Notes under the pieces: generated by a model | Told to the model about the DNA's origin: nothing | The model's database searches: none | Seen by the model: only the letters and a program-made list of their open reading frames with translations | DNA from: a virus | IMG/VR virus record: IMGVR_UViG_3300028837_000158 | Coordinates: 1 to 39,343 of that record | Direction: 5' to 3' (one strand) | Length of the DNA: 39,343 nt | Translations under genes and position numbers: made by a program | Shown: one piece after another, positions 1 through 39,343 of the stretch | Layout: each line of letters begins with the position of its first letter | How positions within the stretch are numbered: position 1 is the first letter of the stretch

Positions 1-144
1 TGAGGGTCGTCAATTCTGGTATGACCCCGGAACTGGTACTTGGAGTTTACTGTCAGAAGTGGCTGATGTGGGGGCTGCACAACCATCAGCAGCGGAAATA
101 CAAGCACAAACACAATTACAAATACAGCAGATGCAGAGCCAAGC
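1..144. repeat. terminal direct repeat, left copy
   Basis: The first 144 bases are identical to 39200-39343 in the same orientation. A reading frame continues uninterrupted across the join, so this is the overlap of a closed circular assembly or a true terminal redundancy, giving a unit of 39,199 bp. The repeat ends exactly at the window edge, so its biological length cannot be judged. Confidence 0.97.
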
Positions 145-511
145 AGCGATGGAACAAATGAACCGCCAATATGAGTTACAGCGTCAACTTCAGTCAGCAC
201 AGGAAGCACAGGGTATGGCTCAGATGTATGCTGCTGACCCATATAAGTATTGGGCACAGATGGGACAGCTTACTCCAGAAGCGGTAGCCAGACTAACTGG
301 GGGCGAAGTTGAACCCGGTGAACCATTCAAAGGTGTTCCTCTATCATATCCCTCAATGCAATGGTGGCAGAATCTACTTCCCAGTGAGCAACAGCAAATA
401 CTTGGTGCTTTGAACTGGATGGGCATTAGCCCTGAAGATTGGCTCACTATGCTACAACGCATGATACCGGGCTTAGGCTCTAGGCAAATGGAACCACTTT
501 GGGCGAGGTAG
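1..511 (+). CDS. C-terminal part of junction-spanning Gln/Pro-rich virion protein candidate
   Basis: The frame is open from base 2 and ends at the TAG at 509-511. It is the continuation of the gene that starts at 38568; together they encode about 380 residues. An internal GTG at 59 could be mistaken for a start but has no need to be one. This part begins with a Gln-rich segment likely to be helical or coiled coil (about 40 residues), followed by a Trp-containing segment around LPSEQQQILGALNWMG. No family recognised. The position between portal and the giant 1575-aa gene, with 5 bases to the next start, suggests a virion or head-assembly role; that is inference. Confidence 0.85.
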   Translation, partial: EGRQFWYDPGTGTWSLLSEVADVGAAQPSAAEIQAQTQLQIQQMQSQAAMEQMNRQYELQRQLQSAQEAQGMAQMYAADPYKYWAQMGQLTPEAVARLTGGEVEPGEPFKGVPLSYPSMQWWQNLLPSEQQQILGALNWMGISPEDWLTMLQRMIPGLGSRQMEPLWAR

Positions 512-516
512 TATAG

Positions 517-3500
517 ATGCCTGATGGTATAGATTATAGAGCCGAGCTGGACAAACTCTCGCCTGAAAAGCGTGAGGGTTATATATCCAAGTGGAGAGAT
601 TACCTTGGTGGACTTCCACAGCCAGTCTATACTCAAACTCTAACACGTTTAACCAGACAGTATGGCCCCGAATTTGCTTCTGCATTGGTCAGCCCAGAGT
701 TACTATCTGTTGAAACCGTACCACCACCAATTACCGAAGCTCCAGCTAAAAAGCTAAAACCAGAGCTTCCGTGGTATCAGAAGCCTTTGGCTTGGGCGTA
801 TGAGCAACCAGCTCTTAAACCAGCTCTTAAGGGATTAGAGGCATATCATAAAGGCTGGATTGCACCAGCAGCTATGACTGTAGCTCAGTTTGCTTCGCCT
901 CAATTAAGGCAACAACTTGGTGGTAGGCAACCATTTGAACTCTCTGAGGAAGAACGTTATCGCATTTGGGAAGAAGAAAACCAAATGCCGTGGCTGCTTA
1001 AGACCATACCTGAATTAGCTGTTGACCCATTGATGTATCTTGGTTGGGGTCTAGCTCCAAAAGCCTTGAAAGCAGCAGAGATGGCTGGGATGAAGGGTTT
1101 AGCCACAGCAATTAAGCCAGTAGCCAGCCTAGAGGAAGCCTACATCAAAGCAGCAGGAGCACCGATAAGGGCTGTTGGCAGAGAACTTAGGAAGATTCCA
1201 GAGATACAGCTAGGCACAATAGCTGGCAAACCTAGAAAGATTGGTGCTCTTTTTCAAGAATCAGCCCGTTCTATGGTAAACAATGAATCACTCCGTACGT
1301 ATGATTTACTAAGAAATTTGGATGCCGCTGGTGCTCAAGTTGGTAAGCCTCTTAGCCAAACTCTACAAGATATTAGGATGGGAGTAGTTGACCCAACAAT
1401 AACCAATACAATCACCAATCCTCAACAGAGAGCCACTTTAGCCCGCTTAATCCAGAATAAGGATAAGCTGGATTTAGATGTAATAGCTAAAGTGGTAGAT
1501 AGCTTTCCGGAGCGTGCTCCAGTAGTTCTTGCTCGAAAAGAAACTGCTTTGTTGGCAAAGGAGCTGGGGCGTACTGTCCCATCTAAGACACCCGGCGTTA
1601 TAGCACTATCTAAGGATATGTATGGTCTATGGAAGCGGACAGTCCTTACTACTTTTTGGTATGTAGAGCAGAATATAGTGGAGAACTTTATAAGACCAAT
1701 AATGGTTGGAGTTAATCCACTTAAAGACATAAACGCAATAGTAGCTAGTCCAATCTTCAAAAGATGGCCTATAGATATGCAGCGGCGGGCTCTCAGTTTT
1801 GCTCAGAGATGGAATCAGGAGATACCAGAAAACTTGAAGTGGGCTCGCTCAGTCTCCACTGGCGGTCTTACAGAGTCCATGTCTGGCTCTCTAGCCACAG
1901 GCAAAGGTTGGCCTACACTAACTGCTGGAGCCACTTTAGATGAACAAGCTATGTTGCGGACTTTCGACTATATGTATGAGTCATTTGAACGGGAACTGAT
2001 GAAGAAAACCAGTGCCAAGACAGCAAGTGCATTGGCAGAGATGGACAAACTTTTCGATGATGCTATATTGGGAATATCAAAGCAGCAGCCACGCTTTATT
2101 GCCTTAGTGGATGACGCAGCTAAGGAAGCATGGAGAATGGATAGGAATAGGATTGCACAGTTATACCTGTCCGATATTGAAGGGAAAGTTAGCCAGCCTC
2201 TATTAAGAGAAGCATCCGAAGATTTGGTACGAAAAGTTGAATTTGAGGCTGTTAAGATAGCTGGTGGTGCTGACGTTTTGAAAAAACCAGAGTTTGTAAA
2301 ACTTAAAGGTTTAGAGGATACTGGAACCAAAATTAAAATGATGGATTTTGATGGCGTTATAGCTCTGATACATGAGTTTCCATCTGGCCCCGTAGCCGCT
2401 GAAAGGATAATGGAAGGTGGTATCAAAACTTTTGATACTCTTTTTAAGGGTAAAGAAAAAGTTATCAGGAGTTGGATACCCATTGAACCACAGCTTCTTG
2501 AGCATCTTAAATCGGCTTCCATCTCAGGCTCCACAGATGATGTCCTTGCCGCTTTTGCTGAAGCCCAGCGTAACAAAACCATGGCTATAGCCAGAGCTAT
2601 TACTCAAGCTGAAAAAGGATTGCCAGATGCAATCCGCTCAGGTATTAAAAAGGAGCTGCCCAGACTTTGGGCTCGTAATGACCTTCCAGCTATAGAACGC
2701 CTATTCCGGAGATATGAATTATCTTTACCACAACAAATTCAAACTTACCAAAAACAAGCCCTGCTCCAGCGTTTGAGCTACTATAAGAAGCTAGTAAAGC
2801 AATCGGTTCCACAGAAATACCAGCCTCTATATAACCAACTTCTTAATCGCTTTAAGTTTGAACGTGTGGCAGATAGAGAAGCCAGATTGACTGCTGCCAA
2901 GACACTTACCGAATTTGAGAGTGCTATGTTTAATGCCAATCTTGAGAGTATGCGTGAGATGGAGTCTTTGATTTTGGGCAATGTAATAGCGGAATCCATC
3001 GCTACTAAACAATATACTAAAATATCCACTTATGTTGCCATCCATGAGCAAATAGCTCAAGCTGCTTTTAGGGCTGGTGATGAATTAACTTCAAAGACTT
3101 TTGCTCTGACCAAGGTCATCAAATTCGCTAAAGACCCAAAAAAGATTCAGCAGGGATGGGATGAGTACATTATGCACATCCAAAGTGAGTTTCCAGACCA
3201 AGCAGCTATACTGCAAGCATCTGTACCAGATGCCGACCTGTTATGGGCAACCCGTAGAGCTGTTCAGGATAGACGCTGGTTTAAGGTTAGCCAAGATGAG
3301 TTGGCAGCTATGCAGATGGACCCATCTAAGTTCCCAAGATTAACTGATGCCAACGGTAAGCTGCTCACAATGGAAGACTACTTAGGCAAGCAAAAGGTGG
3401 CACTTAATTCTTGGAAAGACCGTGCAATAGAAGCCTTCTCCAAACGACACGAAGTACCAACCACTAAAAATAAACTTCTTGACACTCTCCGTAATGAAAC

Positions 3501-5244
3501 TGTCCGCATTAAGGAATCCATATCTCTCCAAGAACTCAAGCTACAGAACGAAGCAATGGATTTGGCTCAAGAAATCGCCTATGATACATTTGGTAATTAT
3601 GGAGTTCGCACTAACCTTGACGATATTATGCAAGGTATTGGTATGCCATTCTGGTTCTTCCCATCTCGCAGTATTCCATTCTATGCAAAGCAGATGTTAC
3701 AGAAGCCAAAATTAGGCGTTGAGGTTATGACTTTACAGCAACAAGCTGAAGAATCTAACTTACCAACTAGACTATTTGGTTATGTTAATGTCCCCAATAC
3801 TGATTACTATTACAATCCATTAGCAGCCTCTATGCTCTGGCAATTAGCAGGGCAATATGATTGGACTCCCAGCCACTTAGGCGGACTTGAACAAGGTCAG
3901 TTGCAAATGCAGCAAAAACTTGGTATGTCGTTTGGGCCACAATGGATGATTGCTACATCACTTGTATCCCGCCTTATGACTAAACATGGTGGCGCTCCAT
4001 TAGTTGTAGGTGAACCCAAGTATATTATCCCTCAGCATAGATGGCTTGAGGCTGTGGAGAATTTAGATTTGCCGGGTTTATCTCAAATAGCTGGTATAGC
4101 TTCTGAACCATTCGATGCTTACCTTAGAGCAGTATTTGGCTCAGAGGTAGCTGAATGGCAGAAGCGGGAAGTGGAGAAATATATTGTAGATATGGGCTAT
4201 AATCCGCAAGACTTAGAGCGTATACCTAAAGCAGTAATCCAAGATGGCTGGAACAAATACTGGACTAGACAGTTACTTTCTATTCCGGGTGGTGTGGTTA
4301 AAGAAATGACACCAACCGAGAAAGCCCGCTTTGATATGATGGGCGAGAAAGCTAGGGAGTTGGGTTTGACAAAGAAGGAGACCATAGCACTTAGGGCTGC
4401 TGGTGAAAGTCCATGGACAGGACTCCGCCAAGACCAATTAGAAGCCTTATTTGCTGATATTCCAGCTCAAAAACTTAATCGCTATATCCGTCCAATAGGG
4501 CTAACCTCAGAGAGTAGACCAATCTGGGAGGATTATATCCAACTCAAGATTGAGCGTGAAACTCTTAGGGGAGACCCAGAGAATCCACAAGTGGGTAGCC
4601 GTATCTATAAGGAAATGAAACTCGATGAAGCTCTCAAAGCTGGTCGTATTAGTCCAAGAGAATGGAAGTCTTTATATCGCCAGAACTATGCCGACTATGT
4701 TAGCCAAATTAAAGCACTTGAGAGAGCGTACCCACAGGCTCCAAAGACTGAGCAGGATTGGGCAGCATATCGTGATTTGCTAGGCTGGGATGAGCCAGTT
4801 CGTCATCCAGACGACATCAAACTAGATGAGTATTATGATGTTATGGATTCCACCCATTTTGAGAATGACTTAGGCGAATTTGATTACAATGCGTATAGAC
4901 AAGCTGAACAACAATTTTTCCAAGGGTTGTCTCCAGATACAGTAAGCTACATTGAAGCCAGAAAAGACCGTTACAAAACTCCATTACGAGCAGCTTACAG
5001 TCGTGATATGGAGAAAGCTCAGCCATATTATGATATATATGATGCGATGTTGGCTGAGTATCCACCACGAGTCAGAGAGTTAATTGAATATGTATCTACA
5101 ATACCAGACCCAATTATTCAGAAGGCGGTCTTAGCCAGCAATCCATTAGTTGCTTTACTCTTGCGTAGAATCAGGCTAGTCAAACGCCAATTTAGGCAGG
5201 CTAATCCAGATATTGACAAAATACTACGCTATTGGAGTAGCTGA
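517..5244 (+). CDS. giant 1575-aa virion protein candidate (internal/ejection or polyvalent protein)
   Basis: The longest gene in the genome, 1575 residues, started by an ATG behind GAGG. It is largely alpha-helical and soluble by inspection, with many charged helices (for example residues 480-620 and 900-1030). Two stretches resemble conserved patches of large phage polyvalent proteins: YVEQNIVENFIRPIM near residue 385 and GMPFWFFPSRSIPFYAKQML near 1040. The second recalls LPD38-type regions; this is resemblance, not a search result. No catalytic motif was recognised. Its place between portal and scaffold/capsid genes fits a protein packaged in the head and ejected with DNA. A tape measure role is possible but the composition is not the usual long heptad coiled coil. 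Confidence 0.7.
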   Translation: MPDGIDYRAELDKLSPEKREGYISKWRDYLGGLPQPVYTQTLTRLTRQYGPEFASALVSPELLSVETVPPPITEAPAKKLKPELPWYQKPLAWAYEQPALKPALKGLEAYHKGWIAPAAMTVAQFASPQLRQQLGGRQPFELSEEERYRIWEEENQMPWLLKTIPELAVDPLMYLGWGLAPKALKAAEMAGMKGLATAIKPVASLEEAYIKAAGAPIRAVGRELRKIPEIQLGTIAGKPRKIGALFQESARSMVNNESLRTYDLLRNLDAAGAQVGKPLSQTLQDIRMGVVDPTITNTITNPQQRATLARLIQNKDKLDLDVIAKVVDSFPERAPVVLARKETALLAKELGRTVPSKTPGVIALSKDMYGLWKRTVLTTFWYVEQNIVENFIRPIMVGVNPLKDINAIVASPIFKRWPIDMQRRALSFAQRWNQEIPENLKWARSVSTGGLTESMSGSLATGKGWPTLTAGATLDEQAMLRTFDYMYESFERELMKKTSAKTASALAEMDKLFDDAILGISKQQPRFIALVDDAAKEAWRMDRNRIAQLYLSDIEGKVSQPLLREASEDLVRKVEFEAVKIAGGADVLKKPEFVKLKGLEDTGTKIKMMDFDGVIALIHEFPSGPVAAERIMEGGIKTFDTLFKGKEKVIRSWIPIEPQLLEHLKSASISGSTDDVLAAFAEAQRNKTMAIARAITQAEKGLPDAIRSGIKKELPRLWARNDLPAIERLFRRYELSLPQQIQTYQKQALLQRLSYYKKLVKQSVPQKYQPLYNQLLNRFKFERVADREARLTAAKTLTEFESAMFNANLESMREMESLILGNVIAESIATKQYTKISTYVAIHEQIAQAAFRAGDELTSKTFALTKVIKFAKDPKKIQQGWDEYIMHIQSEFPDQAAILQASVPDADLLWATRRAVQDRRWFKVSQDELAAMQMDPSKFPRLTDANGKLLTMEDYLGKQKVALNSWKDRAIEAFSKRHEVPTTKNKLLDTLRNETVRIKESISLQELKLQNEAMDLAQEIAYDTFGNYGVRTNLDDIMQGIGMPFWFFPSRSIPFYAKQMLQKPKLGVEVMTLQQQAEESNLPTRLFGYVNVPNTDYYYNPLAASMLWQLAGQYDWTPSHLGGLEQGQLQMQQKLGMSFGPQWMIATSLVSRLMTKHGGAPLVVGEPKYIIPQHRWLEAVENLDLPGLSQIAGIASEPFDAYLRAVFGSEVAEWQKREVEKYIVDMGYNPQDLERIPKAVIQDGWNKYWTRQLLSIPGGVVKEMTPTEKARFDMMGEKARELGLTKKETIALRAAGESPWTGLRQDQLEALFADIPAQKLNRYIRPIGLTSESRPIWEDYIQLKIERETLRGDPENPQVGSRIYKEMKLDEALKAGRISPREWKSLYRQNYADYVSQIKALERAYPQAPKTEQDWAAYRDLLGWDEPVRHPDDIKLDEYYDVMDSTHFENDLGEFDYNAYRQAEQQFFQGLSPDTVSYIEARKDRYKTPLRAAYSRDMEKAQPYYDIYDAMLAEYPPRVRELIEYVSTIPDPIIQKAVLASNPLVALLLRRIRLVKRQFRQANPDIDKILRYWSS

Positions 5245-5277
5245 TACGCTACTAACTAAAGTTATAGCAGTATCCTA

Positions 5278-5306
5278 TTGACATCGAGTTTAAGTTGACC
5301 TAGAAT
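5278..5306 (+). promoter_or_regulatory. sigma-70-type promoter before the capsid genes
   Basis: TTGACA at 5278-5283, a 17-base spacer, and TAGAAT at 5301-5306. It lies in the 80-base gap after the giant gene and about 12 bases before a small gene leading to scaffold and capsid. It would allow extra capsid transcript beyond read-through. Unlike the three control-region promoters it has no upstream TGTCAA half-site. Confidence 0.6.
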
Positions 5307-5324
5307 TAAATAAGAGGCTAAACA

Positions 5325-5480
5325 ATGCCTGAAGCATTTACAAGGTGTGTTCGCAAACATGGACGTGTTAGGACTATTAAACCAGAGGGGAGACCAGACG
5401 TGTATATCAAAGTTTGTTATCCACCCGGTGGAGGTAGCCCAGTCCATGGCGAAGAACACCACGTAAAGGAAAAGGAATAG
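5325..5480 (+). CDS. 51-aa protein of unknown function
   Basis: ATG with an AAGAGG sequence about 9 bases upstream; ends TAG 12 bases before the scaffold candidate. It encodes 51 residues, basic in the first half (RCVRKHGRVRTI) and ending His/Glu/Lys-rich. Two Cys residues are too far apart for a clear zinc site. Transcribed with scaffold and capsid from the promoter at 5278. Not recognised. Confidence 0.55.
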   Translation: MPEAFTRCVRKHGRVRTIKPEGRPDVYIKVCYPPGGGSPVHGEEHHVKEKE

Positions 5481-5491
5481 GAAGGTGAAAT

Positions 5492-6340
5492 ATGGCAGAC
5501 AAAGCTAACGAATCAGTTGACAGCATAGTGGCACAAGCTCTCAAAGAGGTTGGTGTAGCCTCTAAGGACATCAATCTCACACCAGAACCGGAGCCCGGTG
5601 AGACTCCACCGCTTGAGCGTAAGACCAAGTTGGATGGCTCACTTAAAGGGCAGACCAAAGGAGAACTCACAGATGATGAGGGAACTCAGGATACTGATGA
5701 GCCAACTCCGGATGAACCCGAATCTGATGTACAACCAGAGCAATCACTATCCAAAGCTGATATAACAGCCTTGGTTGACCAAGCTAGCTCCAAATTCCAA
5801 AGCCTCATGGATAGGAAAATCAACACTCTCACCTCCCAAATGCAACAGCAAAATACAATGTTATCCCAATTCTTCGAGATTCAGGATAATACTGCCTTAG
5901 CGGGTCTTCCACCAGAGGAACAAGTCTTAAAGCGATTAGAGAGATTGGAAGGCAGGGCTACACAACCTGCACCTCAAGTTCAGCCATCTCAGTCTGGAAC
6001 CCAACAACTGCAAATGCTTGTTAATCTTGTAGATGCAGTTGGTCTTAAAGCTGATGATTCCAGAATCGATTGGGCACCAGATGTTACTGACCCACAAGCG
6101 GGTATGAATCGCTTTATCACTAGCATCAAGGCAGCTATGACGGAAGACCGAACTAAGGCAATCCAAGAGCTAAAGGACAATGGTAACAAGGAAATCCAGA
6201 AGATTCGCAAGAAAGTTGGGATAGACAAAGTATCTACGACTGGTGCTGGTGGTGCGGGACTTCCTAACATCGAAAAAATGACCCCATTCCAAAAACTTGA
6301 GTACGCTTTCAATGAAGCGGAAATCGCAAATAAAACTTAA
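5492..6340 (+). CDS. capsid scaffolding protein candidate
   Basis: 282 residues, start ATG behind GGAAGGTG. The first 90 residues are acidic and Pro/Thr/Glu-rich (PEPEPGETPPLERK), followed by Gln-rich helical segments around residues 95-170 likely to form coiled coil, and a basic C-terminal part (EIQKIRKKVG near 228). It sits 16 bases upstream of the major capsid gene. An acidic, helical protein with a basic tail immediately before the capsid gene is the usual layout for a scaffold that is lost during head maturation. The assignment rests on context and composition, not on a named family. No protease motif is visible. Confidence 0.7.
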   Translation: MADKANESVDSIVAQALKEVGVASKDINLTPEPEPGETPPLERKTKLDGSLKGQTKGELTDDEGTQDTDEPTPDEPESDVQPEQSLSKADITALVDQASSKFQSLMDRKINTLTSQMQQQNTMLSQFFEIQDNTALAGLPPEEQVLKRLERLEGRATQPAPQVQPSQSGTQQLQMLVNLVDAVGLKADDSRIDWAPDVTDPQAGMNRFITSIKAAMTEDRTKAIQELKDNGNKEIQKIRKKVGIDKVSTTGAGGAGLPNIEKMTPFQKLEYAFNEAEIANKT

Positions 6341-6356
6341 AGGAGAATAAACAACT

Positions 6357-7286
6357 ATGGCTATGACTTTAGTTGAAGCCGCAAAGGTTTCTAATGATAT
6401 TCTCCTGAAAGGTGTGATTGAAACCATAATCACGGAATCAGAGATTCTAAAGCACTTGCCCTTTATAGATATAGTGGGCAATGGCTTAACCTATAATCAG
6501 GAGAATGAGTTACCAACCGCAGGCTTCTATAGCGTGGGTGATACATGGACAGAATCAACTCCAAAATTCACTCAACAGACAGCTACCTTGACCATTCTTG
6601 GTGGAGATGCTGATGTAGATGAGTTCTTGCGGCAAACCCGTTCCAATGTCCAGAACCTCAAGGCGATAGTAACCGACCTCAAGAGTAAAGCGGTAGCTAG
6701 AACTTTTGAGGATACATTCGTCTATGGTAGTACCAGCTCTGATGCTAAGAGCTTTAATGGATGCCATGCATTGATACCTACTGCACAGAAAATTCATGCG
6801 GGTAGTTCTGCTACCCCGGCAGCTGGCTCCATCAGGAAGCTGAAGCAACTAATCAGATTGGTCAAACCAAATGGACCCGACTTCTTAATCATGTCCAGAG
6901 CAACCAGAGATAATCTCTCCGATTATGCAGAACGTGATGAAAGTCCGGTACGCATAAGCGGCAGAGATGACATGGGCAAACCAATAATGTATTTTGGTGG
7001 TGTCCCTGTAATTTGTACTGACTGGATTCTACAGACTGAGTCTATCTCTGGTGATGACTACTCCGCAAAGACCAATGGCACCGCAACTTCTATATTTGCT
7101 GCAAAACTTGGCGAGAAGTTGCTTGCAGGCTGCCAGAATGGTGGAATCCAGACAAAAGACCTTGGTGACTTGGAGACCAAAGATGCCACTAGAACCCGTC
7201 TCAAGTGGTATGTCTCGTTAGCTCTATTCAATACTTTAGCGTTGGCTCGGTATGACGGAATCACCGATGCAGCGTGGGGAGCGTGA
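6357..7286 (+). CDS. major capsid protein
   Basis: 309 residues. AAAGGAG precedes the ATG by about 11 bases. The N-terminus (MAMTLVEAAKVSNDILLKGV) followed by a long-loop-like region and GGDADVDEFLRQTRSN resembles phage major capsid proteins of the HK97-fold type that lack a long cleaved delta domain. Size fits capsid subunits of roughly 40-kb phages. It directly follows the scaffold candidate and precedes a decoration-like gene, which is the standard head-gene order. The fold is inferred from family resemblance; the identity as capsid is well supported by context. Confidence 0.85.
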   Translation: MAMTLVEAAKVSNDILLKGVIETIITESEILKHLPFIDIVGNGLTYNQENELPTAGFYSVGDTWTESTPKFTQQTATLTILGGDADVDEFLRQTRSNVQNLKAIVTDLKSKAVARTFEDTFVYGSTSSDAKSFNGCHALIPTAQKIHAGSSATPAAGSIRKLKQLIRLVKPNGPDFLIMSRATRDNLSDYAERDESPVRISGRDDMGKPIMYFGGVPVICTDWILQTESISGDDYSAKTNGTATSIFAAKLGEKLLAGCQNGGIQTKDLGDLETKDATRTRLKWYVSLALFNTLALARYDGITDAAWGA

Positions 7287-7290
7287 CGAA

Positions 7291-8124
7291 ATGGCTTTTA
7301 CATATACTGACAGCGATAAAATAGTTTTGGAAGCCTGGGGCAAGTTCCGAGTAACTCTATTAGAAGCTGTGGAACCTGGCGACCTTTTGAGTTGGTATAA
7401 TACCGACAATGCCTATACTGTTCAGTTTGCTGATGAATCCGATTCCCAGCGAGCTGACTGTATCGCTGTGGAGAAGGGTGCTGCTGGCGATGAGATTACA
7501 GCTTGTCTAAAGGCGGTACTCAAAACAATCTCCACTATTGCTACTGGTGGCGTAGTAACTAGAGTGTACTTTGCCGCAGCCGATGACTTCTTTGGTGCTC
7601 CACTCTACCTAGGCGAAGATGGTAAGCCAGAATCCGATGAGGGTAGCACTTACGTCCAGACAGTTGGTAAACTCTTGGCACGTGACACAATCCTTCTTGA
7701 TTTAGACCCAGAAATCAGTGTCTTCCAAGGTGGCAAGATAAAGTTCTTCTCATGGGGCGGGGTGATGACTCAGGCTTGGCATATGTACCTAAACAACGAT
7801 TACACTTGCTATATCGGTTCTTCAGCCGCTAATGTCCTAATGATTGGTACATCTGCCGGCAAAGTAGAGTTTCGTTGTGGTGCTCATGGTGCAGCCATCA
7901 ATATAGACAATGATGGTCTTAGCACCGCTTATCGGATAAGGATTACTGGAATCCTAGACTTTGGGGCTAGTAATAGTGGAACACTCAAGTTGCCACAAAA
8001 GACCGACCCTGTTACTTGTCCAGAGGAGGGAACACTCTTTTATAATGCCACTCAGGATAAGTTGCAGTTCCGCACTGCTGCCTCAATAGAAGAAGTCACT
8101 TCTACCATTGCCAAAGCCTGCTAA
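7291..8124 (+). CDS. capsid decoration/stabilisation-like protein with beta-rich C-terminal half
   Basis: 277 residues from the ATG at 7291; an upstream in-frame ATG at 7252 lies inside the capsid gene, while GGGGAG near 7276 serves the later start. Residues 1-130 (EAVEPGDLLSWY, DCIAVEKGAAGDEITACL, GAPLYLGEDGKPESDEG) resemble the small DUF2190-type capsid cement proteins. Residues 145-277 look beta-rich and end in LPQKTDPVTCPEEGTLFYN, a motif often met in tail or fibre-associated proteins. It may therefore be a two-part decoration protein exposing an extra domain on the head. The first half call is moderate, the second half is only a resemblance. Confidence 0.6.
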   Translation: MAFTYTDSDKIVLEAWGKFRVTLLEAVEPGDLLSWYNTDNAYTVQFADESDSQRADCIAVEKGAAGDEITACLKAVLKTISTIATGGVVTRVYFAAADDFFGAPLYLGEDGKPESDEGSTYVQTVGKLLARDTILLDLDPEISVFQGGKIKFFSWGGVMTQAWHMYLNNDYTCYIGSSAANVLMIGTSAGKVEFRCGAHGAAINIDNDGLSTAYRIRITGILDFGASNSGTLKLPQKTDPVTCPEEGTLFYNATQDKLQFRTAASIEEVTSTIAKAC

Positions 8125-8137
8125 ACTTCAAGCCATC

Positions 8138-8164
8138 TGGGGGCTGGGCTTTAACTAGCCCCCA
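8138..8164 (+). terminator. 8-bp stem hairpin after decoration gene
   Basis: TGGGGGCT (8138-8145) pairs perfectly with AGCCCCCA (8157-8164) around an 11-base loop. It starts 14 bases after the stop codon at 8124. No T-run follows, so it may slow or trim transcripts and protect the abundant capsid mRNA 3' end rather than terminate strongly. Confidence 0.5.
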
Positions 8165-8186
8165 ATAAATAAATAAGGAGCATACG

Positions 8187-8318
8187 ATGTCTGGGAAAAC
8201 TAAGCCACAACCGAATTACTGCCCAATATGCAAAAAAATCTATGATTTAAGAAAGTTGTCAACACCAGTATGTCCCAATCCAAAGTGTGATGGGCAGATA
8301 TTGGTGGCCAAATCTTAG
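8187..8318 (+). CDS. 43-aa zinc-ribbon microprotein
   Basis: ATG 6 bases after AAGGAG; ends TAG. 43 residues with CPIC near residue 12 and CPNPKC near 29, the four-cysteine spacing of a zinc ribbon, in an otherwise Lys-rich small protein. It sits in the capsid-to-tail gene interval. Function is unknown; structural zinc binding is inferred from the cysteine pairs. Confidence 0.7.
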   Translation: MSGKTKPQPNYCPICKKIYDLRKLSTPVCPNPKCDGQILVAKS

Positions 8319-8327
8319 TGGCTATAA

Positions 8328-8741
8328 ATGATGGAATTAACAAACGCCGAAATCTTTATTTGCTCAGAGCCATTACAAACTCTAGCATCAAAGGACTTGC
8401 CAGTTCTGGTTAGTCTCCAGGTAGCGAAGCTCTCTGCGAAACTTAACGACCCGTTGGCAATTATACAAAATGTCTTTAACAAACTGGTTGACACTTATGG
8501 AGAAAGGCAAGAGGGTGGTGAGATTGCAGTTATTGGCCCCAATGACATATTACGTAGACCAATTTCGCCGGGTTGGGATAAGTTCGTCCAAGAGCGTGAT
8601 AAGTTGCTAACTCAAACTGTAGAGCTTGATGTGGAGAAAATTCAACTGCCATTGGAAGTTGATGGTAAGCCACTTAAGATTGCACCAAGCGTTTTAATGG
8701 CTCTGGATAAATTTATAGATGTAGGTGGAGCAGAAAAATGA
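8328..8741 (+). CDS. 137-aa protein of unknown function (virion assembly region)
   Basis: Starts with ATGATG at 8328/8331; the upstream Shine-Dalgarno is weak. Predicted mostly helical, mildly acidic, with LVSLQVAKLSAKLNDPLAIIQNVFNKLVD in the first half. Its stop overlaps the next start in an ATGA arrangement, so the two are translationally coupled. Gene position after the decoration protein would fit a head completion or tail chaperone role, but no family was recognised. Confidence 0.65.
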   Translation: MMELTNAEIFICSEPLQTLASKDLPVLVSLQVAKLSAKLNDPLAIIQNVFNKLVDTYGERQEGGEIAVIGPNDILRRPISPGWDKFVQERDKLLTQTVELDVEKIQLPLEVDGKPLKIAPSVLMALDKFIDVGGAEK

Positions 8742-8902
8742 TAAAACTTAACTTAACATGGGAGCAATTCCAAGAGCTAAGAGCCCAGTGTGACGCAATT
8801 ACTTCCGCCAGAGGTCTGCAAGTCACTGAAGGTGAAATGAAAAATACAATTGTGGAGTCTGAGTGGAATAGCCTTGGAGTTGAAATAAAACTGGATATAT
8901 AG
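8738..8902 (+). CDS. 54-aa protein coupled to the preceding gene
   Basis: ATG overlaps the upstream TGA (ATGA at 8738-8741). 54 residues, amphipathic with two likely helices (LTWEQFQELRAQCDAI and VTEGEMKNTIVE). Ends in the TAG at 8900-8902, which is also the first arm of a hairpin. The arrangement recalls small frameshifted or coupled tail-assembly chaperone partners, but no slippery sequence was identified. Not recognised. Confidence 0.6.
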   Translation: MIKLNLTWEQFQELRAQCDAITSARGLQVTEGEMKNTIVESEWNSLGVEIKLDI

Positions 8903-8928
8903 AGTAGCAATGTAAGCTAGCTACTCTA
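8900..8928 (+). terminator. 9-bp stem hairpin beginning at a stop codon
   Basis: TAGAGTAGC (8900-8908) pairs with GCTACTCTA (8920-8928) around an 11-base loop. The first three bases are the stop codon of the 54-aa gene. No T-run follows, and AAAGGAGG of the next gene lies just downstream. Likely an RNA-stability or partial termination element. Confidence 0.45.
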
Positions 8929-8949
8929 GAAGAGATAAAGGAGGGTAGC

Positions 8950-9813
8950 ATGAGTCTTCCATACGTAGTAAGCGAAGCGGTTTGGAATGCCAAAGCCGCA
9001 GATGAAACCAAAGAACTAAAGTCCGATTTTGAACGCTGTCAAGTGGCAGTAATCGAAATCACCACAGCAGGGTTTTCTGGCACACTCGATATTCAAGGCA
9101 AGCTCCATGAACTAAATGCCTTTGCTAATGTGCCGTATGTCCGCCAAGACCAAGCCTCAATTCAAACTCCAGCGGTAGCTCAATTAAGTTTTGTCACTGA
9201 TACTGGAGTCTATCGTTATGTGGTTCTTGGCTATTGGCGTAAACTCCAGCTCGTAATGACTCGAACTGCTGGTACAATCACTTGTGGTGTAGCTGGTTCA
9301 TCTGATGCACTAACATTCCCATATTTACCAACTAAGCTGATAACTGGTTCGTTAGTTCAACTTGAAGTTGGTTCAGCAGTTATAGGTAAATTGGCAGCTA
9401 ATAGTGGGGTTGATATTGGTGATGTGGATGTTCTGTCTGTAGCCGCTGGTTCCAACCTTATTGGCAAGGTAGCTGAGCCAGCAGTAGTAGAAACTCCATT
9501 CACAGGTACAGGTAATTTAGCGGTTGGCACCAACAAAATAGCCCCAGCAGCGGCTTTCAAGCTAACTGAGATTGAACTCCATCTTAGCTCAGCACCAACT
9601 ACAGGCACACAGAATCTAGTCATTACTTTAGATGATGGGGTTGCTACCGCCTATGATTTGGTTCTTCTTACTATTGACCTTGTAGCCAATGCCGTAACAG
9701 ATTTGGTGATAAAGCCTAATAAAACTTGTAAGTCTACCGATGTAATAACTGCCGCTTGGACTAACACTGATGGCAGAACTTATGGACTAAAGTTTAAGCA
9801 CCAGTTAATTTAG
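8950..9813 (+). CDS. 287-aa beta-rich virion protein candidate
   Basis: Strong Shine-Dalgarno AAAGGAGGG before the ATG. 287 residues, rich in Val, Thr, Ala and Gly. Residues 30-115 and 185-287 look like separate beta-sandwich units: the first ends VYRYVVLGYWRKLQLVMTR, the second includes HLSSAPTTGTQNLVITLDDG. A short Ala/Gly-rich region joins them. No active-site motif. Position between decoration and lectin-like genes suggests a tail or surface structural protein. Family not recognised. Confidence 0.65.
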   Translation: MSLPYVVSEAVWNAKAADETKELKSDFERCQVAVIEITTAGFSGTLDIQGKLHELNAFANVPYVRQDQASIQTPAVAQLSFVTDTGVYRYVVLGYWRKLQLVMTRTAGTITCGVAGSSDALTFPYLPTKLITGSLVQLEVGSAVIGKLAANSGVDIGDVDVLSVAAGSNLIGKVAEPAVVETPFTGTGNLAVGTNKIAPAAAFKLTEIELHLSSAPTTGTQNLVITLDDGVATAYDLVLLTIDLVANAVTDLVIKPNKTCKSTDVITAAWTNTDGRTYGLKFKHQLI

Positions 9814-9821
9814 GAGTTGTT

Positions 9822-10661
9822 ATGGTACAGCAAGTAACTTTGAATGGTAGGCTATTAGATTTAGATTACGAGCCGCTACTACAGGTGGGTATCAAGCCTG
9901 TGTGGAGAACCCCAATCGAAATCAATGGCAGAGTGATTAGTGGAGTCAATATCAATGGCTATGACTATCCACCTTGTCCTGCAAGTAATGTTCTATACAT
10001 TCCGGGATTGCCAGGTCAAGGCTCTACAATTTGGGATAGAAGTGGCAATGGCAACAATGGCACAATAGCTGGGGCTACTTGGAAAAGACTAAATAGTGGG
10101 TTGTGGTATCTGTTCTTTGATGGTGCTACAGACAAAGATGATATTGTAAGTGTTGCCGATGCTGCCACAATCCAGAATATCTGGGATGCTGGTGGCACAG
10201 TAGAGATATGGGTAAATCCCGGTAGTGATGGAGAAGATAATACTGGAAGGGTGCTTGATAAGAGACTGGGTTGGGCTTTATCTACTGTGAGTGAGTTGGG
10301 AGGCTTATTGACACTAATTTTTTGGGTAGACTTCAGTACAAGGGATGGGTACTGGCACACCACTTTAAGGGTATTACCTATAAATAGGTGGAGCAAGGTT
10401 TCACTAACTTACGATAGTTCCAGTGCAGATAATAATCCAATAATATATATCAATGGTATCTCATATGCATTGACTGAATCTTCAACACCGCTTGGAACAA
10501 GAGTAAGTGATACTGGGAGAGCATTGAACTTTGGAAATGCTCTTGGGACTACACCCACTTTTGATGGCGGTCAAACATTGTGGTCTATTTCCAAGACCAT
10601 AAAAACTGCTGCCCAAATACTACAAGGGTATCAGGTAGAAAGACATTTATTTGGAGTGTGA
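9822..10661 (+). CDS. LamG/concanavalin-A-like lectin-fold virion protein (receptor-binding candidate)
   Basis: 279 residues, ATG behind TAGGAG. Residues 55-260 carry hallmarks of the LamG/pentraxin-like jelly roll: IWDRSGNGNNGTI near residue 67, TVEIWVNPGSDGED near 127, RWSKVSLTYDSSSA near 192, IIYINGISY near 209 and a closing FGNALGTTPTFDGG segment. Such domains in phage particles bind sugars or act as adhesins. The first 50 residues probably form the particle-attachment part. Lies between structural genes. The fold assignment is good; the ligand is unknown. Confidence 0.75.
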   Translation: MVQQVTLNGRLLDLDYEPLLQVGIKPVWRTPIEINGRVISGVNINGYDYPPCPASNVLYIPGLPGQGSTIWDRSGNGNNGTIAGATWKRLNSGLWYLFFDGATDKDDIVSVADAATIQNIWDAGGTVEIWVNPGSDGEDNTGRVLDKRLGWALSTVSELGGLLTLIFWVDFSTRDGYWHTTLRVLPINRWSKVSLTYDSSSADNNPIIYINGISYALTESSTPLGTRVSDTGRALNFGNALGTTPTFDGGQTLWSISKTIKTAAQILQGYQVERHLFGV

Positions 10662-10667
10662 GATTAA

Positions 10668-11717
10668 ATGGCAACTTTAATGTCGGCAATGTTGACACTT
10701 CTTGGGCAAGATTTAGATGATGACTGGAGTTCCACAACTACCGCAGATGGTAATGCTAACAAATTAACTCTGGAAGACGATGACCTTAATGAAAAGGTAG
10801 CAGAGTGGGTCAATGATGGCATGGTAGCTTATCTGCCAGATGGTCCCAGTGGTACAGGTTCAGCAGAGACTAGAGTGGTAGACTCTCTTAGTGGCACTAC
10901 TCTTACGGTAAAAACAGCTTTCTCCGCTAAAGTAGTAAGTGGTGTGAGTTACGAAGTCCACAGATTATTCACTAGGAATCAGAAGTTGGTAGCCTTACGA
11001 AATGCTGCTAGGCTTACGTGTCCCGGTCTCCATGCGGTAGTTCGAGATATGGACTTACTTGAAACTGTGGACTACAAATACGAGTTTGACATTAGCTCAC
11101 TCAGTATATTCCAGAATAGACCACACCAAATTTTATTGGCTCAAGAGACAATTGAGGATATTTGGGTAAAGGATACAGCTTACGCTGAAGATGATATAGT
11201 ACGTCCAACTCTGCTATCTACTTTCACTGGTTATGTCTACAAATGCACTACAGCCGGTACTTCCCATGCTACTACTGAGCCAACTTGGCCTACCAGTCCT
11301 GATGATACAGTAGTGGATGGTACAGCAACTTGGACTTGTCAAGACGACTTAGACTATAGTAATTATCCAATGACTCCCTTACATGATTGGGATGTAACCC
11401 CAGATGGTAGACTATTTCTTAATGCCAGCTATACTGCTGGTTATAAACTGATGGTAGTTGGAATTAAACCCTTAGCATTTTCTGGCAGTGGGGCTGCTGA
11501 GACTGTAGCTCTTGATAGTCCATTCGATTTAGTTCTTTCGGCTCAAGCTGCATTATATCTTTGTCAGCAAAGGGCTGGAAGCGCAGTATCCCAAAATGCT
11601 GAGCGTTGGCAACAGCAAGTCCAACACTGGCAGCAACAGTTGGCTCTTAGAAAAGCACAATACTCAATGCACCCACCTGATGGTACACTCATAACTGGGG
11701 GAGGGCTTACAGTGTAA
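10668..11717 (+). CDS. head-tail adaptor candidate with inserted carbohydrate-binding-like module
   Basis: 349 residues. Residues 1-140 (MLTLLGQDLDDDW, then LFTRNQKLVALRNAARL) and the C-terminal helix (QNAERWQQQVQHWQQQLALRK, near 306) resemble adaptor or connector-type proteins where a helical core closes the portal. Residues about 165-225 look like a separate small module (AYAEDDIVRP, GYVYKCTTAGTSH, EPTWPTSPDDTVVDGT, TWTC), a pattern shared with small CBM5/12-like binding modules in phage tail proteins. The stop overlaps the next ATG by one base. Both the core and the insert are judged by resemblance only. Confidence 0.55.
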   Translation: MATLMSAMLTLLGQDLDDDWSSTTTADGNANKLTLEDDDLNEKVAEWVNDGMVAYLPDGPSGTGSAETRVVDSLSGTTLTVKTAFSAKVVSGVSYEVHRLFTRNQKLVALRNAARLTCPGLHAVVRDMDLLETVDYKYEFDISSLSIFQNRPHQILLAQETIEDIWVKDTAYAEDDIVRPTLLSTFTGYVYKCTTAGTSHATTEPTWPTSPDDTVVDGTATWTCQDDLDYSNYPMTPLHDWDVTPDGRLFLNASYTAGYKLMVVGIKPLAFSGSGAAETVALDSPFDLVLSAQAALYLCQQRAGSAVSQNAERWQQQVQHWQQQLALRKAQYSMHPPDGTLITGGGLTV

Positions 11718-11932
11718 TGGCTAATTTTATCTTTGTCCCAAAAAGGAAATTACTTACAGCAAGACCCGGAGAGACAGAAGTTTCTGAACCCGGTGTCTCC
11801 ATAAATAATGTAACTAATACTACCAATGTGACTGTTGGTGGCAATTATTTGCCATTAGCTGGTGGAACATTGTGGGGTACACTTCATTCGCCTGTAGGAT
11901 TACGGATTCCAGTGGGAACTGATATGTATTAA
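11717..11932 (+). CDS. 71-aa fibre-associated protein candidate
   Basis: ATG shares its A with the preceding TAA (TAATG). 71 residues with an Asn/Thr/Val-rich stretch (SINNVTNTTNVTVGG) followed by LPLAGGTLWGTL, a motif widely seen near the tips of phage tail fibres where it leads into a trimeric fibre region. Here the protein ends soon after, so it may be a truncated fibre segment or an assembly partner for the larger fibre-like protein that follows 14 bases downstream. Confidence 0.6.
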   Translation: MANFIFVPKRKLLTARPGETEVSEPGVSINNVTNTTNVTVGGNYLPLAGGTLWGTLHSPVGLRIPVGTDMY

Positions 11933-11946
11933 AATGGAATTGTATT

Positions 11947-12969
11947 ATGCCACTAACAGTACATCCGTCTTACGCCAATCATAAACATCTGTACGACTTT
12001 CAAGAGGAAGTTGGTACATTCACCGCACTTGCTAATGTCAATGTCAAAAACTGTCCTTCTGGTCATACATATTGCATACCAGATGGTACCCCCACTTCAA
12101 GTACATTAAAAGTTGTAGAAGCTGTTTATGGTAGATTTATAGAGGGCTGGTGGGCTTACTATAATGCCCTAACTGGCTACCCACAGTGGCTTACTGATGC
12201 TGAATGTTTGACTGCTGGTTTAGATTTAGACAATTACAGTTATGCTAAGGGAGCACATATCCATCCTTATTGGATTTGGGGTGGTGATGAACCTCTAGGT
12301 GACCCACTTGGAGTAGGTGTGCTTTTTAAGTATGGTGGCGATTGTGGTGCTGGGCACTCCGATTGTAGGATGTACCGCAGAGATTGTGCTTTAAGCTCCA
12401 TGACTGCTGTCTGGTGGGATTATGCTAGAGCGGCAGCATGGGTTGATGAGCGTGGTTATGATGTTGGTTATATGGTGGCAAATGCTAATGTTAAACATCG
12501 GCATTTCTACACATTTGTTAATGATAATTATGTTGAACATGACCCCAAATACTTTATAACAGCACTTAAAACCTGCCCTCTGGGACACACTAATTGCCAG
12601 ATTGATTCTTCAGAACAGAAGAATTTATTAGCTTGGTATGGATGGAACAAGACTTCATTTGCCTCACCATCACCGCCATCAGTTGCTGGTTACATCTGGG
12701 TTGAAGGAACAGACTTGATGTATACAGTTGATGCTGGGATTGAAGTTCCTATTACCGGAACTGTAGTAGGTGCTGTTGGTACAGCGTACTCCGGTCATAT
12801 CTGGGTAGAAGGTAATTATTTGCATTATATAGACCAATCTGGTGATGAACGTAGAAAAGAAGGGACACTGGATGGAGCCACTGGTCAAACTGCTGGTCGA
12901 ATTTGGGTTGAGAGTGTGAAGCTCAGATATATTGACGCTTCTGGAAATGAACGCTATCTTTGGGAGTAA
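11947..12969 (+). CDS. fibre-like protein with three HxH/CxxxHxxC modules and three C-terminal repeats
   Basis: 340 residues. Three modules repeat: H12xH14 with C36xxGH40xxC43, H104xH106 with C133xxGH137xxC140, and H184xH186 with C210xxGH214xxC217. Each gives two Cys and three His at near-constant spacing, which suggests one metal ion per module; HxH metal sites are known in trimeric phage tail fibres. The C-terminus has three IWVEG-type repeats at about 250, 285 and 319, each followed by a Tyr-containing strand (YIDxSGxER in two). The upstream Shine-Dalgarno is weak. Position among tail genes and repeats suggest a fibre or spike; no catalytic domain was recognised. Family assignment is uncertain, the repeats are plain. 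Confidence 0.7.
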   Translation: MPLTVHPSYANHKHLYDFQEEVGTFTALANVNVKNCPSGHTYCIPDGTPTSSTLKVVEAVYGRFIEGWWAYYNALTGYPQWLTDAECLTAGLDLDNYSYAKGAHIHPYWIWGGDEPLGDPLGVGVLFKYGGDCGAGHSDCRMYRRDCALSSMTAVWWDYARAAAWVDERGYDVGYMVANANVKHRHFYTFVNDNYVEHDPKYFITALKTCPLGHTNCQIDSSEQKNLLAWYGWNKTSFASPSPPSVAGYIWVEGTDLMYTVDAGIEVPITGTVVGAVGTAYSGHIWVEGNYLHYIDQSGDERRKEGTLDGATGQTAGRIWVESVKLRYIDASGNERYLWE

Positions 12970-12972
12970 ACT

Positions 12973-13212
12973 ATGAGCATACTAGAATATGTTGGCAGCA
13001 TAGGTGGAATAGCTGGAGTTCTGGCTGTAATTGTTTTCTGGATGTACAAATCCCAAGTCAACCAAATGCGTGAAGATAGAAAGTTCATGGAAGACCGCCT
13101 TGACAAGATTATTGAGGCTGACCAAGAAAGCCGTGAGCGTAACACTCAAGTTCTAACTGAGCTAATTATTTGGCTGAAGGCTAAAAATGGTGGAGGTAAC
13201 AAGAATGGCTGA
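12973..13212 (+). CDS. BhlA/UviB-like holin candidate
   Basis: 79 residues, ATG behind GGGAG. One N-terminal membrane helix (about residues 9-25, GGIAGVLAVIVFWMYK) is followed by a charged coiled coil (MREDRKFMEDRLDKIIEA), VLTELIIWLKAKN and a Gly/Asn/Lys-rich end. Size, order and several residues match the BhlA/UviB family of small holin-like proteins that permeabilise the inner membrane. The 3' end overlaps the next gene by 8 bases. No endolysin is seen next to it, so the lysis role rests on family resemblance. Confidence 0.7.
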   Translation: MSILEYVGSIGGIAGVLAVIVFWMYKSQVNQMREDRKFMEDRLDKIIEADQESRERNTQVLTELIIWLKAKNGGGNKNG

Positions 13213-15040
13213 TATTCAACTAACGATTGGTGGTTCTACTAAAAGTTTCAACTTGGCTGTAGAAGAAGGCAAGAAATTATTTGCTGTGGTGGAAGAACCA
13301 ATAGTTCCGCTAAAAGCTGCACAGGATGTACCGTCTTATGGAGACTTGCCTGCTGAGAAGATATTAGCCTTTGCACAAAATAATTGGCGAGGCGGTATGG
13401 GTCAAAAAGACCACTTCAATATATTAGATATGTATGCTGATGGTCAAAACATTGATACTAGAGACCCGAATCAAATAATCTTGGGACCAAAAATCAATAC
13501 AGCTGGTGCCATAGCAGCCACTATCGTCTTTGCCGATTTCTTTGAGGGCAGAGAGTATTTTGCCAGCACCAGATATGTCTATAAGTATCCTGCTACTGGT
13601 TCTACTTGGGCTGAAGTATTAGATGTTGGTGCTGGAGATACTATAGAGTGCATAGGTCATTATGACGGTTACATCTATGTTGGTCTAACCACTGGTAAAT
13701 ACTATTATAGTGATACTGGTGAAAACGCTGCGTGGACTCAATCTACTCTTGATAATGCCGTTATGCACAAAATCTGTGTGGCTCCATCGTTCAGTGGTAC
13801 TAAAGATTTATTGGTTCTAGCTAAAAGACCAAATGAAGTTCGTACAGCAACCGCTCCGTTGAATGGTGAAGTTGGTTGGTCTGACCCACCATACTATGTA
13901 GGTGATGAAAACTCTAACATTACTAGCTTATTTATTCTAAATGGCATATTATTCATTGGCAAAGAAGATGGACTTTGGTCTTTGCCCCCAGATGGTCGCC
14001 CTGTGATGGTGGTTTCATATCGAGAACAGAAGAACAGCACTAACTTTGCTTATCATACCAACTGGCAAGGAGTTTTTTATGGCTCTGGTGCTGGAGACAT
14101 TCTGGAAATCATAGGCGGTTCTGGCAATTTATTCTCAGTTGACTATATGGGGCCACTACAACGTTCTCCGGAGTTAGCTACGATTGGCTCAATCAAAAGT
14201 ATTACCAGCGATGATAAGAATATCTATGTGCTATTTCTAATTGGTTCCAATTATGTCATTTACGCTGGACGAGAGAGGACTGACAGCAAGTACGGGCTTA
14301 GGTGGGAATGGACTCCGTATATACATTTAGGTACAAATGCTTGTGGTGTTATTAAAGTTATGCAACGGAGTGGAGCAAGCCCTCTACTATGGTTTGCCTA
14401 TGGAACAAACATGGCTTATGCTATTTTGGCTAAAGCTCCTAATCTTCCACTTGGAGATAGCTCTTATCGGTTCTGCTCTCAGGGTTATTTAATTACCAGC
14501 TATTTCGATGCAGGCTACGATATTTGGGACAAGATATTCTATCAGCTATGGACTATGGCTGAAAATCTAGCTGATGGTATTACAATCGTAGTCACCTATC
14601 AAGCGGACACTGGTTCAAGTTGGCCTACATTAACTACAATAACCTCTAATGGCATACAATCCGTTGACCTCACTGCCATATCCTGTAAAAGAATAAGGCT
14701 AAAGATTGAACTGAACTCTGGCACCAATACTATAACTCCGATATTACAAATGTTTATTTATCGTGGAGTCCTATGCCCAGAAGTCACTAGGTCATTAGAC
14801 TTTGTGGTTATCCTTGAGCAGTCTGATACCAGAAAGCCATCTACTGACTTAACCTTCTTGCGTGGTGGTAGAATTGCTACTTCCCCAGTTACTCTTAAAG
14901 ATTTGAGGTTTGGTACTACTAAATACATTACGTTTCTAACCAATTCGCCAACGGAAATTGAAGCTATTGATGAAGTCTCCAAGCAACCAAGCTATAGAGC
15001 TAGGATTCTGGCTCAGGAGCTGAACTGGACTTCACCCTAG
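13205..15040 (+). CDS. large tail protein, nozzle/beta-propeller candidate
   Basis: 611 residues from the ATG at 13205, which follows GGTGGAGG; an earlier in-frame GTG at 13187 would place the start inside the holin gene without a better signal. The middle part (about 95-420) consists of repeated strand-turn units such as YIYVGLTTGKYYY, LFILNGILFIGKEDGLW and NIYVLFLIGSNYVIYAG, typical of a beta-propeller. The last 150 residues look like a beta-sandwich. T7-type nozzle proteins (tail tubular protein B) have this build, but siphophage tail-tip proteins can too. Its last 41 bases overlap a convergent minus-strand gene. Confidence 0.6.
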   Translation: MADIQLTIGGSTKSFNLAVEEGKKLFAVVEEPIVPLKAAQDVPSYGDLPAEKILAFAQNNWRGGMGQKDHFNILDMYADGQNIDTRDPNQIILGPKINTAGAIAATIVFADFFEGREYFASTRYVYKYPATGSTWAEVLDVGAGDTIECIGHYDGYIYVGLTTGKYYYSDTGENAAWTQSTLDNAVMHKICVAPSFSGTKDLLVLAKRPNEVRTATAPLNGEVGWSDPPYYVGDENSNITSLFILNGILFIGKEDGLWSLPPDGRPVMVVSYREQKNSTNFAYHTNWQGVFYGSGAGDILEIIGGSGNLFSVDYMGPLQRSPELATIGSIKSITSDDKNIYVLFLIGSNYVIYAGRERTDSKYGLRWEWTPYIHLGTNACGVIKVMQRSGASPLLWFAYGTNMAYAILAKAPNLPLGDSSYRFCSQGYLITSYFDAGYDIWDKIFYQLWTMAENLADGITIVVTYQADTGSSWPTLTTITSNGIQSVDLTAISCKRIRLKIELNSGTNTITPILQMFIYRGVLCPEVTRSLDFVVILEQSDTRKPSTDLTFLRGGRIATSPVTLKDLRFGTTKYITFLTNSPTEIEAIDEVSKQPSYRARILAQELNWTSP

Positions 15041-15284
15041 ACTCCAAGCGGAGCACTTTAGCATTAGCCCTCTTACAGTCGGTATGACAATAAACTTGAT
15101 TCCTGCGGAAGGTAGTGAACTCAGTTTGGCAAACAGGACAAACCTTATGCAGTATCACCCTATTAAGATAGTACGGCTCCGCTGTTCTCCGGCACTCCGG
15201 ACAGCAGAATCTTTGAAAGCTAACCGTTGGCTTGAAGGCTTTGTTACAATTCTCACAAATTTTGCTTGCTGGCTTTTTTCTCAT
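15000..15284 (-). CDS. 94-aa protein with two treble-clef-like zinc sites
   Basis: ATG at 15284. Two similar halves: C10xxC13 with FCCPEC near 27-31, then CPVC near 49 with YCHTDC near 65-69, each with basic residues between (NKAFKP, QTEFTTF). These are the duplicated zinc-knuckle proteins often found in phages and likely to bind nucleic acid. The C-terminus is Ser/Pro/Glu-rich and its last 41 bases run opposite to the end of the large tail gene. Last gene of the leftward operon. Confidence 0.7.
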   Translation of the reverse strand: MRKKPASKICENCNKAFKPTVSFQRFCCPECRRTAEPYYLNRVILHKVCPVCQTEFTTFRRNQVYCHTDCKRANAKVLRLESRVKSSSAPEPES

Positions 15285-15297
15285 ATTTTTTGTCTCT

Positions 15298-15429
15298 CTA
15301 TAATGCGATACACAAGCCCTCTAATTTATGTCGTAGGGAAAAAGACCTATAAACCCTACAAGGCACTTTGCACCTCATTCTAGAGCATTTAGCTTCAGAA
15401 CTTTGAGTCCAATCTACGAATTGAGGCAT
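15298..15429 (-). CDS. 43-aa Cys-rich microprotein
   Basis: ATG at 15429, 7 bases after a GAGG that overlaps the end of the polymerase gene; TAG at 15298-15300. 43 residues, basic, with Cys at about 15, 20, 24 and 40 (CSRMRCKVPC). Fills the gap between the polymerase and the 94-aa zinc protein and keeps the operon spacing. Cys spacing allows a metal site but matches no family I know. Confidence 0.5.
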   Translation of the reverse strand: MPQFVDWTQSSEAKCSRMRCKVPCRVYRSFSLRHKLEGLCIAL

Positions 15430-15438
15430 ATTGAGTCC

Positions 15439-17106
15439 TCAAACATAGGGAACTTTTATAGCATCACCCCAGCTCTTACCAACCTTCAACTCTAGTGGTG
15501 TATCAAAGGGAGCTAATCCAGTAAATAAGCTGGGTGCTGGATAAGTTCCATCATAAACCAATTCATCATGTACCTGAATACGCAAATCAAAATTGGATGC
15601 TTTAGCCATCATCTTCTTGACAATCTCCGAAGCTGTACCCTGCACTGGCATATTGAACAACTCACGGATTACAGCCTCTCTGGAATGAGGGTTAGCCATC
15701 CTAAGCATATCAGCTTTTCGTGTTCGTCCAAACAAAGTAGTAACGTAACCATGTCTGGTTATCTGTTCTCTTTGGCTATGGACATAATCTCTAATACCAG
15801 TATAGGTCTGGAAATACCTGTTCTTAAAATCTGTAGCTTGTGGTAGAGTAAGTTTTATGCCCTTCTTCTTGGCGTTCTCTATAATAGTTTCTTCTTCTCC
15901 AAGATATGTTATAGCAAAATTGAGAGTTTTGGCTAATACCCTTGCTGCTATTGGGTCTGCTAAGTTGCCAGTAATTCCCATCCTATCCATGGTGTCTTTA
16001 TGGATATCTGCACCATTAGCAAAAGCTGACATCATTGCTTTGTCTTGAGCCAAATAAGCTATAGTCCGCAGTTCAATTTGGCTAGCATCAAGGCAGTTAA
16101 ACATTGTATCCGCTAAGAACACCACTCTAAAATACTGTGGTATATTCTGCATATTGATTGGGTTGGAACTTGACAGTCTACCAGTAATTACTCTGGTATT
16201 ATTATAATGTGTATAAGCCCGGTCTAGCCCAAGTAATGGCTCTACATAGGTGGACTGTAACTTTGCTTTCCCACGGTAGATTAGCACAATTTGAGCTAAT
16301 GGGTCATCAATGTCTTGTAATGTTCTTTCATCCACTTTTAGTTGTTTACGGCTCTTAGTGTATGGTAGTCTCCATCCTTTTTGAGCTAGAACTACTCCGA
16401 CTTGCTGATTAGAGTTTGGGTCACAACCTTTGGTCTGTATTAGTTGGCGTAGATATGCAGTTTGAGCATCTAATTCCTCATAAAATTCAGCCACACTTTC
16501 TTGATTCAATGCTACTCCAGCACTCTCCATATGCCTTAGTATATGGACTATATCACGGTCAATATAGTAGCTCTGTTTTGTGTGCATATACAGGTCATAC
16601 CAGCATCTTAGAGTTGAAGATGCGTCAATGCAACACTTTTGCAGCACAAAGTTTGGGTCGGAATTATATACTTCCAGCATAGTGCCACCTTTTGGAATTG
16701 TAAATTGTAGAAATTTGTCTGGTATATTGTATCCAAGACGAAATGCCAGATTATATAATTTCTGTGGTAAATTTAGTGTGTATGCCAGAATCTCAGTATC
16801 CTCAAAATTGGATTCATCAATACCAAATGGTTCAAGTACATCAAAGTCGAACTTGGAGTTGTGGAACACTTTAACTATAGCTGGATTCCTTAGTATATTC
16901 AAAGCAATATAGAAGATTGGACTGTCCTCTCTAAACCAGACGGCATAGTCCGGACTGGGAGCTATAGCCAGACCAATCAATGACTTGTCTTCCAAACTGG
17001 TAGTCTCAGTATCTACACCAACTATCTGAGCAGAAGTCAGTTCTTGGAATATCCGCATTTGGTCTTTAGAGCCAAAATTACCATATACTTCTACTGAGCC
17101 TAACAT
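15439..17106 (-). CDS. polA-like: family A DNA polymerase with 3'-5' exonuclease domain
   Basis: 555 residues, compact for the family. Exonuclease: DxE at 32/34 (GVDTETTSL), N83xxxD87 (HNSKFDFD) and D161 for Exo III, where the usual Tyr four residues before is a Lys. Polymerase: motif A D340 (DASQIELR, Ala for the common Tyr), motif B R389xxxK393xxxF397xxxY401 (AKTLNFAITYLG, lacking the usual Gly after Phe), motif C H513-D514-E515. All metal-binding carboxylates of the polymerase site are present, so it should replicate the phage genome. Phe at the position equivalent to E. coli Pol I 762 is the ancestral-type residue. The ATG follows the previous stop directly. Confidence 0.95.
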   Translation of the reverse strand: MLGSVEVYGNFGSKDQMRIFQELTSAQIVGVDTETTSLEDKSLIGLAIAPSPDYAVWFREDSPIFYIALNILRNPAIVKVFHNSKFDFDVLEPFGIDESNFEDTEILAYTLNLPQKLYNLAFRLGYNIPDKFLQFTIPKGGTMLEVYNSDPNFVLQKCCIDASSTLRCWYDLYMHTKQSYYIDRDIVHILRHMESAGVALNQESVAEFYEELDAQTAYLRQLIQTKGCDPNSNQQVGVVLAQKGWRLPYTKSRKQLKVDERTLQDIDDPLAQIVLIYRGKAKLQSTYVEPLLGLDRAYTHYNNTRVITGRLSSSNPINMQNIPQYFRVVFLADTMFNCLDASQIELRTIAYLAQDKAMMSAFANGADIHKDTMDRMGITGNLADPIAARVLAKTLNFAITYLGEEETIIENAKKKGIKLTLPQATDFKNRYFQTYTGIRDYVHSQREQITRHGYVTTLFGRTRKADMLRMANPHSREAVIRELFNMPVQGTASEIVKKMMAKASNFDLRIQVHDELVYDGTYPAPSLFTGLAPFDTPLELKVGKSWGDAIKVPYV

Positions 17107-17373
17107 CTATGCTCCATGTTCTTTCAGTATATCGTCTATGAGACTACCAGCATCAAACTCTCCTTCTGGCTCCAATGTCAAGCCTTCTTGGTTTAGTCCA
17201 GCTTCTAGCTCATCTGAAATCTCCTCAATGTCTGCATCTTCATCTTTAGTCACCAATTCTGGCTTGGCTTCTTCCTCAATGAAAGTTTTGGCTTGCTGTT
17301 GTAGGCTTTCAACCTTCCGCTTCTTCTTGGACTCCACTTTCTTCTGGTGTCGCTTCTTGGATTTTTTAGTCAT
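17107..17373 (-). CDS. 88-aa bipolar charged protein
   Basis: ATG overlaps the previous stop (ATGA) and has the strong site AAGGAGGTG. The first 25 residues are very basic (KKSKKRHQKKVESKKKRK), the last 55 very acidic. Such a charge split suggests a nucleic-acid or protein-binding tail plus an acidic partner surface, perhaps for the polymerase encoded immediately downstream. No family recognised and a polymerase cofactor role is speculation from adjacency. Confidence 0.6.
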   Translation of the reverse strand: MTKKSKKRHQKKVESKKKRKVESLQQQAKTFIEEEAKPELVTKDEDADIEEISDELEAGLNQEGLTLEPEGEFDAGSLIDDILKEHGA

Positions 17374-17612
17374 TCTTTCACCTCCTTCTTTACTTCTGTC
17401 TGACCATTACGAATAGCATTGATTATAAATTCTTCCGGATTATCTAAAGACTCCAATGGCATCATAAGCCCATCATCTTCGCCAGAGGTAAAGTAAATAC
17501 TGCCAACCATATCAAACTCTAACTCAGTACCATGAATCAAAATTAATTCCTGTTCCAGATGGTCTGGGTCAGATTGTTTAGTCCTCATATCTGCAAGTAA
17601 TTTTATCCACAT
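17370..17612 (-). CDS. 80-aa protein of unknown function
   Basis: ATG at 17612 lies 10 bases inside the methyltransferase gene with AGGAAG 6 bases upstream; a second Met at residue 9 has no ribosome site. Acidic, with HGTELEFDMVGSIYF and a C-terminal Lys/Glu tail. Overlaps both neighbours, as is usual for this operon. Not recognised. Confidence 0.6.
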   Translation of the reverse strand: MWIKLLADMRTKQSDPDHLEQELILIHGTELEFDMVGSIYFTSGEDDGLMMPLESLDNPEEFIINAIRNGQTEVKKEVKE

Positions 17613-18391
17613 TCTGGCTTCCTCATTATTATTATATCTTCCGTAATGACGTGTGGTATATCAGGATTTTGGCTCCATGCCACTTGCAATCTCAAACTTG
17701 GTTTAGCTTCACGCTCACGCCACTGGTACAATTCAAAGCCAACCTCATAACAAATCTTGAGAGTATCAGCAGAGTACGGTTCTATGCCACCATATCCACG
17801 ATATGAACTGGCTTTGGTATTGACAGAATCTTTGGTAATAGTACACATGAAGCCACCCGGTGGTAGTGAGTTGTATATTCCACGATAAATTTCTTTCATG
17901 CCAACCAGTAAGTTGAAATAACTCAGAGTTGCTAATTGCGCTCTATCTTGACCATACTCACCAACAAATGTACCCGCTTCTGCTGCCATTCTAGCGACTT
18001 TGGTGCCAGCTTTGGATATATTTACACTATAAGGTGGGCTGAATATACAGTGGTCAGCCTTATATGGTAAGAATCTCCGAGCGTCTCCATGAAGCAAACC
18101 AAATGTGCCAGTAGGATTGTGGTGCAACTGCATGAAAGCCCAGCTAAGTTGCTGTACCTCGTAGAAGTGCTGTTCCAGCTCTATATTTATTACATTCCTA
18201 CCCAACAGAGTAGCGTACATTAGTGAGCCAACTCCACTTGTCGGGTCTAGTATAGTATCACCGGGCTTAGTCAGCTTTTTAATTAGCCAAATCATCATAT
18301 ATAGATTAGCTTTGGCTGGGTGTCCTTTGTCTGCTCCAGCAAAATACTTCTTCCGTAGTTGTACGTCACTTGGGAATTTAAGTTGTCTCAT
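17603..18391 (-). CDS. DNA N6-adenine/N4-cytosine methyltransferase
   Basis: 262 residues from the ATG at 18391, which forms an ATGA overlap with the 58-aa gene upstream; a longer reading frame to 18436 would overlap that gene fully. HPAKANLYMMIWLI (24-37), DPTSGVGSL (49-57, SAM-binding motif I) and SPPY (118-121, catalytic motif IV) identify an amino-methyltransferase of exocyclic nitrogen. The order, SAM motif before catalytic motif, is that of alpha/gamma-type enzymes. No restriction partner is encoded, so it probably protects phage DNA or alters regulation. The target site cannot be read from the sequence. All catalytic motifs are intact. Confidence 0.9.
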   Translation of the reverse strand: MRQLKFPSDVQLRKKYFAGADKGHPAKANLYMMIWLIKKLTKPGDTILDPTSGVGSLMYATLLGRNVINIELEQHFYEVQQLSWAFMQLHHNPTGTFGLLHGDARRFLPYKADHCIFSPPYSVNISKAGTKVARMAAEAGTFVGEYGQDRAQLATLSYFNLLVGMKEIYRGIYNSLPPGGFMCTITKDSVNTKASSYRGYGGIEPYSADTLKICYEVGFELYQWREREAKPSLRLQVAWSQNPDIPHVITEDIIIMRKPECG

Positions 18392-18564
18392 TGCCAAAGT
18401 GACCTCCCAAGTTCCCACATAAATAGACAAAAGCAAATAGCAATCAATGGTTCATGATGCCAGAATTGAGTCCAGTTGAACAAGACATCACTTGAAGTTA
18501 GTTGTTGATGGGCAATGCCTAGAATGGCAAGCAATAAGAATGTACATTGGATTATCTTACCCAT
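18388..18564 (-). CDS. 58-aa two-helix membrane microprotein
   Basis: ATG at 18564 shares its A with the upstream TAA (TAATG); its TGA overlaps the methyltransferase ATG. 58 residues with two hydrophobic stretches, FLLLAILGIA (9-18) and LIAICFCLFMW (40-50), separated by a polar loop. It would sit in the host inner membrane. It is coupled on both sides, which strongly supports it as a real gene despite its size. Function unknown; superinfection or host-membrane modification is a guess. Confidence 0.65.
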   Translation of the reverse strand: MGKIIQCTFLLLAILGIAHQQLTSSDVLFNWTQFWHHEPLIAICFCLFMWELGRSLWQ

Positions 18565-18974
18565 TATTCCAATGCACTCCTTCCATCTTTGTATTCCAGT
18601 TCTATAGGGAACACAAATTCCTTTCGCTTATCCCATATATAGTCACCAATAGTAGTAGCTAAACATAGCTTACCATTGGCAATCTGTTCCTCAGTAGCCC
18701 AATCACAGAATACTAAACGCCTAATTCCAAGGTCATAAACCTCAGTAATGAAATTCTGGATTAGTTCCCAATTATTATCCAGAACTGAAACGCAAATGCG
18801 CTCCATGGTATCCCTAGTCAAGTTTTTGCTGGCTGTCGGTATTACAAGATAAGTCAGCATCGGGTATGAGCATAATCTTGGAGTGTGCTTATCAATGGAC
18901 ACTTTGAGTCCATCCTCTGTCATGCCGTCTCTGAAACTGGTGAATATCAATGTCATAGTTTTATTCATATCCAT
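18564..18974 (-). CDS. 136-aa protein, remotely DUF488-like
   Basis: ATG at 18974. Beginning LIFTSFRDG, then VSIDKHTPR and YPMLTYLVIP, and ending around RLVFCDWATEEQ and GKLCLATTIGDYI. The order of a start strand, a VSI-x-P segment and a Cys-containing strand before a helix recalls DUF488 proteins, but the family's CHR motif is not intact, so I keep this as a remote resemblance. Overlaps the upstream gene by 14 bases. Confidence 0.55.
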   Translation of the reverse strand: MDMNKTMTLIFTSFRDGMTEDGLKVSIDKHTPRLCSYPMLTYLVIPTASKNLTRDTMERICVSVLDNNWELIQNFITEVYDLGIRRLVFCDWATEEQIANGKLCLATTIGDYIWDKRKEFVFPIELEYKDGRSALE

Positions 18975-19191
18975 ACTCCTTTAACACTTGGTTTATGGTG
19001 AGTTTCTCTGCTGGTGACAAGCTATATTTATTTATTTCAAGCATCTTGAAAAGTATGGAATCTAGTATATCCCACATAAGGCTGGCATCTTGCTTACTAC
19101 TTTCACAGTATTCAGTGTATTCTTCCACTAGCTTCTTTCTCTGGTAATCCAATAGGTACTTTTGCTCGTTGATAAAACTCTCAAAATCCAT
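18961..19191 (-). CDS. 76-aa helical protein of unknown function
   Basis: ATG at 19191, one base after the ERCC4 nuclease stop, which carries GGAG-like sequence in its end. 76 residues, acidic and helical (YQRKKLVEEYTEYCESS, LSPAEKLTINQVLKEYG). No motif recognised. Tight spacing to both neighbours supports it as a gene of the operon. Confidence 0.6.
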   Translation of the reverse strand: MDFESFINEQKYLLDYQRKKLVEEYTEYCESSKQDASLMWDILDSILFKMLEINKYSLSPAEKLTINQVLKEYGYE

Positions 19192-19192
19192 G

Positions 19193-19918
19193 TTACTTTT
19201 CTCCTTTCACTGCTTTTATTAACCTTTTGGCAGTCGCTGTGCCAATTCCGTCACAAGCAAAACTAATTGCTTCTGGTGCCAAGTGTATTGCATCCCACAA
19301 ACTACCAATCTGCTTCAATAATTCCATTGCTTTCTTCTCACCTAATACCGCACCTTGTTCATCTTTTATTCCCATAATAGTCTCTATCATCGGATTGCTC
19401 TGCCACTTAATAGGTTTAGTCCGTACATAATGCTTTAGTAAAGTGTGTTCAGTTCTCTGGCTATTCTCAACAAAGCTCTTTAATGCCCAAGCCGAGCCTG
19501 ATATAGTGGAAGTATGATATACCGATATACCTTCTTTGTCTAGTCTCCAAAGATATGCCATCACATCAGCATACTTAGCTCCACTAATCTTTACTCTCCG
19601 TAAATATCTATCATTCTTACTCTCTTGGAAGATAGCTATTTCACCACCAGCTAATGGCAAAGCTACGCCCTCTACAAGTAGTCCCACTTCGTCAGCATGA
19701 TTAGTAGCTGTTCTTAATTGTTTCTCCAATCTACCAAGACTATTCAGTAAGTCTAACCAATACTTACGCTCAATGGTTATGCTATGCCCATCAATAGCAG
19801 ACCAGAAATAATCACAAAGCCCTTGCTGTACCAAGTTCTGCCGATGGACTTGCATGAATGTGGAAAGTAGTCGTTCCATGTAGTCCGGTTCATAAACGTC
19901 TTGGACAATAAAACTCAT
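19193..19918 (-). CDS. ERCC4/XPF-type nuclease with helix-hairpin-helix
   Basis: 241 residues from the ATG at 19918; an in-frame TTG at 19927 is a poorer choice because it overlaps the upstream gene. The active-site signature ID43 with E50-R51-K52 and D56 (AIDGHSITIERKYWLD) matches the GDx(n)ERKxxxD motif of ERCC4 nucleases. A C-terminal helix-hairpin-helix (CDGIGTATAKRLIKAVKG, about 221-238) would bind DNA. Such XPF/Mus81-like enzymes cut branched or flap structures, so this one probably resolves recombination or replication intermediates. A phage enzyme with both parts on one short chain is compact. The eukaryotic helicase domain is absent. Confidence 0.85.
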   Translation of the reverse strand: MSFIVQDVYEPDYMERLLSTFMQVHRQNLVQQGLCDYFWSAIDGHSITIERKYWLDLLNSLGRLEKQLRTATNHADEVGLLVEGVALPLAGGEIAIFQESKNDRYLRRVKISGAKYADVMAYLWRLDKEGISVYHTSTISGSAWALKSFVENSQRTEHTLLKHYVRTKPIKWQSNPMIETIMGIKDEQGAVLGEKKAMELLKQIGSLWDAIHLAPEAISFACDGIGTATAKRLIKAVKGEK

Positions 19919-19919
19919 T

Positions 19920-20096
19920 TTAGCCAATTCCTATTCTCTTTATGGAGTTGGTTGTCTTTAAGTGTAAGCCAAACTGAACCATCATGCAAGCGGGGAACTC
20001 CAGATGGCATCTGGGGCAGTAATACCAATCCCTGTCCGGATGCTGAGACAATTCAGCCTCACACTTTGGGCATCTATACCCTATTCTGTTTTCCAT
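19920..20096 (-). CDS. 58-aa zinc-ribbon microprotein
   Basis: ATG shares its A with the stop of the Sak4-like gene (TAATG at 20096) and its TAA lies 2 bases from the nuclease ATG. CPKC (9-12) and CPRC (27-30) form a zinc ribbon; a basic C-terminal tail follows. Located between recombination genes, so a DNA-binding or protein-bridging role in recombination is plausible. Not a named family. Confidence 0.7.
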   Translation of the reverse strand: MENRIGYRCPKCEAELSQHPDRDWYYCPRCHLEFPACMMVQFGLHLKTTNSIKRIGIG

Positions 20097-20893
20097 TATT
20101 CATTCTCCATACAAGCCTTCTTTATTCCATCAATAATTAGCATTAGACGCTTATAGTCGGGTTCCATTATCTCTATTCCGAAAGCAGTAGGTGGATTTGG
20201 TGTCAAGATTCTAGCCACTGTTTTGAGTCTCAACGGATTTAAGTCCTTGCCAGTCTGTGGGTCAACATTAGTATTCCTAAGAAATAACTGCAAATGGTGG
20301 TCAGTTAGATATGGAATCTCGTTGAACCCAGCGTGCGTTTTTTGACCAGTTTTTACGGACTCCTTGGTCATAGAGCCATCTGATTTTTGGACAAACTGTT
20401 CTTGGTAAACATCTGTTTCGTAATGAGATATGATTAGCAGTTTGTTAGCTTCTCTGGCTGCCATAATCTTGGCTCTAGTCCTACTGTTTGGCATCCGATA
20501 CTCAATTTGTTGCAGTTGGTGTCTCTTTGGGTTATTACGTTTGACATAGTTCTCCAGATATTCATCTGCATTTAGCTTGTGCATTTGGCTCCCAGTATCA
20601 ATGAACAATACTCTAACTTGTGGGTCACTTAGAGCCATTTCATACATACGTTCAAAGTTAGCCCACTGTTGAGTTATAGCTCCACTACCTAAAGTCCAAG
20701 TGGGTACTTCTGGGAACTGCACCGACTTGATTCGGTCAGCTATATTCGGTTGGAATCTCCAGATAGCACGTTCTCTGCCCAAGTCAAAATCAAAATGGAT
20801 TTCGATACCATCCTGAAATGACTTAGCAGCAGAGAAGCCAAACGTAGTCTTGCCAGTCTTTTCTGCACCATAGTACGTGATAACTTGACTCAT
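20096..20893 (-). CDS. Sak4-like RecA-superfamily ATPase (single-strand annealing/recombination)
   Basis: 265 residues. Walker A G9AEKTGKTT17 close to the N-terminus, Walker B VRVLFIDT (93-100), and a following polar segment QMHKL. The short N-terminus and Walker A start after a beta strand fit the Sak4 group of phage RecA-like annealing proteins (AAA_24 domain). It lies among ERCC4 and Cas4-like nuclease genes, as expected for a recombination set. Ends in TAATG coupled to the zinc ribbon. ATPase call is firm, Sak4 subgroup is by resemblance. Confidence 0.8.
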   Translation of the reverse strand: MSQVITYYGAEKTGKTTFGFSAAKSFQDGIEIHFDFDLGRERAIWRFQPNIADRIKSVQFPEVPTWTLGSGAITQQWANFERMYEMALSDPQVRVLFIDTGSQMHKLNADEYLENYVKRNNPKRHQLQQIEYRMPNSRTRAKIMAAREANKLLIISHYETDVYQEQFVQKSDGSMTKESVKTGQKTHAGFNEIPYLTDHHLQLFLRNTNVDPQTGKDLNPLRLKTVARILTPNPPTAFGIEIMEPDYKRLMLIIDGIKKACMENE

Positions 20894-21306
20894 TGCCCAC
20901 CTCCAAACATATGTCTAAAGAAGTCTGAAATGTCTGGGGGAGCATCATCCTCGCTACGGCTTACCACCTTGAAGCCTACCCGCACTCCGATTTGGTCGTT
21001 CCACAACTCCAACTCATCTCTAATACTAATCCACAAAGCAGTTCTTAGTAAAGAAGTCTTGGCTCCAAACTCGTTGGCTTTGGCTTCCAACTGTGTCTTC
21101 TCGTCACCAGTACAATATCGGGAGTCTAGGTTAAATTGCTCCGATTGTTTCTGGTACAAGTTGGCTAATACAAACAACCGCTTGCAAACGCTAGACATTT
21201 CACCAACTACAACTTCTCCATCTTTCACTTCATTATCTGGCTCGATAAGTTCAGCCTCGTCCATGCTGTCTAATTCTAATGGTAATAACCTAATCCAAGT
21301 GGACAT
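20890..21306 (-). CDS. 138-aa acidic protein between recombination genes
   Basis: Start taken as the ATG at 21306, the A lying 2 bases after the Cas4-like stop and preceded by AAGGAG; a longer in-frame reading from 21435 would overlap that gene by over 120 bases. 138 residues with a helical middle (QLEAKANEFGAKTSLLRTALWISIRDELELW) and a Gly-rich end FFRHMFGGGQ. The 3' end overlaps the Sak4 start by 4 bases. Not recognised; association with the recombinase is suggested only by coupling. Confidence 0.6.
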   Translation of the reverse strand: MSTWIRLLPLELDSMDEAELIEPDNEVKDGEVVVGEMSSVCKRLFVLANLYQKQSEQFNLDSRYCTGDEKTQLEAKANEFGAKTSLLRTALWISIRDELELWNDQIGVRVGFKVVSRSEDDAPPDISDFFRHMFGGGQ

Positions 21307-21307
21307 T

Positions 21308-21976
21308 TTATTTCTCCTTCCTGAGATTACAATGTATGGCAGAATCTCCATACCTACAGTTTTTACACTCCCAATCCTGACACCACTTTGTGGGAGTAGG
21401 TGGTTGCTGGTCTGCAAAACTTTGGATATAGACATCCTTTCGCCACATCAGATAATCCCAGTTATCTTGTAGCTCCTGCTGGGTGAACATAAACTTCACA
21501 GCTAGAATCTCTGGAAAAGGTGGTTTATATCCACCCATCAAGTGAACTACACTGAGTCCATATTCCAACTTCTTTTCAGCATAGCAATAGCCCTTAATCT
21601 GTTGTAGCCAAGTCTCAGGAAACTCTCTGGTAATTGTTTTCTTGGTACTCATTCTGGTAGTTTTGAGTTCTGATGGCAAGTCAGCTTTGAACCAGAAGTC
21701 TGGGCTATAGTCAACGCCTTCACAAGTTCCGGGGCTGGCACGTTTATCTTCTGGAATTATCACCCTCTCGAAGCCAATACCCAATGCCATAGTAATTGCC
21801 TGTTGTCTTGCTATTGATAGTGGCATAATCCTGTCCCAATAAGAAGATGTTAGGCAATAGATAAGTTCGGTCAAATGGATGCCAGCACTCCTTACTGGAA
21901 CAGTCAGTTCTTGGACTCTTTGTATGAGCCACCGATAGGACTCATCAGCTAGTTCTGGATAATCTTCAACTATCAT
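21308..21976 (-). CDS. Cas4-like PD-(D/E)XK exonuclease with Fe-S type cysteines
   Basis: 222 residues, ATG behind GGAGGAATTGT. Core: D93 (GVDYSPDFWF), E103-L-K105 (SELKTTR) and Q126 in a following helix, which is the PD-(D/E)XK arrangement. One Cys at 41 (LTELIYCLTSS) and three at 204, 207 and 216 match the four cysteines that hold the iron-sulphur cluster in Cas4/AddB-type nucleases; C199 is extra. Such enzymes resect DNA ends 5'-3' or 3'-5' and pair with a single-strand annealing protein such as the Sak4-like product downstream. No cas1 or CRISPR is present, so a role in spacer capture is unlikely. Confidence 0.85.
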   Translation of the reverse strand: MIVEDYPELADESYRWLIQRVQELTVPVRSAGIHLTELIYCLTSSYWDRIMPLSIARQQAITMALGIGFERVIIPEDKRASPGTCEGVDYSPDFWFKADLPSELKTTRMSTKKTITREFPETWLQQIKGYCYAEKKLEYGLSVVHLMGGYKPPFPEILAVKFMFTQQELQDNWDYLMWRKDVYIQSFADQQPPTPTKWCQDWECKNCRYGDSAIHCNLRKEK

Positions 21977-22032
21977 ACAATTCCTCCATATTAAATTTCT
22001 GCGTGATAGGTATGCGACAGCCCACCACCGGT

Positions 22033-22266
22033 TTAGCTGGGTTTCTCCATAGTGGACTCATAGTTAGAGTTGATACAAGCATCCAACAAAGAAACTTTGT
22101 CATTGGCTGCTACGAGTGCTGCACGGGTTGCCGTGAGTATCCCACGCAACCGCTCTATCTCATCACAAAGTTCTTTCACTCTGGAGACAGCAGTATCCAA
22201 GTTGGTCACACTCGCATCTGGCTGCCCAGCTAGAGCTTCTTCCACTATATTATCCATTTGTGTCAT
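22033..22266 (-). CDS. 77-aa coiled-coil protein
   Basis: Start at the ATG at 22266 with AAGGAG 4 bases upstream; the longer frame to 22347 would overlap the SSB-like gene end. The centre (SRVKELCDEIERLRGIL, TATRAALVAANDKVSLLDA) is a heptad coiled coil of about 40 residues. Probably an oligomerising accessory protein. No family recognised. Confidence 0.6.
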   Translation of the reverse strand: MTQMDNIVEEALAGQPDASVTNLDTAVSRVKELCDEIERLRGILTATRAALVAANDKVSLLDACINSNYESTMEKPS

Positions 22267-22315
22267 TTCGCTCCTTTCCATCCTATTTGTTACTTTGCGC
22301 CATATTCTATGCCAC

Positions 22316-23215
22316 TCACGCCACAACATGGTGCCTGCCATCTCCATCTACCGTTACCTGTGCAGCCGCTTTAAGCCCAACGATAAAGCTCTGGTCAAAG
22401 ATAGATGCGGTAAATGCCGAGTCAGCCTTAATCTTGTCGTCTATCAAAGCAACTCCAAGAAACTCATTTAGAGTCTTGCCATCAAGCAGCTTCTTAGCTC
22501 TAATTGGAGCAGTATCGTCTGCTATTATTATGGTACTAAATGCTCCAGTAGGTGCAGCGGTAGGATTAATGGCAGGAGCAGGAGTGGGATTAGCAATGGG
22601 AGCTGGAGCTGGAACAACTACTGGTTGAGGCTGCATAGTTGGCTGAGGTTGTGGCTGAACATACTGTGGCTGTGCTGGTTGTTGTGGTAATGGTGCTCCA
22701 CCAGGTATCACAACACGCATAAATCTCCATACATCACCACGAAATGAGTCACCAGTCTTTGGGTCCTCACCATAACTCTCACTCATCTGGCGCATTTCAT
22801 AGACCTTACCGACCAGTTCAGCCTTAGCTTCTTCGAGACTAGCTGCGTCGGCTGCCACACCTATAGCTCTGGCACTACCAACATGACGACCCCATCCAGA
22901 GTCCTCACGGTCAGAATACTTGATAGACAGGTCAATTGTTGCCCAAGGCCACGGTGCTGGACTTTCAAGAATTTGGACTTGGTCGAACTTCTCAATAATC
23001 CTCATCCCGAACTGGCTCTGCGTGTCATAGAGTATGTCAGTTAGCCTACCAATGAAGGCGATAACTGGCACCTTGAAGGCTCCACCAGTAGCTAAACCAG
23101 ACCATTTTGCCGGTGGCATTGCAGATATGACACCAGCAGGTGGCACCATTGGCTGCCCATAAGGTGTCTGTCCACTAACAGGTGGTTGTTGCTGTTGGGA
23201 ATAATCATAAACCAT
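22316..23215 (-). CDS. candidate single-strand DNA-binding protein
   Basis: 299 residues, ATG behind GTGAGGT. N-terminus Gln/Pro-rich (first 25), then about 50-165 a compact region (VPVIAFIGRLTDILYDTQSQ, DQVQILESPAPWPWATIDLSI, WRFMRVVIPGG) resembling a nucleic-acid-binding OB-type fold; residues 175-225 are a Pro/Gln/Ala linker, and 230-299 a further globular end rather than the classical acidic tip of SSB. Position in the replication operon supports an ssDNA-binding role. This is a composition and context call, not a motif match. Confidence 0.5.
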   Translation of the reverse strand: MVYDYSQQQQPPVSGQTPYGQPMVPPAGVISAMPPAKWSGLATGGAFKVPVIAFIGRLTDILYDTQSQFGMRIIEKFDQVQILESPAPWPWATIDLSIKYSDREDSGWGRHVGSARAIGVAADAASLEEAKAELVGKVYEMRQMSESYGEDPKTGDSFRGDVWRFMRVVIPGGAPLPQQPAQPQYVQPQPQPTMQPQPVVVPAPAPIANPTPAPAINPTAAPTGAFSTIIIADDTAPIRAKKLLDGKTLNEFLGVALIDDKIKADSAFTASIFDQSFIVGLKAAAQVTVDGDGRHHVVA

Positions 23216-23245
23216 TTGTTTTTACCTCACTTTAATTTTACTCAA

Positions 23246-23593
23246 TTATTCCACCTTCACTAAAGCTATCTGCTTTTCCATTTCTTCTAGCTTTTTCCTT
23301 ACCACATTGGACTCACCACCTTTCCGTTGAATATAATATCTTTTGGCACGCAAACAAGCCAACTTGCGTTTCTTTTCTGGGGCCATGGCAGTCGGCTTAT
23401 AGTCATGCTTAAAGAACCAATTTTTAGCATAGGACTGGACAGCTTCAATATAGCAATCATAGTGGAGATGTTGTTTTATTAAGTGCCTATTGAAGAATCC
23501 AGTCCCAATCATAATCTGCGTGCCAGCCACTATGCCCTGCTGGCAAGCAGAACAAACACCATAACGCCTCTGGTAGGTGGGCTTATAAATCAT
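23246..23593 (-). CDS. 115-aa zinc-binding basic protein
   Basis: Start at the ATG at 23593, which overlaps the end of the 52-aa gene; a longer frame to 23704 lies wholly inside that gene. CSAC (14-17) with H37 and H44xxC47 gives a probable zinc site; the C-terminal half is very basic and helical (EKKRKLACLRAKRYYIQRKGG) and ends in an acidic helix EEMEKQIALVKVE. It may bind nucleic acid. Similar basic zinc proteins are common in phages but the family could not be named. Confidence 0.6.
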   Translation of the reverse strand: MIYKPTYQRRYGVCSACQQGIVAGTQIMIGTGFFNRHLIKQHLHYDCYIEAVQSYAKNWFFKHDYKPTAMAPEKKRKLACLRAKRYYIQRKGGESNVVRKKLEEMEKQIALVKVE

Positions 23594-23741
23594 GGAAAAT
23601 GTAAAACCCATCATACACCCGTTTCGTTTTGTAGCTAATGCTATCACACGCTGGACAGTAGTCCTCATCTGGCACCCCATCGTACCATATAGCACCACAC
23701 TCACAACATATATGCGTATACACAGGGAACGTAAGACTCAT
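23583..23741 (-). CDS. 52-aa zinc-ribbon microprotein
   Basis: ATG overlaps the stop of the upstream gene (ATGA); TAA at 23583-23585 overlaps the next ATG by 11 bases. CCECG (12-16) and CPAC (29-32) make a zinc ribbon; the end FYIFHDL is aromatic. Coupled on both sides, which supports reality. Function unknown. Confidence 0.65.
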   Translation of the reverse strand: MSLTFPVYTHICCECGAIWYDGVPDEDYCPACDSISYKTKRVYDGFYIFHDL

Positions 23742-24079
23742 CTTTCACCCCGTTCAGTCATAGCTCTCCATATATTTAAGTCTTTGATTGAGTAAAAGAC
23801 TGGTATATTAGCTTCACGTGCAAACTTAATTTCATCATCAGCACCACTGGAATCTCCATCTATTCTTAATATACAGTCGCAACATAATATGAACTCTCTA
23901 TCTAGCACCAGCCATTCCTCGTATGGTCTGTGATGGCACAACTCCCAGAAGTGTGTGAGGACTGGAATATATGGTGCATATTCCATATCATATAGCTTAT
24001 TGGCTATGTCAATAGCTTTGTTGACATTGGCTTCTTTGTCACCTTTAGAGTATGGAGACGCTATGTAAACTCTAATCAT
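23738..24079 (-). CDS. nucleoside 2-deoxyribosyltransferase-like/DUF4406-type protein
   Basis: 113 residues. VYIASPYSKGD at residues 4-14, then APYIPVLTHFWELCHHRPYEEWLVLDREFIL, CDCILRIDGDSSGADDEI and a final ANIPVFYSI strand. This is the pattern of small nucleoside 2-deoxyribosyltransferase-like proteins: the SPY start, a conserved D on the WLxxD helix and a GxSxGAD-E motif near the active site. Such phage proteins may act in nucleotide salvage or base modification, but activity is often not shown. Coupled to the 52-aa gene by ATGA. Confidence 0.75.
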   Translation of the reverse strand: MIRVYIASPYSKGDKEANVNKAIDIANKLYDMEYAPYIPVLTHFWELCHHRPYEEWLVLDREFILCCDCILRIDGDSSGADDEIKFAREANIPVFYSIKDLNIWRAMTERGER

Positions 24080-24273
24080 CTTTTACCCCACGTAGACGTG
24101 ATTAAAATAATTCCAACTATAACTGGCACTCCTACAACCATAGCTATACCCAATGCAATTAGCACTTCACGCAATGGGTTCTCTGACTTGAGTACACCAA
24201 GACATATGATAGCTAAAAGTGGACTTACTACCAATGCAATCCCAAGAGCCTGCCTTATTTTTTCTTTTTTCAT
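24076..24273 (-). CDS. 65-aa two-helix membrane protein
   Basis: Overlaps its neighbours by 4 bases on both sides. Two hydrophobic segments, ALGIALVVSPLLAIICLG (about 9-26) and VLIALGIAMVVGVPVIVGII (37-56), with a charged N-terminus (MKKEKIR) that should remain inside. No motif. Its position in the early operon suggests a membrane-targeted takeover or exclusion protein rather than late holin, but this is unproven. Confidence 0.65.
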   Translation of the reverse strand: MKKEKIRQALGIALVVSPLLAIICLGVLKSENPLREVLIALGIAMVVGVPVIVGIILITSTWGKR

Positions 24274-25025
24274 GGTACTACCTCAAACGCAGCCAAAGCT
24301 CTGTTCAGCTGCAAATTTATCGGCTTGAGGACATCTTCACTATGGCGGCACTCAAATTCCAGCCTTATCTTATCCTGTGCTACTGGAACTAAGCTAATCA
24401 TAGAGTCTGCCCACTGTGCAAGATGATAAGTTCCCGTCATTTCCTGAGCACCAAGGTCAACTACTCCACCACTCTGTCCAACTTTTGATTTCCTAGTGTG
24501 ATGGCAAATAAGTATGGAGACTCCATAACTCCATATCAATTTATCACAGAAGTCAGTGCAAGCCATTACGCTTTCCTCGCTTGTGGCACTGGCTGATAAC
24601 ATCTTCTTTAGTGGGTCAAAGATAATCAAATGTGGTTTATGTATGGCTACCAACTTCTCCATTTCTACTTGTCCAGTTGGAGTGTCTAGTCGTACTCCCA
24701 TCAAATCGCTAACCATACATAAGTTACTGGTCATAGTTGTACCACTACCTTTACAATACTTGCGTAGTCTGAATTGCCAGCCTCTATGTCCCACTTCAAA
24801 GTTCATATACAGCAATTTTTTTTGGTTAGTCTTAAACCCCAACCAGTCTTTTCCATGAATTACTGCTAGTGCAAGCTGGTTGAGCAGTAAACTTTTACCC
24901 TTCTTTGGTGGCCCAAACATTATCACTTTCATGGCAGTTGGTATTATACCACTTCCTATTATGTAGGGTAAGTCTGGAAATGTTTGAGACAAATAGGTTG
25001 CCCCATCATACACATCCAGAGACAT
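24270..25025 (-). CDS. RepA/DnaB-type RecA-fold ATPase (replicative helicase or loader)
   Basis: 251 residues. Walker A G38PPKKGKS45, E77 on NFEVG, Walker B LIIFDP (133-138), and SILICHHTRKS as the sensor-like segment near 175. This matches AAA_25/RepA-type proteins, single-domain relatives of DnaB. With no other helicase in the genome it is the best candidate for unwinding at the replication fork. No DnaG-type primase or DnaB N-terminal domain is visible. It follows an HTH microgene after 3 bases. Confidence 0.8.
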   Translation of the reverse strand: MSLDVYDGATYLSQTFPDLPYIIGSGIIPTAMKVIMFGPPKKGKSLLLNQLALAVIHGKDWLGFKTNQKKLLYMNFEVGHRGWQFRLRKYCKGSGTTMTSNLCMVSDLMGVRLDTPTGQVEMEKLVAIHKPHLIIFDPLKKMLSASATSEESVMACTDFCDKLIWSYGVSILICHHTRKSKVGQSGGVVDLGAQEMTGTYHLAQWADSMISLVPVAQDKIRLEFECRHSEDVLKPINLQLNRALAAFEVVP

Positions 25026-25028
25026 CTA

Positions 25029-25208
25029 CTATTTGCTCCCAGCCAATATATTGTCCAATGAACTTCGTGCTATGCGGATAGTGCCATTTGGAAGGACTAT
25101 TCCGACTATCCATCCACGCTTTACCCATCTATAAAGAGTCCATTTAGAAATACTAAGAATAGCCGCTGCTTCTTTGGCAGGAACAAAGCTCTCCATAGTT
25201 GTCTCCAT
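25029..25208 (-). CDS. 59-aa excisionase/MerR-like HTH protein
   Basis: ATG shares its A with the stop of the zincin-vWA gene (TAATG). VPAKEAAAILSISKWTLYRW (9-28) is a helix-turn-helix of the HTH_17/excisionase type, followed by a wing (GIVLPNGTIRIARSSL). Such proteins bind DNA as small dimers or as directionality factors; here no integrase exists, so a transcription-control or replication-initiation role beside the RepA-type ATPase is more likely. It is a candidate binder of the TTATGTCAAG sites. Confidence 0.75.
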   Translation of the reverse strand: METTMESFVPAKEAAAILSISKWTLYRWVKRGWIVGIVLPNGTIRIARSSLDNILAGSK

Positions 25209-26956
25209 TAAGGCTTACCCCCCATCTTATTTAGATTTACTTGCTCGACCAGTATTTGATATAGTGCATCTGGAAACTCAGCTAGTCCAGATAGCTGTCT
25301 CCAGTTCATACCGTCATAGTCATAGTGTTTGGTCTCACGCCCCCAAATTAGATTGACTAATTCAATGCCTCTAGGCTTGATTATCCAGTTGGCATTCCAT
25401 GGCGGAAGACTACAGTTATGCTCACCATCAGTGAGGTGAATTATTAGCCCACCACGCTTCATGCCTAGTGATACACCAACTATAGCTAGACCACTGGGAG
25501 TATTACCAGTGGGTTCATGTTGGTGGACTAACTTACCATCATCAACTCTTATCAAATCCACCTTTGTACCCGTGTTATAATAACACCAAACCTCAGCATT
25601 TACCAAGGTCTGCAATGCTCCAGCAGCTTGCAATACCTCATCAGCTTGCCGACCAGACATAGAGCCAGACAAATCAATTAGTATCTTGGTATCTGGAAAT
25701 CCATCTGGAAATTTGTACTTTAAGTTGAATATGCGACCATCCGTAGAGACTCTATGTAATTGGCACTTATCAATTTTGCCATATTGTTCACCATACATAG
25801 TCCTCGACTGGAGTCTTTTGCGTATAGTCATAATCCGTTCCAGCCTTTTGCATAACAGGAAATCAGGTTTAATCATTGGAGTCTTAGTTTCACGGGAACG
25901 AATTACTGGAAGCTGTCTTACTCCACCTATTCCATCAAGTTCCTTATCCACTTGTTCAGTTATATCTTCTGAATCGGACTGGACAGCATCTTCTATGGCT
26001 TTAGCCAATTCATCACCAATGTTATCCTCTGGAGTGTGTGTTAGAGGTGGCTTCAAATTATCATCCTTACTATCGTCATCAGTATCAGTGTTTGTTCCAG
26101 CTCCATTATCATCTTCATCCTCATCATCATCTGGCTCATCCTCTTTGGTATCATCATTCTGGCTGGTAGACATTCCAGTGGTAATCTTGGGCTCATCAGG
26201 CTCGTCATCTGGTTTATCATCTGGTGGTGTGACTGGTGTTTGTGTTGGTGCTGATGATTTTGGTGGCTCAGGCATAGTCAATATAGCATCCTTAACCATA
26301 TCCCAACAATTAAGATAAGCCTCAAGTCTATTGGATGGCCCAGCACGAAGCCCAGCTTGTCTAAGCCATTTATCTAACTCAACTAACCGATGCATTGCTT
26401 CTTCAAGCTCTGGTATTATATTGAATAATCTGTCCGACTTGTGCCCCAAAGAATACTCTATCCACAACTCCAGTAGCTTATGTGGCTGGGCTTCCCGCAT
26501 CTTACTAATAGCCCAAGTGGATAGAGCCCGCTCATAGTCTGCTAAGTTTGAATTGGAACGCATCATTTCCTCAACAACAATATCCTCACCAATGTTCATA
26601 AAGGTTTGGAATAGTTCCCCCTCTGCTAACGCTGTTATGGAACTGTGCCCACCAGTTAAGTGACTAGTTTCAATAATGTAATGCCCAACTTCATGGAGCA
26701 TCAGTCCAACTAATATGTCAAAGTTATCGGCTGGTACTGGAGCCTCAGTGAATAGGCTACCACCCCCAATGAGAACTTCTTTTTGCTTACTTACAAAGTC
26801 AATACCACTAGATTCACCTTTGGTAGTGAACTTCACATTGAAATCGGATGGTAGCCCAGCAGCACCAGCCACTTTCTTGAGTGCTTTAAGAACTTGGGCA
26901 CCCTCGACTGGCATAAGACTGGATTTATTGATTCGCCAATTATCACTCCTTGCCAT
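25208..26956 (-). CDS. zincin-like + von Willebrand A domain protein, partner of MoxR ATPase
   Basis: 582 residues from the ATG at 26956, which has GGAG 7 bases upstream; the longer frame begins with a TTG at 26980. The N-terminal part holds HEVGH (88-92) and NIGEDIVVEE (121-130), matching a metallopeptidase-like HExxH site with a downstream Glu. Residues 230-345 are a highly acidic, Pro/Asp-rich linker. The C-terminal vWA domain has the complete metal site DLSGS (428-432), T486 and D510. This order, and the MoxR gene just upstream, resemble CobT-like/vWA proteins that are substrate-binding partners of MoxR-type ATPases. The role in phage is unknown: chaperone, remodelling or peptidase. The domains are clear; the system is not. 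Confidence 0.85.
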   Translation of the reverse strand: MARSDNWRINKSSLMPVEGAQVLKALKKVAGAAGLPSDFNVKFTTKGESSGIDFVSKQKEVLIGGGSLFTEAPVPADNFDILVGLMLHEVGHYIIETSHLTGGHSSITALAEGELFQTFMNIGEDIVVEEMMRSNSNLADYERALSTWAISKMREAQPHKLLELWIEYSLGHKSDRLFNIIPELEEAMHRLVELDKWLRQAGLRAGPSNRLEAYLNCWDMVKDAILTMPEPPKSSAPTQTPVTPPDDKPDDEPDEPKITTGMSTSQNDDTKEDEPDDDEDEDDNGAGTNTDTDDDSKDDNLKPPLTHTPEDNIGDELAKAIEDAVQSDSEDITEQVDKELDGIGGVRQLPVIRSRETKTPMIKPDFLLCKRLERIMTIRKRLQSRTMYGEQYGKIDKCQLHRVSTDGRIFNLKYKFPDGFPDTKILIDLSGSMSGRQADEVLQAAGALQTLVNAEVWCYYNTGTKVDLIRVDDGKLVHQHEPTGNTPSGLAIVGVSLGMKRGGLIIHLTDGEHNCSLPPWNANWIIKPRGIELVNLIWGRETKHYDYDGMNWRQLSGLAEFPDALYQILVEQVNLNKMGGKP

Positions 26957-27113
26957 CTGCAATCTCCAATATCTCCTCAATCAGCTTACTCATATTCCAA
27001 TCACCATCGTAGTCGGAATCGTAATATGGCATGGCAGTACGGAGCAAAATTTCCAGTTTGACCCGCCTCTGCTCCCCCATCAATCTTAGAATATGTTTAA
27101 TTATGGTTATCAT
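26943..27113 (-). CDS. 56-aa protein between MoxR and vWA genes
   Basis: ATG shares its A with the MoxR stop (TAATG at 27113) and its TGA lies 14 bases inside the vWA gene. 56 residues, a basic helical N-terminal half (MITIIKHILRLMGEQRRVKL) and an acidic second half with YYDSDYDGDW. Small, coupled and always in step with both partners, so it may be a third component of the MoxR-vWA module. No family recognised. Confidence 0.6.
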   Translation of the reverse strand: MITIIKHILRLMGEQRRVKLEILLRTAMPYYDSDYDGDWNMSKLIEEILEIADGKE

Positions 27114-27943
27114 TATAGCACCACAAAAGCGTTTTGAGTACCATCAGGAACACTAACAACACCATTGCCAACAAAGTCCAGATGTAACAAGATACTCTCC
27201 AGTTTATCCTTATCCAGAGCCACATTACTAATGATTGCATGGCGCAAGCCCAATCCCATCTGTATCAACTCTGCCATCATTAGAACACGCCTAGTTGATA
27301 TGTGGATTGGGTCTTGCCCATCAAACCTGAGTTTGTTGACGAATTGGAGCAGTTTAGTCACCATTTCACCTGCCAGTCCAGTTCTAAGCACAATTAAGTT
27401 GGTCTCTTGTATTGCTGGTAAGTAGTCCAGTTGGACAATATGAAACCTATCTTCCAATGCTGCATCAAGTGGGTCTATACCAGTATATTCAAAGCCCTCG
27501 TTGAGAGTGGCGACAAAGACTACACCATTTGCCACTCTAACCTCGCCCAACTGTTCGTGTGCAATGGCTCTACCATCATCCAGCAAAGGGAATAGGTCAT
27601 TAAGTGCCTTGGGTGATTCTGGTCGATTAAGTTCTTCCAGATGAAGTAGGCTGTTTGGAGTCCTAACTGCTGTGGGAAACTTGCCTTCCACAAACTTAGT
27701 CTCTCCGCCTACCAGTTCGTATCGCCCCATTAGTTGACCTGTTTCTTGCAATGAGCCAATAGGTATAGGCACGTAGTCCATGCCAGCATTGACTGCCAGT
27801 TGTCTAGCACATTCCGACTTCCCCATTCCATGTTTACCCTTTACCAGAATATTGACGGGGTGGTTCCGCTTAGTCTCCATGACTTTGGTTAATTGGGTTT
27901 TGTTACTTTGACTAATAAAGAACGCTTGCTTTTTTGGAATCAT
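27113..27943 (-). CDS. MoxR-type AAA+ ATPase
   Basis: 276 residues. Walker A G36KHGMGKS43, a pore-like segment QETGQLMGRYE (66-76), Walker B LLHLEELNRP (99-108), sensor-1 N148 and an arginine finger in LEDRFH (163-168). This is the full MoxR/RavA signature set. The zincin-vWA gene follows after one 56-aa gene, the known pairing of MoxR ATPases with vWA proteins. The enzyme is expected to use ATP to remodel or insert metal into a target recognised by the vWA partner. A 54-aa gene overlaps its start by ATGA. Confidence 0.9.
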   Translation of the reverse strand: MIPKKQAFFISQSNKTQLTKVMETKRNHPVNILVKGKHGMGKSECARQLAVNAGMDYVPIPIGSLQETGQLMGRYELVGGETKFVEGKFPTAVRTPNSLLHLEELNRPESPKALNDLFPLLDDGRAIAHEQLGEVRVANGVVFVATLNEGFEYTGIDPLDAALEDRFHIVQLDYLPAIQETNLIVLRTGLAGEMVTKLLQFVNKLRFDGQDPIHISTRRVLMMAELIQMGLGLRHAIISNVALDKDKLESILLHLDFVGNGVVSVPDGTQNAFVVL

Positions 27944-28104
27944 GACCTATCCCCCCATTCCTCAATGTCATAGATGTCGGTGGACACTAAATCCTCTATA
28001 AGCTCGGATGGTTCCAAGTCATCAAACTTTCCGCTGGCTTCATCCTCATCTTCAGCGTCCACAAAGGTAGTCCCTTCAATTCTCCATCTTACTCGATATT
28101 TCAT
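27940..28104 (-). CDS. 54-aa acidic protein before MoxR
   Basis: ATG at 28104, preceded by GGAGGT; its TGA overlaps the MoxR ATG. Begins MKYRVRWRIEGTTFVDAEDEDEA, a small strand-rich opening, then a long acidic stretch (DLEPSELIEDLVS). The opening resembles short phage proteins of a beta-strand plus Asp/Glu type. Could be part of the MoxR module; no family is recognised. Confidence 0.6.
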   Translation of the reverse strand: MKYRVRWRIEGTTFVDAEDEDEASGKFDDLEPSELIEDLVSTDIYDIEEWGDRS

Positions 28105-28117
28105 TTCTTACCTCCAT

Positions 28118-28300
28118 TTATTTGGACTTATCTGTAGGAATCGGTAAACACGCAACCACAAACTTTGCTATGTCAAAGCGTAGATTACCGTATTCTACAA
28201 ATGCTCTGGTAAAGGCGGTTGTGGCTTCACACTTAGCCATTTCCGATGGTAAGTTGGATATTATACCAGCAATAAATCGGAAGTCCTTCTTTGTCATCAT
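28118..28300 (-). CDS. 60-aa conserved phage-type small protein
   Basis: Start taken as the ATG at 28300, 7 bases after GGAGGT; another ATG at 28306 is too close to it. The pattern KDFRFIAGIISNLP, AFTRAFVEYGNLRFD and FVVACLP matches a small helical protein seen in many phages (start KDF-x-IA, end NxRFD-x-AKF-x-xAC), whose function is unknown. 14 bases from the next gene. Confidence 0.7.
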   Translation of the reverse strand: MMTKKDFRFIAGIISNLPSEMAKCEATTAFTRAFVEYGNLRFDIAKFVVACLPIPTDKSK

Positions 28301-28325
28301 GTCCATTACCTCCAGTCATATTGAC

Positions 28326-28511
28326 TTACTTAATCGCCATTATTAGTCTAGCCAGTCTCTTATGACCAGTTACCATATAATGGCGCCGCCACCAGTCAGC
28401 AATCTGAGCCACTGTAGCACCTGAGCCCATATCCGTTAGCTCATCCGCTGCCGTTTCCGCCTCTAAGTTTGCCTTTTCTGGGTCCCAATCTTGTTTTTCC
28501 CATTTCGCCAT
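28326..28511 (-). CDS. 61-aa protein of unknown function
   Basis: ATG at 28511 behind GGAAAGGAG. Starts WEKQDWDPEKANLEAETAADEL, then VAQIADWWRRHYMVTGHKRLARLIMAI, a basic helical end typical of nucleic acid or protein contact. No family recognised. Separated from the next gene by 19 bases. Confidence 0.6.
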   Translation of the reverse strand: MAKWEKQDWDPEKANLEAETAADELTDMGSGATVAQIADWWRRHYMVTGHKRLARLIMAIK

Positions 28512-28542
28512 GACTAACTCCTTTCCAGCTTTATCAGCTTCG

Positions 28543-28662
28543 TTAATTTCTGTGCAGCCATAAAATCAGCTGCCAGTTCTCCACATCCCGCTCATGGAAT
28601 ATGAAGTCTTTGTCCACCTCTCCCAACAACATCACCAGTGCTGTGAAAACTAAGTCTACCAT
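28543..28662 (-). CDS. possible 39-aa microprotein
   Basis: ATG at 28662 overlaps the end of the upstream gene (ATGGTAG). 39 residues, beginning hydrophobic (VDLVFTALVMLLGEV) and ending KDFIFHERDVENW. It fills a 144-base gap of an operon that otherwise has almost no gaps, which is the main support. No clear Shine-Dalgarno of its own; translational coupling is needed. Confidence 0.4.
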   Translation of the reverse strand: MVDLVFTALVMLLGEVDKDFIFHERDVENWQLILWLHRN

Positions 28663-28925
28663 CTTCTTTCTTCCATTAATGCTATATCCACTGTACCACG
28701 GGGAATATCGCTTACAAGAATGTTAGCATTATGGACTCTGCATATAGATTGATGCCTGCTTGTAGTGGTAGAATACTTGGTGGTGTTGCCTACTACCAAG
28801 CCACTGGACAATCTTTGGAGTATAACTGTACCATAACTGAACAGTTTGTCTCCAGTTGATGTGACTGATGAACCTTTACCAGCCTTACCACTCCAGAATC
28901 TCTCACCTACTTGATATGTGTTCAT
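28656..28925 (-). CDS. 89-aa basic Ser/Thr-rich protein
   Basis: Start at the ATG at 28925; an in-frame GTG at 28934 lies inside the upstream gene. 89 residues, beta-rich by eye, with GERFWSGKAGKGSSVTSTGD, LSSGLVVGNTTKYSTTTSRH and a Cys/His near 60-65. No motif recognised. Coupled with its neighbours by close spacing. Confidence 0.55.
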   Translation of the reverse strand: MNTYQVGERFWSGKAGKGSSVTSTGDKLFSYGTVILQRLSSGLVVGNTTKYSTTTSRHQSICRVHNANILVSDIPRGTVDIALMEERRW

Positions 28926-28926
28926 G

Positions 28927-29112
28927 CTATTCACCCCTTTCCGCCAATATCTGGCTAACTATATCACTGGCAATCGACCTCATACCAGCACGCTTATTGT
29001 CCCAATACTGCTTCTCCAACTTATCCTTCCCAGCCTTGCAATGTGGGCAAAACTGAAATGGAGAGGTTGCTCCATAGTAGTCGGTTCCACAGTCAGGACA
29101 AGTCCACTTCAT
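28927..29112 (-). CDS. 61-aa zinc-ribbon protein
   Basis: ATG at 29112 overlaps the upstream stop by 4 bases. CPDC (5-8) and CPHC (22-25), with GTDYYGATSPFQF between them, form a zinc ribbon; a helical charged end follows (AGKDKLEKQYWDNKRAGM). Likely a nucleic-acid or protein adaptor. One of several such genes in the genome. Confidence 0.75.
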   Translation of the reverse strand: MKWTCPDCGTDYYGATSPFQFCPHCKAGKDKLEKQYWDNKRAGMRSIASDIVSQILAERGE

Positions 29113-29297
29113 AATCTATTGCACTCCACTAACCGCTCATTGAAGTTGTTATTTCTGGTAGCCTTGAGTCCACCGTAGTTTATGTTCCACTTTATTACCC
29201 AGTCAGGACACTTGCCATCCTCAGCCCAACAGAGGAAGCCTTCACCACCCAATTTCTTAGGCATATGCCACCGACATCCTCTACACTTATTATCCAC
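29109..29297 (-). CDS. 62-aa Cys-rich protein
   Basis: GTG start at 29297 with GAGG 6-7 bases upstream in the end of the previous gene; later ATG codons would lose the first cysteines. CRGC at residues 5-8, C23 and C30 and a final C59, plus H11, suggest a zinc site (CRGCRWHMPKK, FLCWAEDGKCPDW). A similar C-x-x-C plus W-x-x-C pattern is frequent in phage small proteins. Function unknown. Confidence 0.65.
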   Translation of the reverse strand: MDNKCRGCRWHMPKKLGGEGFLCWAEDGKCPDWVIKWNINYGGLKATRNNNFNERLVECNRL

Positions 29298-29300
29298 TCT

Positions 29301-29420
29301 CTAACCTCGCAAAGCAATACATCTTTTACATAAGCCAGATTTGCCAACTGTATCTCGAATTGGTCGCTTACAATGCCAGCAAGTCTTTGGTGCCACTCGT
29401 ACCTTTAATTGCTGATTCAT
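29301..29420 (-). CDS. 39-aa zinc-finger microprotein, first gene of the leftward operon
   Basis: ATG at 29420 follows a -10 box by 6 bases, so its message has practically no leader. 39 residues: CWHC (14-17) and CKRC (31-34) with basic flanks (KRPIRDTVGKSGL). A compact zinc finger likely to bind nucleic acid. As the first early gene it could act as an early regulator; that is inference. Confidence 0.65.
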   Translation of the reverse strand: MNQQLKVRVAPKTCWHCKRPIRDTVGKSGLCKRCIALRG

Positions 29421-29426
29421 GCCATC

Positions 29427-29469
29427 ATTTTACGCCTATTGCTAACACCTGTCAAGGTTTTACTTGACA
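29427..29469 (-). promoter_or_regulatory. leftward early promoter with -35 dyad
   Basis: Read on the minus strand: TTGACA (29455-29450), 17-base spacer, TAAAAT (29432-29427). An inverted TGTCAA (29469-29464) lies 8 bases upstream of the -35 box, so the -35 is one half of a palindrome that also belongs to a TTATGTCAAG repeat. The first ATG is 6 bases past the -10, giving a near-leaderless message. Drives the long minus-strand operon. Confidence 0.75.
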
Positions 29470-29536
29470 TAATGTAGTCCTGTTTCGTAGCTAAATTAAA
29501 AGTTTTGCTTGACATAACATGATTCACTTGACATAA
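29450..29536. repeat. operator cluster: three copies of TTATGTCAAG
   Basis: Exact copies of CTTGACATAA (reverse complement TTATGTCAAG) at 29463-29472, 29508-29517 and 29527-29536, plus a partial inverted TGTCAAG at 29450-29456. They cover and lie upstream of the leftward -35 box, as expected of repressor or activator binding sites. Confidence 0.7.
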
Positions 29537-29723
29537 CGCTATTGGCTCGTAATCCCACCATTTAGTCAAACTTGAGTGCCAGTCGAGTGCTCCAGTTGCA
29601 ATTAAGTCAGCCCATAAATATCCAAAGCCTGCTACTTTACATAATGTTATTGATTAGGTCTAGCTATCAAAAAGCTGCAAAACTTGACATCCTACGAGTA
29701 AAAAAACTTGCAAAGTATTCCCG

Positions 29724-29770
29724 TTATGTCAACTACTCACTTGACACTTGCATCGTACCCGTGATAAAAT
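29724..29770 (+). promoter_or_regulatory. rightward promoter with -35 dyad
   Basis: TTGACA (29741-29746), 18-base spacer, TAAAAT (29765-29770). TTATGTCAA at 29724-29732 places TGTCAA 8 bases before the -35 box, the same architecture as the leftward promoter. It would transcribe the 209-aa gene after a leader of about 120 bases. Confidence 0.75.
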
Positions 29771-29897
29771 CCAGAGGTAGGTAGAGACACGCACCTTAAC
29801 AATTCAAGTGCCTTGGACTGCACCACCAAGCGGTAAGGCGAATAGATAGTCAATTATATCCTAGCCATTAGCAAGCAAAATAATGGAGGGATGATAA

Positions 29898-30527
29898 ATG
29901 ACATTAGCAGAATTGGACAAAAGGGCAGTCGAGCTACAGTCAATCATAGCTAATCAGTTAGCAACAGCACAGAAGCTCCAAGCGGGAAGTGTTGAGTTCG
30001 ACGAAGCATACGGTGGTTACCTAGCCTCAAAAGCTGAACTTGCAAAGATGCCTGAACTAAAGCGCCAGGCACAAGTCGCTGAGAACAAAGTGGCGATTGA
30101 CGCTGCTGGCAAGACTGTAGCAGAAGCAATCCAGAAGCTAATTGCGGGGCTGAAGGTTAGCGAACTGTTGGGCGAAGATGTCAAAACTTTGAGGTATTAT
30201 GTCGAGGAAAGTGGAACAGTTAGCGTTATCTTCAACCCAAAAGCTATGCTCCGCCCAAAAGGCAAAGCCGTAAAAAGCGGAGGACGAACAATTATAACTG
30301 ATTCGGAAGGCAATACTACCTCAGTAACAAAGTTCGTACTTGCCCATGCTACAGAAGCGGAGAAGGCATCAAAGGCGTTTGACTACCCGCATACTCAATG
30401 CGATACAGAAGCGAAATTCCAAGACTTTTGTGTAAAGCATAACTTGACGGGCTTTACTTATAGCAAGCCCATAGCACAAGAGGAACCAGCCCCAGCACCT
30501 GAAGCGCCAGTCGAGGCGCAAAGCTAA
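29898..30527 (+). CDS. 209-aa early protein of unknown function, isolated in the control region
   Basis: ATG behind AATGGAGGG. 209 residues: a helical N-terminal half (residues 1-95, ELDKRAVELQSIIANQL, then LKRQAQVAENKVAIDAA), a globular part (about 100-190, YYVEESGTVSVIFNPKAML, TIITDSEGNTTSVTKFVL) and a Pro/Ala/Glu-rich tail. The coiled-coil plus globular layout suits a DNA-binding or host-protein-binding dimer. It is the only plus-strand gene under the first rightward promoter and has a slightly more GC-rich codon use than its neighbours by eye. Family unknown. Candidate regulator or takeover protein, based only on position. Confidence 0.75.
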   Translation: MTLAELDKRAVELQSIIANQLATAQKLQAGSVEFDEAYGGYLASKAELAKMPELKRQAQVAENKVAIDAAGKTVAEAIQKLIAGLKVSELLGEDVKTLRYYVEESGTVSVIFNPKAMLRPKGKAVKSGGRTIITDSEGNTTSVTKFVLAHATEAEKASKAFDYPHTQCDTEAKFQDFCVKHNLTGFTYSKPIAQEEPAPAPEAPVEAQS

Positions 30528-30596
30528 ATCTAGCTGCTAATGGCTAGAATATAGTTGATTATCAATCCATCTTCAAACTCAACCATTCAATCTCCA

Positions 30597-30636
30597 GCCC
30601 CTATTGCTTCTGACTGGGGCATTGATATATGTTTTG
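30597..30636 (+). terminator. weak hairpin after the 209-aa gene
   Basis: GCCCC (30597-30601) pairs with GGGGC (30616-30620) around 14 bases, followed by a modestly T-rich tract ending TGTTTT. It could end the short rightward transcript. The stem is only 5 base pairs. Confidence 0.3.
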
Positions 30637-30831
30637 GGGATGCTAGTACCCCTCTTTCAATTCGTGCGACCCGGAGAAGGTTGGAGATATTGGAGACCAG
30701 AGCGCAGAATTCATGAGCGGAAAACCTGCGTGGCGGACTTGGAAGATATGGAAGGCAATAACAGGCAATTATTATGTCAAGTACATTATGTCAAGCTGCG
30801 TGATTTGGCTCGCCAATTACCCTCCCAATAA
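30604..30831 (+). CDS. possible 75-aa membrane-anchored protein
   Basis: TTG at 30604 (ATG alternative at 30640) gives up to 75 residues. The first 20 are hydrophobic (LLTGALIYVLGMLVPLFQFV) followed by a positive stretch RPERRIHERK, and a C-terminal region with LLCQVHYVKLRDLARQL. No Shine-Dalgarno is visible at either start and two operator-like repeats (30772-30795) overlap it, so it may be non-coding. Confidence 0.35.
   Translation: MLLTGALIYVLGMLVPLFQFVRPGEGWRYWRPERRIHERKTCVADLEDMEGNNRQLLCQVHYVKLRDLARQLPSQ
30772..30795. repeat. two direct copies of TTATGTCAAG
   Basis: Exact TTATGTCAAG at 30772-30781 and 30786-30795, 14 bases apart. They are identical to sites near the early promoters 1.3 kb away and lie just before the AT-rich repeats. 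Iteron-like spacing suggests a protein binding array. Confidence 0.6.
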
Positions 30832-30960
30832 GTCTATGCACTTTCAGATATATATATGATATATATATACACATAACATAGCAGAGAGTCTGCCCTTGCT
30901 AAAAAAGTCTATGCGTTTTTGAATATATATTACTATATATAAAGAATATCTGATAGAGAA
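30831..30960. other. AT-rich repeated segment, candidate replication origin
   Basis: AGTCTATGC starts two similar units (30831-30839 and 30906-30914, 75 bases apart), each followed by an alternating TATATA tract (about 30848-30872 and 30922-30941). No supported gene from 30832 to 31079. The TA tracts would melt easily, and the two TTATGTCAAG sites precede them, so this is a candidate unwinding element. No initiator protein is identified except the RepA-type ATPase and HTH gene elsewhere. Confidence 0.4.
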
Positions 30961-30993
30961 CAAAATCGAAAAGTTACGAGTCAATTCCCCCCA

Positions 30994-31069
30994 GCTAACA
31001 CTTGCTAACACTTCTGTCAATACTTTTTTGAGTTAGGGTATTGACAAGTTAGCGATTAAGTGTTACTCT
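30994..31069 (+). promoter_or_regulatory. promoter for packaging genes with operator dyad
   Basis: TTGACA (31041-31046), 17-base spacer, weak -10 TACTCT (31064-31069). A perfect inverted repeat TGTCAATAC (31015-31023) / GTATTGACA (31038-31046) includes the -35 box. Two tandem GCTAACACTT units (30994-31013) lie upstream; GTTAGC recurs at the start of the spacer and also in the leftward promoter's spacer. The ATG at 31080 is 10 bases after the -10, so the message is near-leaderless. Confidence 0.65.
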
Positions 31070-31079
31070 AGTATATAGG

Positions 31080-31706
31080 ATGACAACAGCACTACTAGAG
31101 CAAGATACCGGACTATCCATATCTGATGTCCCAGTCTCAATCTTCGAGGCTATCCAACCTTTTGAACCAGATGATAATCAAAAAGGCACATATTTGACGT
31201 TGAGGATATCCGGTGCGGATAAACGGACAGCACTCAAATTGATTGACCGTAAGTATCGTAGCTGGCAGAATTGGCGTGCCACTGATGAAGATTTCTACCG
31301 CTTAGATGAGCAGATACCAATTTTGCAACGCCACTTTGGCAGCGAGGCTAAGACAATGCGGACTACATTGCTGGATGTCAATATCGTTGAAGCTGGTATT
31401 ATGATTTTCCGCAAGATTATTTCCAACAAGCGTGTTACTAGCGATATGTGGGCTTATGCGACAAAGATTGCTGGACTGCGAATACCAACTATGGGAGTTA
31501 GGGAAGATACTGGAAATTCTTGGGAGCAGTTAGCTTCCTCTATAAGAAATACTATGGCGCAGAGAGAAATGACTGTTAAAGAGATTGGTGTGGATGGAAT
31601 TGAAACGTCTGTAACGGCTAAAGAGGTATTGGTTCAACAGGGTCAAAATCCTAAACAAATGGCAGACGAGATAATAAATCAAATGCTGGATAGAACTAAT
31701 GAGTGA
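31080..31706 (+). CDS. terminase small subunit candidate
   Basis: 208 residues. Residues 35-75 (YLTLRISGADKRTALKLIDR, SWQNWRATDEDFYRLDEQIP) look like a helix-turn-helix that many phages use in the small terminase, followed by helices and a C-terminal coiled or acidic tail. First gene of the packaging cluster, 1.7 kb before the large subunit. Small terminase genes usually precede the large subunit, which supports the call; it could instead be a regulator. Confidence 0.55.
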   Translation: MTTALLEQDTGLSISDVPVSIFEAIQPFEPDDNQKGTYLTLRISGADKRTALKLIDRKYRSWQNWRATDEDFYRLDEQIPILQRHFGSEAKTMRTTLLDVNIVEAGIMIFRKIISNKRVTSDMWAYATKIAGLRIPTMGVREDTGNSWEQLASSIRNTMAQREMTVKEIGVDGIETSVTAKEVLVQQGQNPKQMADEIINQMLDRTNE

Positions 31707-31917
31707 GAATTGGGCGCCATATAAGTTTTTATGGTGCCGGATTGGAGGGAAGCCATGGACACATATTATTCGTGATGCACAGAGGGCACTTCCTCTACCC
31801 TTCCTGTTAGCCTTTCTATCTACGGGTATCTGGGTGGGAATTAAACTTAAAGAACACTGGATTTATATTGTTTTGGGATTGGTCGTTGGAATTTTGGTCG
31901 GGCATCTCTTTTGGTAA
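31699..31917 (+). CDS. 72-aa membrane protein
   Basis: ATG overlaps the end of the previous gene. Two hydrophobic stretches, LPLPFLLAFLSTGIWVGIKL (32-51) and IYIVLGLVVGILVGHLF (55-71). Could be a holin-type or other membrane protein. No motif. Runs with the packaging cluster. Confidence 0.65.
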   Translation: MSENWAPYKFLWCRIGGKPWTHIIRDAQRALPLPFLLAFLSTGIWVGIKLKEHWIYIVLGLVVGILVGHLFW

Positions 31918-31944
31918 CAAGATAAAAGGCGGAGGGTAAATATA

Positions 31945-32145
31945 TTGTGTAAGCACGAATGGGAAGAAAAGCCAGATTACAATGAGAAATGGTGTCCTAA
32001 ATGTAATAAGATAGAGATGCTAATTACTCGCAAGGAATTGCTTAAAATGCCGATGGAGCAGAGGCGTGAAATATTAGCAAGGCAATCACAGGCATTTATT
32101 GAGAGGCACCCTGGTTACTTTAAGGATTTACTCATTGACTTTTAG
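31945..32145 (+). CDS. 66-aa zinc-binding protein with TTG start
   Basis: TTG at 31945, 8 bases after GGCGGAGGG, is needed to include the first Cys (CKHEW). CxH with CPKC (17-20) gives a CHCC zinc site, then a charged helical end (KELLKMPMEQRREILARQSQ). Function unknown. Confidence 0.65.
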   Translation: MCKHEWEEKPDYNEKWCPKCNKIEMLITRKELLKMPMEQRREILARQSQAFIERHPGYFKDLLIDF

Positions 32146-32154
32146 AGGTAAAGC

Positions 32155-32298
32155 ATGACTGAGCAAGAAGAGATAAGGTGGATTTTAACTCATCCGTATA
32201 GATGGAACTTACCGTGTAACTATTTGCATTATCAGATTCGCATAAAAGTCCCGACACATTATTATATTGATACAGCAGGGGAGGTGCAGTGTGTCTAG
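32155..32298 (+). CDS. 47-aa protein of unknown function
   Basis: ATG behind AGAGGT. 47 residues, aromatic-rich (WILTHPYRWNLPCNYLHYQI). Its end overlaps the next GTG start by 8 bases, supporting a coupled gene. Not recognised. Confidence 0.5.
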   Translation: MTEQEEIRWILTHPYRWNLPCNYLHYQIRIKVPTHYYIDTAGEVQCV

Positions 32299-32749
32299 TA
32301 AGCAGGAAGAGATAAAGCAAGAAATGGGTCAGTGGGTACTTAGGATAAGACAGTATTTGCTTAATACTGAGTTTTGTCCTGAGCCGTTTACTAAACCTGT
32401 GGACATTGACGTTTTGAAAAATAAGTTCCCTGATGAAATCCTATCCTATCTCCACTCAATGAATGTAGTGATAAAGGTGGAGAGGGAGTTAAGACCCATA
32501 CTACGAGGTAGGAAGATGAAACTCCTCAAAATGAAAGAGGTTATAGACCAATCTGTTAAAGCTGCTGAGAAAACAAACCCAAATATAGAATTTTGGATTG
32601 GAAACACCGAATATGAATTGAAGGATATTGGTCAATTTGGTGTAATCCCAGATGTTGTTATTACCTTGAAGTCCAATGCTAGCTATGAAGCCACTATGCC
32701 ACTAATAAAAAAAGGAGGTCAAAATGGAAAAGTCGTTCCTGCAGAGTAA
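32291..32749 (+). CDS. 152-aa protein of unknown function
   Basis: GTG start at 32291, 5 bases after GGGGAGGT; a longer frame from a TTG at 32267 lies inside the previous gene. Helical N-terminal half (KQEEIKQEMGQWVLRIRQYL), basic middle (RELRPILRGRKMKLLKMKEV) and a beta-like end. Basic patch suggests nucleic acid contact. 3' end overlaps the next gene by 26 bases. No family recognised. Confidence 0.6.
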   Translation: MSSKQEEIKQEMGQWVLRIRQYLLNTEFCPEPFTKPVDIDVLKNKFPDEILSYLHSMNVVIKVERELRPILRGRKMKLLKMKEVIDQSVKAAEKTNPNIEFWIGNTEYELKDIGQFGVIPDVVITLKSNASYEATMPLIKKGGQNGKVVPAE

Positions 32750-33380
32750 AAAGGCAAAAGTCGGGTTAGGAAGTGCTGGAATTGGAGGGCTTGTAGCTGC
32801 CATCTTAGCATACTTAGGTTGGGAGCCAATAGCTATAGCCGCTATAGTTGGTGCTGTAATTGGCGTTCCAACTGCCGCCTACGAGCATGGACAGGGTATG
32901 GCTGATAGTGGCAAGAATAAGCCAGTAGAGGAACCGGATATTTCTCCTATGTTCCCTCTTATTCTTCCAGCTCCAGAGGATGTGGTTGCCCCAGTGCCAA
33001 TCATCGTAGATGGCATGATAACAGGGGATGTTACTAAGAATTATAAACCTGAACAAATTGAGGCTCTATTTCTCTCCAAGTGTGATGAAAGGTTTTGGGA
33101 TGCAGTTGAACTATACCGAACGTTTCATGGTGGAAGTGAGCCAACAAACTACATCAAGGCATTTGGTGAAATATCAAAAGGGGAACAATTAACCACACCA
33201 TTGGCTTCTTGCGGGGAGCTTAATAGTGACGATTATTTAAGTATGGTGCATTCCGCATTGAAGGGTAAGAAGGTCGTCATGGACAAGATAACTTGTATTA
33301 AGGAGCGAAGATGTCCACCTTCTACTCTTGGCGACTGTGGTTGGCACCTACTTGGCTTGACTGCTCCAAAAGATAGGTAA
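32724..33380 (+). CDS. 218-aa membrane-anchored protein
   Basis: Excellent Shine-Dalgarno AAAGGAGGT. One or two hydrophobic helices, VGLGSAGIGGLVAAILAYLGW (13-33) and PIAIAAIVGAVIGVPTAA (35-52), after a basic start (QSKKAK), then a Pro-rich region and a globular Cys-containing end (CIKERRCPPSTLGDCGWH). Possible spanin or lysis accessory protein by layout, but no known signature. Precedes the large terminase. Confidence 0.55.
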   Translation: MEKSFLQSKKAKVGLGSAGIGGLVAAILAYLGWEPIAIAAIVGAVIGVPTAAYEHGQGMADSGKNKPVEEPDISPMFPLILPAPEDVVAPVPIIVDGMITGDVTKNYKPEQIEALFLSKCDERFWDAVELYRTFHGGSEPTNYIKAFGEISKGEQLTTPLASCGELNSDDYLSMVHSALKGKKVVMDKITCIKERRCPPSTLGDCGWHLLGLTAPKDR

Positions 33381-33389
33381 GGAGATTAG

Positions 33390-34943
33390 TTGGTAACTCA
33401 AACAGCACCACCAGTAGCTCAGATAGACTTGGCTACTAAGTTAGCCATGGCTGAGAATCTCCTATGGATTGTAGATAAAGAGGCTCAGTTAATACCACTC
33501 CGGCTGAATAGACCACAGAGATTATTATTCTCTAATTGGTCTAACCGTATGGCTTTACCCAAATCCAGACAAGAGGGTTTAAGTACAGGTATTTTGAGCC
33601 TCTTTTTCATAGAAGCACAAGTGATTCCGGGCTTGGTTGTAGCTATAGTTAGCCATGAGGACTATGCCACAAGAAGGCTGCTAGACAAAATAGACATATT
33701 CCACAAGCATCTTCCACCTAGGATGCAGAGTAAGTTGTTCCATGACTCAGATAATGAAAAGGTATTTGAGAATGGCTCAACCATCTATATAGGTACTGCT
33801 GGTCAGAGAGCATTTGGTAGAGGCGATACAATACATAGGGCATTGGTATCTGAAGAAGCCCATTACATTGATGCTGAGAAGCTGTTATCAGGTCTGGCAG
33901 AAGCAATACCAATGTCCGGCTATCTAATCCGTGAGTCAACCCCACTAGGTGATTCTGGTCACTTTTACACTTCGGTACAGGACTGTATTGAAGGCAAGTC
34001 CGATTTCAAACTGATTCCATTCTATTGGTGGCTAGCAGATGACTACCGAATACCAAGAGATAGTGCATTAGTATTAGAAGAAGAACGTGGGGAACTGACT
34101 TATACTCCAAAAGAAATTGAGCTTATGTTGGAGAAGAGGCTGGATGAGAATCAGATAAGGTGGAGAAGATGGAAAATCCGCTCCATGAAGTCAGAGAATA
34201 AAGGCAATCTATTTCCACAAGAATACATCGAAGATTTAGAGTCATGTTGGTTGGGTCCACCAGATAAAGTCTTTAGCGAAGTGGATGAGCAGCTCCAATC
34301 ATGGAGCCTTAAAGCTAGAGACCCAATTAGGCAAGAGGGTATATTAGAGGTATGGAAAGAACCCGAAGTCGGAGCCAAGTACATATTCTGGATTGACCCA
34401 GCGGGTGGAGAAGGAGCTACCGATAATGACCCACATGATGGGGTTATTTTGAAACTAACTGCTGGTGGACTAGAACACGTAGCTTCGGTGCAGAGTAGAA
34501 TGGAACAGAAACCATTTGCATACAAGGTAGCGGAGATTGGGACCAGATACAATAAGGCTTTATTAGTGGTAGAGCGGAACGGTGTGGGCAAGGGAGTTCT
34601 TAATTATCTGGTGAACGATATTGCCTATTCAAATCTTTATTTGGAACGTAAAGCTGACGGAGAGCTAACTGGTAGCTGGGGTTGGAACACAGACCACGCA
34701 AATAAAGCTATGATGGTGAGTGATACCATTACAGCTATCAAGAATGATACAGTGGTAAGCTATGATAGGAAGCTAGTTCGCCAGCTACGAGCCTTAGTCT
34801 ACAAAGATGGTAAGATAACCGTTAAGAAGTCCGTCCACGATGATAGAGCAATGTCTTTTATGGGAGCTATTGCAGTCAGTCCTCAACATTTCTTCACTAA
34901 TACATTGGCAGTTTCAGATTACGTAACGTTCAAGGGGAAGTAA
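33390..34943 (+). CDS. terminase large subunit
   Basis: 517 residues. TTG start with GGTAAGGAG upstream; no ATG fits. ATPase: Walker-A-like K58SRQEGLST66 and Walker B ALVSEEAH (151-158, E155/E156). Nuclease: D336 (FWIDPAGGEG), E395 (LLVVERNG) and D484/D485 (HDDRAM). This is the full two-domain packaging motor that cuts concatemers and pumps DNA into the head through the portal. Catalytic residues are all present. The portal gene follows 840 bases on. Length is normal for the family. Confidence 0.95.
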   Translation: MVTQTAPPVAQIDLATKLAMAENLLWIVDKEAQLIPLRLNRPQRLLFSNWSNRMALPKSRQEGLSTGILSLFFIEAQVIPGLVVAIVSHEDYATRRLLDKIDIFHKHLPPRMQSKLFHDSDNEKVFENGSTIYIGTAGQRAFGRGDTIHRALVSEEAHYIDAEKLLSGLAEAIPMSGYLIRESTPLGDSGHFYTSVQDCIEGKSDFKLIPFYWWLADDYRIPRDSALVLEEERGELTYTPKEIELMLEKRLDENQIRWRRWKIRSMKSENKGNLFPQEYIEDLESCWLGPPDKVFSEVDEQLQSWSLKARDPIRQEGILEVWKEPEVGAKYIFWIDPAGGEGATDNDPHDGVILKLTAGGLEHVASVQSRMEQKPFAYKVAEIGTRYNKALLVVERNGVGKGVLNYLVNDIAYSNLYLERKADGELTGSWGWNTDHANKAMMVSDTITAIKNDTVVSYDRKLVRQLRALVYKDGKITVKKSVHDDRAMSFMGAIAVSPQHFFTNTLAVSDYVTFKGK

Positions 34944-34945
34944 AT

Positions 34946-35221
34946 ATGGACTATAAGAAAAATAAAAGTCGAAATGCCGCTATAATTTGTATCAATACAG
35001 AGGTCTTATTGGATTGGTTACAATTTCATGGTGGCACTATACATAGTATAGGGATGCCAAAAGATATATGGCGTCCGGATGAGATTGAGATTCTTATTGA
35101 ACATCCAGATTTATATGAGGTACGAACTGGTGATATACTTATGAAAATTACGCCAGTATATACAGGAACCGAACGTATTGAACCACCTAAAAAACCTATA
35201 AGGAGAAGAAAGAATGTCTAA
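34946..35221 (+). CDS. 91-aa protein of unknown function
   Basis: ATG 2 bases after the terminase stop with GGGGAAG upstream. Begins basic (DYKKNKSRN), then AIICINTEVLLDWLQFHGGTIHSIG and EIEILIEHPDLYEV, and ends basic (PPKKPIRRRKN). Similar short genes lie between terminase and portal in many phages. Not recognised. Confidence 0.6.
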   Translation: MDYKKNKSRNAAIICINTEVLLDWLQFHGGTIHSIGMPKDIWRPDEIEILIEHPDLYEVRTGDILMKITPVYTGTERIEPPKKPIRRRKNV

Positions 35222-35402
35222 TATGGATAAAGATTGGCGACCTGAGAACTGGGAGCAGATTAGGCGGGAATTGGCTGCTGTTCCATTCGTTTGGTCACCA
35301 GCTGGACCCAACCTCAGTTCTTCTGAGCAGTTAATTGAAGCTACTGCCAGCAGAATATTGGAAGAATATCTAAAGAGTATGACAAGTGAAACCACAGACT
35401 GA
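35214..35402 (+). CDS. 62-aa acidic protein of unknown function
   Basis: ATG with AAGGAG 6-7 bases upstream, overlapping the previous gene by 8. 62 residues with WRPENWEQIRRELAAVPFVW and a helical end (LIEATASRILEEYLKSM). No motif recognised. Confidence 0.6.
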   Translation: MSNMDKDWRPENWEQIRRELAAVPFVWSPAGPNLSSSEQLIEATASRILEEYLKSMTSETTD

Positions 35403-35598
35403 TGCAGAACGCAGACCACGGACTCCTAAAGAGCCAGTTCGTGTTAGACTCTATGTTTGCACCATATGTGGTAAGTCCGGTGGTACTCTTATTAAGGTGA
35501 AGCAGGACAAAGGCCAGACATGGTATGCACATAGAGAATGTTTAAGTGGGGTAGCAAATGGCAGAGCTAACAGCCAAGAAGCGGAATCAACTTCCTGA
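35386..35598 (+). CDS. 70-aa zinc-binding protein
   Basis: GTG start at 35386 inside the previous gene, with AAAGAG upstream. CTICGKSGG (24-27) with HREC (49-52) makes a CC-HC zinc site; basic N-terminus (ERRPRTPKEPVRVRLY). It overlaps the next gene by 41 bases in another frame. Start choice is uncertain but the site is only complete in this frame. Confidence 0.55.
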   Translation: MKPQTDAERRPRTPKEPVRVRLYVCTICGKSGGTLIKVKQDKGQTWYAHRECLSGVANGRANSQEAESTS

Positions 35599-35785
35599 TA
35601 GTGCCTTTGCATTGTCGGGGCGTAGGTATCCAATACATGATGAGGCTCATGCTAGGAACGCTATAGCCAGAGTAATGCAACATGGTACTAAAGCAGAACA
35701 AACTACTGTACTACGTAAAGTCCATGCTAAGTATCCAAACATTGAGCTTAGTGGCGAACATTTACGTAGAATACGGAGGTCATAA
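35558..35785 (+). CDS. DUF6582-like small phage protein
   Basis: 75 residues. Contains LPDSAFALSGRRYPIHDEAH (12-31), ARNAIARVMQHG and LRKVHAKYPNI, a pattern repeated in phage and prophage proteins (LPDxxF-x-RYPIHDxxHARNAxxR-x-HG and KYP) that I associate with DUF6582. Its role is unknown. Located immediately before the portal gene, whose start overlaps its stop by one base (TAATG). Confidence 0.75.
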   Translation: MAELTAKKRNQLPDSAFALSGRRYPIHDEAHARNAIARVMQHGTKAEQTTVLRKVHAKYPNIELSGEHLRRIRRS

Positions 35786-37650
35786 TGGCTAGACCAACAA
35801 AGAAATTTATCTTTGACCGTTTAGGTGAACTCCATACCTATTATTCTGCCCGGAATATCAATTTTGATTTGGATGACCAGTATTACGAGCTTTTATTCCG
35901 GGATAAACTAGGTTTGCCACAAGAATATAAAGAAGATGGAGTTGTTCTTCCAACTGCCAGAGATATAGTAGATGCTGGCACTAATCATATATCCACAATC
36001 TATGCACGTTTCTTTAGACCTATGCGTGGTGACACTCCAGAAGCTAGAGAGCAAGCTGAAATGTTACGCAAATTTGATGTTGCCATGTTCTATCGGACTA
36101 AGGTTGAATCGGATATTAGCCCATGGAGGGATGGCTCTAAGCATGGTTGTCTTTATGGTATGTGGTGCTTTGAAACTCTTTATGACCCAAGTAAGATTCC
36201 AGACGAGCCAGAGCAGGAAGAAGATGAGTCGGATGAGGATTTCCAGAACAGAATGGATATCTATAAAGGTGAACTTTATGATTCCTTGCCAATAGCGATT
36301 AGGGAAGTCCATCCAAGAAATGTCTATCCAGACCCAAGCGGCGAGTTTATGATAATTGAGGAGTCCAAGACTATTGGTCAAGCTAGGTCTGAGTGGCCTA
36401 ACTGGACTGCTCCGATAACAAGTACAGCCGCAGCAGGCAAGACAATGCAGGATGTAATCCAAGTGTCATTTATTAATAAGAAGTATCGGGCTATTTACGT
36501 AAATGGTGAGCCAGTTTTAGAGGCAGGCGATAAAGAGGGAGTCTTGGAGCATGATTACGGCTTCATACCGTATGTTATTGGTTACTCAGGTTTGGGTAAC
36601 TTGAGCAAGAGTGCCAAGCCAGAGTTAAAAGCTGTTGGCTTAATACGTTATCTCCAAGGCTTGCTACGTTCCGAATCATTTGCTTATTCGGTTTATAATA
36701 TCACCATTAAAGCTCATAGTTGGCCTATAACTTTCGTGTCTGGCCCCGGAGCAGCTGCTTTAGCCGCTATAAAACTTAAGTTTGGCAAGATATATGAGAA
36801 GCCACCGGGTGTCACTATTGAGGATTATATAAAGTCTGCACCACCAGAAATAGTTATGCAACATATGGAATATACCAATGCAGTATTGTCTGCTAGTGCC
36901 GCTCCTAGAAGTGTACGTGGACTTCCAGAATCTGGTGTCAGGTCTGGTACTGACCGCTCATTGGTAATTTCTCAAGCTAGATTGAAGTATGATTCTATAA
37001 TGGAGCAAATACAGTTATCCACCGCTAAGGTCATGTCCAACTGCACTAAGATAGCTGAGAGAGTAGTGCCAGAAGATTTCCATATGTGGGCTAAAACTCC
37101 TGATGAGGAATTTGATTTCAGGATTGACCGCTCCAAGATAAAGCACCACTATACGACATTTGTTGAATTTACTTCAGTCAGTGCTGAAGATGAGGCTCGC
37201 AGACACGCTGATATGGAGAACCTTGTTAAAACTGGTATAATCTCTACTGGAACTGGCAGGCGACGCTATATGACCCATATTGACCCGGAAGCTGAGGATA
37301 TTAAGGTAGAAGCTGAAAAGCTCCGTAATGACCCAGCCGTAAGACAGGTCTTGGGTCAAATGGCGGCAGAATGGCTGGCTGGAGAAGCTGCTAGGTTAGG
37401 CAAAATTAGAGCATTAAAAGCTGGTGAACCTGACTCAGCAGCTCTCTCTGGTCCCGGTATGGCTCAATCTATATCAGCCATGACTAGGCAACAGCAAGGT
37501 ACATATTCACCAGCAATGCCCGGAAGTCCTGAACAAATGGCTGCTATACAAGCTAAGGCTGCTGGTAGGACTAGCACTGGTGGTGGTATAACAGTTCCTG
37601 GTACACCTATAAAAAGTCCAACACCGTATGGTCAAGTTACTACACCATAG
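35785..37650 (+). CDS. portal protein
   Basis: 621 residues. N-terminus helical, then RDIVDAGTNHISTIYARFFRP (59-79), a wing-like region (WRDGSKHGCLYGMWCFETLY near 115), IREVHPRNVYPDPSG near 172 and a stem/crown region ending in a Gly/Pro/Thr-rich tail. Size and location between terminase and capsid genes match a podophage-like portal. It forms the dodecameric channel through which DNA enters the head. Coupled to the preceding gene by TAATG. Confidence 0.9.
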   Translation: MARPTKKFIFDRLGELHTYYSARNINFDLDDQYYELLFRDKLGLPQEYKEDGVVLPTARDIVDAGTNHISTIYARFFRPMRGDTPEAREQAEMLRKFDVAMFYRTKVESDISPWRDGSKHGCLYGMWCFETLYDPSKIPDEPEQEEDESDEDFQNRMDIYKGELYDSLPIAIREVHPRNVYPDPSGEFMIIEESKTIGQARSEWPNWTAPITSTAAAGKTMQDVIQVSFINKKYRAIYVNGEPVLEAGDKEGVLEHDYGFIPYVIGYSGLGNLSKSAKPELKAVGLIRYLQGLLRSESFAYSVYNITIKAHSWPITFVSGPGAAALAAIKLKFGKIYEKPPGVTIEDYIKSAPPEIVMQHMEYTNAVLSASAAPRSVRGLPESGVRSGTDRSLVISQARLKYDSIMEQIQLSTAKVMSNCTKIAERVVPEDFHMWAKTPDEEFDFRIDRSKIKHHYTTFVEFTSVSAEDEARRHADMENLVKTGIISTGTGRRRYMTHIDPEAEDIKVEAEKLRNDPAVRQVLGQMAAEWLAGEAARLGKIRALKAGEPDSAALSGPGMAQSISAMTRQQQGTYSPAMPGSPEQMAAIQAKAAGRTSTGGGITVPGTPIKSPTPYGQVTTP

Positions 37651-37664
37651 GAGAGTAGTTTAGG

Positions 37665-37916
37665 ATGGCACAGGCTTTATTTGAGCGTAGTATTGAGTTG
37701 ACAAGCAAGGATTTAGATTTGCTGGGGCGACTCTGTTTGCCTTATAAGCTAATCAGCATTGAGACTGGAATAAGTGTTCCACATATAAAATTCAAAGTGC
37801 AGCAGTTGGCGATTAAATTCAACGTGGAGAACAGAACTGCTTTGGTAGTGAAAGCCTTACAGTTGGGTTTGGTTGATATTAGAAACTTAGCTTACAGGAA
37901 ACGAAATGGCAACTGA
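37665..37916 (+). CDS. LuxR/GerE-type HTH protein
   Basis: 83 residues. IELTSKDLDLLGRLCLPYKL (10-29) with ISIETGISVPHIKFKVQQL and FNVENRTALVVKALQLGLV gives the GerE/LuxR DNA-binding four-helix pattern, including the conserved starting LT-x-L and ending NRTALVVKA. No receiver or sensor domain precedes it. It lies 14 bases after the portal stop within virion genes and so is expressed late; late-gene regulator or virion-carried DNA binder. Strong motif for the fold, unknown target. Confidence 0.8.
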   Translation: MAQALFERSIELTSKDLDLLGRLCLPYKLISIETGISVPHIKFKVQQLAIKFNVENRTALVVKALQLGLVDIRNLAYRKRNGN

Positions 37917-38190
37917 AAAGACATATTTAGAAAAGCTAATGGAAGAAACTCTACGTCCAGTAATCGGTGCATTGGAGTTACTTCGCAAAGAAATAAACGA
38001 GACCATGCAAATTCCAGATAGTCCATGGCAAATACTAAACAAGCCTTATGATGAGTTGACAGAGCAGGAAATTTTGGCTCTGTATGACATTTACCACCAA
38101 GAAGGTGAGAAAGAACCCTGTCCGATGTGTAACTGGACAGCTAGAATTGAGCTTCAGAAGATGAGACAAGACCAGAAGGAGGGCGTATAA
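37906..38190 (+). CDS. 94-aa protein with CPMC site
   Basis: ATG behind GGAAAC, overlapping the HTH gene by 11. 94 residues, helical acidic (ETLRPVIGALELLRKEIN, ELTEQEILALYDIYHQEG), one Cys pair CPMC near 72-75. The single pair may bind metal as a dimer. Stop overlaps the next ATG by one base. Not recognised. Confidence 0.6.
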   Translation: MATEKTYLEKLMEETLRPVIGALELLRKEINETMQIPDSPWQILNKPYDELTEQEILALYDIYHQEGEKEPCPMCNWTARIELQKMRQDQKEGV

Positions 38191-38555
38191 TGAATGGACA
38201 AGACACAGATATACTAAGTAAATTAGCGAAATTGCCATGGTGGCAAAACCTGATGCGTATGATGGGTCGAGGTGAACAACAAGCACCAGCGGGAGCAGTT
38301 CCGGGACAACCACAACAGCCCCCTATACAACGACCACAACAGCCCATGATGCCTCAGCAACCACTTGGTTTTCCACAATCTGATATACCGTATCGAGTTG
38401 AACAACTTGTGGCTCAAGGTGTTCCCAGACAACAAGCTGAGGTTATGGCATTGCAAGAAGCTATGGCAGCTAGAAAGCAAGAGTTATCTGGATTACCTTC
38501 CAGCATACCACAACGGATGCGGGCTGGTACTGAGTATCTAAAGCAAATCAAATAA
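38190..38555 (+). CDS. 121-aa Gln/Pro-rich protein
   Basis: ATG behind GAAGGAGGG, coupled by TAATG. 121 residues. Residues 10-27 are helical and aromatic (LSKLAKLPWWQNLMRMMGR), 30-62 low complexity (many Pro and Gln), and 65-121 helical (QLVAQGVPRQQAEVMALQEA). Probably a virion component or assembly factor, similar in style to the following gene. No family. Confidence 0.6.
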   Translation: MNGQDTDILSKLAKLPWWQNLMRMMGRGEQQAPAGAVPGQPQQPPIQRPQQPMMPQQPLGFPQSDIPYRVEQLVAQGVPRQQAEVMALQEAMAARKQELSGLPSSIPQRMRAGTEYLKQIK

Positions 38556-38567
38556 TGGAGGGAAATC

Positions 38568-39343
38568 ATGCCTAATGGAGAATATGGACCCACTACACCT
38601 ACAAGTACAGTAGGCTTGCGTGAACAGCTTTTACGTGGAGCTGGAGCTGGCGGAGTGGGAGCAAGAACACCATATAGAGCACCAGTTGGAGCACCATATG
38701 TAGCCCCACCCGCACCATCTCCGAAGTGGTGGGAGTTTTGGAAAGCAGAGCCACCTCCACAAAGTGAGTTAGCTCAGATATATGCACAACAGCAAGCTCA
38801 ACCATGGTGGCAGCAGGCTCTTGCTGGCACATCAGCAATACAGACTCAGGGTGGAGATTACTCTCAAATCTTGGGTGGTGTTGCACCAATGTTGGGTGGT
38901 CTCGGCCCCAGTATAGGTAGGGCTGTGAGCCCACTAATTACTCAAAGACTTGGAGAGGCACTTACGGCTGTTCCAAGGTGGATGGGTGCACACAAGATGG
39001 CTACTGGCGCTCTTGGTGCTGGTGGTTATTTCGGTTTGAGTAATCTATTGGGAGATAGAGGCATAGCTACAGAGAGGGGAGAGTTTGTACCATTCAGTGA
39101 AGCTCCATTACTAACAGAAGAACCAGTGGCAGCTCCCGGATTACCTACGCCCGGTCTTGATGATTTTGGTTTAGGTGGTGAACCACAGGTGGTAGAGGTT
39201 GAGGGTCGTCAATTCTGGTATGACCCCGGAACTGGTACTTGGAGTTTACTGTCAGAAGTGGCTGATGTGGGGGCTGCACAACCATCAGCAGCGGAAATAC
39301 AAGCACAAACACAATTACAAATACAGCAGATGCAGAGCCAAGC
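38568..39343 (+). CDS. junction-spanning Gln/Pro-rich virion protein candidate, N-terminal part
   Basis: ATG behind ATGGAGGG; the frame stays open to the window end and continues at base 145 through the circular join to the stop at 511, about 380 residues in total. N-terminal part is Gly/Ala/Pro-rich (RGAGAGGVGARTPYRAPVGA), then WWEFWK, a hydrophobic Gly-rich stretch (ILGGVAPMLGGLGPSIG) that may be membrane-active, and a Glu/Pro-rich section before the Gln-rich half. The Gly-rich amphipathic segment would suit an ejection protein. Family not recognised. Confidence 0.8.
   Translation, partial: MPNGEYGPTTPTSTVGLREQLLRGAGAGGVGARTPYRAPVGAPYVAPPAPSPKWWEFWKAEPPPQSELAQIYAQQQAQPWWQQALAGTSAIQTQGGDYSQILGGVAPMLGGLGPSIGRAVSPLITQRLGEALTAVPRWMGAHKMATGALGAGGYFGLSNLLGDRGIATERGEFVPFSEAPLLTEEPVAAPGLPTPGLDDFGLGGEPQVVEVEGRQFWYDPGTGTWSLLSEVADVGAAQPSAAEIQAQTQLQIQQMQSQ
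39200..39343. repeat. terminal direct repeat, right copy
   Basis: Identical to bases 1-144. Marks the closure point of the circular unit. Confidence 0.97.

Follow-up and report, generated by a model that had tools for sequence, protein, structure and literature searches.

A complete phage genome was found to lack the word GATC entirely, and many chromosomes of Chloroflexota, its most likely host group, were found to be nearly free of the same word. The unusual part is this coupling of site elimination in a phage to near-complete loss in host chromosomes. Taken together, the zero count in the phage and the loss in the hosts point to very long pressure from GATC-cutting enzymes.

The window, which is the whole stretch of DNA analyzed (39,343 unambiguous bases), contained no GATC, where 118.7 sites are expected from tri- and dinucleotide counts and 147.7 from base composition; the Poisson probability of a zero count is about 10^-52. 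An earlier note had read the genome as having no GATC site and had proposed a comparison of tetramer counts with a Markov expectation, and both the exact count and that comparison bear it out. GATC is a palindrome and the absence therefore holds on either strand. It also extends across the circular junction formed by the 144-bp direct terminal repeat. Inside the open reading frames, 200 synonymous-codon shuffles gave a mean of 93.4 sites (SD 7.4, minimum 75) compared to the zero observed, while outside the reading frames none was found vs. 14.6 expected. Elimination of restriction sites in prokaryotic viruses has been described as a compositional bias below 0.1 (Rusinov et al., 2018; PMC6286503). 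With an observed/expected ratio (O/E) below 0.1 and more than 15 sites expected, GATC in the window belongs to this class, with the expectation taken here from a maximal-order Markov estimator instead of the Burge compositional bias of that study. GATC is the recognition site of the orthodox Type II enzymes DpnII, MboI, and Sau3AI (PMC4687349; PMC12707154).

The features of the genome are as follows:

1 to 39343, no strand: phage genome, circular-complete, without GATC and CGCG (word counts and terminal repeat)
1 to 144, plus strand: 144-bp direct terminal repeat, left copy (marks the contig as complete, either circular or terminally redundant)
6357 to 7286, plus strand: HK97-type major capsid protein (phrog_212), the marker for kinship and host inference
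15439 to 17106, minus strand: DNA polymerase of family A carrying a 3'-5' exonuclease domain, part of the replication module
17603 to 18436, minus strand: DNA methyltransferase, 277 aa (motifs I and IV; 74% identical protein in the relative G001)
33390 to 34943, plus strand: terminase large subunit, TerL (78% in G001, 72% in the relative L002)
35785 to 37650, plus strand: probable portal protein (by its position after the terminase only; no family match)
39200 to 39343, plus strand: 144-bp direct terminal repeat, right copy

No integrase was recognised in the window, which suggests that the phage is probably non-temperate. Neither a megablast search with its first 20 kb nor a tblastn search with the portal candidate gave a match among 50,697 phage records, and scanning viral contigs with a DNA polymerase pattern yielded no relative. 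In the methyltransferase, motif I (DPTSGVGS, ~18224-18247) is followed by motif IV (SPPY, ~18029-18040). Its only profile match was a short one to N6_N4_Mtase (PF01555) over the motif-I region, and neither a MethyltransfD12 domain nor a DPPY motif was found in it. Judged from these motifs, the enzyme is not D12/Dam-like. A phage-encoded Dam was consequently rejected as an account of the GATC loss, and the methyltransferase, which the note had linked to the avoidance, cannot serve to explain it.

Other words were avoided as well. CGCG was absent from the window (19 expected), as was AAGCTT (17.6 expected), and low observed/expected counts were obtained for GGCC (19/104), GCGC (15/45), CCWGG (8/75), and GGWCC (11/64). 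All 6-bp palindromes pooled amounted to 243 vs. 484 expected. The statement that other palindromes are common thus holds for AGCT, CATG, CTAG, GTAC, and CCGG, which are numerous, but not for the words just listed. GGATCC served as a rough survey word, and no ratio was taken since its control, CCTAGG, contains CTAG, itself rare.

By terminase, the near relatives of the phage are G001 (40.6 kb; TerL 78%, capsid protein 81%) and L002 (72%). G001 shares the avoidance of GATC (3/120), CGCG (5/53), and GGCC (31/136), whereas GCGC is not avoided in G001 (78/93) as it is in the window. The set of avoided words thus differs between the two phages, as changing restriction systems would give. In a tree, the capsid protein of the window fell within a Chloroflexota prophage clade with a support of 100 against cultured phages. 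Among the matches listed from the pattern search, where other phyla may be under-sampled, it was nested among Chloroflexota prophages, which were the nearest (46-53% identity), while the identity to cultured phages was 35-37%. Based on this ~50%-identical capsid protein and on word composition, the host is most likely a member of the Chloroflexota, Dehalococcoidia-like. When 393 genomes of the class were searched for CRISPR spacers, the matches were short (25-34 bp), and none of those checked lay within a repeat array. No near-identical prophage of the window and no close terminase were found in host genomes; a distant terminase match only was present in 7 of 400.

The GATC loss, which had been described for the phage, proved not to be phage-specific. 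Related prophages share it, as do many chromosomes of Chloroflexota/Dehalococcoidia, with a loss of up to 97%. In 34 Chloroflexota metagenome-assembled genomes (MAGs), the GATC O/E of the prophage followed that of the host chromosome (rho 0.89 for the whole locus and 0.87 for the 8-kb core), and the same was found for GGCC (rho 0.88). When pooled, phage and host were depleted to 0.26 and 0.28, respectively. A 218.7-kb Dehalococcoidales contig carried 23 GATC sites vs. 780 expected (O/E 0.03), and its leftover sites were partly clustered near a tyrosine recombinase. Leftover single sites were located within ordinary genes, and GATC-rich islands were observed in a depleted MAG (16 sites in 3.9 kb, and 18 in 5 kb of G010:C63). 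Rusinov et al. report that prokaryotic chromosomes show near-elimination less often than phages do. A chromosomal O/E of 0.03 is therefore an extreme value if it arose by ordinary restriction-modification (R-M) self-avoidance, and it speaks against a restriction reading. A literature search for GATC avoidance in Dehalococcoides/Dehalococcoidia gave nothing on point.

It is very improbable that these depletions are artefacts of GATC-cut libraries, or of a general GC or codon bias, favouring GATC-free contigs. The contig of the window does come from a metagenome, and some library and Hi-C protocols employ GATC cutters. However, the depletion recurred in IMG/VR metagenomes that are independent of each other and in dozens of separate MAG projects, non-depleted Chloroflexota occur in the same collections, and the shuffles, which keep both protein and codon usage, still gave at least 75 sites. 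Both a library artefact and a base-composition effect were rejected on these grounds.

The route of the loss was visible in the codon contexts. Before a C, aspartate was encoded by GAC in all 72 cases in the window and never by GAT, while elsewhere 74% of its codons were GAT. After a G, isoleucine was encoded by 63 ATT, 58 ATA, and no ATC, leaving the ATT:ATA ratio about unchanged (1.09 vs. 0.90 in other contexts; 1.24 vs. 1.51 in GATC-depleted hosts). The pattern recurred in depleted hosts and was absent from control hosts. These contexts bear on the possibility that GATC is methylated in the hosts (e.g., as GAT-m5C by an orphan methyltransferase) or is hypermutable there and decays to GATT/AATC, with the phages inheriting the decay. 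The equal size of the phage and host depletion is what a shared mutational process would give. On the other hand, the deamination product was not in excess in the window or in depleted hosts, where ATT did not gain on ATA, and the T to C change at GAT|C was equally used. GATA (211) and GATG (219) had risen at least as much as GATT (190), and D-[PHQ] pairs were lowered only to 0.72, where simple GAT|C decay predicts ~0.26. Deamination of m5C was rejected, and mutational loss as a whole is improbable; in a variant of it, GATC may be a mutational hotspot whose outcomes are random. The synonymous escape ran in all directions, which fits selection, with no base-specific mutation, and argues against m5C decay. 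Together with the codon shuffles it supports strong selection against the word itself, as known for Type II restriction sites (PMC6286503).

The earlier note had ascribed this selection to a host GATC-specific restriction system of the MboI/DpnII/Sau3AI type. Selection against the word was supported, but searches of the candidate hosts, which are incomplete MAGs, turned up none of the named enzyme families (DpnII/MboI 0/16, Sau3AI/MutH 0/50). Class-wide, the DpnII family was present in 7 of 294 genomes, whose own loci were mostly not strongly depleted. DpnI was found in 3 of 34 hosts, two of which were non-depleted, and it was absent from the most depleted ones. In most of the depleted hosts no D12 methyltransferase was recognised either, and the best one encountered, in G491, was rejected as a GATC enzyme because it is part of an EcoRV-type (GATATC) system.

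Other kinds of selection on GATC are conceivable but unlikely. For genomes that carry DpnI, mismatch-repair nicking and DNA exchange between strains have been suggested as reasons why GATC is avoided (PMC4687349). MutH-type nicking, facilitated DNA exchange between DpnI- and DpnII-type strains, or phosphorothioation/Dnd or another GATC-reading defence might be at work. The scarcity of the MutH/Sau3AI and DpnI families in the hosts does not agree with this, and a process confined to GATC leaves the avoidance of CGCG, CCWGG, GGNCC, and AAGCTT unexplained. There is also a small chance that some Dehalococcoidia carry an unrecognised GATC nuclease that needs no methyltransferase. The purged chromosome would then make absence of the word a mark of self, and only GATC-free phages could enter and survive. 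Chromosomes down to 3%, with no recognised GATC endonuclease and mostly no D12 methyltransferase, are in agreement with such a nuclease, while the leftover sites in ordinary genes and the tolerated GATC-rich islands, unless misbinned or protected, are not.

We consider it about two-thirds probable that the loss reflects long-lived GATC-specific Type II restriction in a pool of Dehalococcoidia-like hosts, where the systems have by now mostly disappeared or go unrecognised. At least one orthodox Type II system in the Chloroflexota host pool, including the phage's own host, would have cut unmodified GATC over a very long time, next to further specificities, e.g., CGCG, GGCC/GGNCC, CCWGG, and AAGCTT. 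For any genome obliged to pass through such cells, gaining a GATC would lower survival, and phage sites would be removed almost wholly via synonymous changes. Host chromosomes would lose GATC too, owing to imperfect self-protection, and present MAGs would either have lost the enzyme or carry an unrecognised one. There are documented cases of phages purged of orthodox Type II sites (PMC6286503) and of prokaryotic genomes that bear traces of R-M systems since lost (PMC4687349).

The window resembles the dsDNA phages in which a 4-bp Type II palindrome was nearly all lost by selection, GATC being one of the sites known to be avoided (Rusinov et al., 2018; PMC6286503), but differs from them in its 0/119 count, in candidate hosts where no matching endonuclease was found, and in host chromosomes similarly deep in loss. 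As in lost R-M traces (Rusinov et al., 2015; PMC4687349), where GATC is an outlier, a Type II site is avoided although the genome lacks the enzyme, and related genomes share the avoidance; an O/E of 0.03 across 218.7 kb and the tight correlation with resident prophages set the present case apart. The DpnI/DpnII/DpnIII cassettes of Streptococcus likewise act on phages and gene flow through restriction at GATC, whereas here DpnII-type (7/294) and DpnI-type (3/34) enzymes were in neither case found in the most depleted genomes tested. Acid-mine-drainage viruses also share palindrome avoidance with their hosts, GATC and GGCC included (PMC2745766), but those hosts are different and the avoidance is graded, without elimination.

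Altogether, a one-phage oddity becomes a testable clade-wide statement about a large, mostly uncultured group, in which GATC loss reaches 97-100% at most, in phages and chromosomes. Methods that rely on GATC (Hi-C with DpnII/MboI, Sau3AI libraries, and Dam-based assays) will be nearly blind to such organisms and their phages. The agreement of GATC and GGCC levels between prophage and host (rho 0.87-0.89) may help to mark the hosts of metagenomic viruses. Either very old restriction systems came and went, and base composition keeps their fossil record, or a GATC-reading defence that has escaped recognition acts in this group.

The window holds 39,343 unambiguous bases and not one GATC, which bears out the claim of the earlier note that the site is missing; tri- and dinucleotide counts predict 118.7 sites, and base composition predicts 147.7. 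Joining the ends of the window creates no GATC. When codons were shuffled synonymously in 30.6 kb of window coding sequence, with proteins and codon usage unchanged, GATC occurred 93.4 times on average (SD 7.4, minimum 75, n = 200) compared to none observed, and the non-ORF sequence also lacked it (14.6 expected). The absence of GATC is real and selected. Several other words were avoided too (observed/expected): CGCG (0/19), GGCC (19/104), GCGC (15/45), AAGCTT (0/about 17.6-27), CCWGG (8/75) and GGWCC (11/64), the last two by second-order simulation, as well as the pooled 6-bp palindromes (243/484). GANTC, GCNGC, CTNAG and GAAGA were close to expectation.

The window carries a direct terminal repeat of 144 bp and is therefore taken as complete or circular. 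The window represents a tailed phage, whose capsid protein is of the HK97 type (phrog_212) and only 35-37% identical to the capsids of cultured phages. Also encoded are a terminase, a family A DNA polymerase, Sak4-like and Cas4-like proteins, a RepA/DnaB-like ATPase and one DNA methyltransferase. No tRNA was found in the window, and no integrase was recognised among its scanned proteins. The replication half also contains:

19193-19927, minus strand: protein with an ERCC4/XPF-type nuclease domain
25208-27943, minus strand: vWA-like protein (read from sequence) beside a MoxR/CbbQ-type AAA ATPase

IMG/VR contained one near relative and one fragment, listed with their values relative to the window:

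G001 (IMGVR 3300032053_000183), 40,556 bp: terminase 78%, capsid 81%, methyltransferase 74-78%
L002, 4-kb fragment: terminase 72%

Comparison with related phages, as the earlier note had proposed, gave 3 GATC of 120 expected in G001 and 0 of 13 in L002, so the loss is a lineage trait. G001 was also poor in CGCG (5/53), GGCC (31/136) and AAGCTT (0/19.6). GCGC, however, was not avoided in G001 (78/93), and its avoidance is peculiar to the window. Since the avoided words differ between the two phages, the pattern resembles one imposed by a shifting repertoire of enzymes.

The capsid protein had at least 201 relatives in GTDB genomes, of which the best 80 were nearly all from Chloroflexota, mainly Dehalococcoidia MAGs; one bin among the relatives listed was labelled Deltaproteobacteria. 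In the capsid tree the window and G001 were nested in the GTDB set and separated from cultured phages with support 100; they adjoined L013/L093, two capsid loci (support 93, long branches). The word signature of the window agreed best with GATC-depleted members (0.66 with MAG G485), compared to 0.72 with G001. No CRISPR spacer, prophage or close terminase tying the window to a host was found. From these sequence comparisons the host is probably a member of the Chloroflexota.

The median GATC observed/expected ratio (O/E) was 0.17 over all fetched loci pooled, and the flanks of prophages, housekeeping genes included, can be equally empty: L082, whose 20.9 kb carry gapdh, enolase and purL, had 0 GATC of 81 expected. 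Host O/E was calculated on further contigs from 35 MAGs, of which 34 were usable; it ranged from 0.03 to 0.92 and was below 0.15 in 17. Prophage and host O/E were correlated (rho 0.89 for whole loci, 0.87 for 8-kb cores around the capsid gene), with a median core value of 0.039 where the host was below 0.15 and 0.59 where it was above 0.4. GGCC behaved similarly (rho 0.88), while other palindromes agreed less. Four independent contrasts on firm branches of the capsid tree went nearly always in the same direction and never in the opposite one, a number too small for significance (p = 0.125). In a Dehalococcoidales MAG, one contig of 218.7 kb (G010:C102; L311-L321) had 23 GATC where 780 were expected, and 38 kb of it ran without any. 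Its residual sites were partly clustered: around 130-133 kb, six lay within 5 kb beside a tyrosine recombinase. Contig G010:C63 (L322, L263) of the same MAG was GATC-poor except for a low-GC stretch with 18 GATC in 5 kb, a probable recent island encoding a D12-type adenine methyltransferase and a HARE-HTH protein. Such clustering indicates that, provided the binning is correct, recently acquired DNA retains its GATC and is tolerated.

Codon contexts bear on how the sites were lost. In the window, Asp before a codon starting with C was GAC 72 times and GAT never, while GAT made up 74% in other contexts. Ile after a codon ending in G was ATT 63, ATA 58 and ATC 0 times (ATT:ATA 1.09, compared to 0.90 in other contexts), and Ser following xGA never used TCN. 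Codon contexts in G001 and the pooled depleted hosts were almost the same (in the latter GAT|C 15 vs. GAC|C 585; ATC after G 1.6%), whereas control hosts lacked the pattern (GAT|C 30%; ATC after G 39%). Every available synonymous change had been used and the C-to-T product was without clear excess, which rules out base-specific decay such as m5C deamination as the cause. Asp-[Pro/His/Gln] pairs had fallen to 0.72, and escape may therefore have involved some amino-acid changes as well. A mutational hotspot with random outcomes may also lie behind the loss, as it is compatible with the codon-context test.

The best supported reading is that Type II restriction specific for GATC has long exerted selection in the host pool, directly on phages and, through imperfect protection, on chromosomes. 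Of the GATC restriction system named in the earlier note, the selection stands, but the enzyme was not recovered in candidate hosts: DpnII/MboI-type endonucleases were found in 0 of 16 and the Sau3AI/MutH family in 0 of 50. Seven of 294 genomes of the class encoded a DpnII/MboI-type enzyme, and their loci were mostly without strong GATC depletion. DpnI-type (methyl-GATC) nucleases scored above cut-off in 3 of 34 Chloroflexota MAGs, with genes in L280, L281 and L282; two of these hosts were non-depleted, their GATC content being near normal. D12 methyltransferases were scattered among hosts, and the clearest complete R-M system was an EcoRV-like pair (L264, 519-2244) in the GATC-depleted Chloroflexota MAG G491. 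Enzyme absence is weak evidence per genome because MAGs lose defence islands; it is consistent across many MAGs. The window methyltransferase matched known families over motif I only, had motif I preceding motif IV (SPPY) and had only weak relatives in the class. As a phage need not avoid its own methylation site, the target more likely lies among the words that are not avoided.

Elimination of restriction sites has been described in phages (PMC6286503), and lost R-M systems have been described with site avoidance in prokaryotic genomes (PMC4687349). GATC absence as a phage strategy is already known; a clade-wide, host-coupled loss of such depth in Dehalococcoidia was not found described in the searched literature. 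These authors report near-elimination to be less common in prokaryotic chromosomes than in phages, so the chromosomal O/E of 0.03 is the surprising part, and it demands either a very old pressure or an unrecognised GATC-reading system.

Follow-up and report, generated by a model that had tools for sequence, protein, structure and literature searches.

The IMG/VR virus record analysed here as a whole (the window; 39,343 bases, whose positions serve as coordinates throughout) encodes a MoxR-family ATPase and a zincin-vWA protein. With moderate confidence, we read the two not as a cobalt chelatase but as the parts of an AAA+ remodelling machine comparable to NorQ/NorD, CbbQ/CbbO and CobS/CobT, with a replication protein or complex as its most likely target. 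Its domain make-up places the pair in a kind that is widespread in phages, 'cobST' or MoxR-metallopeptidase-vWA, and as a type it is not new. What is new, judging by the family tree, is a cellular link: the window pair is nested among pairs from Chloroflexi chromosomes, in one clade with them.

The combination to which the first-pass annotation drew attention is not unusual in phages. Iyer et al. 2021 (PMC7824862) described a metallopeptidase-vWA protein together with MoxR in jumbo phages and proposed a role in virion assembly, while Liu et al. 2021 (PMC8651126) named the pair 'cobST', found it widespread in tailed viruses, proposed the use of host CobN, and deemed cobT mistakenly annotated as a peptidase. 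These two published readings, B12 synthesis versus virion assembly, conflict, and they concern a pair that occurs in hundreds of records, phage 'cobS' being a core gene of T4-like cyanophages. We favour a third frame, a remodelling machine that never gives up the metal site of its vWA domain, whereas its peptidase-like site, although retained in most phages, has been dropped repeatedly. The motifs described below support a putative peptidase-type annotation of the head in the window and most of its relatives, and our results argue against the chelatase/B12 reading for the window clade.

The pair lies on the minus strand within a row of genes that run, in the order of transcription, from a 62-aa gene through genes for a 54-aa acidic protein (27940..28104), MoxR (276 aa, 27113..27943), a 56-aa protein (26943..27113), the zincin-vWA protein (582 aa, 25208..26956) and a 59-aa HTH protein (25029..25208) to an AAA_25 RecA-like helicase (24270..25025, minus strand; AAA_25 2e-23). 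The five open reading frames originally proposed as a module, from the 54-aa to the HTH gene, were all found in place on this strand. The stop codon of the 54-aa gene overlaps the ATG of MoxR, the MoxR stop overlaps the ATG of the 56-aa gene, and the latter in turn overlaps the zincin-vWA ATG at 26956, a chain of stop/start overlaps that suggests translational coupling from the 54-aa gene through to the zincin-vWA gene. The ATG at 26956 was read in the sequence and is matched by the two nearest phage relatives; the TTG at 26980 that appears in the list of open reading frames is merely the mechanical first start of this frame.

Further downstream on the same strand follow genes for a Cas4-like nuclease, a Sak4-like protein, an ERCC4-domain protein, a DNA methyltransferase and a family A DNA polymerase, so that the pair shares its strand with replication genes, and terL is located on the plus strand. 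Because the operon is held in common with replication genes, and because the window proteins scanned contained no integrase match, only weak excisionase-type HTH matches to the 59-aa protein, we take the operon to be expressed early and the phage to be lytic. A promoter/terminator scan returned 45 versus 34.7 (s.d. 6.1) and 10 versus 10.8 in shuffles, which is not clearly above the shuffles, and no promoter is claimed. Neither a DNA-level search with the operon nor tblastn with the window zincin-vWA protein produced a match among 50,697 phage records.

Comparison with the two closest phages separates the pair from its small companions. The nearest viral relative, a 40.6-kb contig (L002), carries MoxR (71% identity) and zincin-vWA (56% identity) arranged as in the window; a 46-aa gene separates the two, and an HTH gene and the same helicase are also present. 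The second, a 41.3-kb contig (L143; MoxR 56% identity), keeps the pair and the helicase, with no recognisable 54-aa, 56-aa or HTH gene. In all three phages the helicase comes next among the conserved operon genes, in the same order. The 54-aa gene (weak phrog_14649 match, 0.001) had no match across the whole L002 record, in a query run without a positive control, and nothing recognisable as its counterpart precedes MoxR in L143. The 56-aa protein is similar to the 46-aa protein of L002 well beyond chance (score 59, against 44 for the best of 5000 shuffles); its position is occupied by a 13-bp gap in L143, and it is absent from the Chloroflexi loci, which makes it phage-specific and not core. 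The HTH protein (HTH_17, 3e-8) is common to L002 only, L143 having an unrelated-looking 89-aa gene in its place. The proposal of a five-gene module conserved together with its two microgenes is thus not upheld: the 54-aa gene is missing from both closest phages, and the 56-aa and HTH genes are common to only one of them. Given this patchy distribution across L002, L143 and the Chloroflexi, the machine, as far as the sequences tell, is the MoxR and zincin-vWA pair, and the small genes are local and outside it.

The MoxR identity of the ATPase is firm (AAA_5 5e-15, CbbQ_C 5e-4, phrog_249 1e-26), as had been assigned from the sequence, and NorQ is its closest solved structure by sequence in the PDB (2e-19). 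Residues 73-82 (27698..27727, minus strand) read GRYELVGGET, a helix-2-insert motif with exactly the spacing of the NorQ vWA-docking motif GRxLL/IxxxxT. This loop in NorQD holds a finger that lies next to the vWA domain and reaches into the pore of the ring (PMC13036017). The corresponding motif is degenerate, GHDEFLDNQT, in the Chloroflexi MoxR closest to the window, which counts against the proposed mechanism. GvpN was considered as an identity for the window MoxR, and GvpN and CobS for the Chloroflexi MoxR; all of these matches fell far below the cut-offs.

The zincin-vWA protein consists of an N-terminal HEVGH zincin domain, an acidic disordered linker of ~130 residues and a C-terminal vWA domain. 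The protein alone has no significant Pfam match, and PADLOC and NCBIfam returned no useful match; its domains are instead shown by the family alignment, by the match of the family profile to CobT (2e-23, over most of the CobT length; 8e-10 to NorD) and by AF2 models, which together bear out the initial description of a MoxR/vWA pair whose second member combines HExxH and vWA in a single chain. In the AF2 model (medfa2a2b4c02) the head and the vWA domain are confident and the linker is disordered, and NorD in NorQD is the best Foldseek match of the full model. DUF2201 (PF13203), considered for the same zincin-vWA order, matched neither the window protein nor anything else in the genome.

The head carries HEVGH at H88-H92 counting the initial Met (H87-H91 in alignments; 26681..26695, minus strand), followed by E124-D125 in the following helix (E123 and D124 in alignment numbering; 26582..26587, minus strand), where the Glu is a candidate third metal ligand. 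The expectation that HExxH would be kept in homologues holds for the close relatives, and the H, E, H, E and D are invariant in 27 diverse active members. In a large degenerate phage clade, IQNAA or similar replaces HExxH and the following Glu is lost simultaneously, a joint loss that points to this Glu as the third ligand. The head probably binds a metal and is possibly proteolytic, as its motifs indicate. Its model (mean pLDDT 79) has 18 best structural matches that are nearly all metallopeptidases, including BlaR1, selecase, an M48-type protein and Spartan, at Z values of at most 7.2, which lie below the noise level of the tool (Z<8) and are not decisive alone; Foldseek of the head against the PDB gave no match at E <= 0.001.

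The vWA domain holds a full MIDAS, DxSxS-T-D, made up of DLSGS (D428, S430 and S432; 25661..25675, minus strand), T486 and D510. D428, S430, S432 and D510 are identical in 59 of 59 members, although the members were chosen partly by the D-x-S motif, so that the invariance of D, S and S is partly by construction and that of the last Asp is not; the T486 column is variable or poorly aligned across the same 59. Just before the vWA domain, a motif of the G-x-[LIMV]-[DNHS] type is present in nearly all 59 partner proteins, at a place where AF2 puts a helix and hairpin. Together with the spacing of GRYELVGGET, this motif supports a mechanism common with NorQD.

Across the family, HExxH is kept in 40 of the 59 proteins, and by parsimony the active-site label changes at least five times on the tree; to speak of five losses presumes no regain, which is formally possible. 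The window and most of its phage relatives keep HExxH...E-D, whereas cellular CobT has SMALR or AFALR at the site where the window has HEVGH. In some relatives (L015, L019, L020, L021 and L060) the head and the vWA domain are split between two adjacent genes. The window, L002 and the closest Chloroflexi copy group together (100/100) beside chromosomal Chloroflexi pairs, and the whole clade is again recovered at 100/100.

In other phages, the pair is repeatedly accompanied by genes of DNA metabolism. It lies between gp46/gp47 and gp45/gp44 in S-PM2, adjoins DNA polymerase III alpha, ligase or primase in SSU5, RHEph10 and nickie, and has a DNA polymerase nearby in BS162P1; in CRP-810 it is found at the genome end with endonuclease V nearby. 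The neighbours in IMG/VR contigs are mixed (rIIA/rIIB, Cas4-type exonuclease, UvsX/RecA, DNA polymerase, uracil-DNA glycosylase), and 3 of their 134 proteins match tape-measure proteins. Replication linkage of the pair is frequent, not universal.

From the gene order, motifs, homology and clade membership seen in the sequences, we infer the complex, its finger-in-pore mechanics, its metal and its target. MoxR would form an ATP-driven hexamer in whose ring the vWA domain docks, and the finger just before the vWA domain, with its conserved G-x-I/L-D motif, would enter the pore, where the GRYELVGGET insert loops would grip it. The target protein would be held at the MIDAS, and ATP hydrolysis would twist the vWA domain against the N-terminal zincin head across the acidic linker. 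The head, with its probable metal, may cut or clamp the target. The repeated loss of the peptidase-like site elsewhere implies remodelling, not proteolysis, as the core function. The target would most likely be some protein or enzyme complex that serves the replication of the phage genome, since the pair is part of a replication operon in the window and, in several unrelated phages, has replication or recombination genes as neighbours. A bolder version, which we consider rather doubtful, makes the pair an ATP-driven, metal-dependent processing machine at the phage replication apparatus that would, for example, remove or cut DNA-stuck proteins, functionally like Spartan with p97; this, and not B12, would then explain the phage 'cobST' genes, with cellular CobT as one of several descendants without the peptidase site.

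The closest cellular copy resides in a Chloroflexi MAG (L094/L125), where MoxR and zincin-vWA are 60% and 45% identical to those of the window and their genes overlap by 4 bases; direct overlap of the two large genes is seen in five Chloroflexi chromosomal pairs. The same contig carries obgE, nadD, a gyrase-type subunit and ribosomal proteins, as gene names read by eye. The zincin-vWA profile matches in 8 of 197 genomes sampled from that Chloroflexi class. Chloroflexi are a likely host group of the window phage; a terminase search for related prophages in the Chloroflexi genomes found only distant matches (2 of 197), and we still infer the host.

The chromosomal copies raise the possibility of a different client. 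The pair could service a glycyl-radical or other metal enzyme of the host that helps infection, much as BssE/BssF, an AAA+/vWA pair, is part of a glycyl-radical cluster (PMC7285207). In 10 Chloroflexi loci read, a glycyl-radical enzyme gene lies near the pair in four and two activase genes in a fifth, two of these five loci being nearly alike and the five not all independent; glycyl-radical enzymes are also present in 5 of the 8 genomes with related proteins. The linkage, however, belongs to sister loci and not to the closest one, which lies beside obgE, and neither the closest genome (G002) nor either phage record has a glycyl-radical match. Class III ribonucleotide reductase, considered as the host target, was rejected, as it occurs in just 1 of the 8 related genomes, several of which are MAGs and may be incomplete. 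Activation of a host enzyme is unlikely as the role of the phage pair. The chromosomal relatives, being linked to glycyl-radical enzymes and not to replication, also count against a replication target. By description, the likeness to BssE/BssF of benzylsuccinate synthase lies in an AAA+/vWA pair beside a glycyl-radical enzyme, as in some Chloroflexi relatives; the difference is a phage in which no such enzyme was detected.

A role in virion assembly, in which the pair would remodel and the zincin cut structural proteins during head or tail maturation, has been proposed for the same architecture (Iyer et al. 2021; PMC7824862), with an analogy to the Acidianus two-tailed virus; the structural matches of the window zincin-vWA protein include ORF892, the vWA protein of that virus. 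Compared by description, the group 2.2 jumbo-phage pair likewise has MoxR adjoining an N-terminal metallopeptidase fused to vWA, but the window phage measures 39 kb and has its pair in a replication operon, with its closest cellular relatives chromosomal in Chloroflexi. The location of the pair on the same (minus) strand as the DNA polymerase, Sak4-like and Cas4-like genes and opposite to terL, the replication-gene neighbours in several named phages and the cellular copies on chromosomal contigs all weigh against this role, which we judge slightly less probable than service to a host enzyme. The text of the paper on the S-CREM1 virion proteome mentions none of the ORFs of the pair as virion proteins.

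The first-pass annotation had also raised a host takeover or anti-defence machine, and for this we found no positive evidence. Intact zincin motifs would suit such a protease, and MoxR-vWA modules do occur in conflict systems (PMC7159879), but the defence library gives the pair no support (best match E = 0.008), the chromosomal copies stand in housekeeping surroundings, and the pair occurs in very different phages and hosts; we regard this role as improbable. The defence-library match of the 59-aa HTH protein, mad1, was judged generic for that HTH family. In VMAP/conflict ternary systems the comparison is with a VMAP or effector partner, which is not beside the window pair; its neighbours are the small genes, the HTH gene and the helicase.

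Liu et al. 2021 (PMC8651126) proposed that a phage CobST borrows host CobN and so raises B12 to supply nucleotide synthesis, which is very improbable here: the homology to CobS/CobT is real and phrog_249 is annotated as porphyrin biosynthesis, but none of the 8 Chloroflexi genomes that hold related proteins gives a CobN match, against 5 of 14 controls, the window protein is unmatched by the Pfam CobT/CobT_C and NCBIfam CobT models, and the HExxH lost in cellular CobT is kept in the window. A chelatase partner, already reported as missing, was likewise not found among the window proteins scanned, and CobN, with which CobT works, was not seen.

Among known systems, NorQ/NorD, the nitric oxide reductase activase (PMC13036017), shares with the window pair MoxR plus vWA, the docking motif and the MIDAS, and has a known target, cNOR. 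The phage 'cobST', including the cyanophage CobS and 'peptidase' (PMC8651126; Sullivan et al. 2010, PMC3037559), shares the domain order and HExxH...NxxED, although these phage proteins have only ~16-19% identity to the window zincin-vWA and form a separate clade. With its chromosomal counterpart, the small phage pair offers a system in which the question of the target is testable.

Both the HExxH motif and the candidate third-ligand glutamate of the zincin site are gone from a large phage clade of zincin-vWA proteins, in which the MoxR partner and the MIDAS are kept. Judged by these motifs, this clade, represented at loci L034, L035, L045-L047, L078 and L081 and by their relatives, is a putative pseudo-peptidase clade. 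A Chloroflexi copy (L121:7043-8896) carries HNAMH at the site, with the catalytic glutamate replaced and both metal-binding histidines retained; a C13-type peptidase gene lies nearby. On some viral contigs (L015, L019, L020, L021 and L060), the head and the vWA domain are encoded by separate adjacent genes.

At five Chloroflexi loci, L122, L123, L137, L138 and L139 (genomes G118, G021, G088, G168 and G141), MoxR and zincin-vWA pairs are adjoined by pyruvate-formate-lyase-like glycyl-radical enzymes and/or the radical-SAM activases of these enzymes, an arrangement that resembles BssE/BssF of benzylsuccinate synthase. Some of these genomes hold multiple pairs.

Within the window, the operon of the pair also contains a compact recombination set, consisting of an ERCC4-domain protein, a Sak4-like protein and a Cas4-like nuclease (19193-19927 and 20096-21976). 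The 1575-aa protein encoded on the plus strand (517-5244) had no match in Pfam or PHROG.

Many enterobacterial and Acinetobacter plasmids of ~100-120 kb in a plasmid collection (1025 records) carry CobT-like genes, annotated there as cobalamin or porphyrin genes; these plasmids are probably SSU5-type phage-plasmids.
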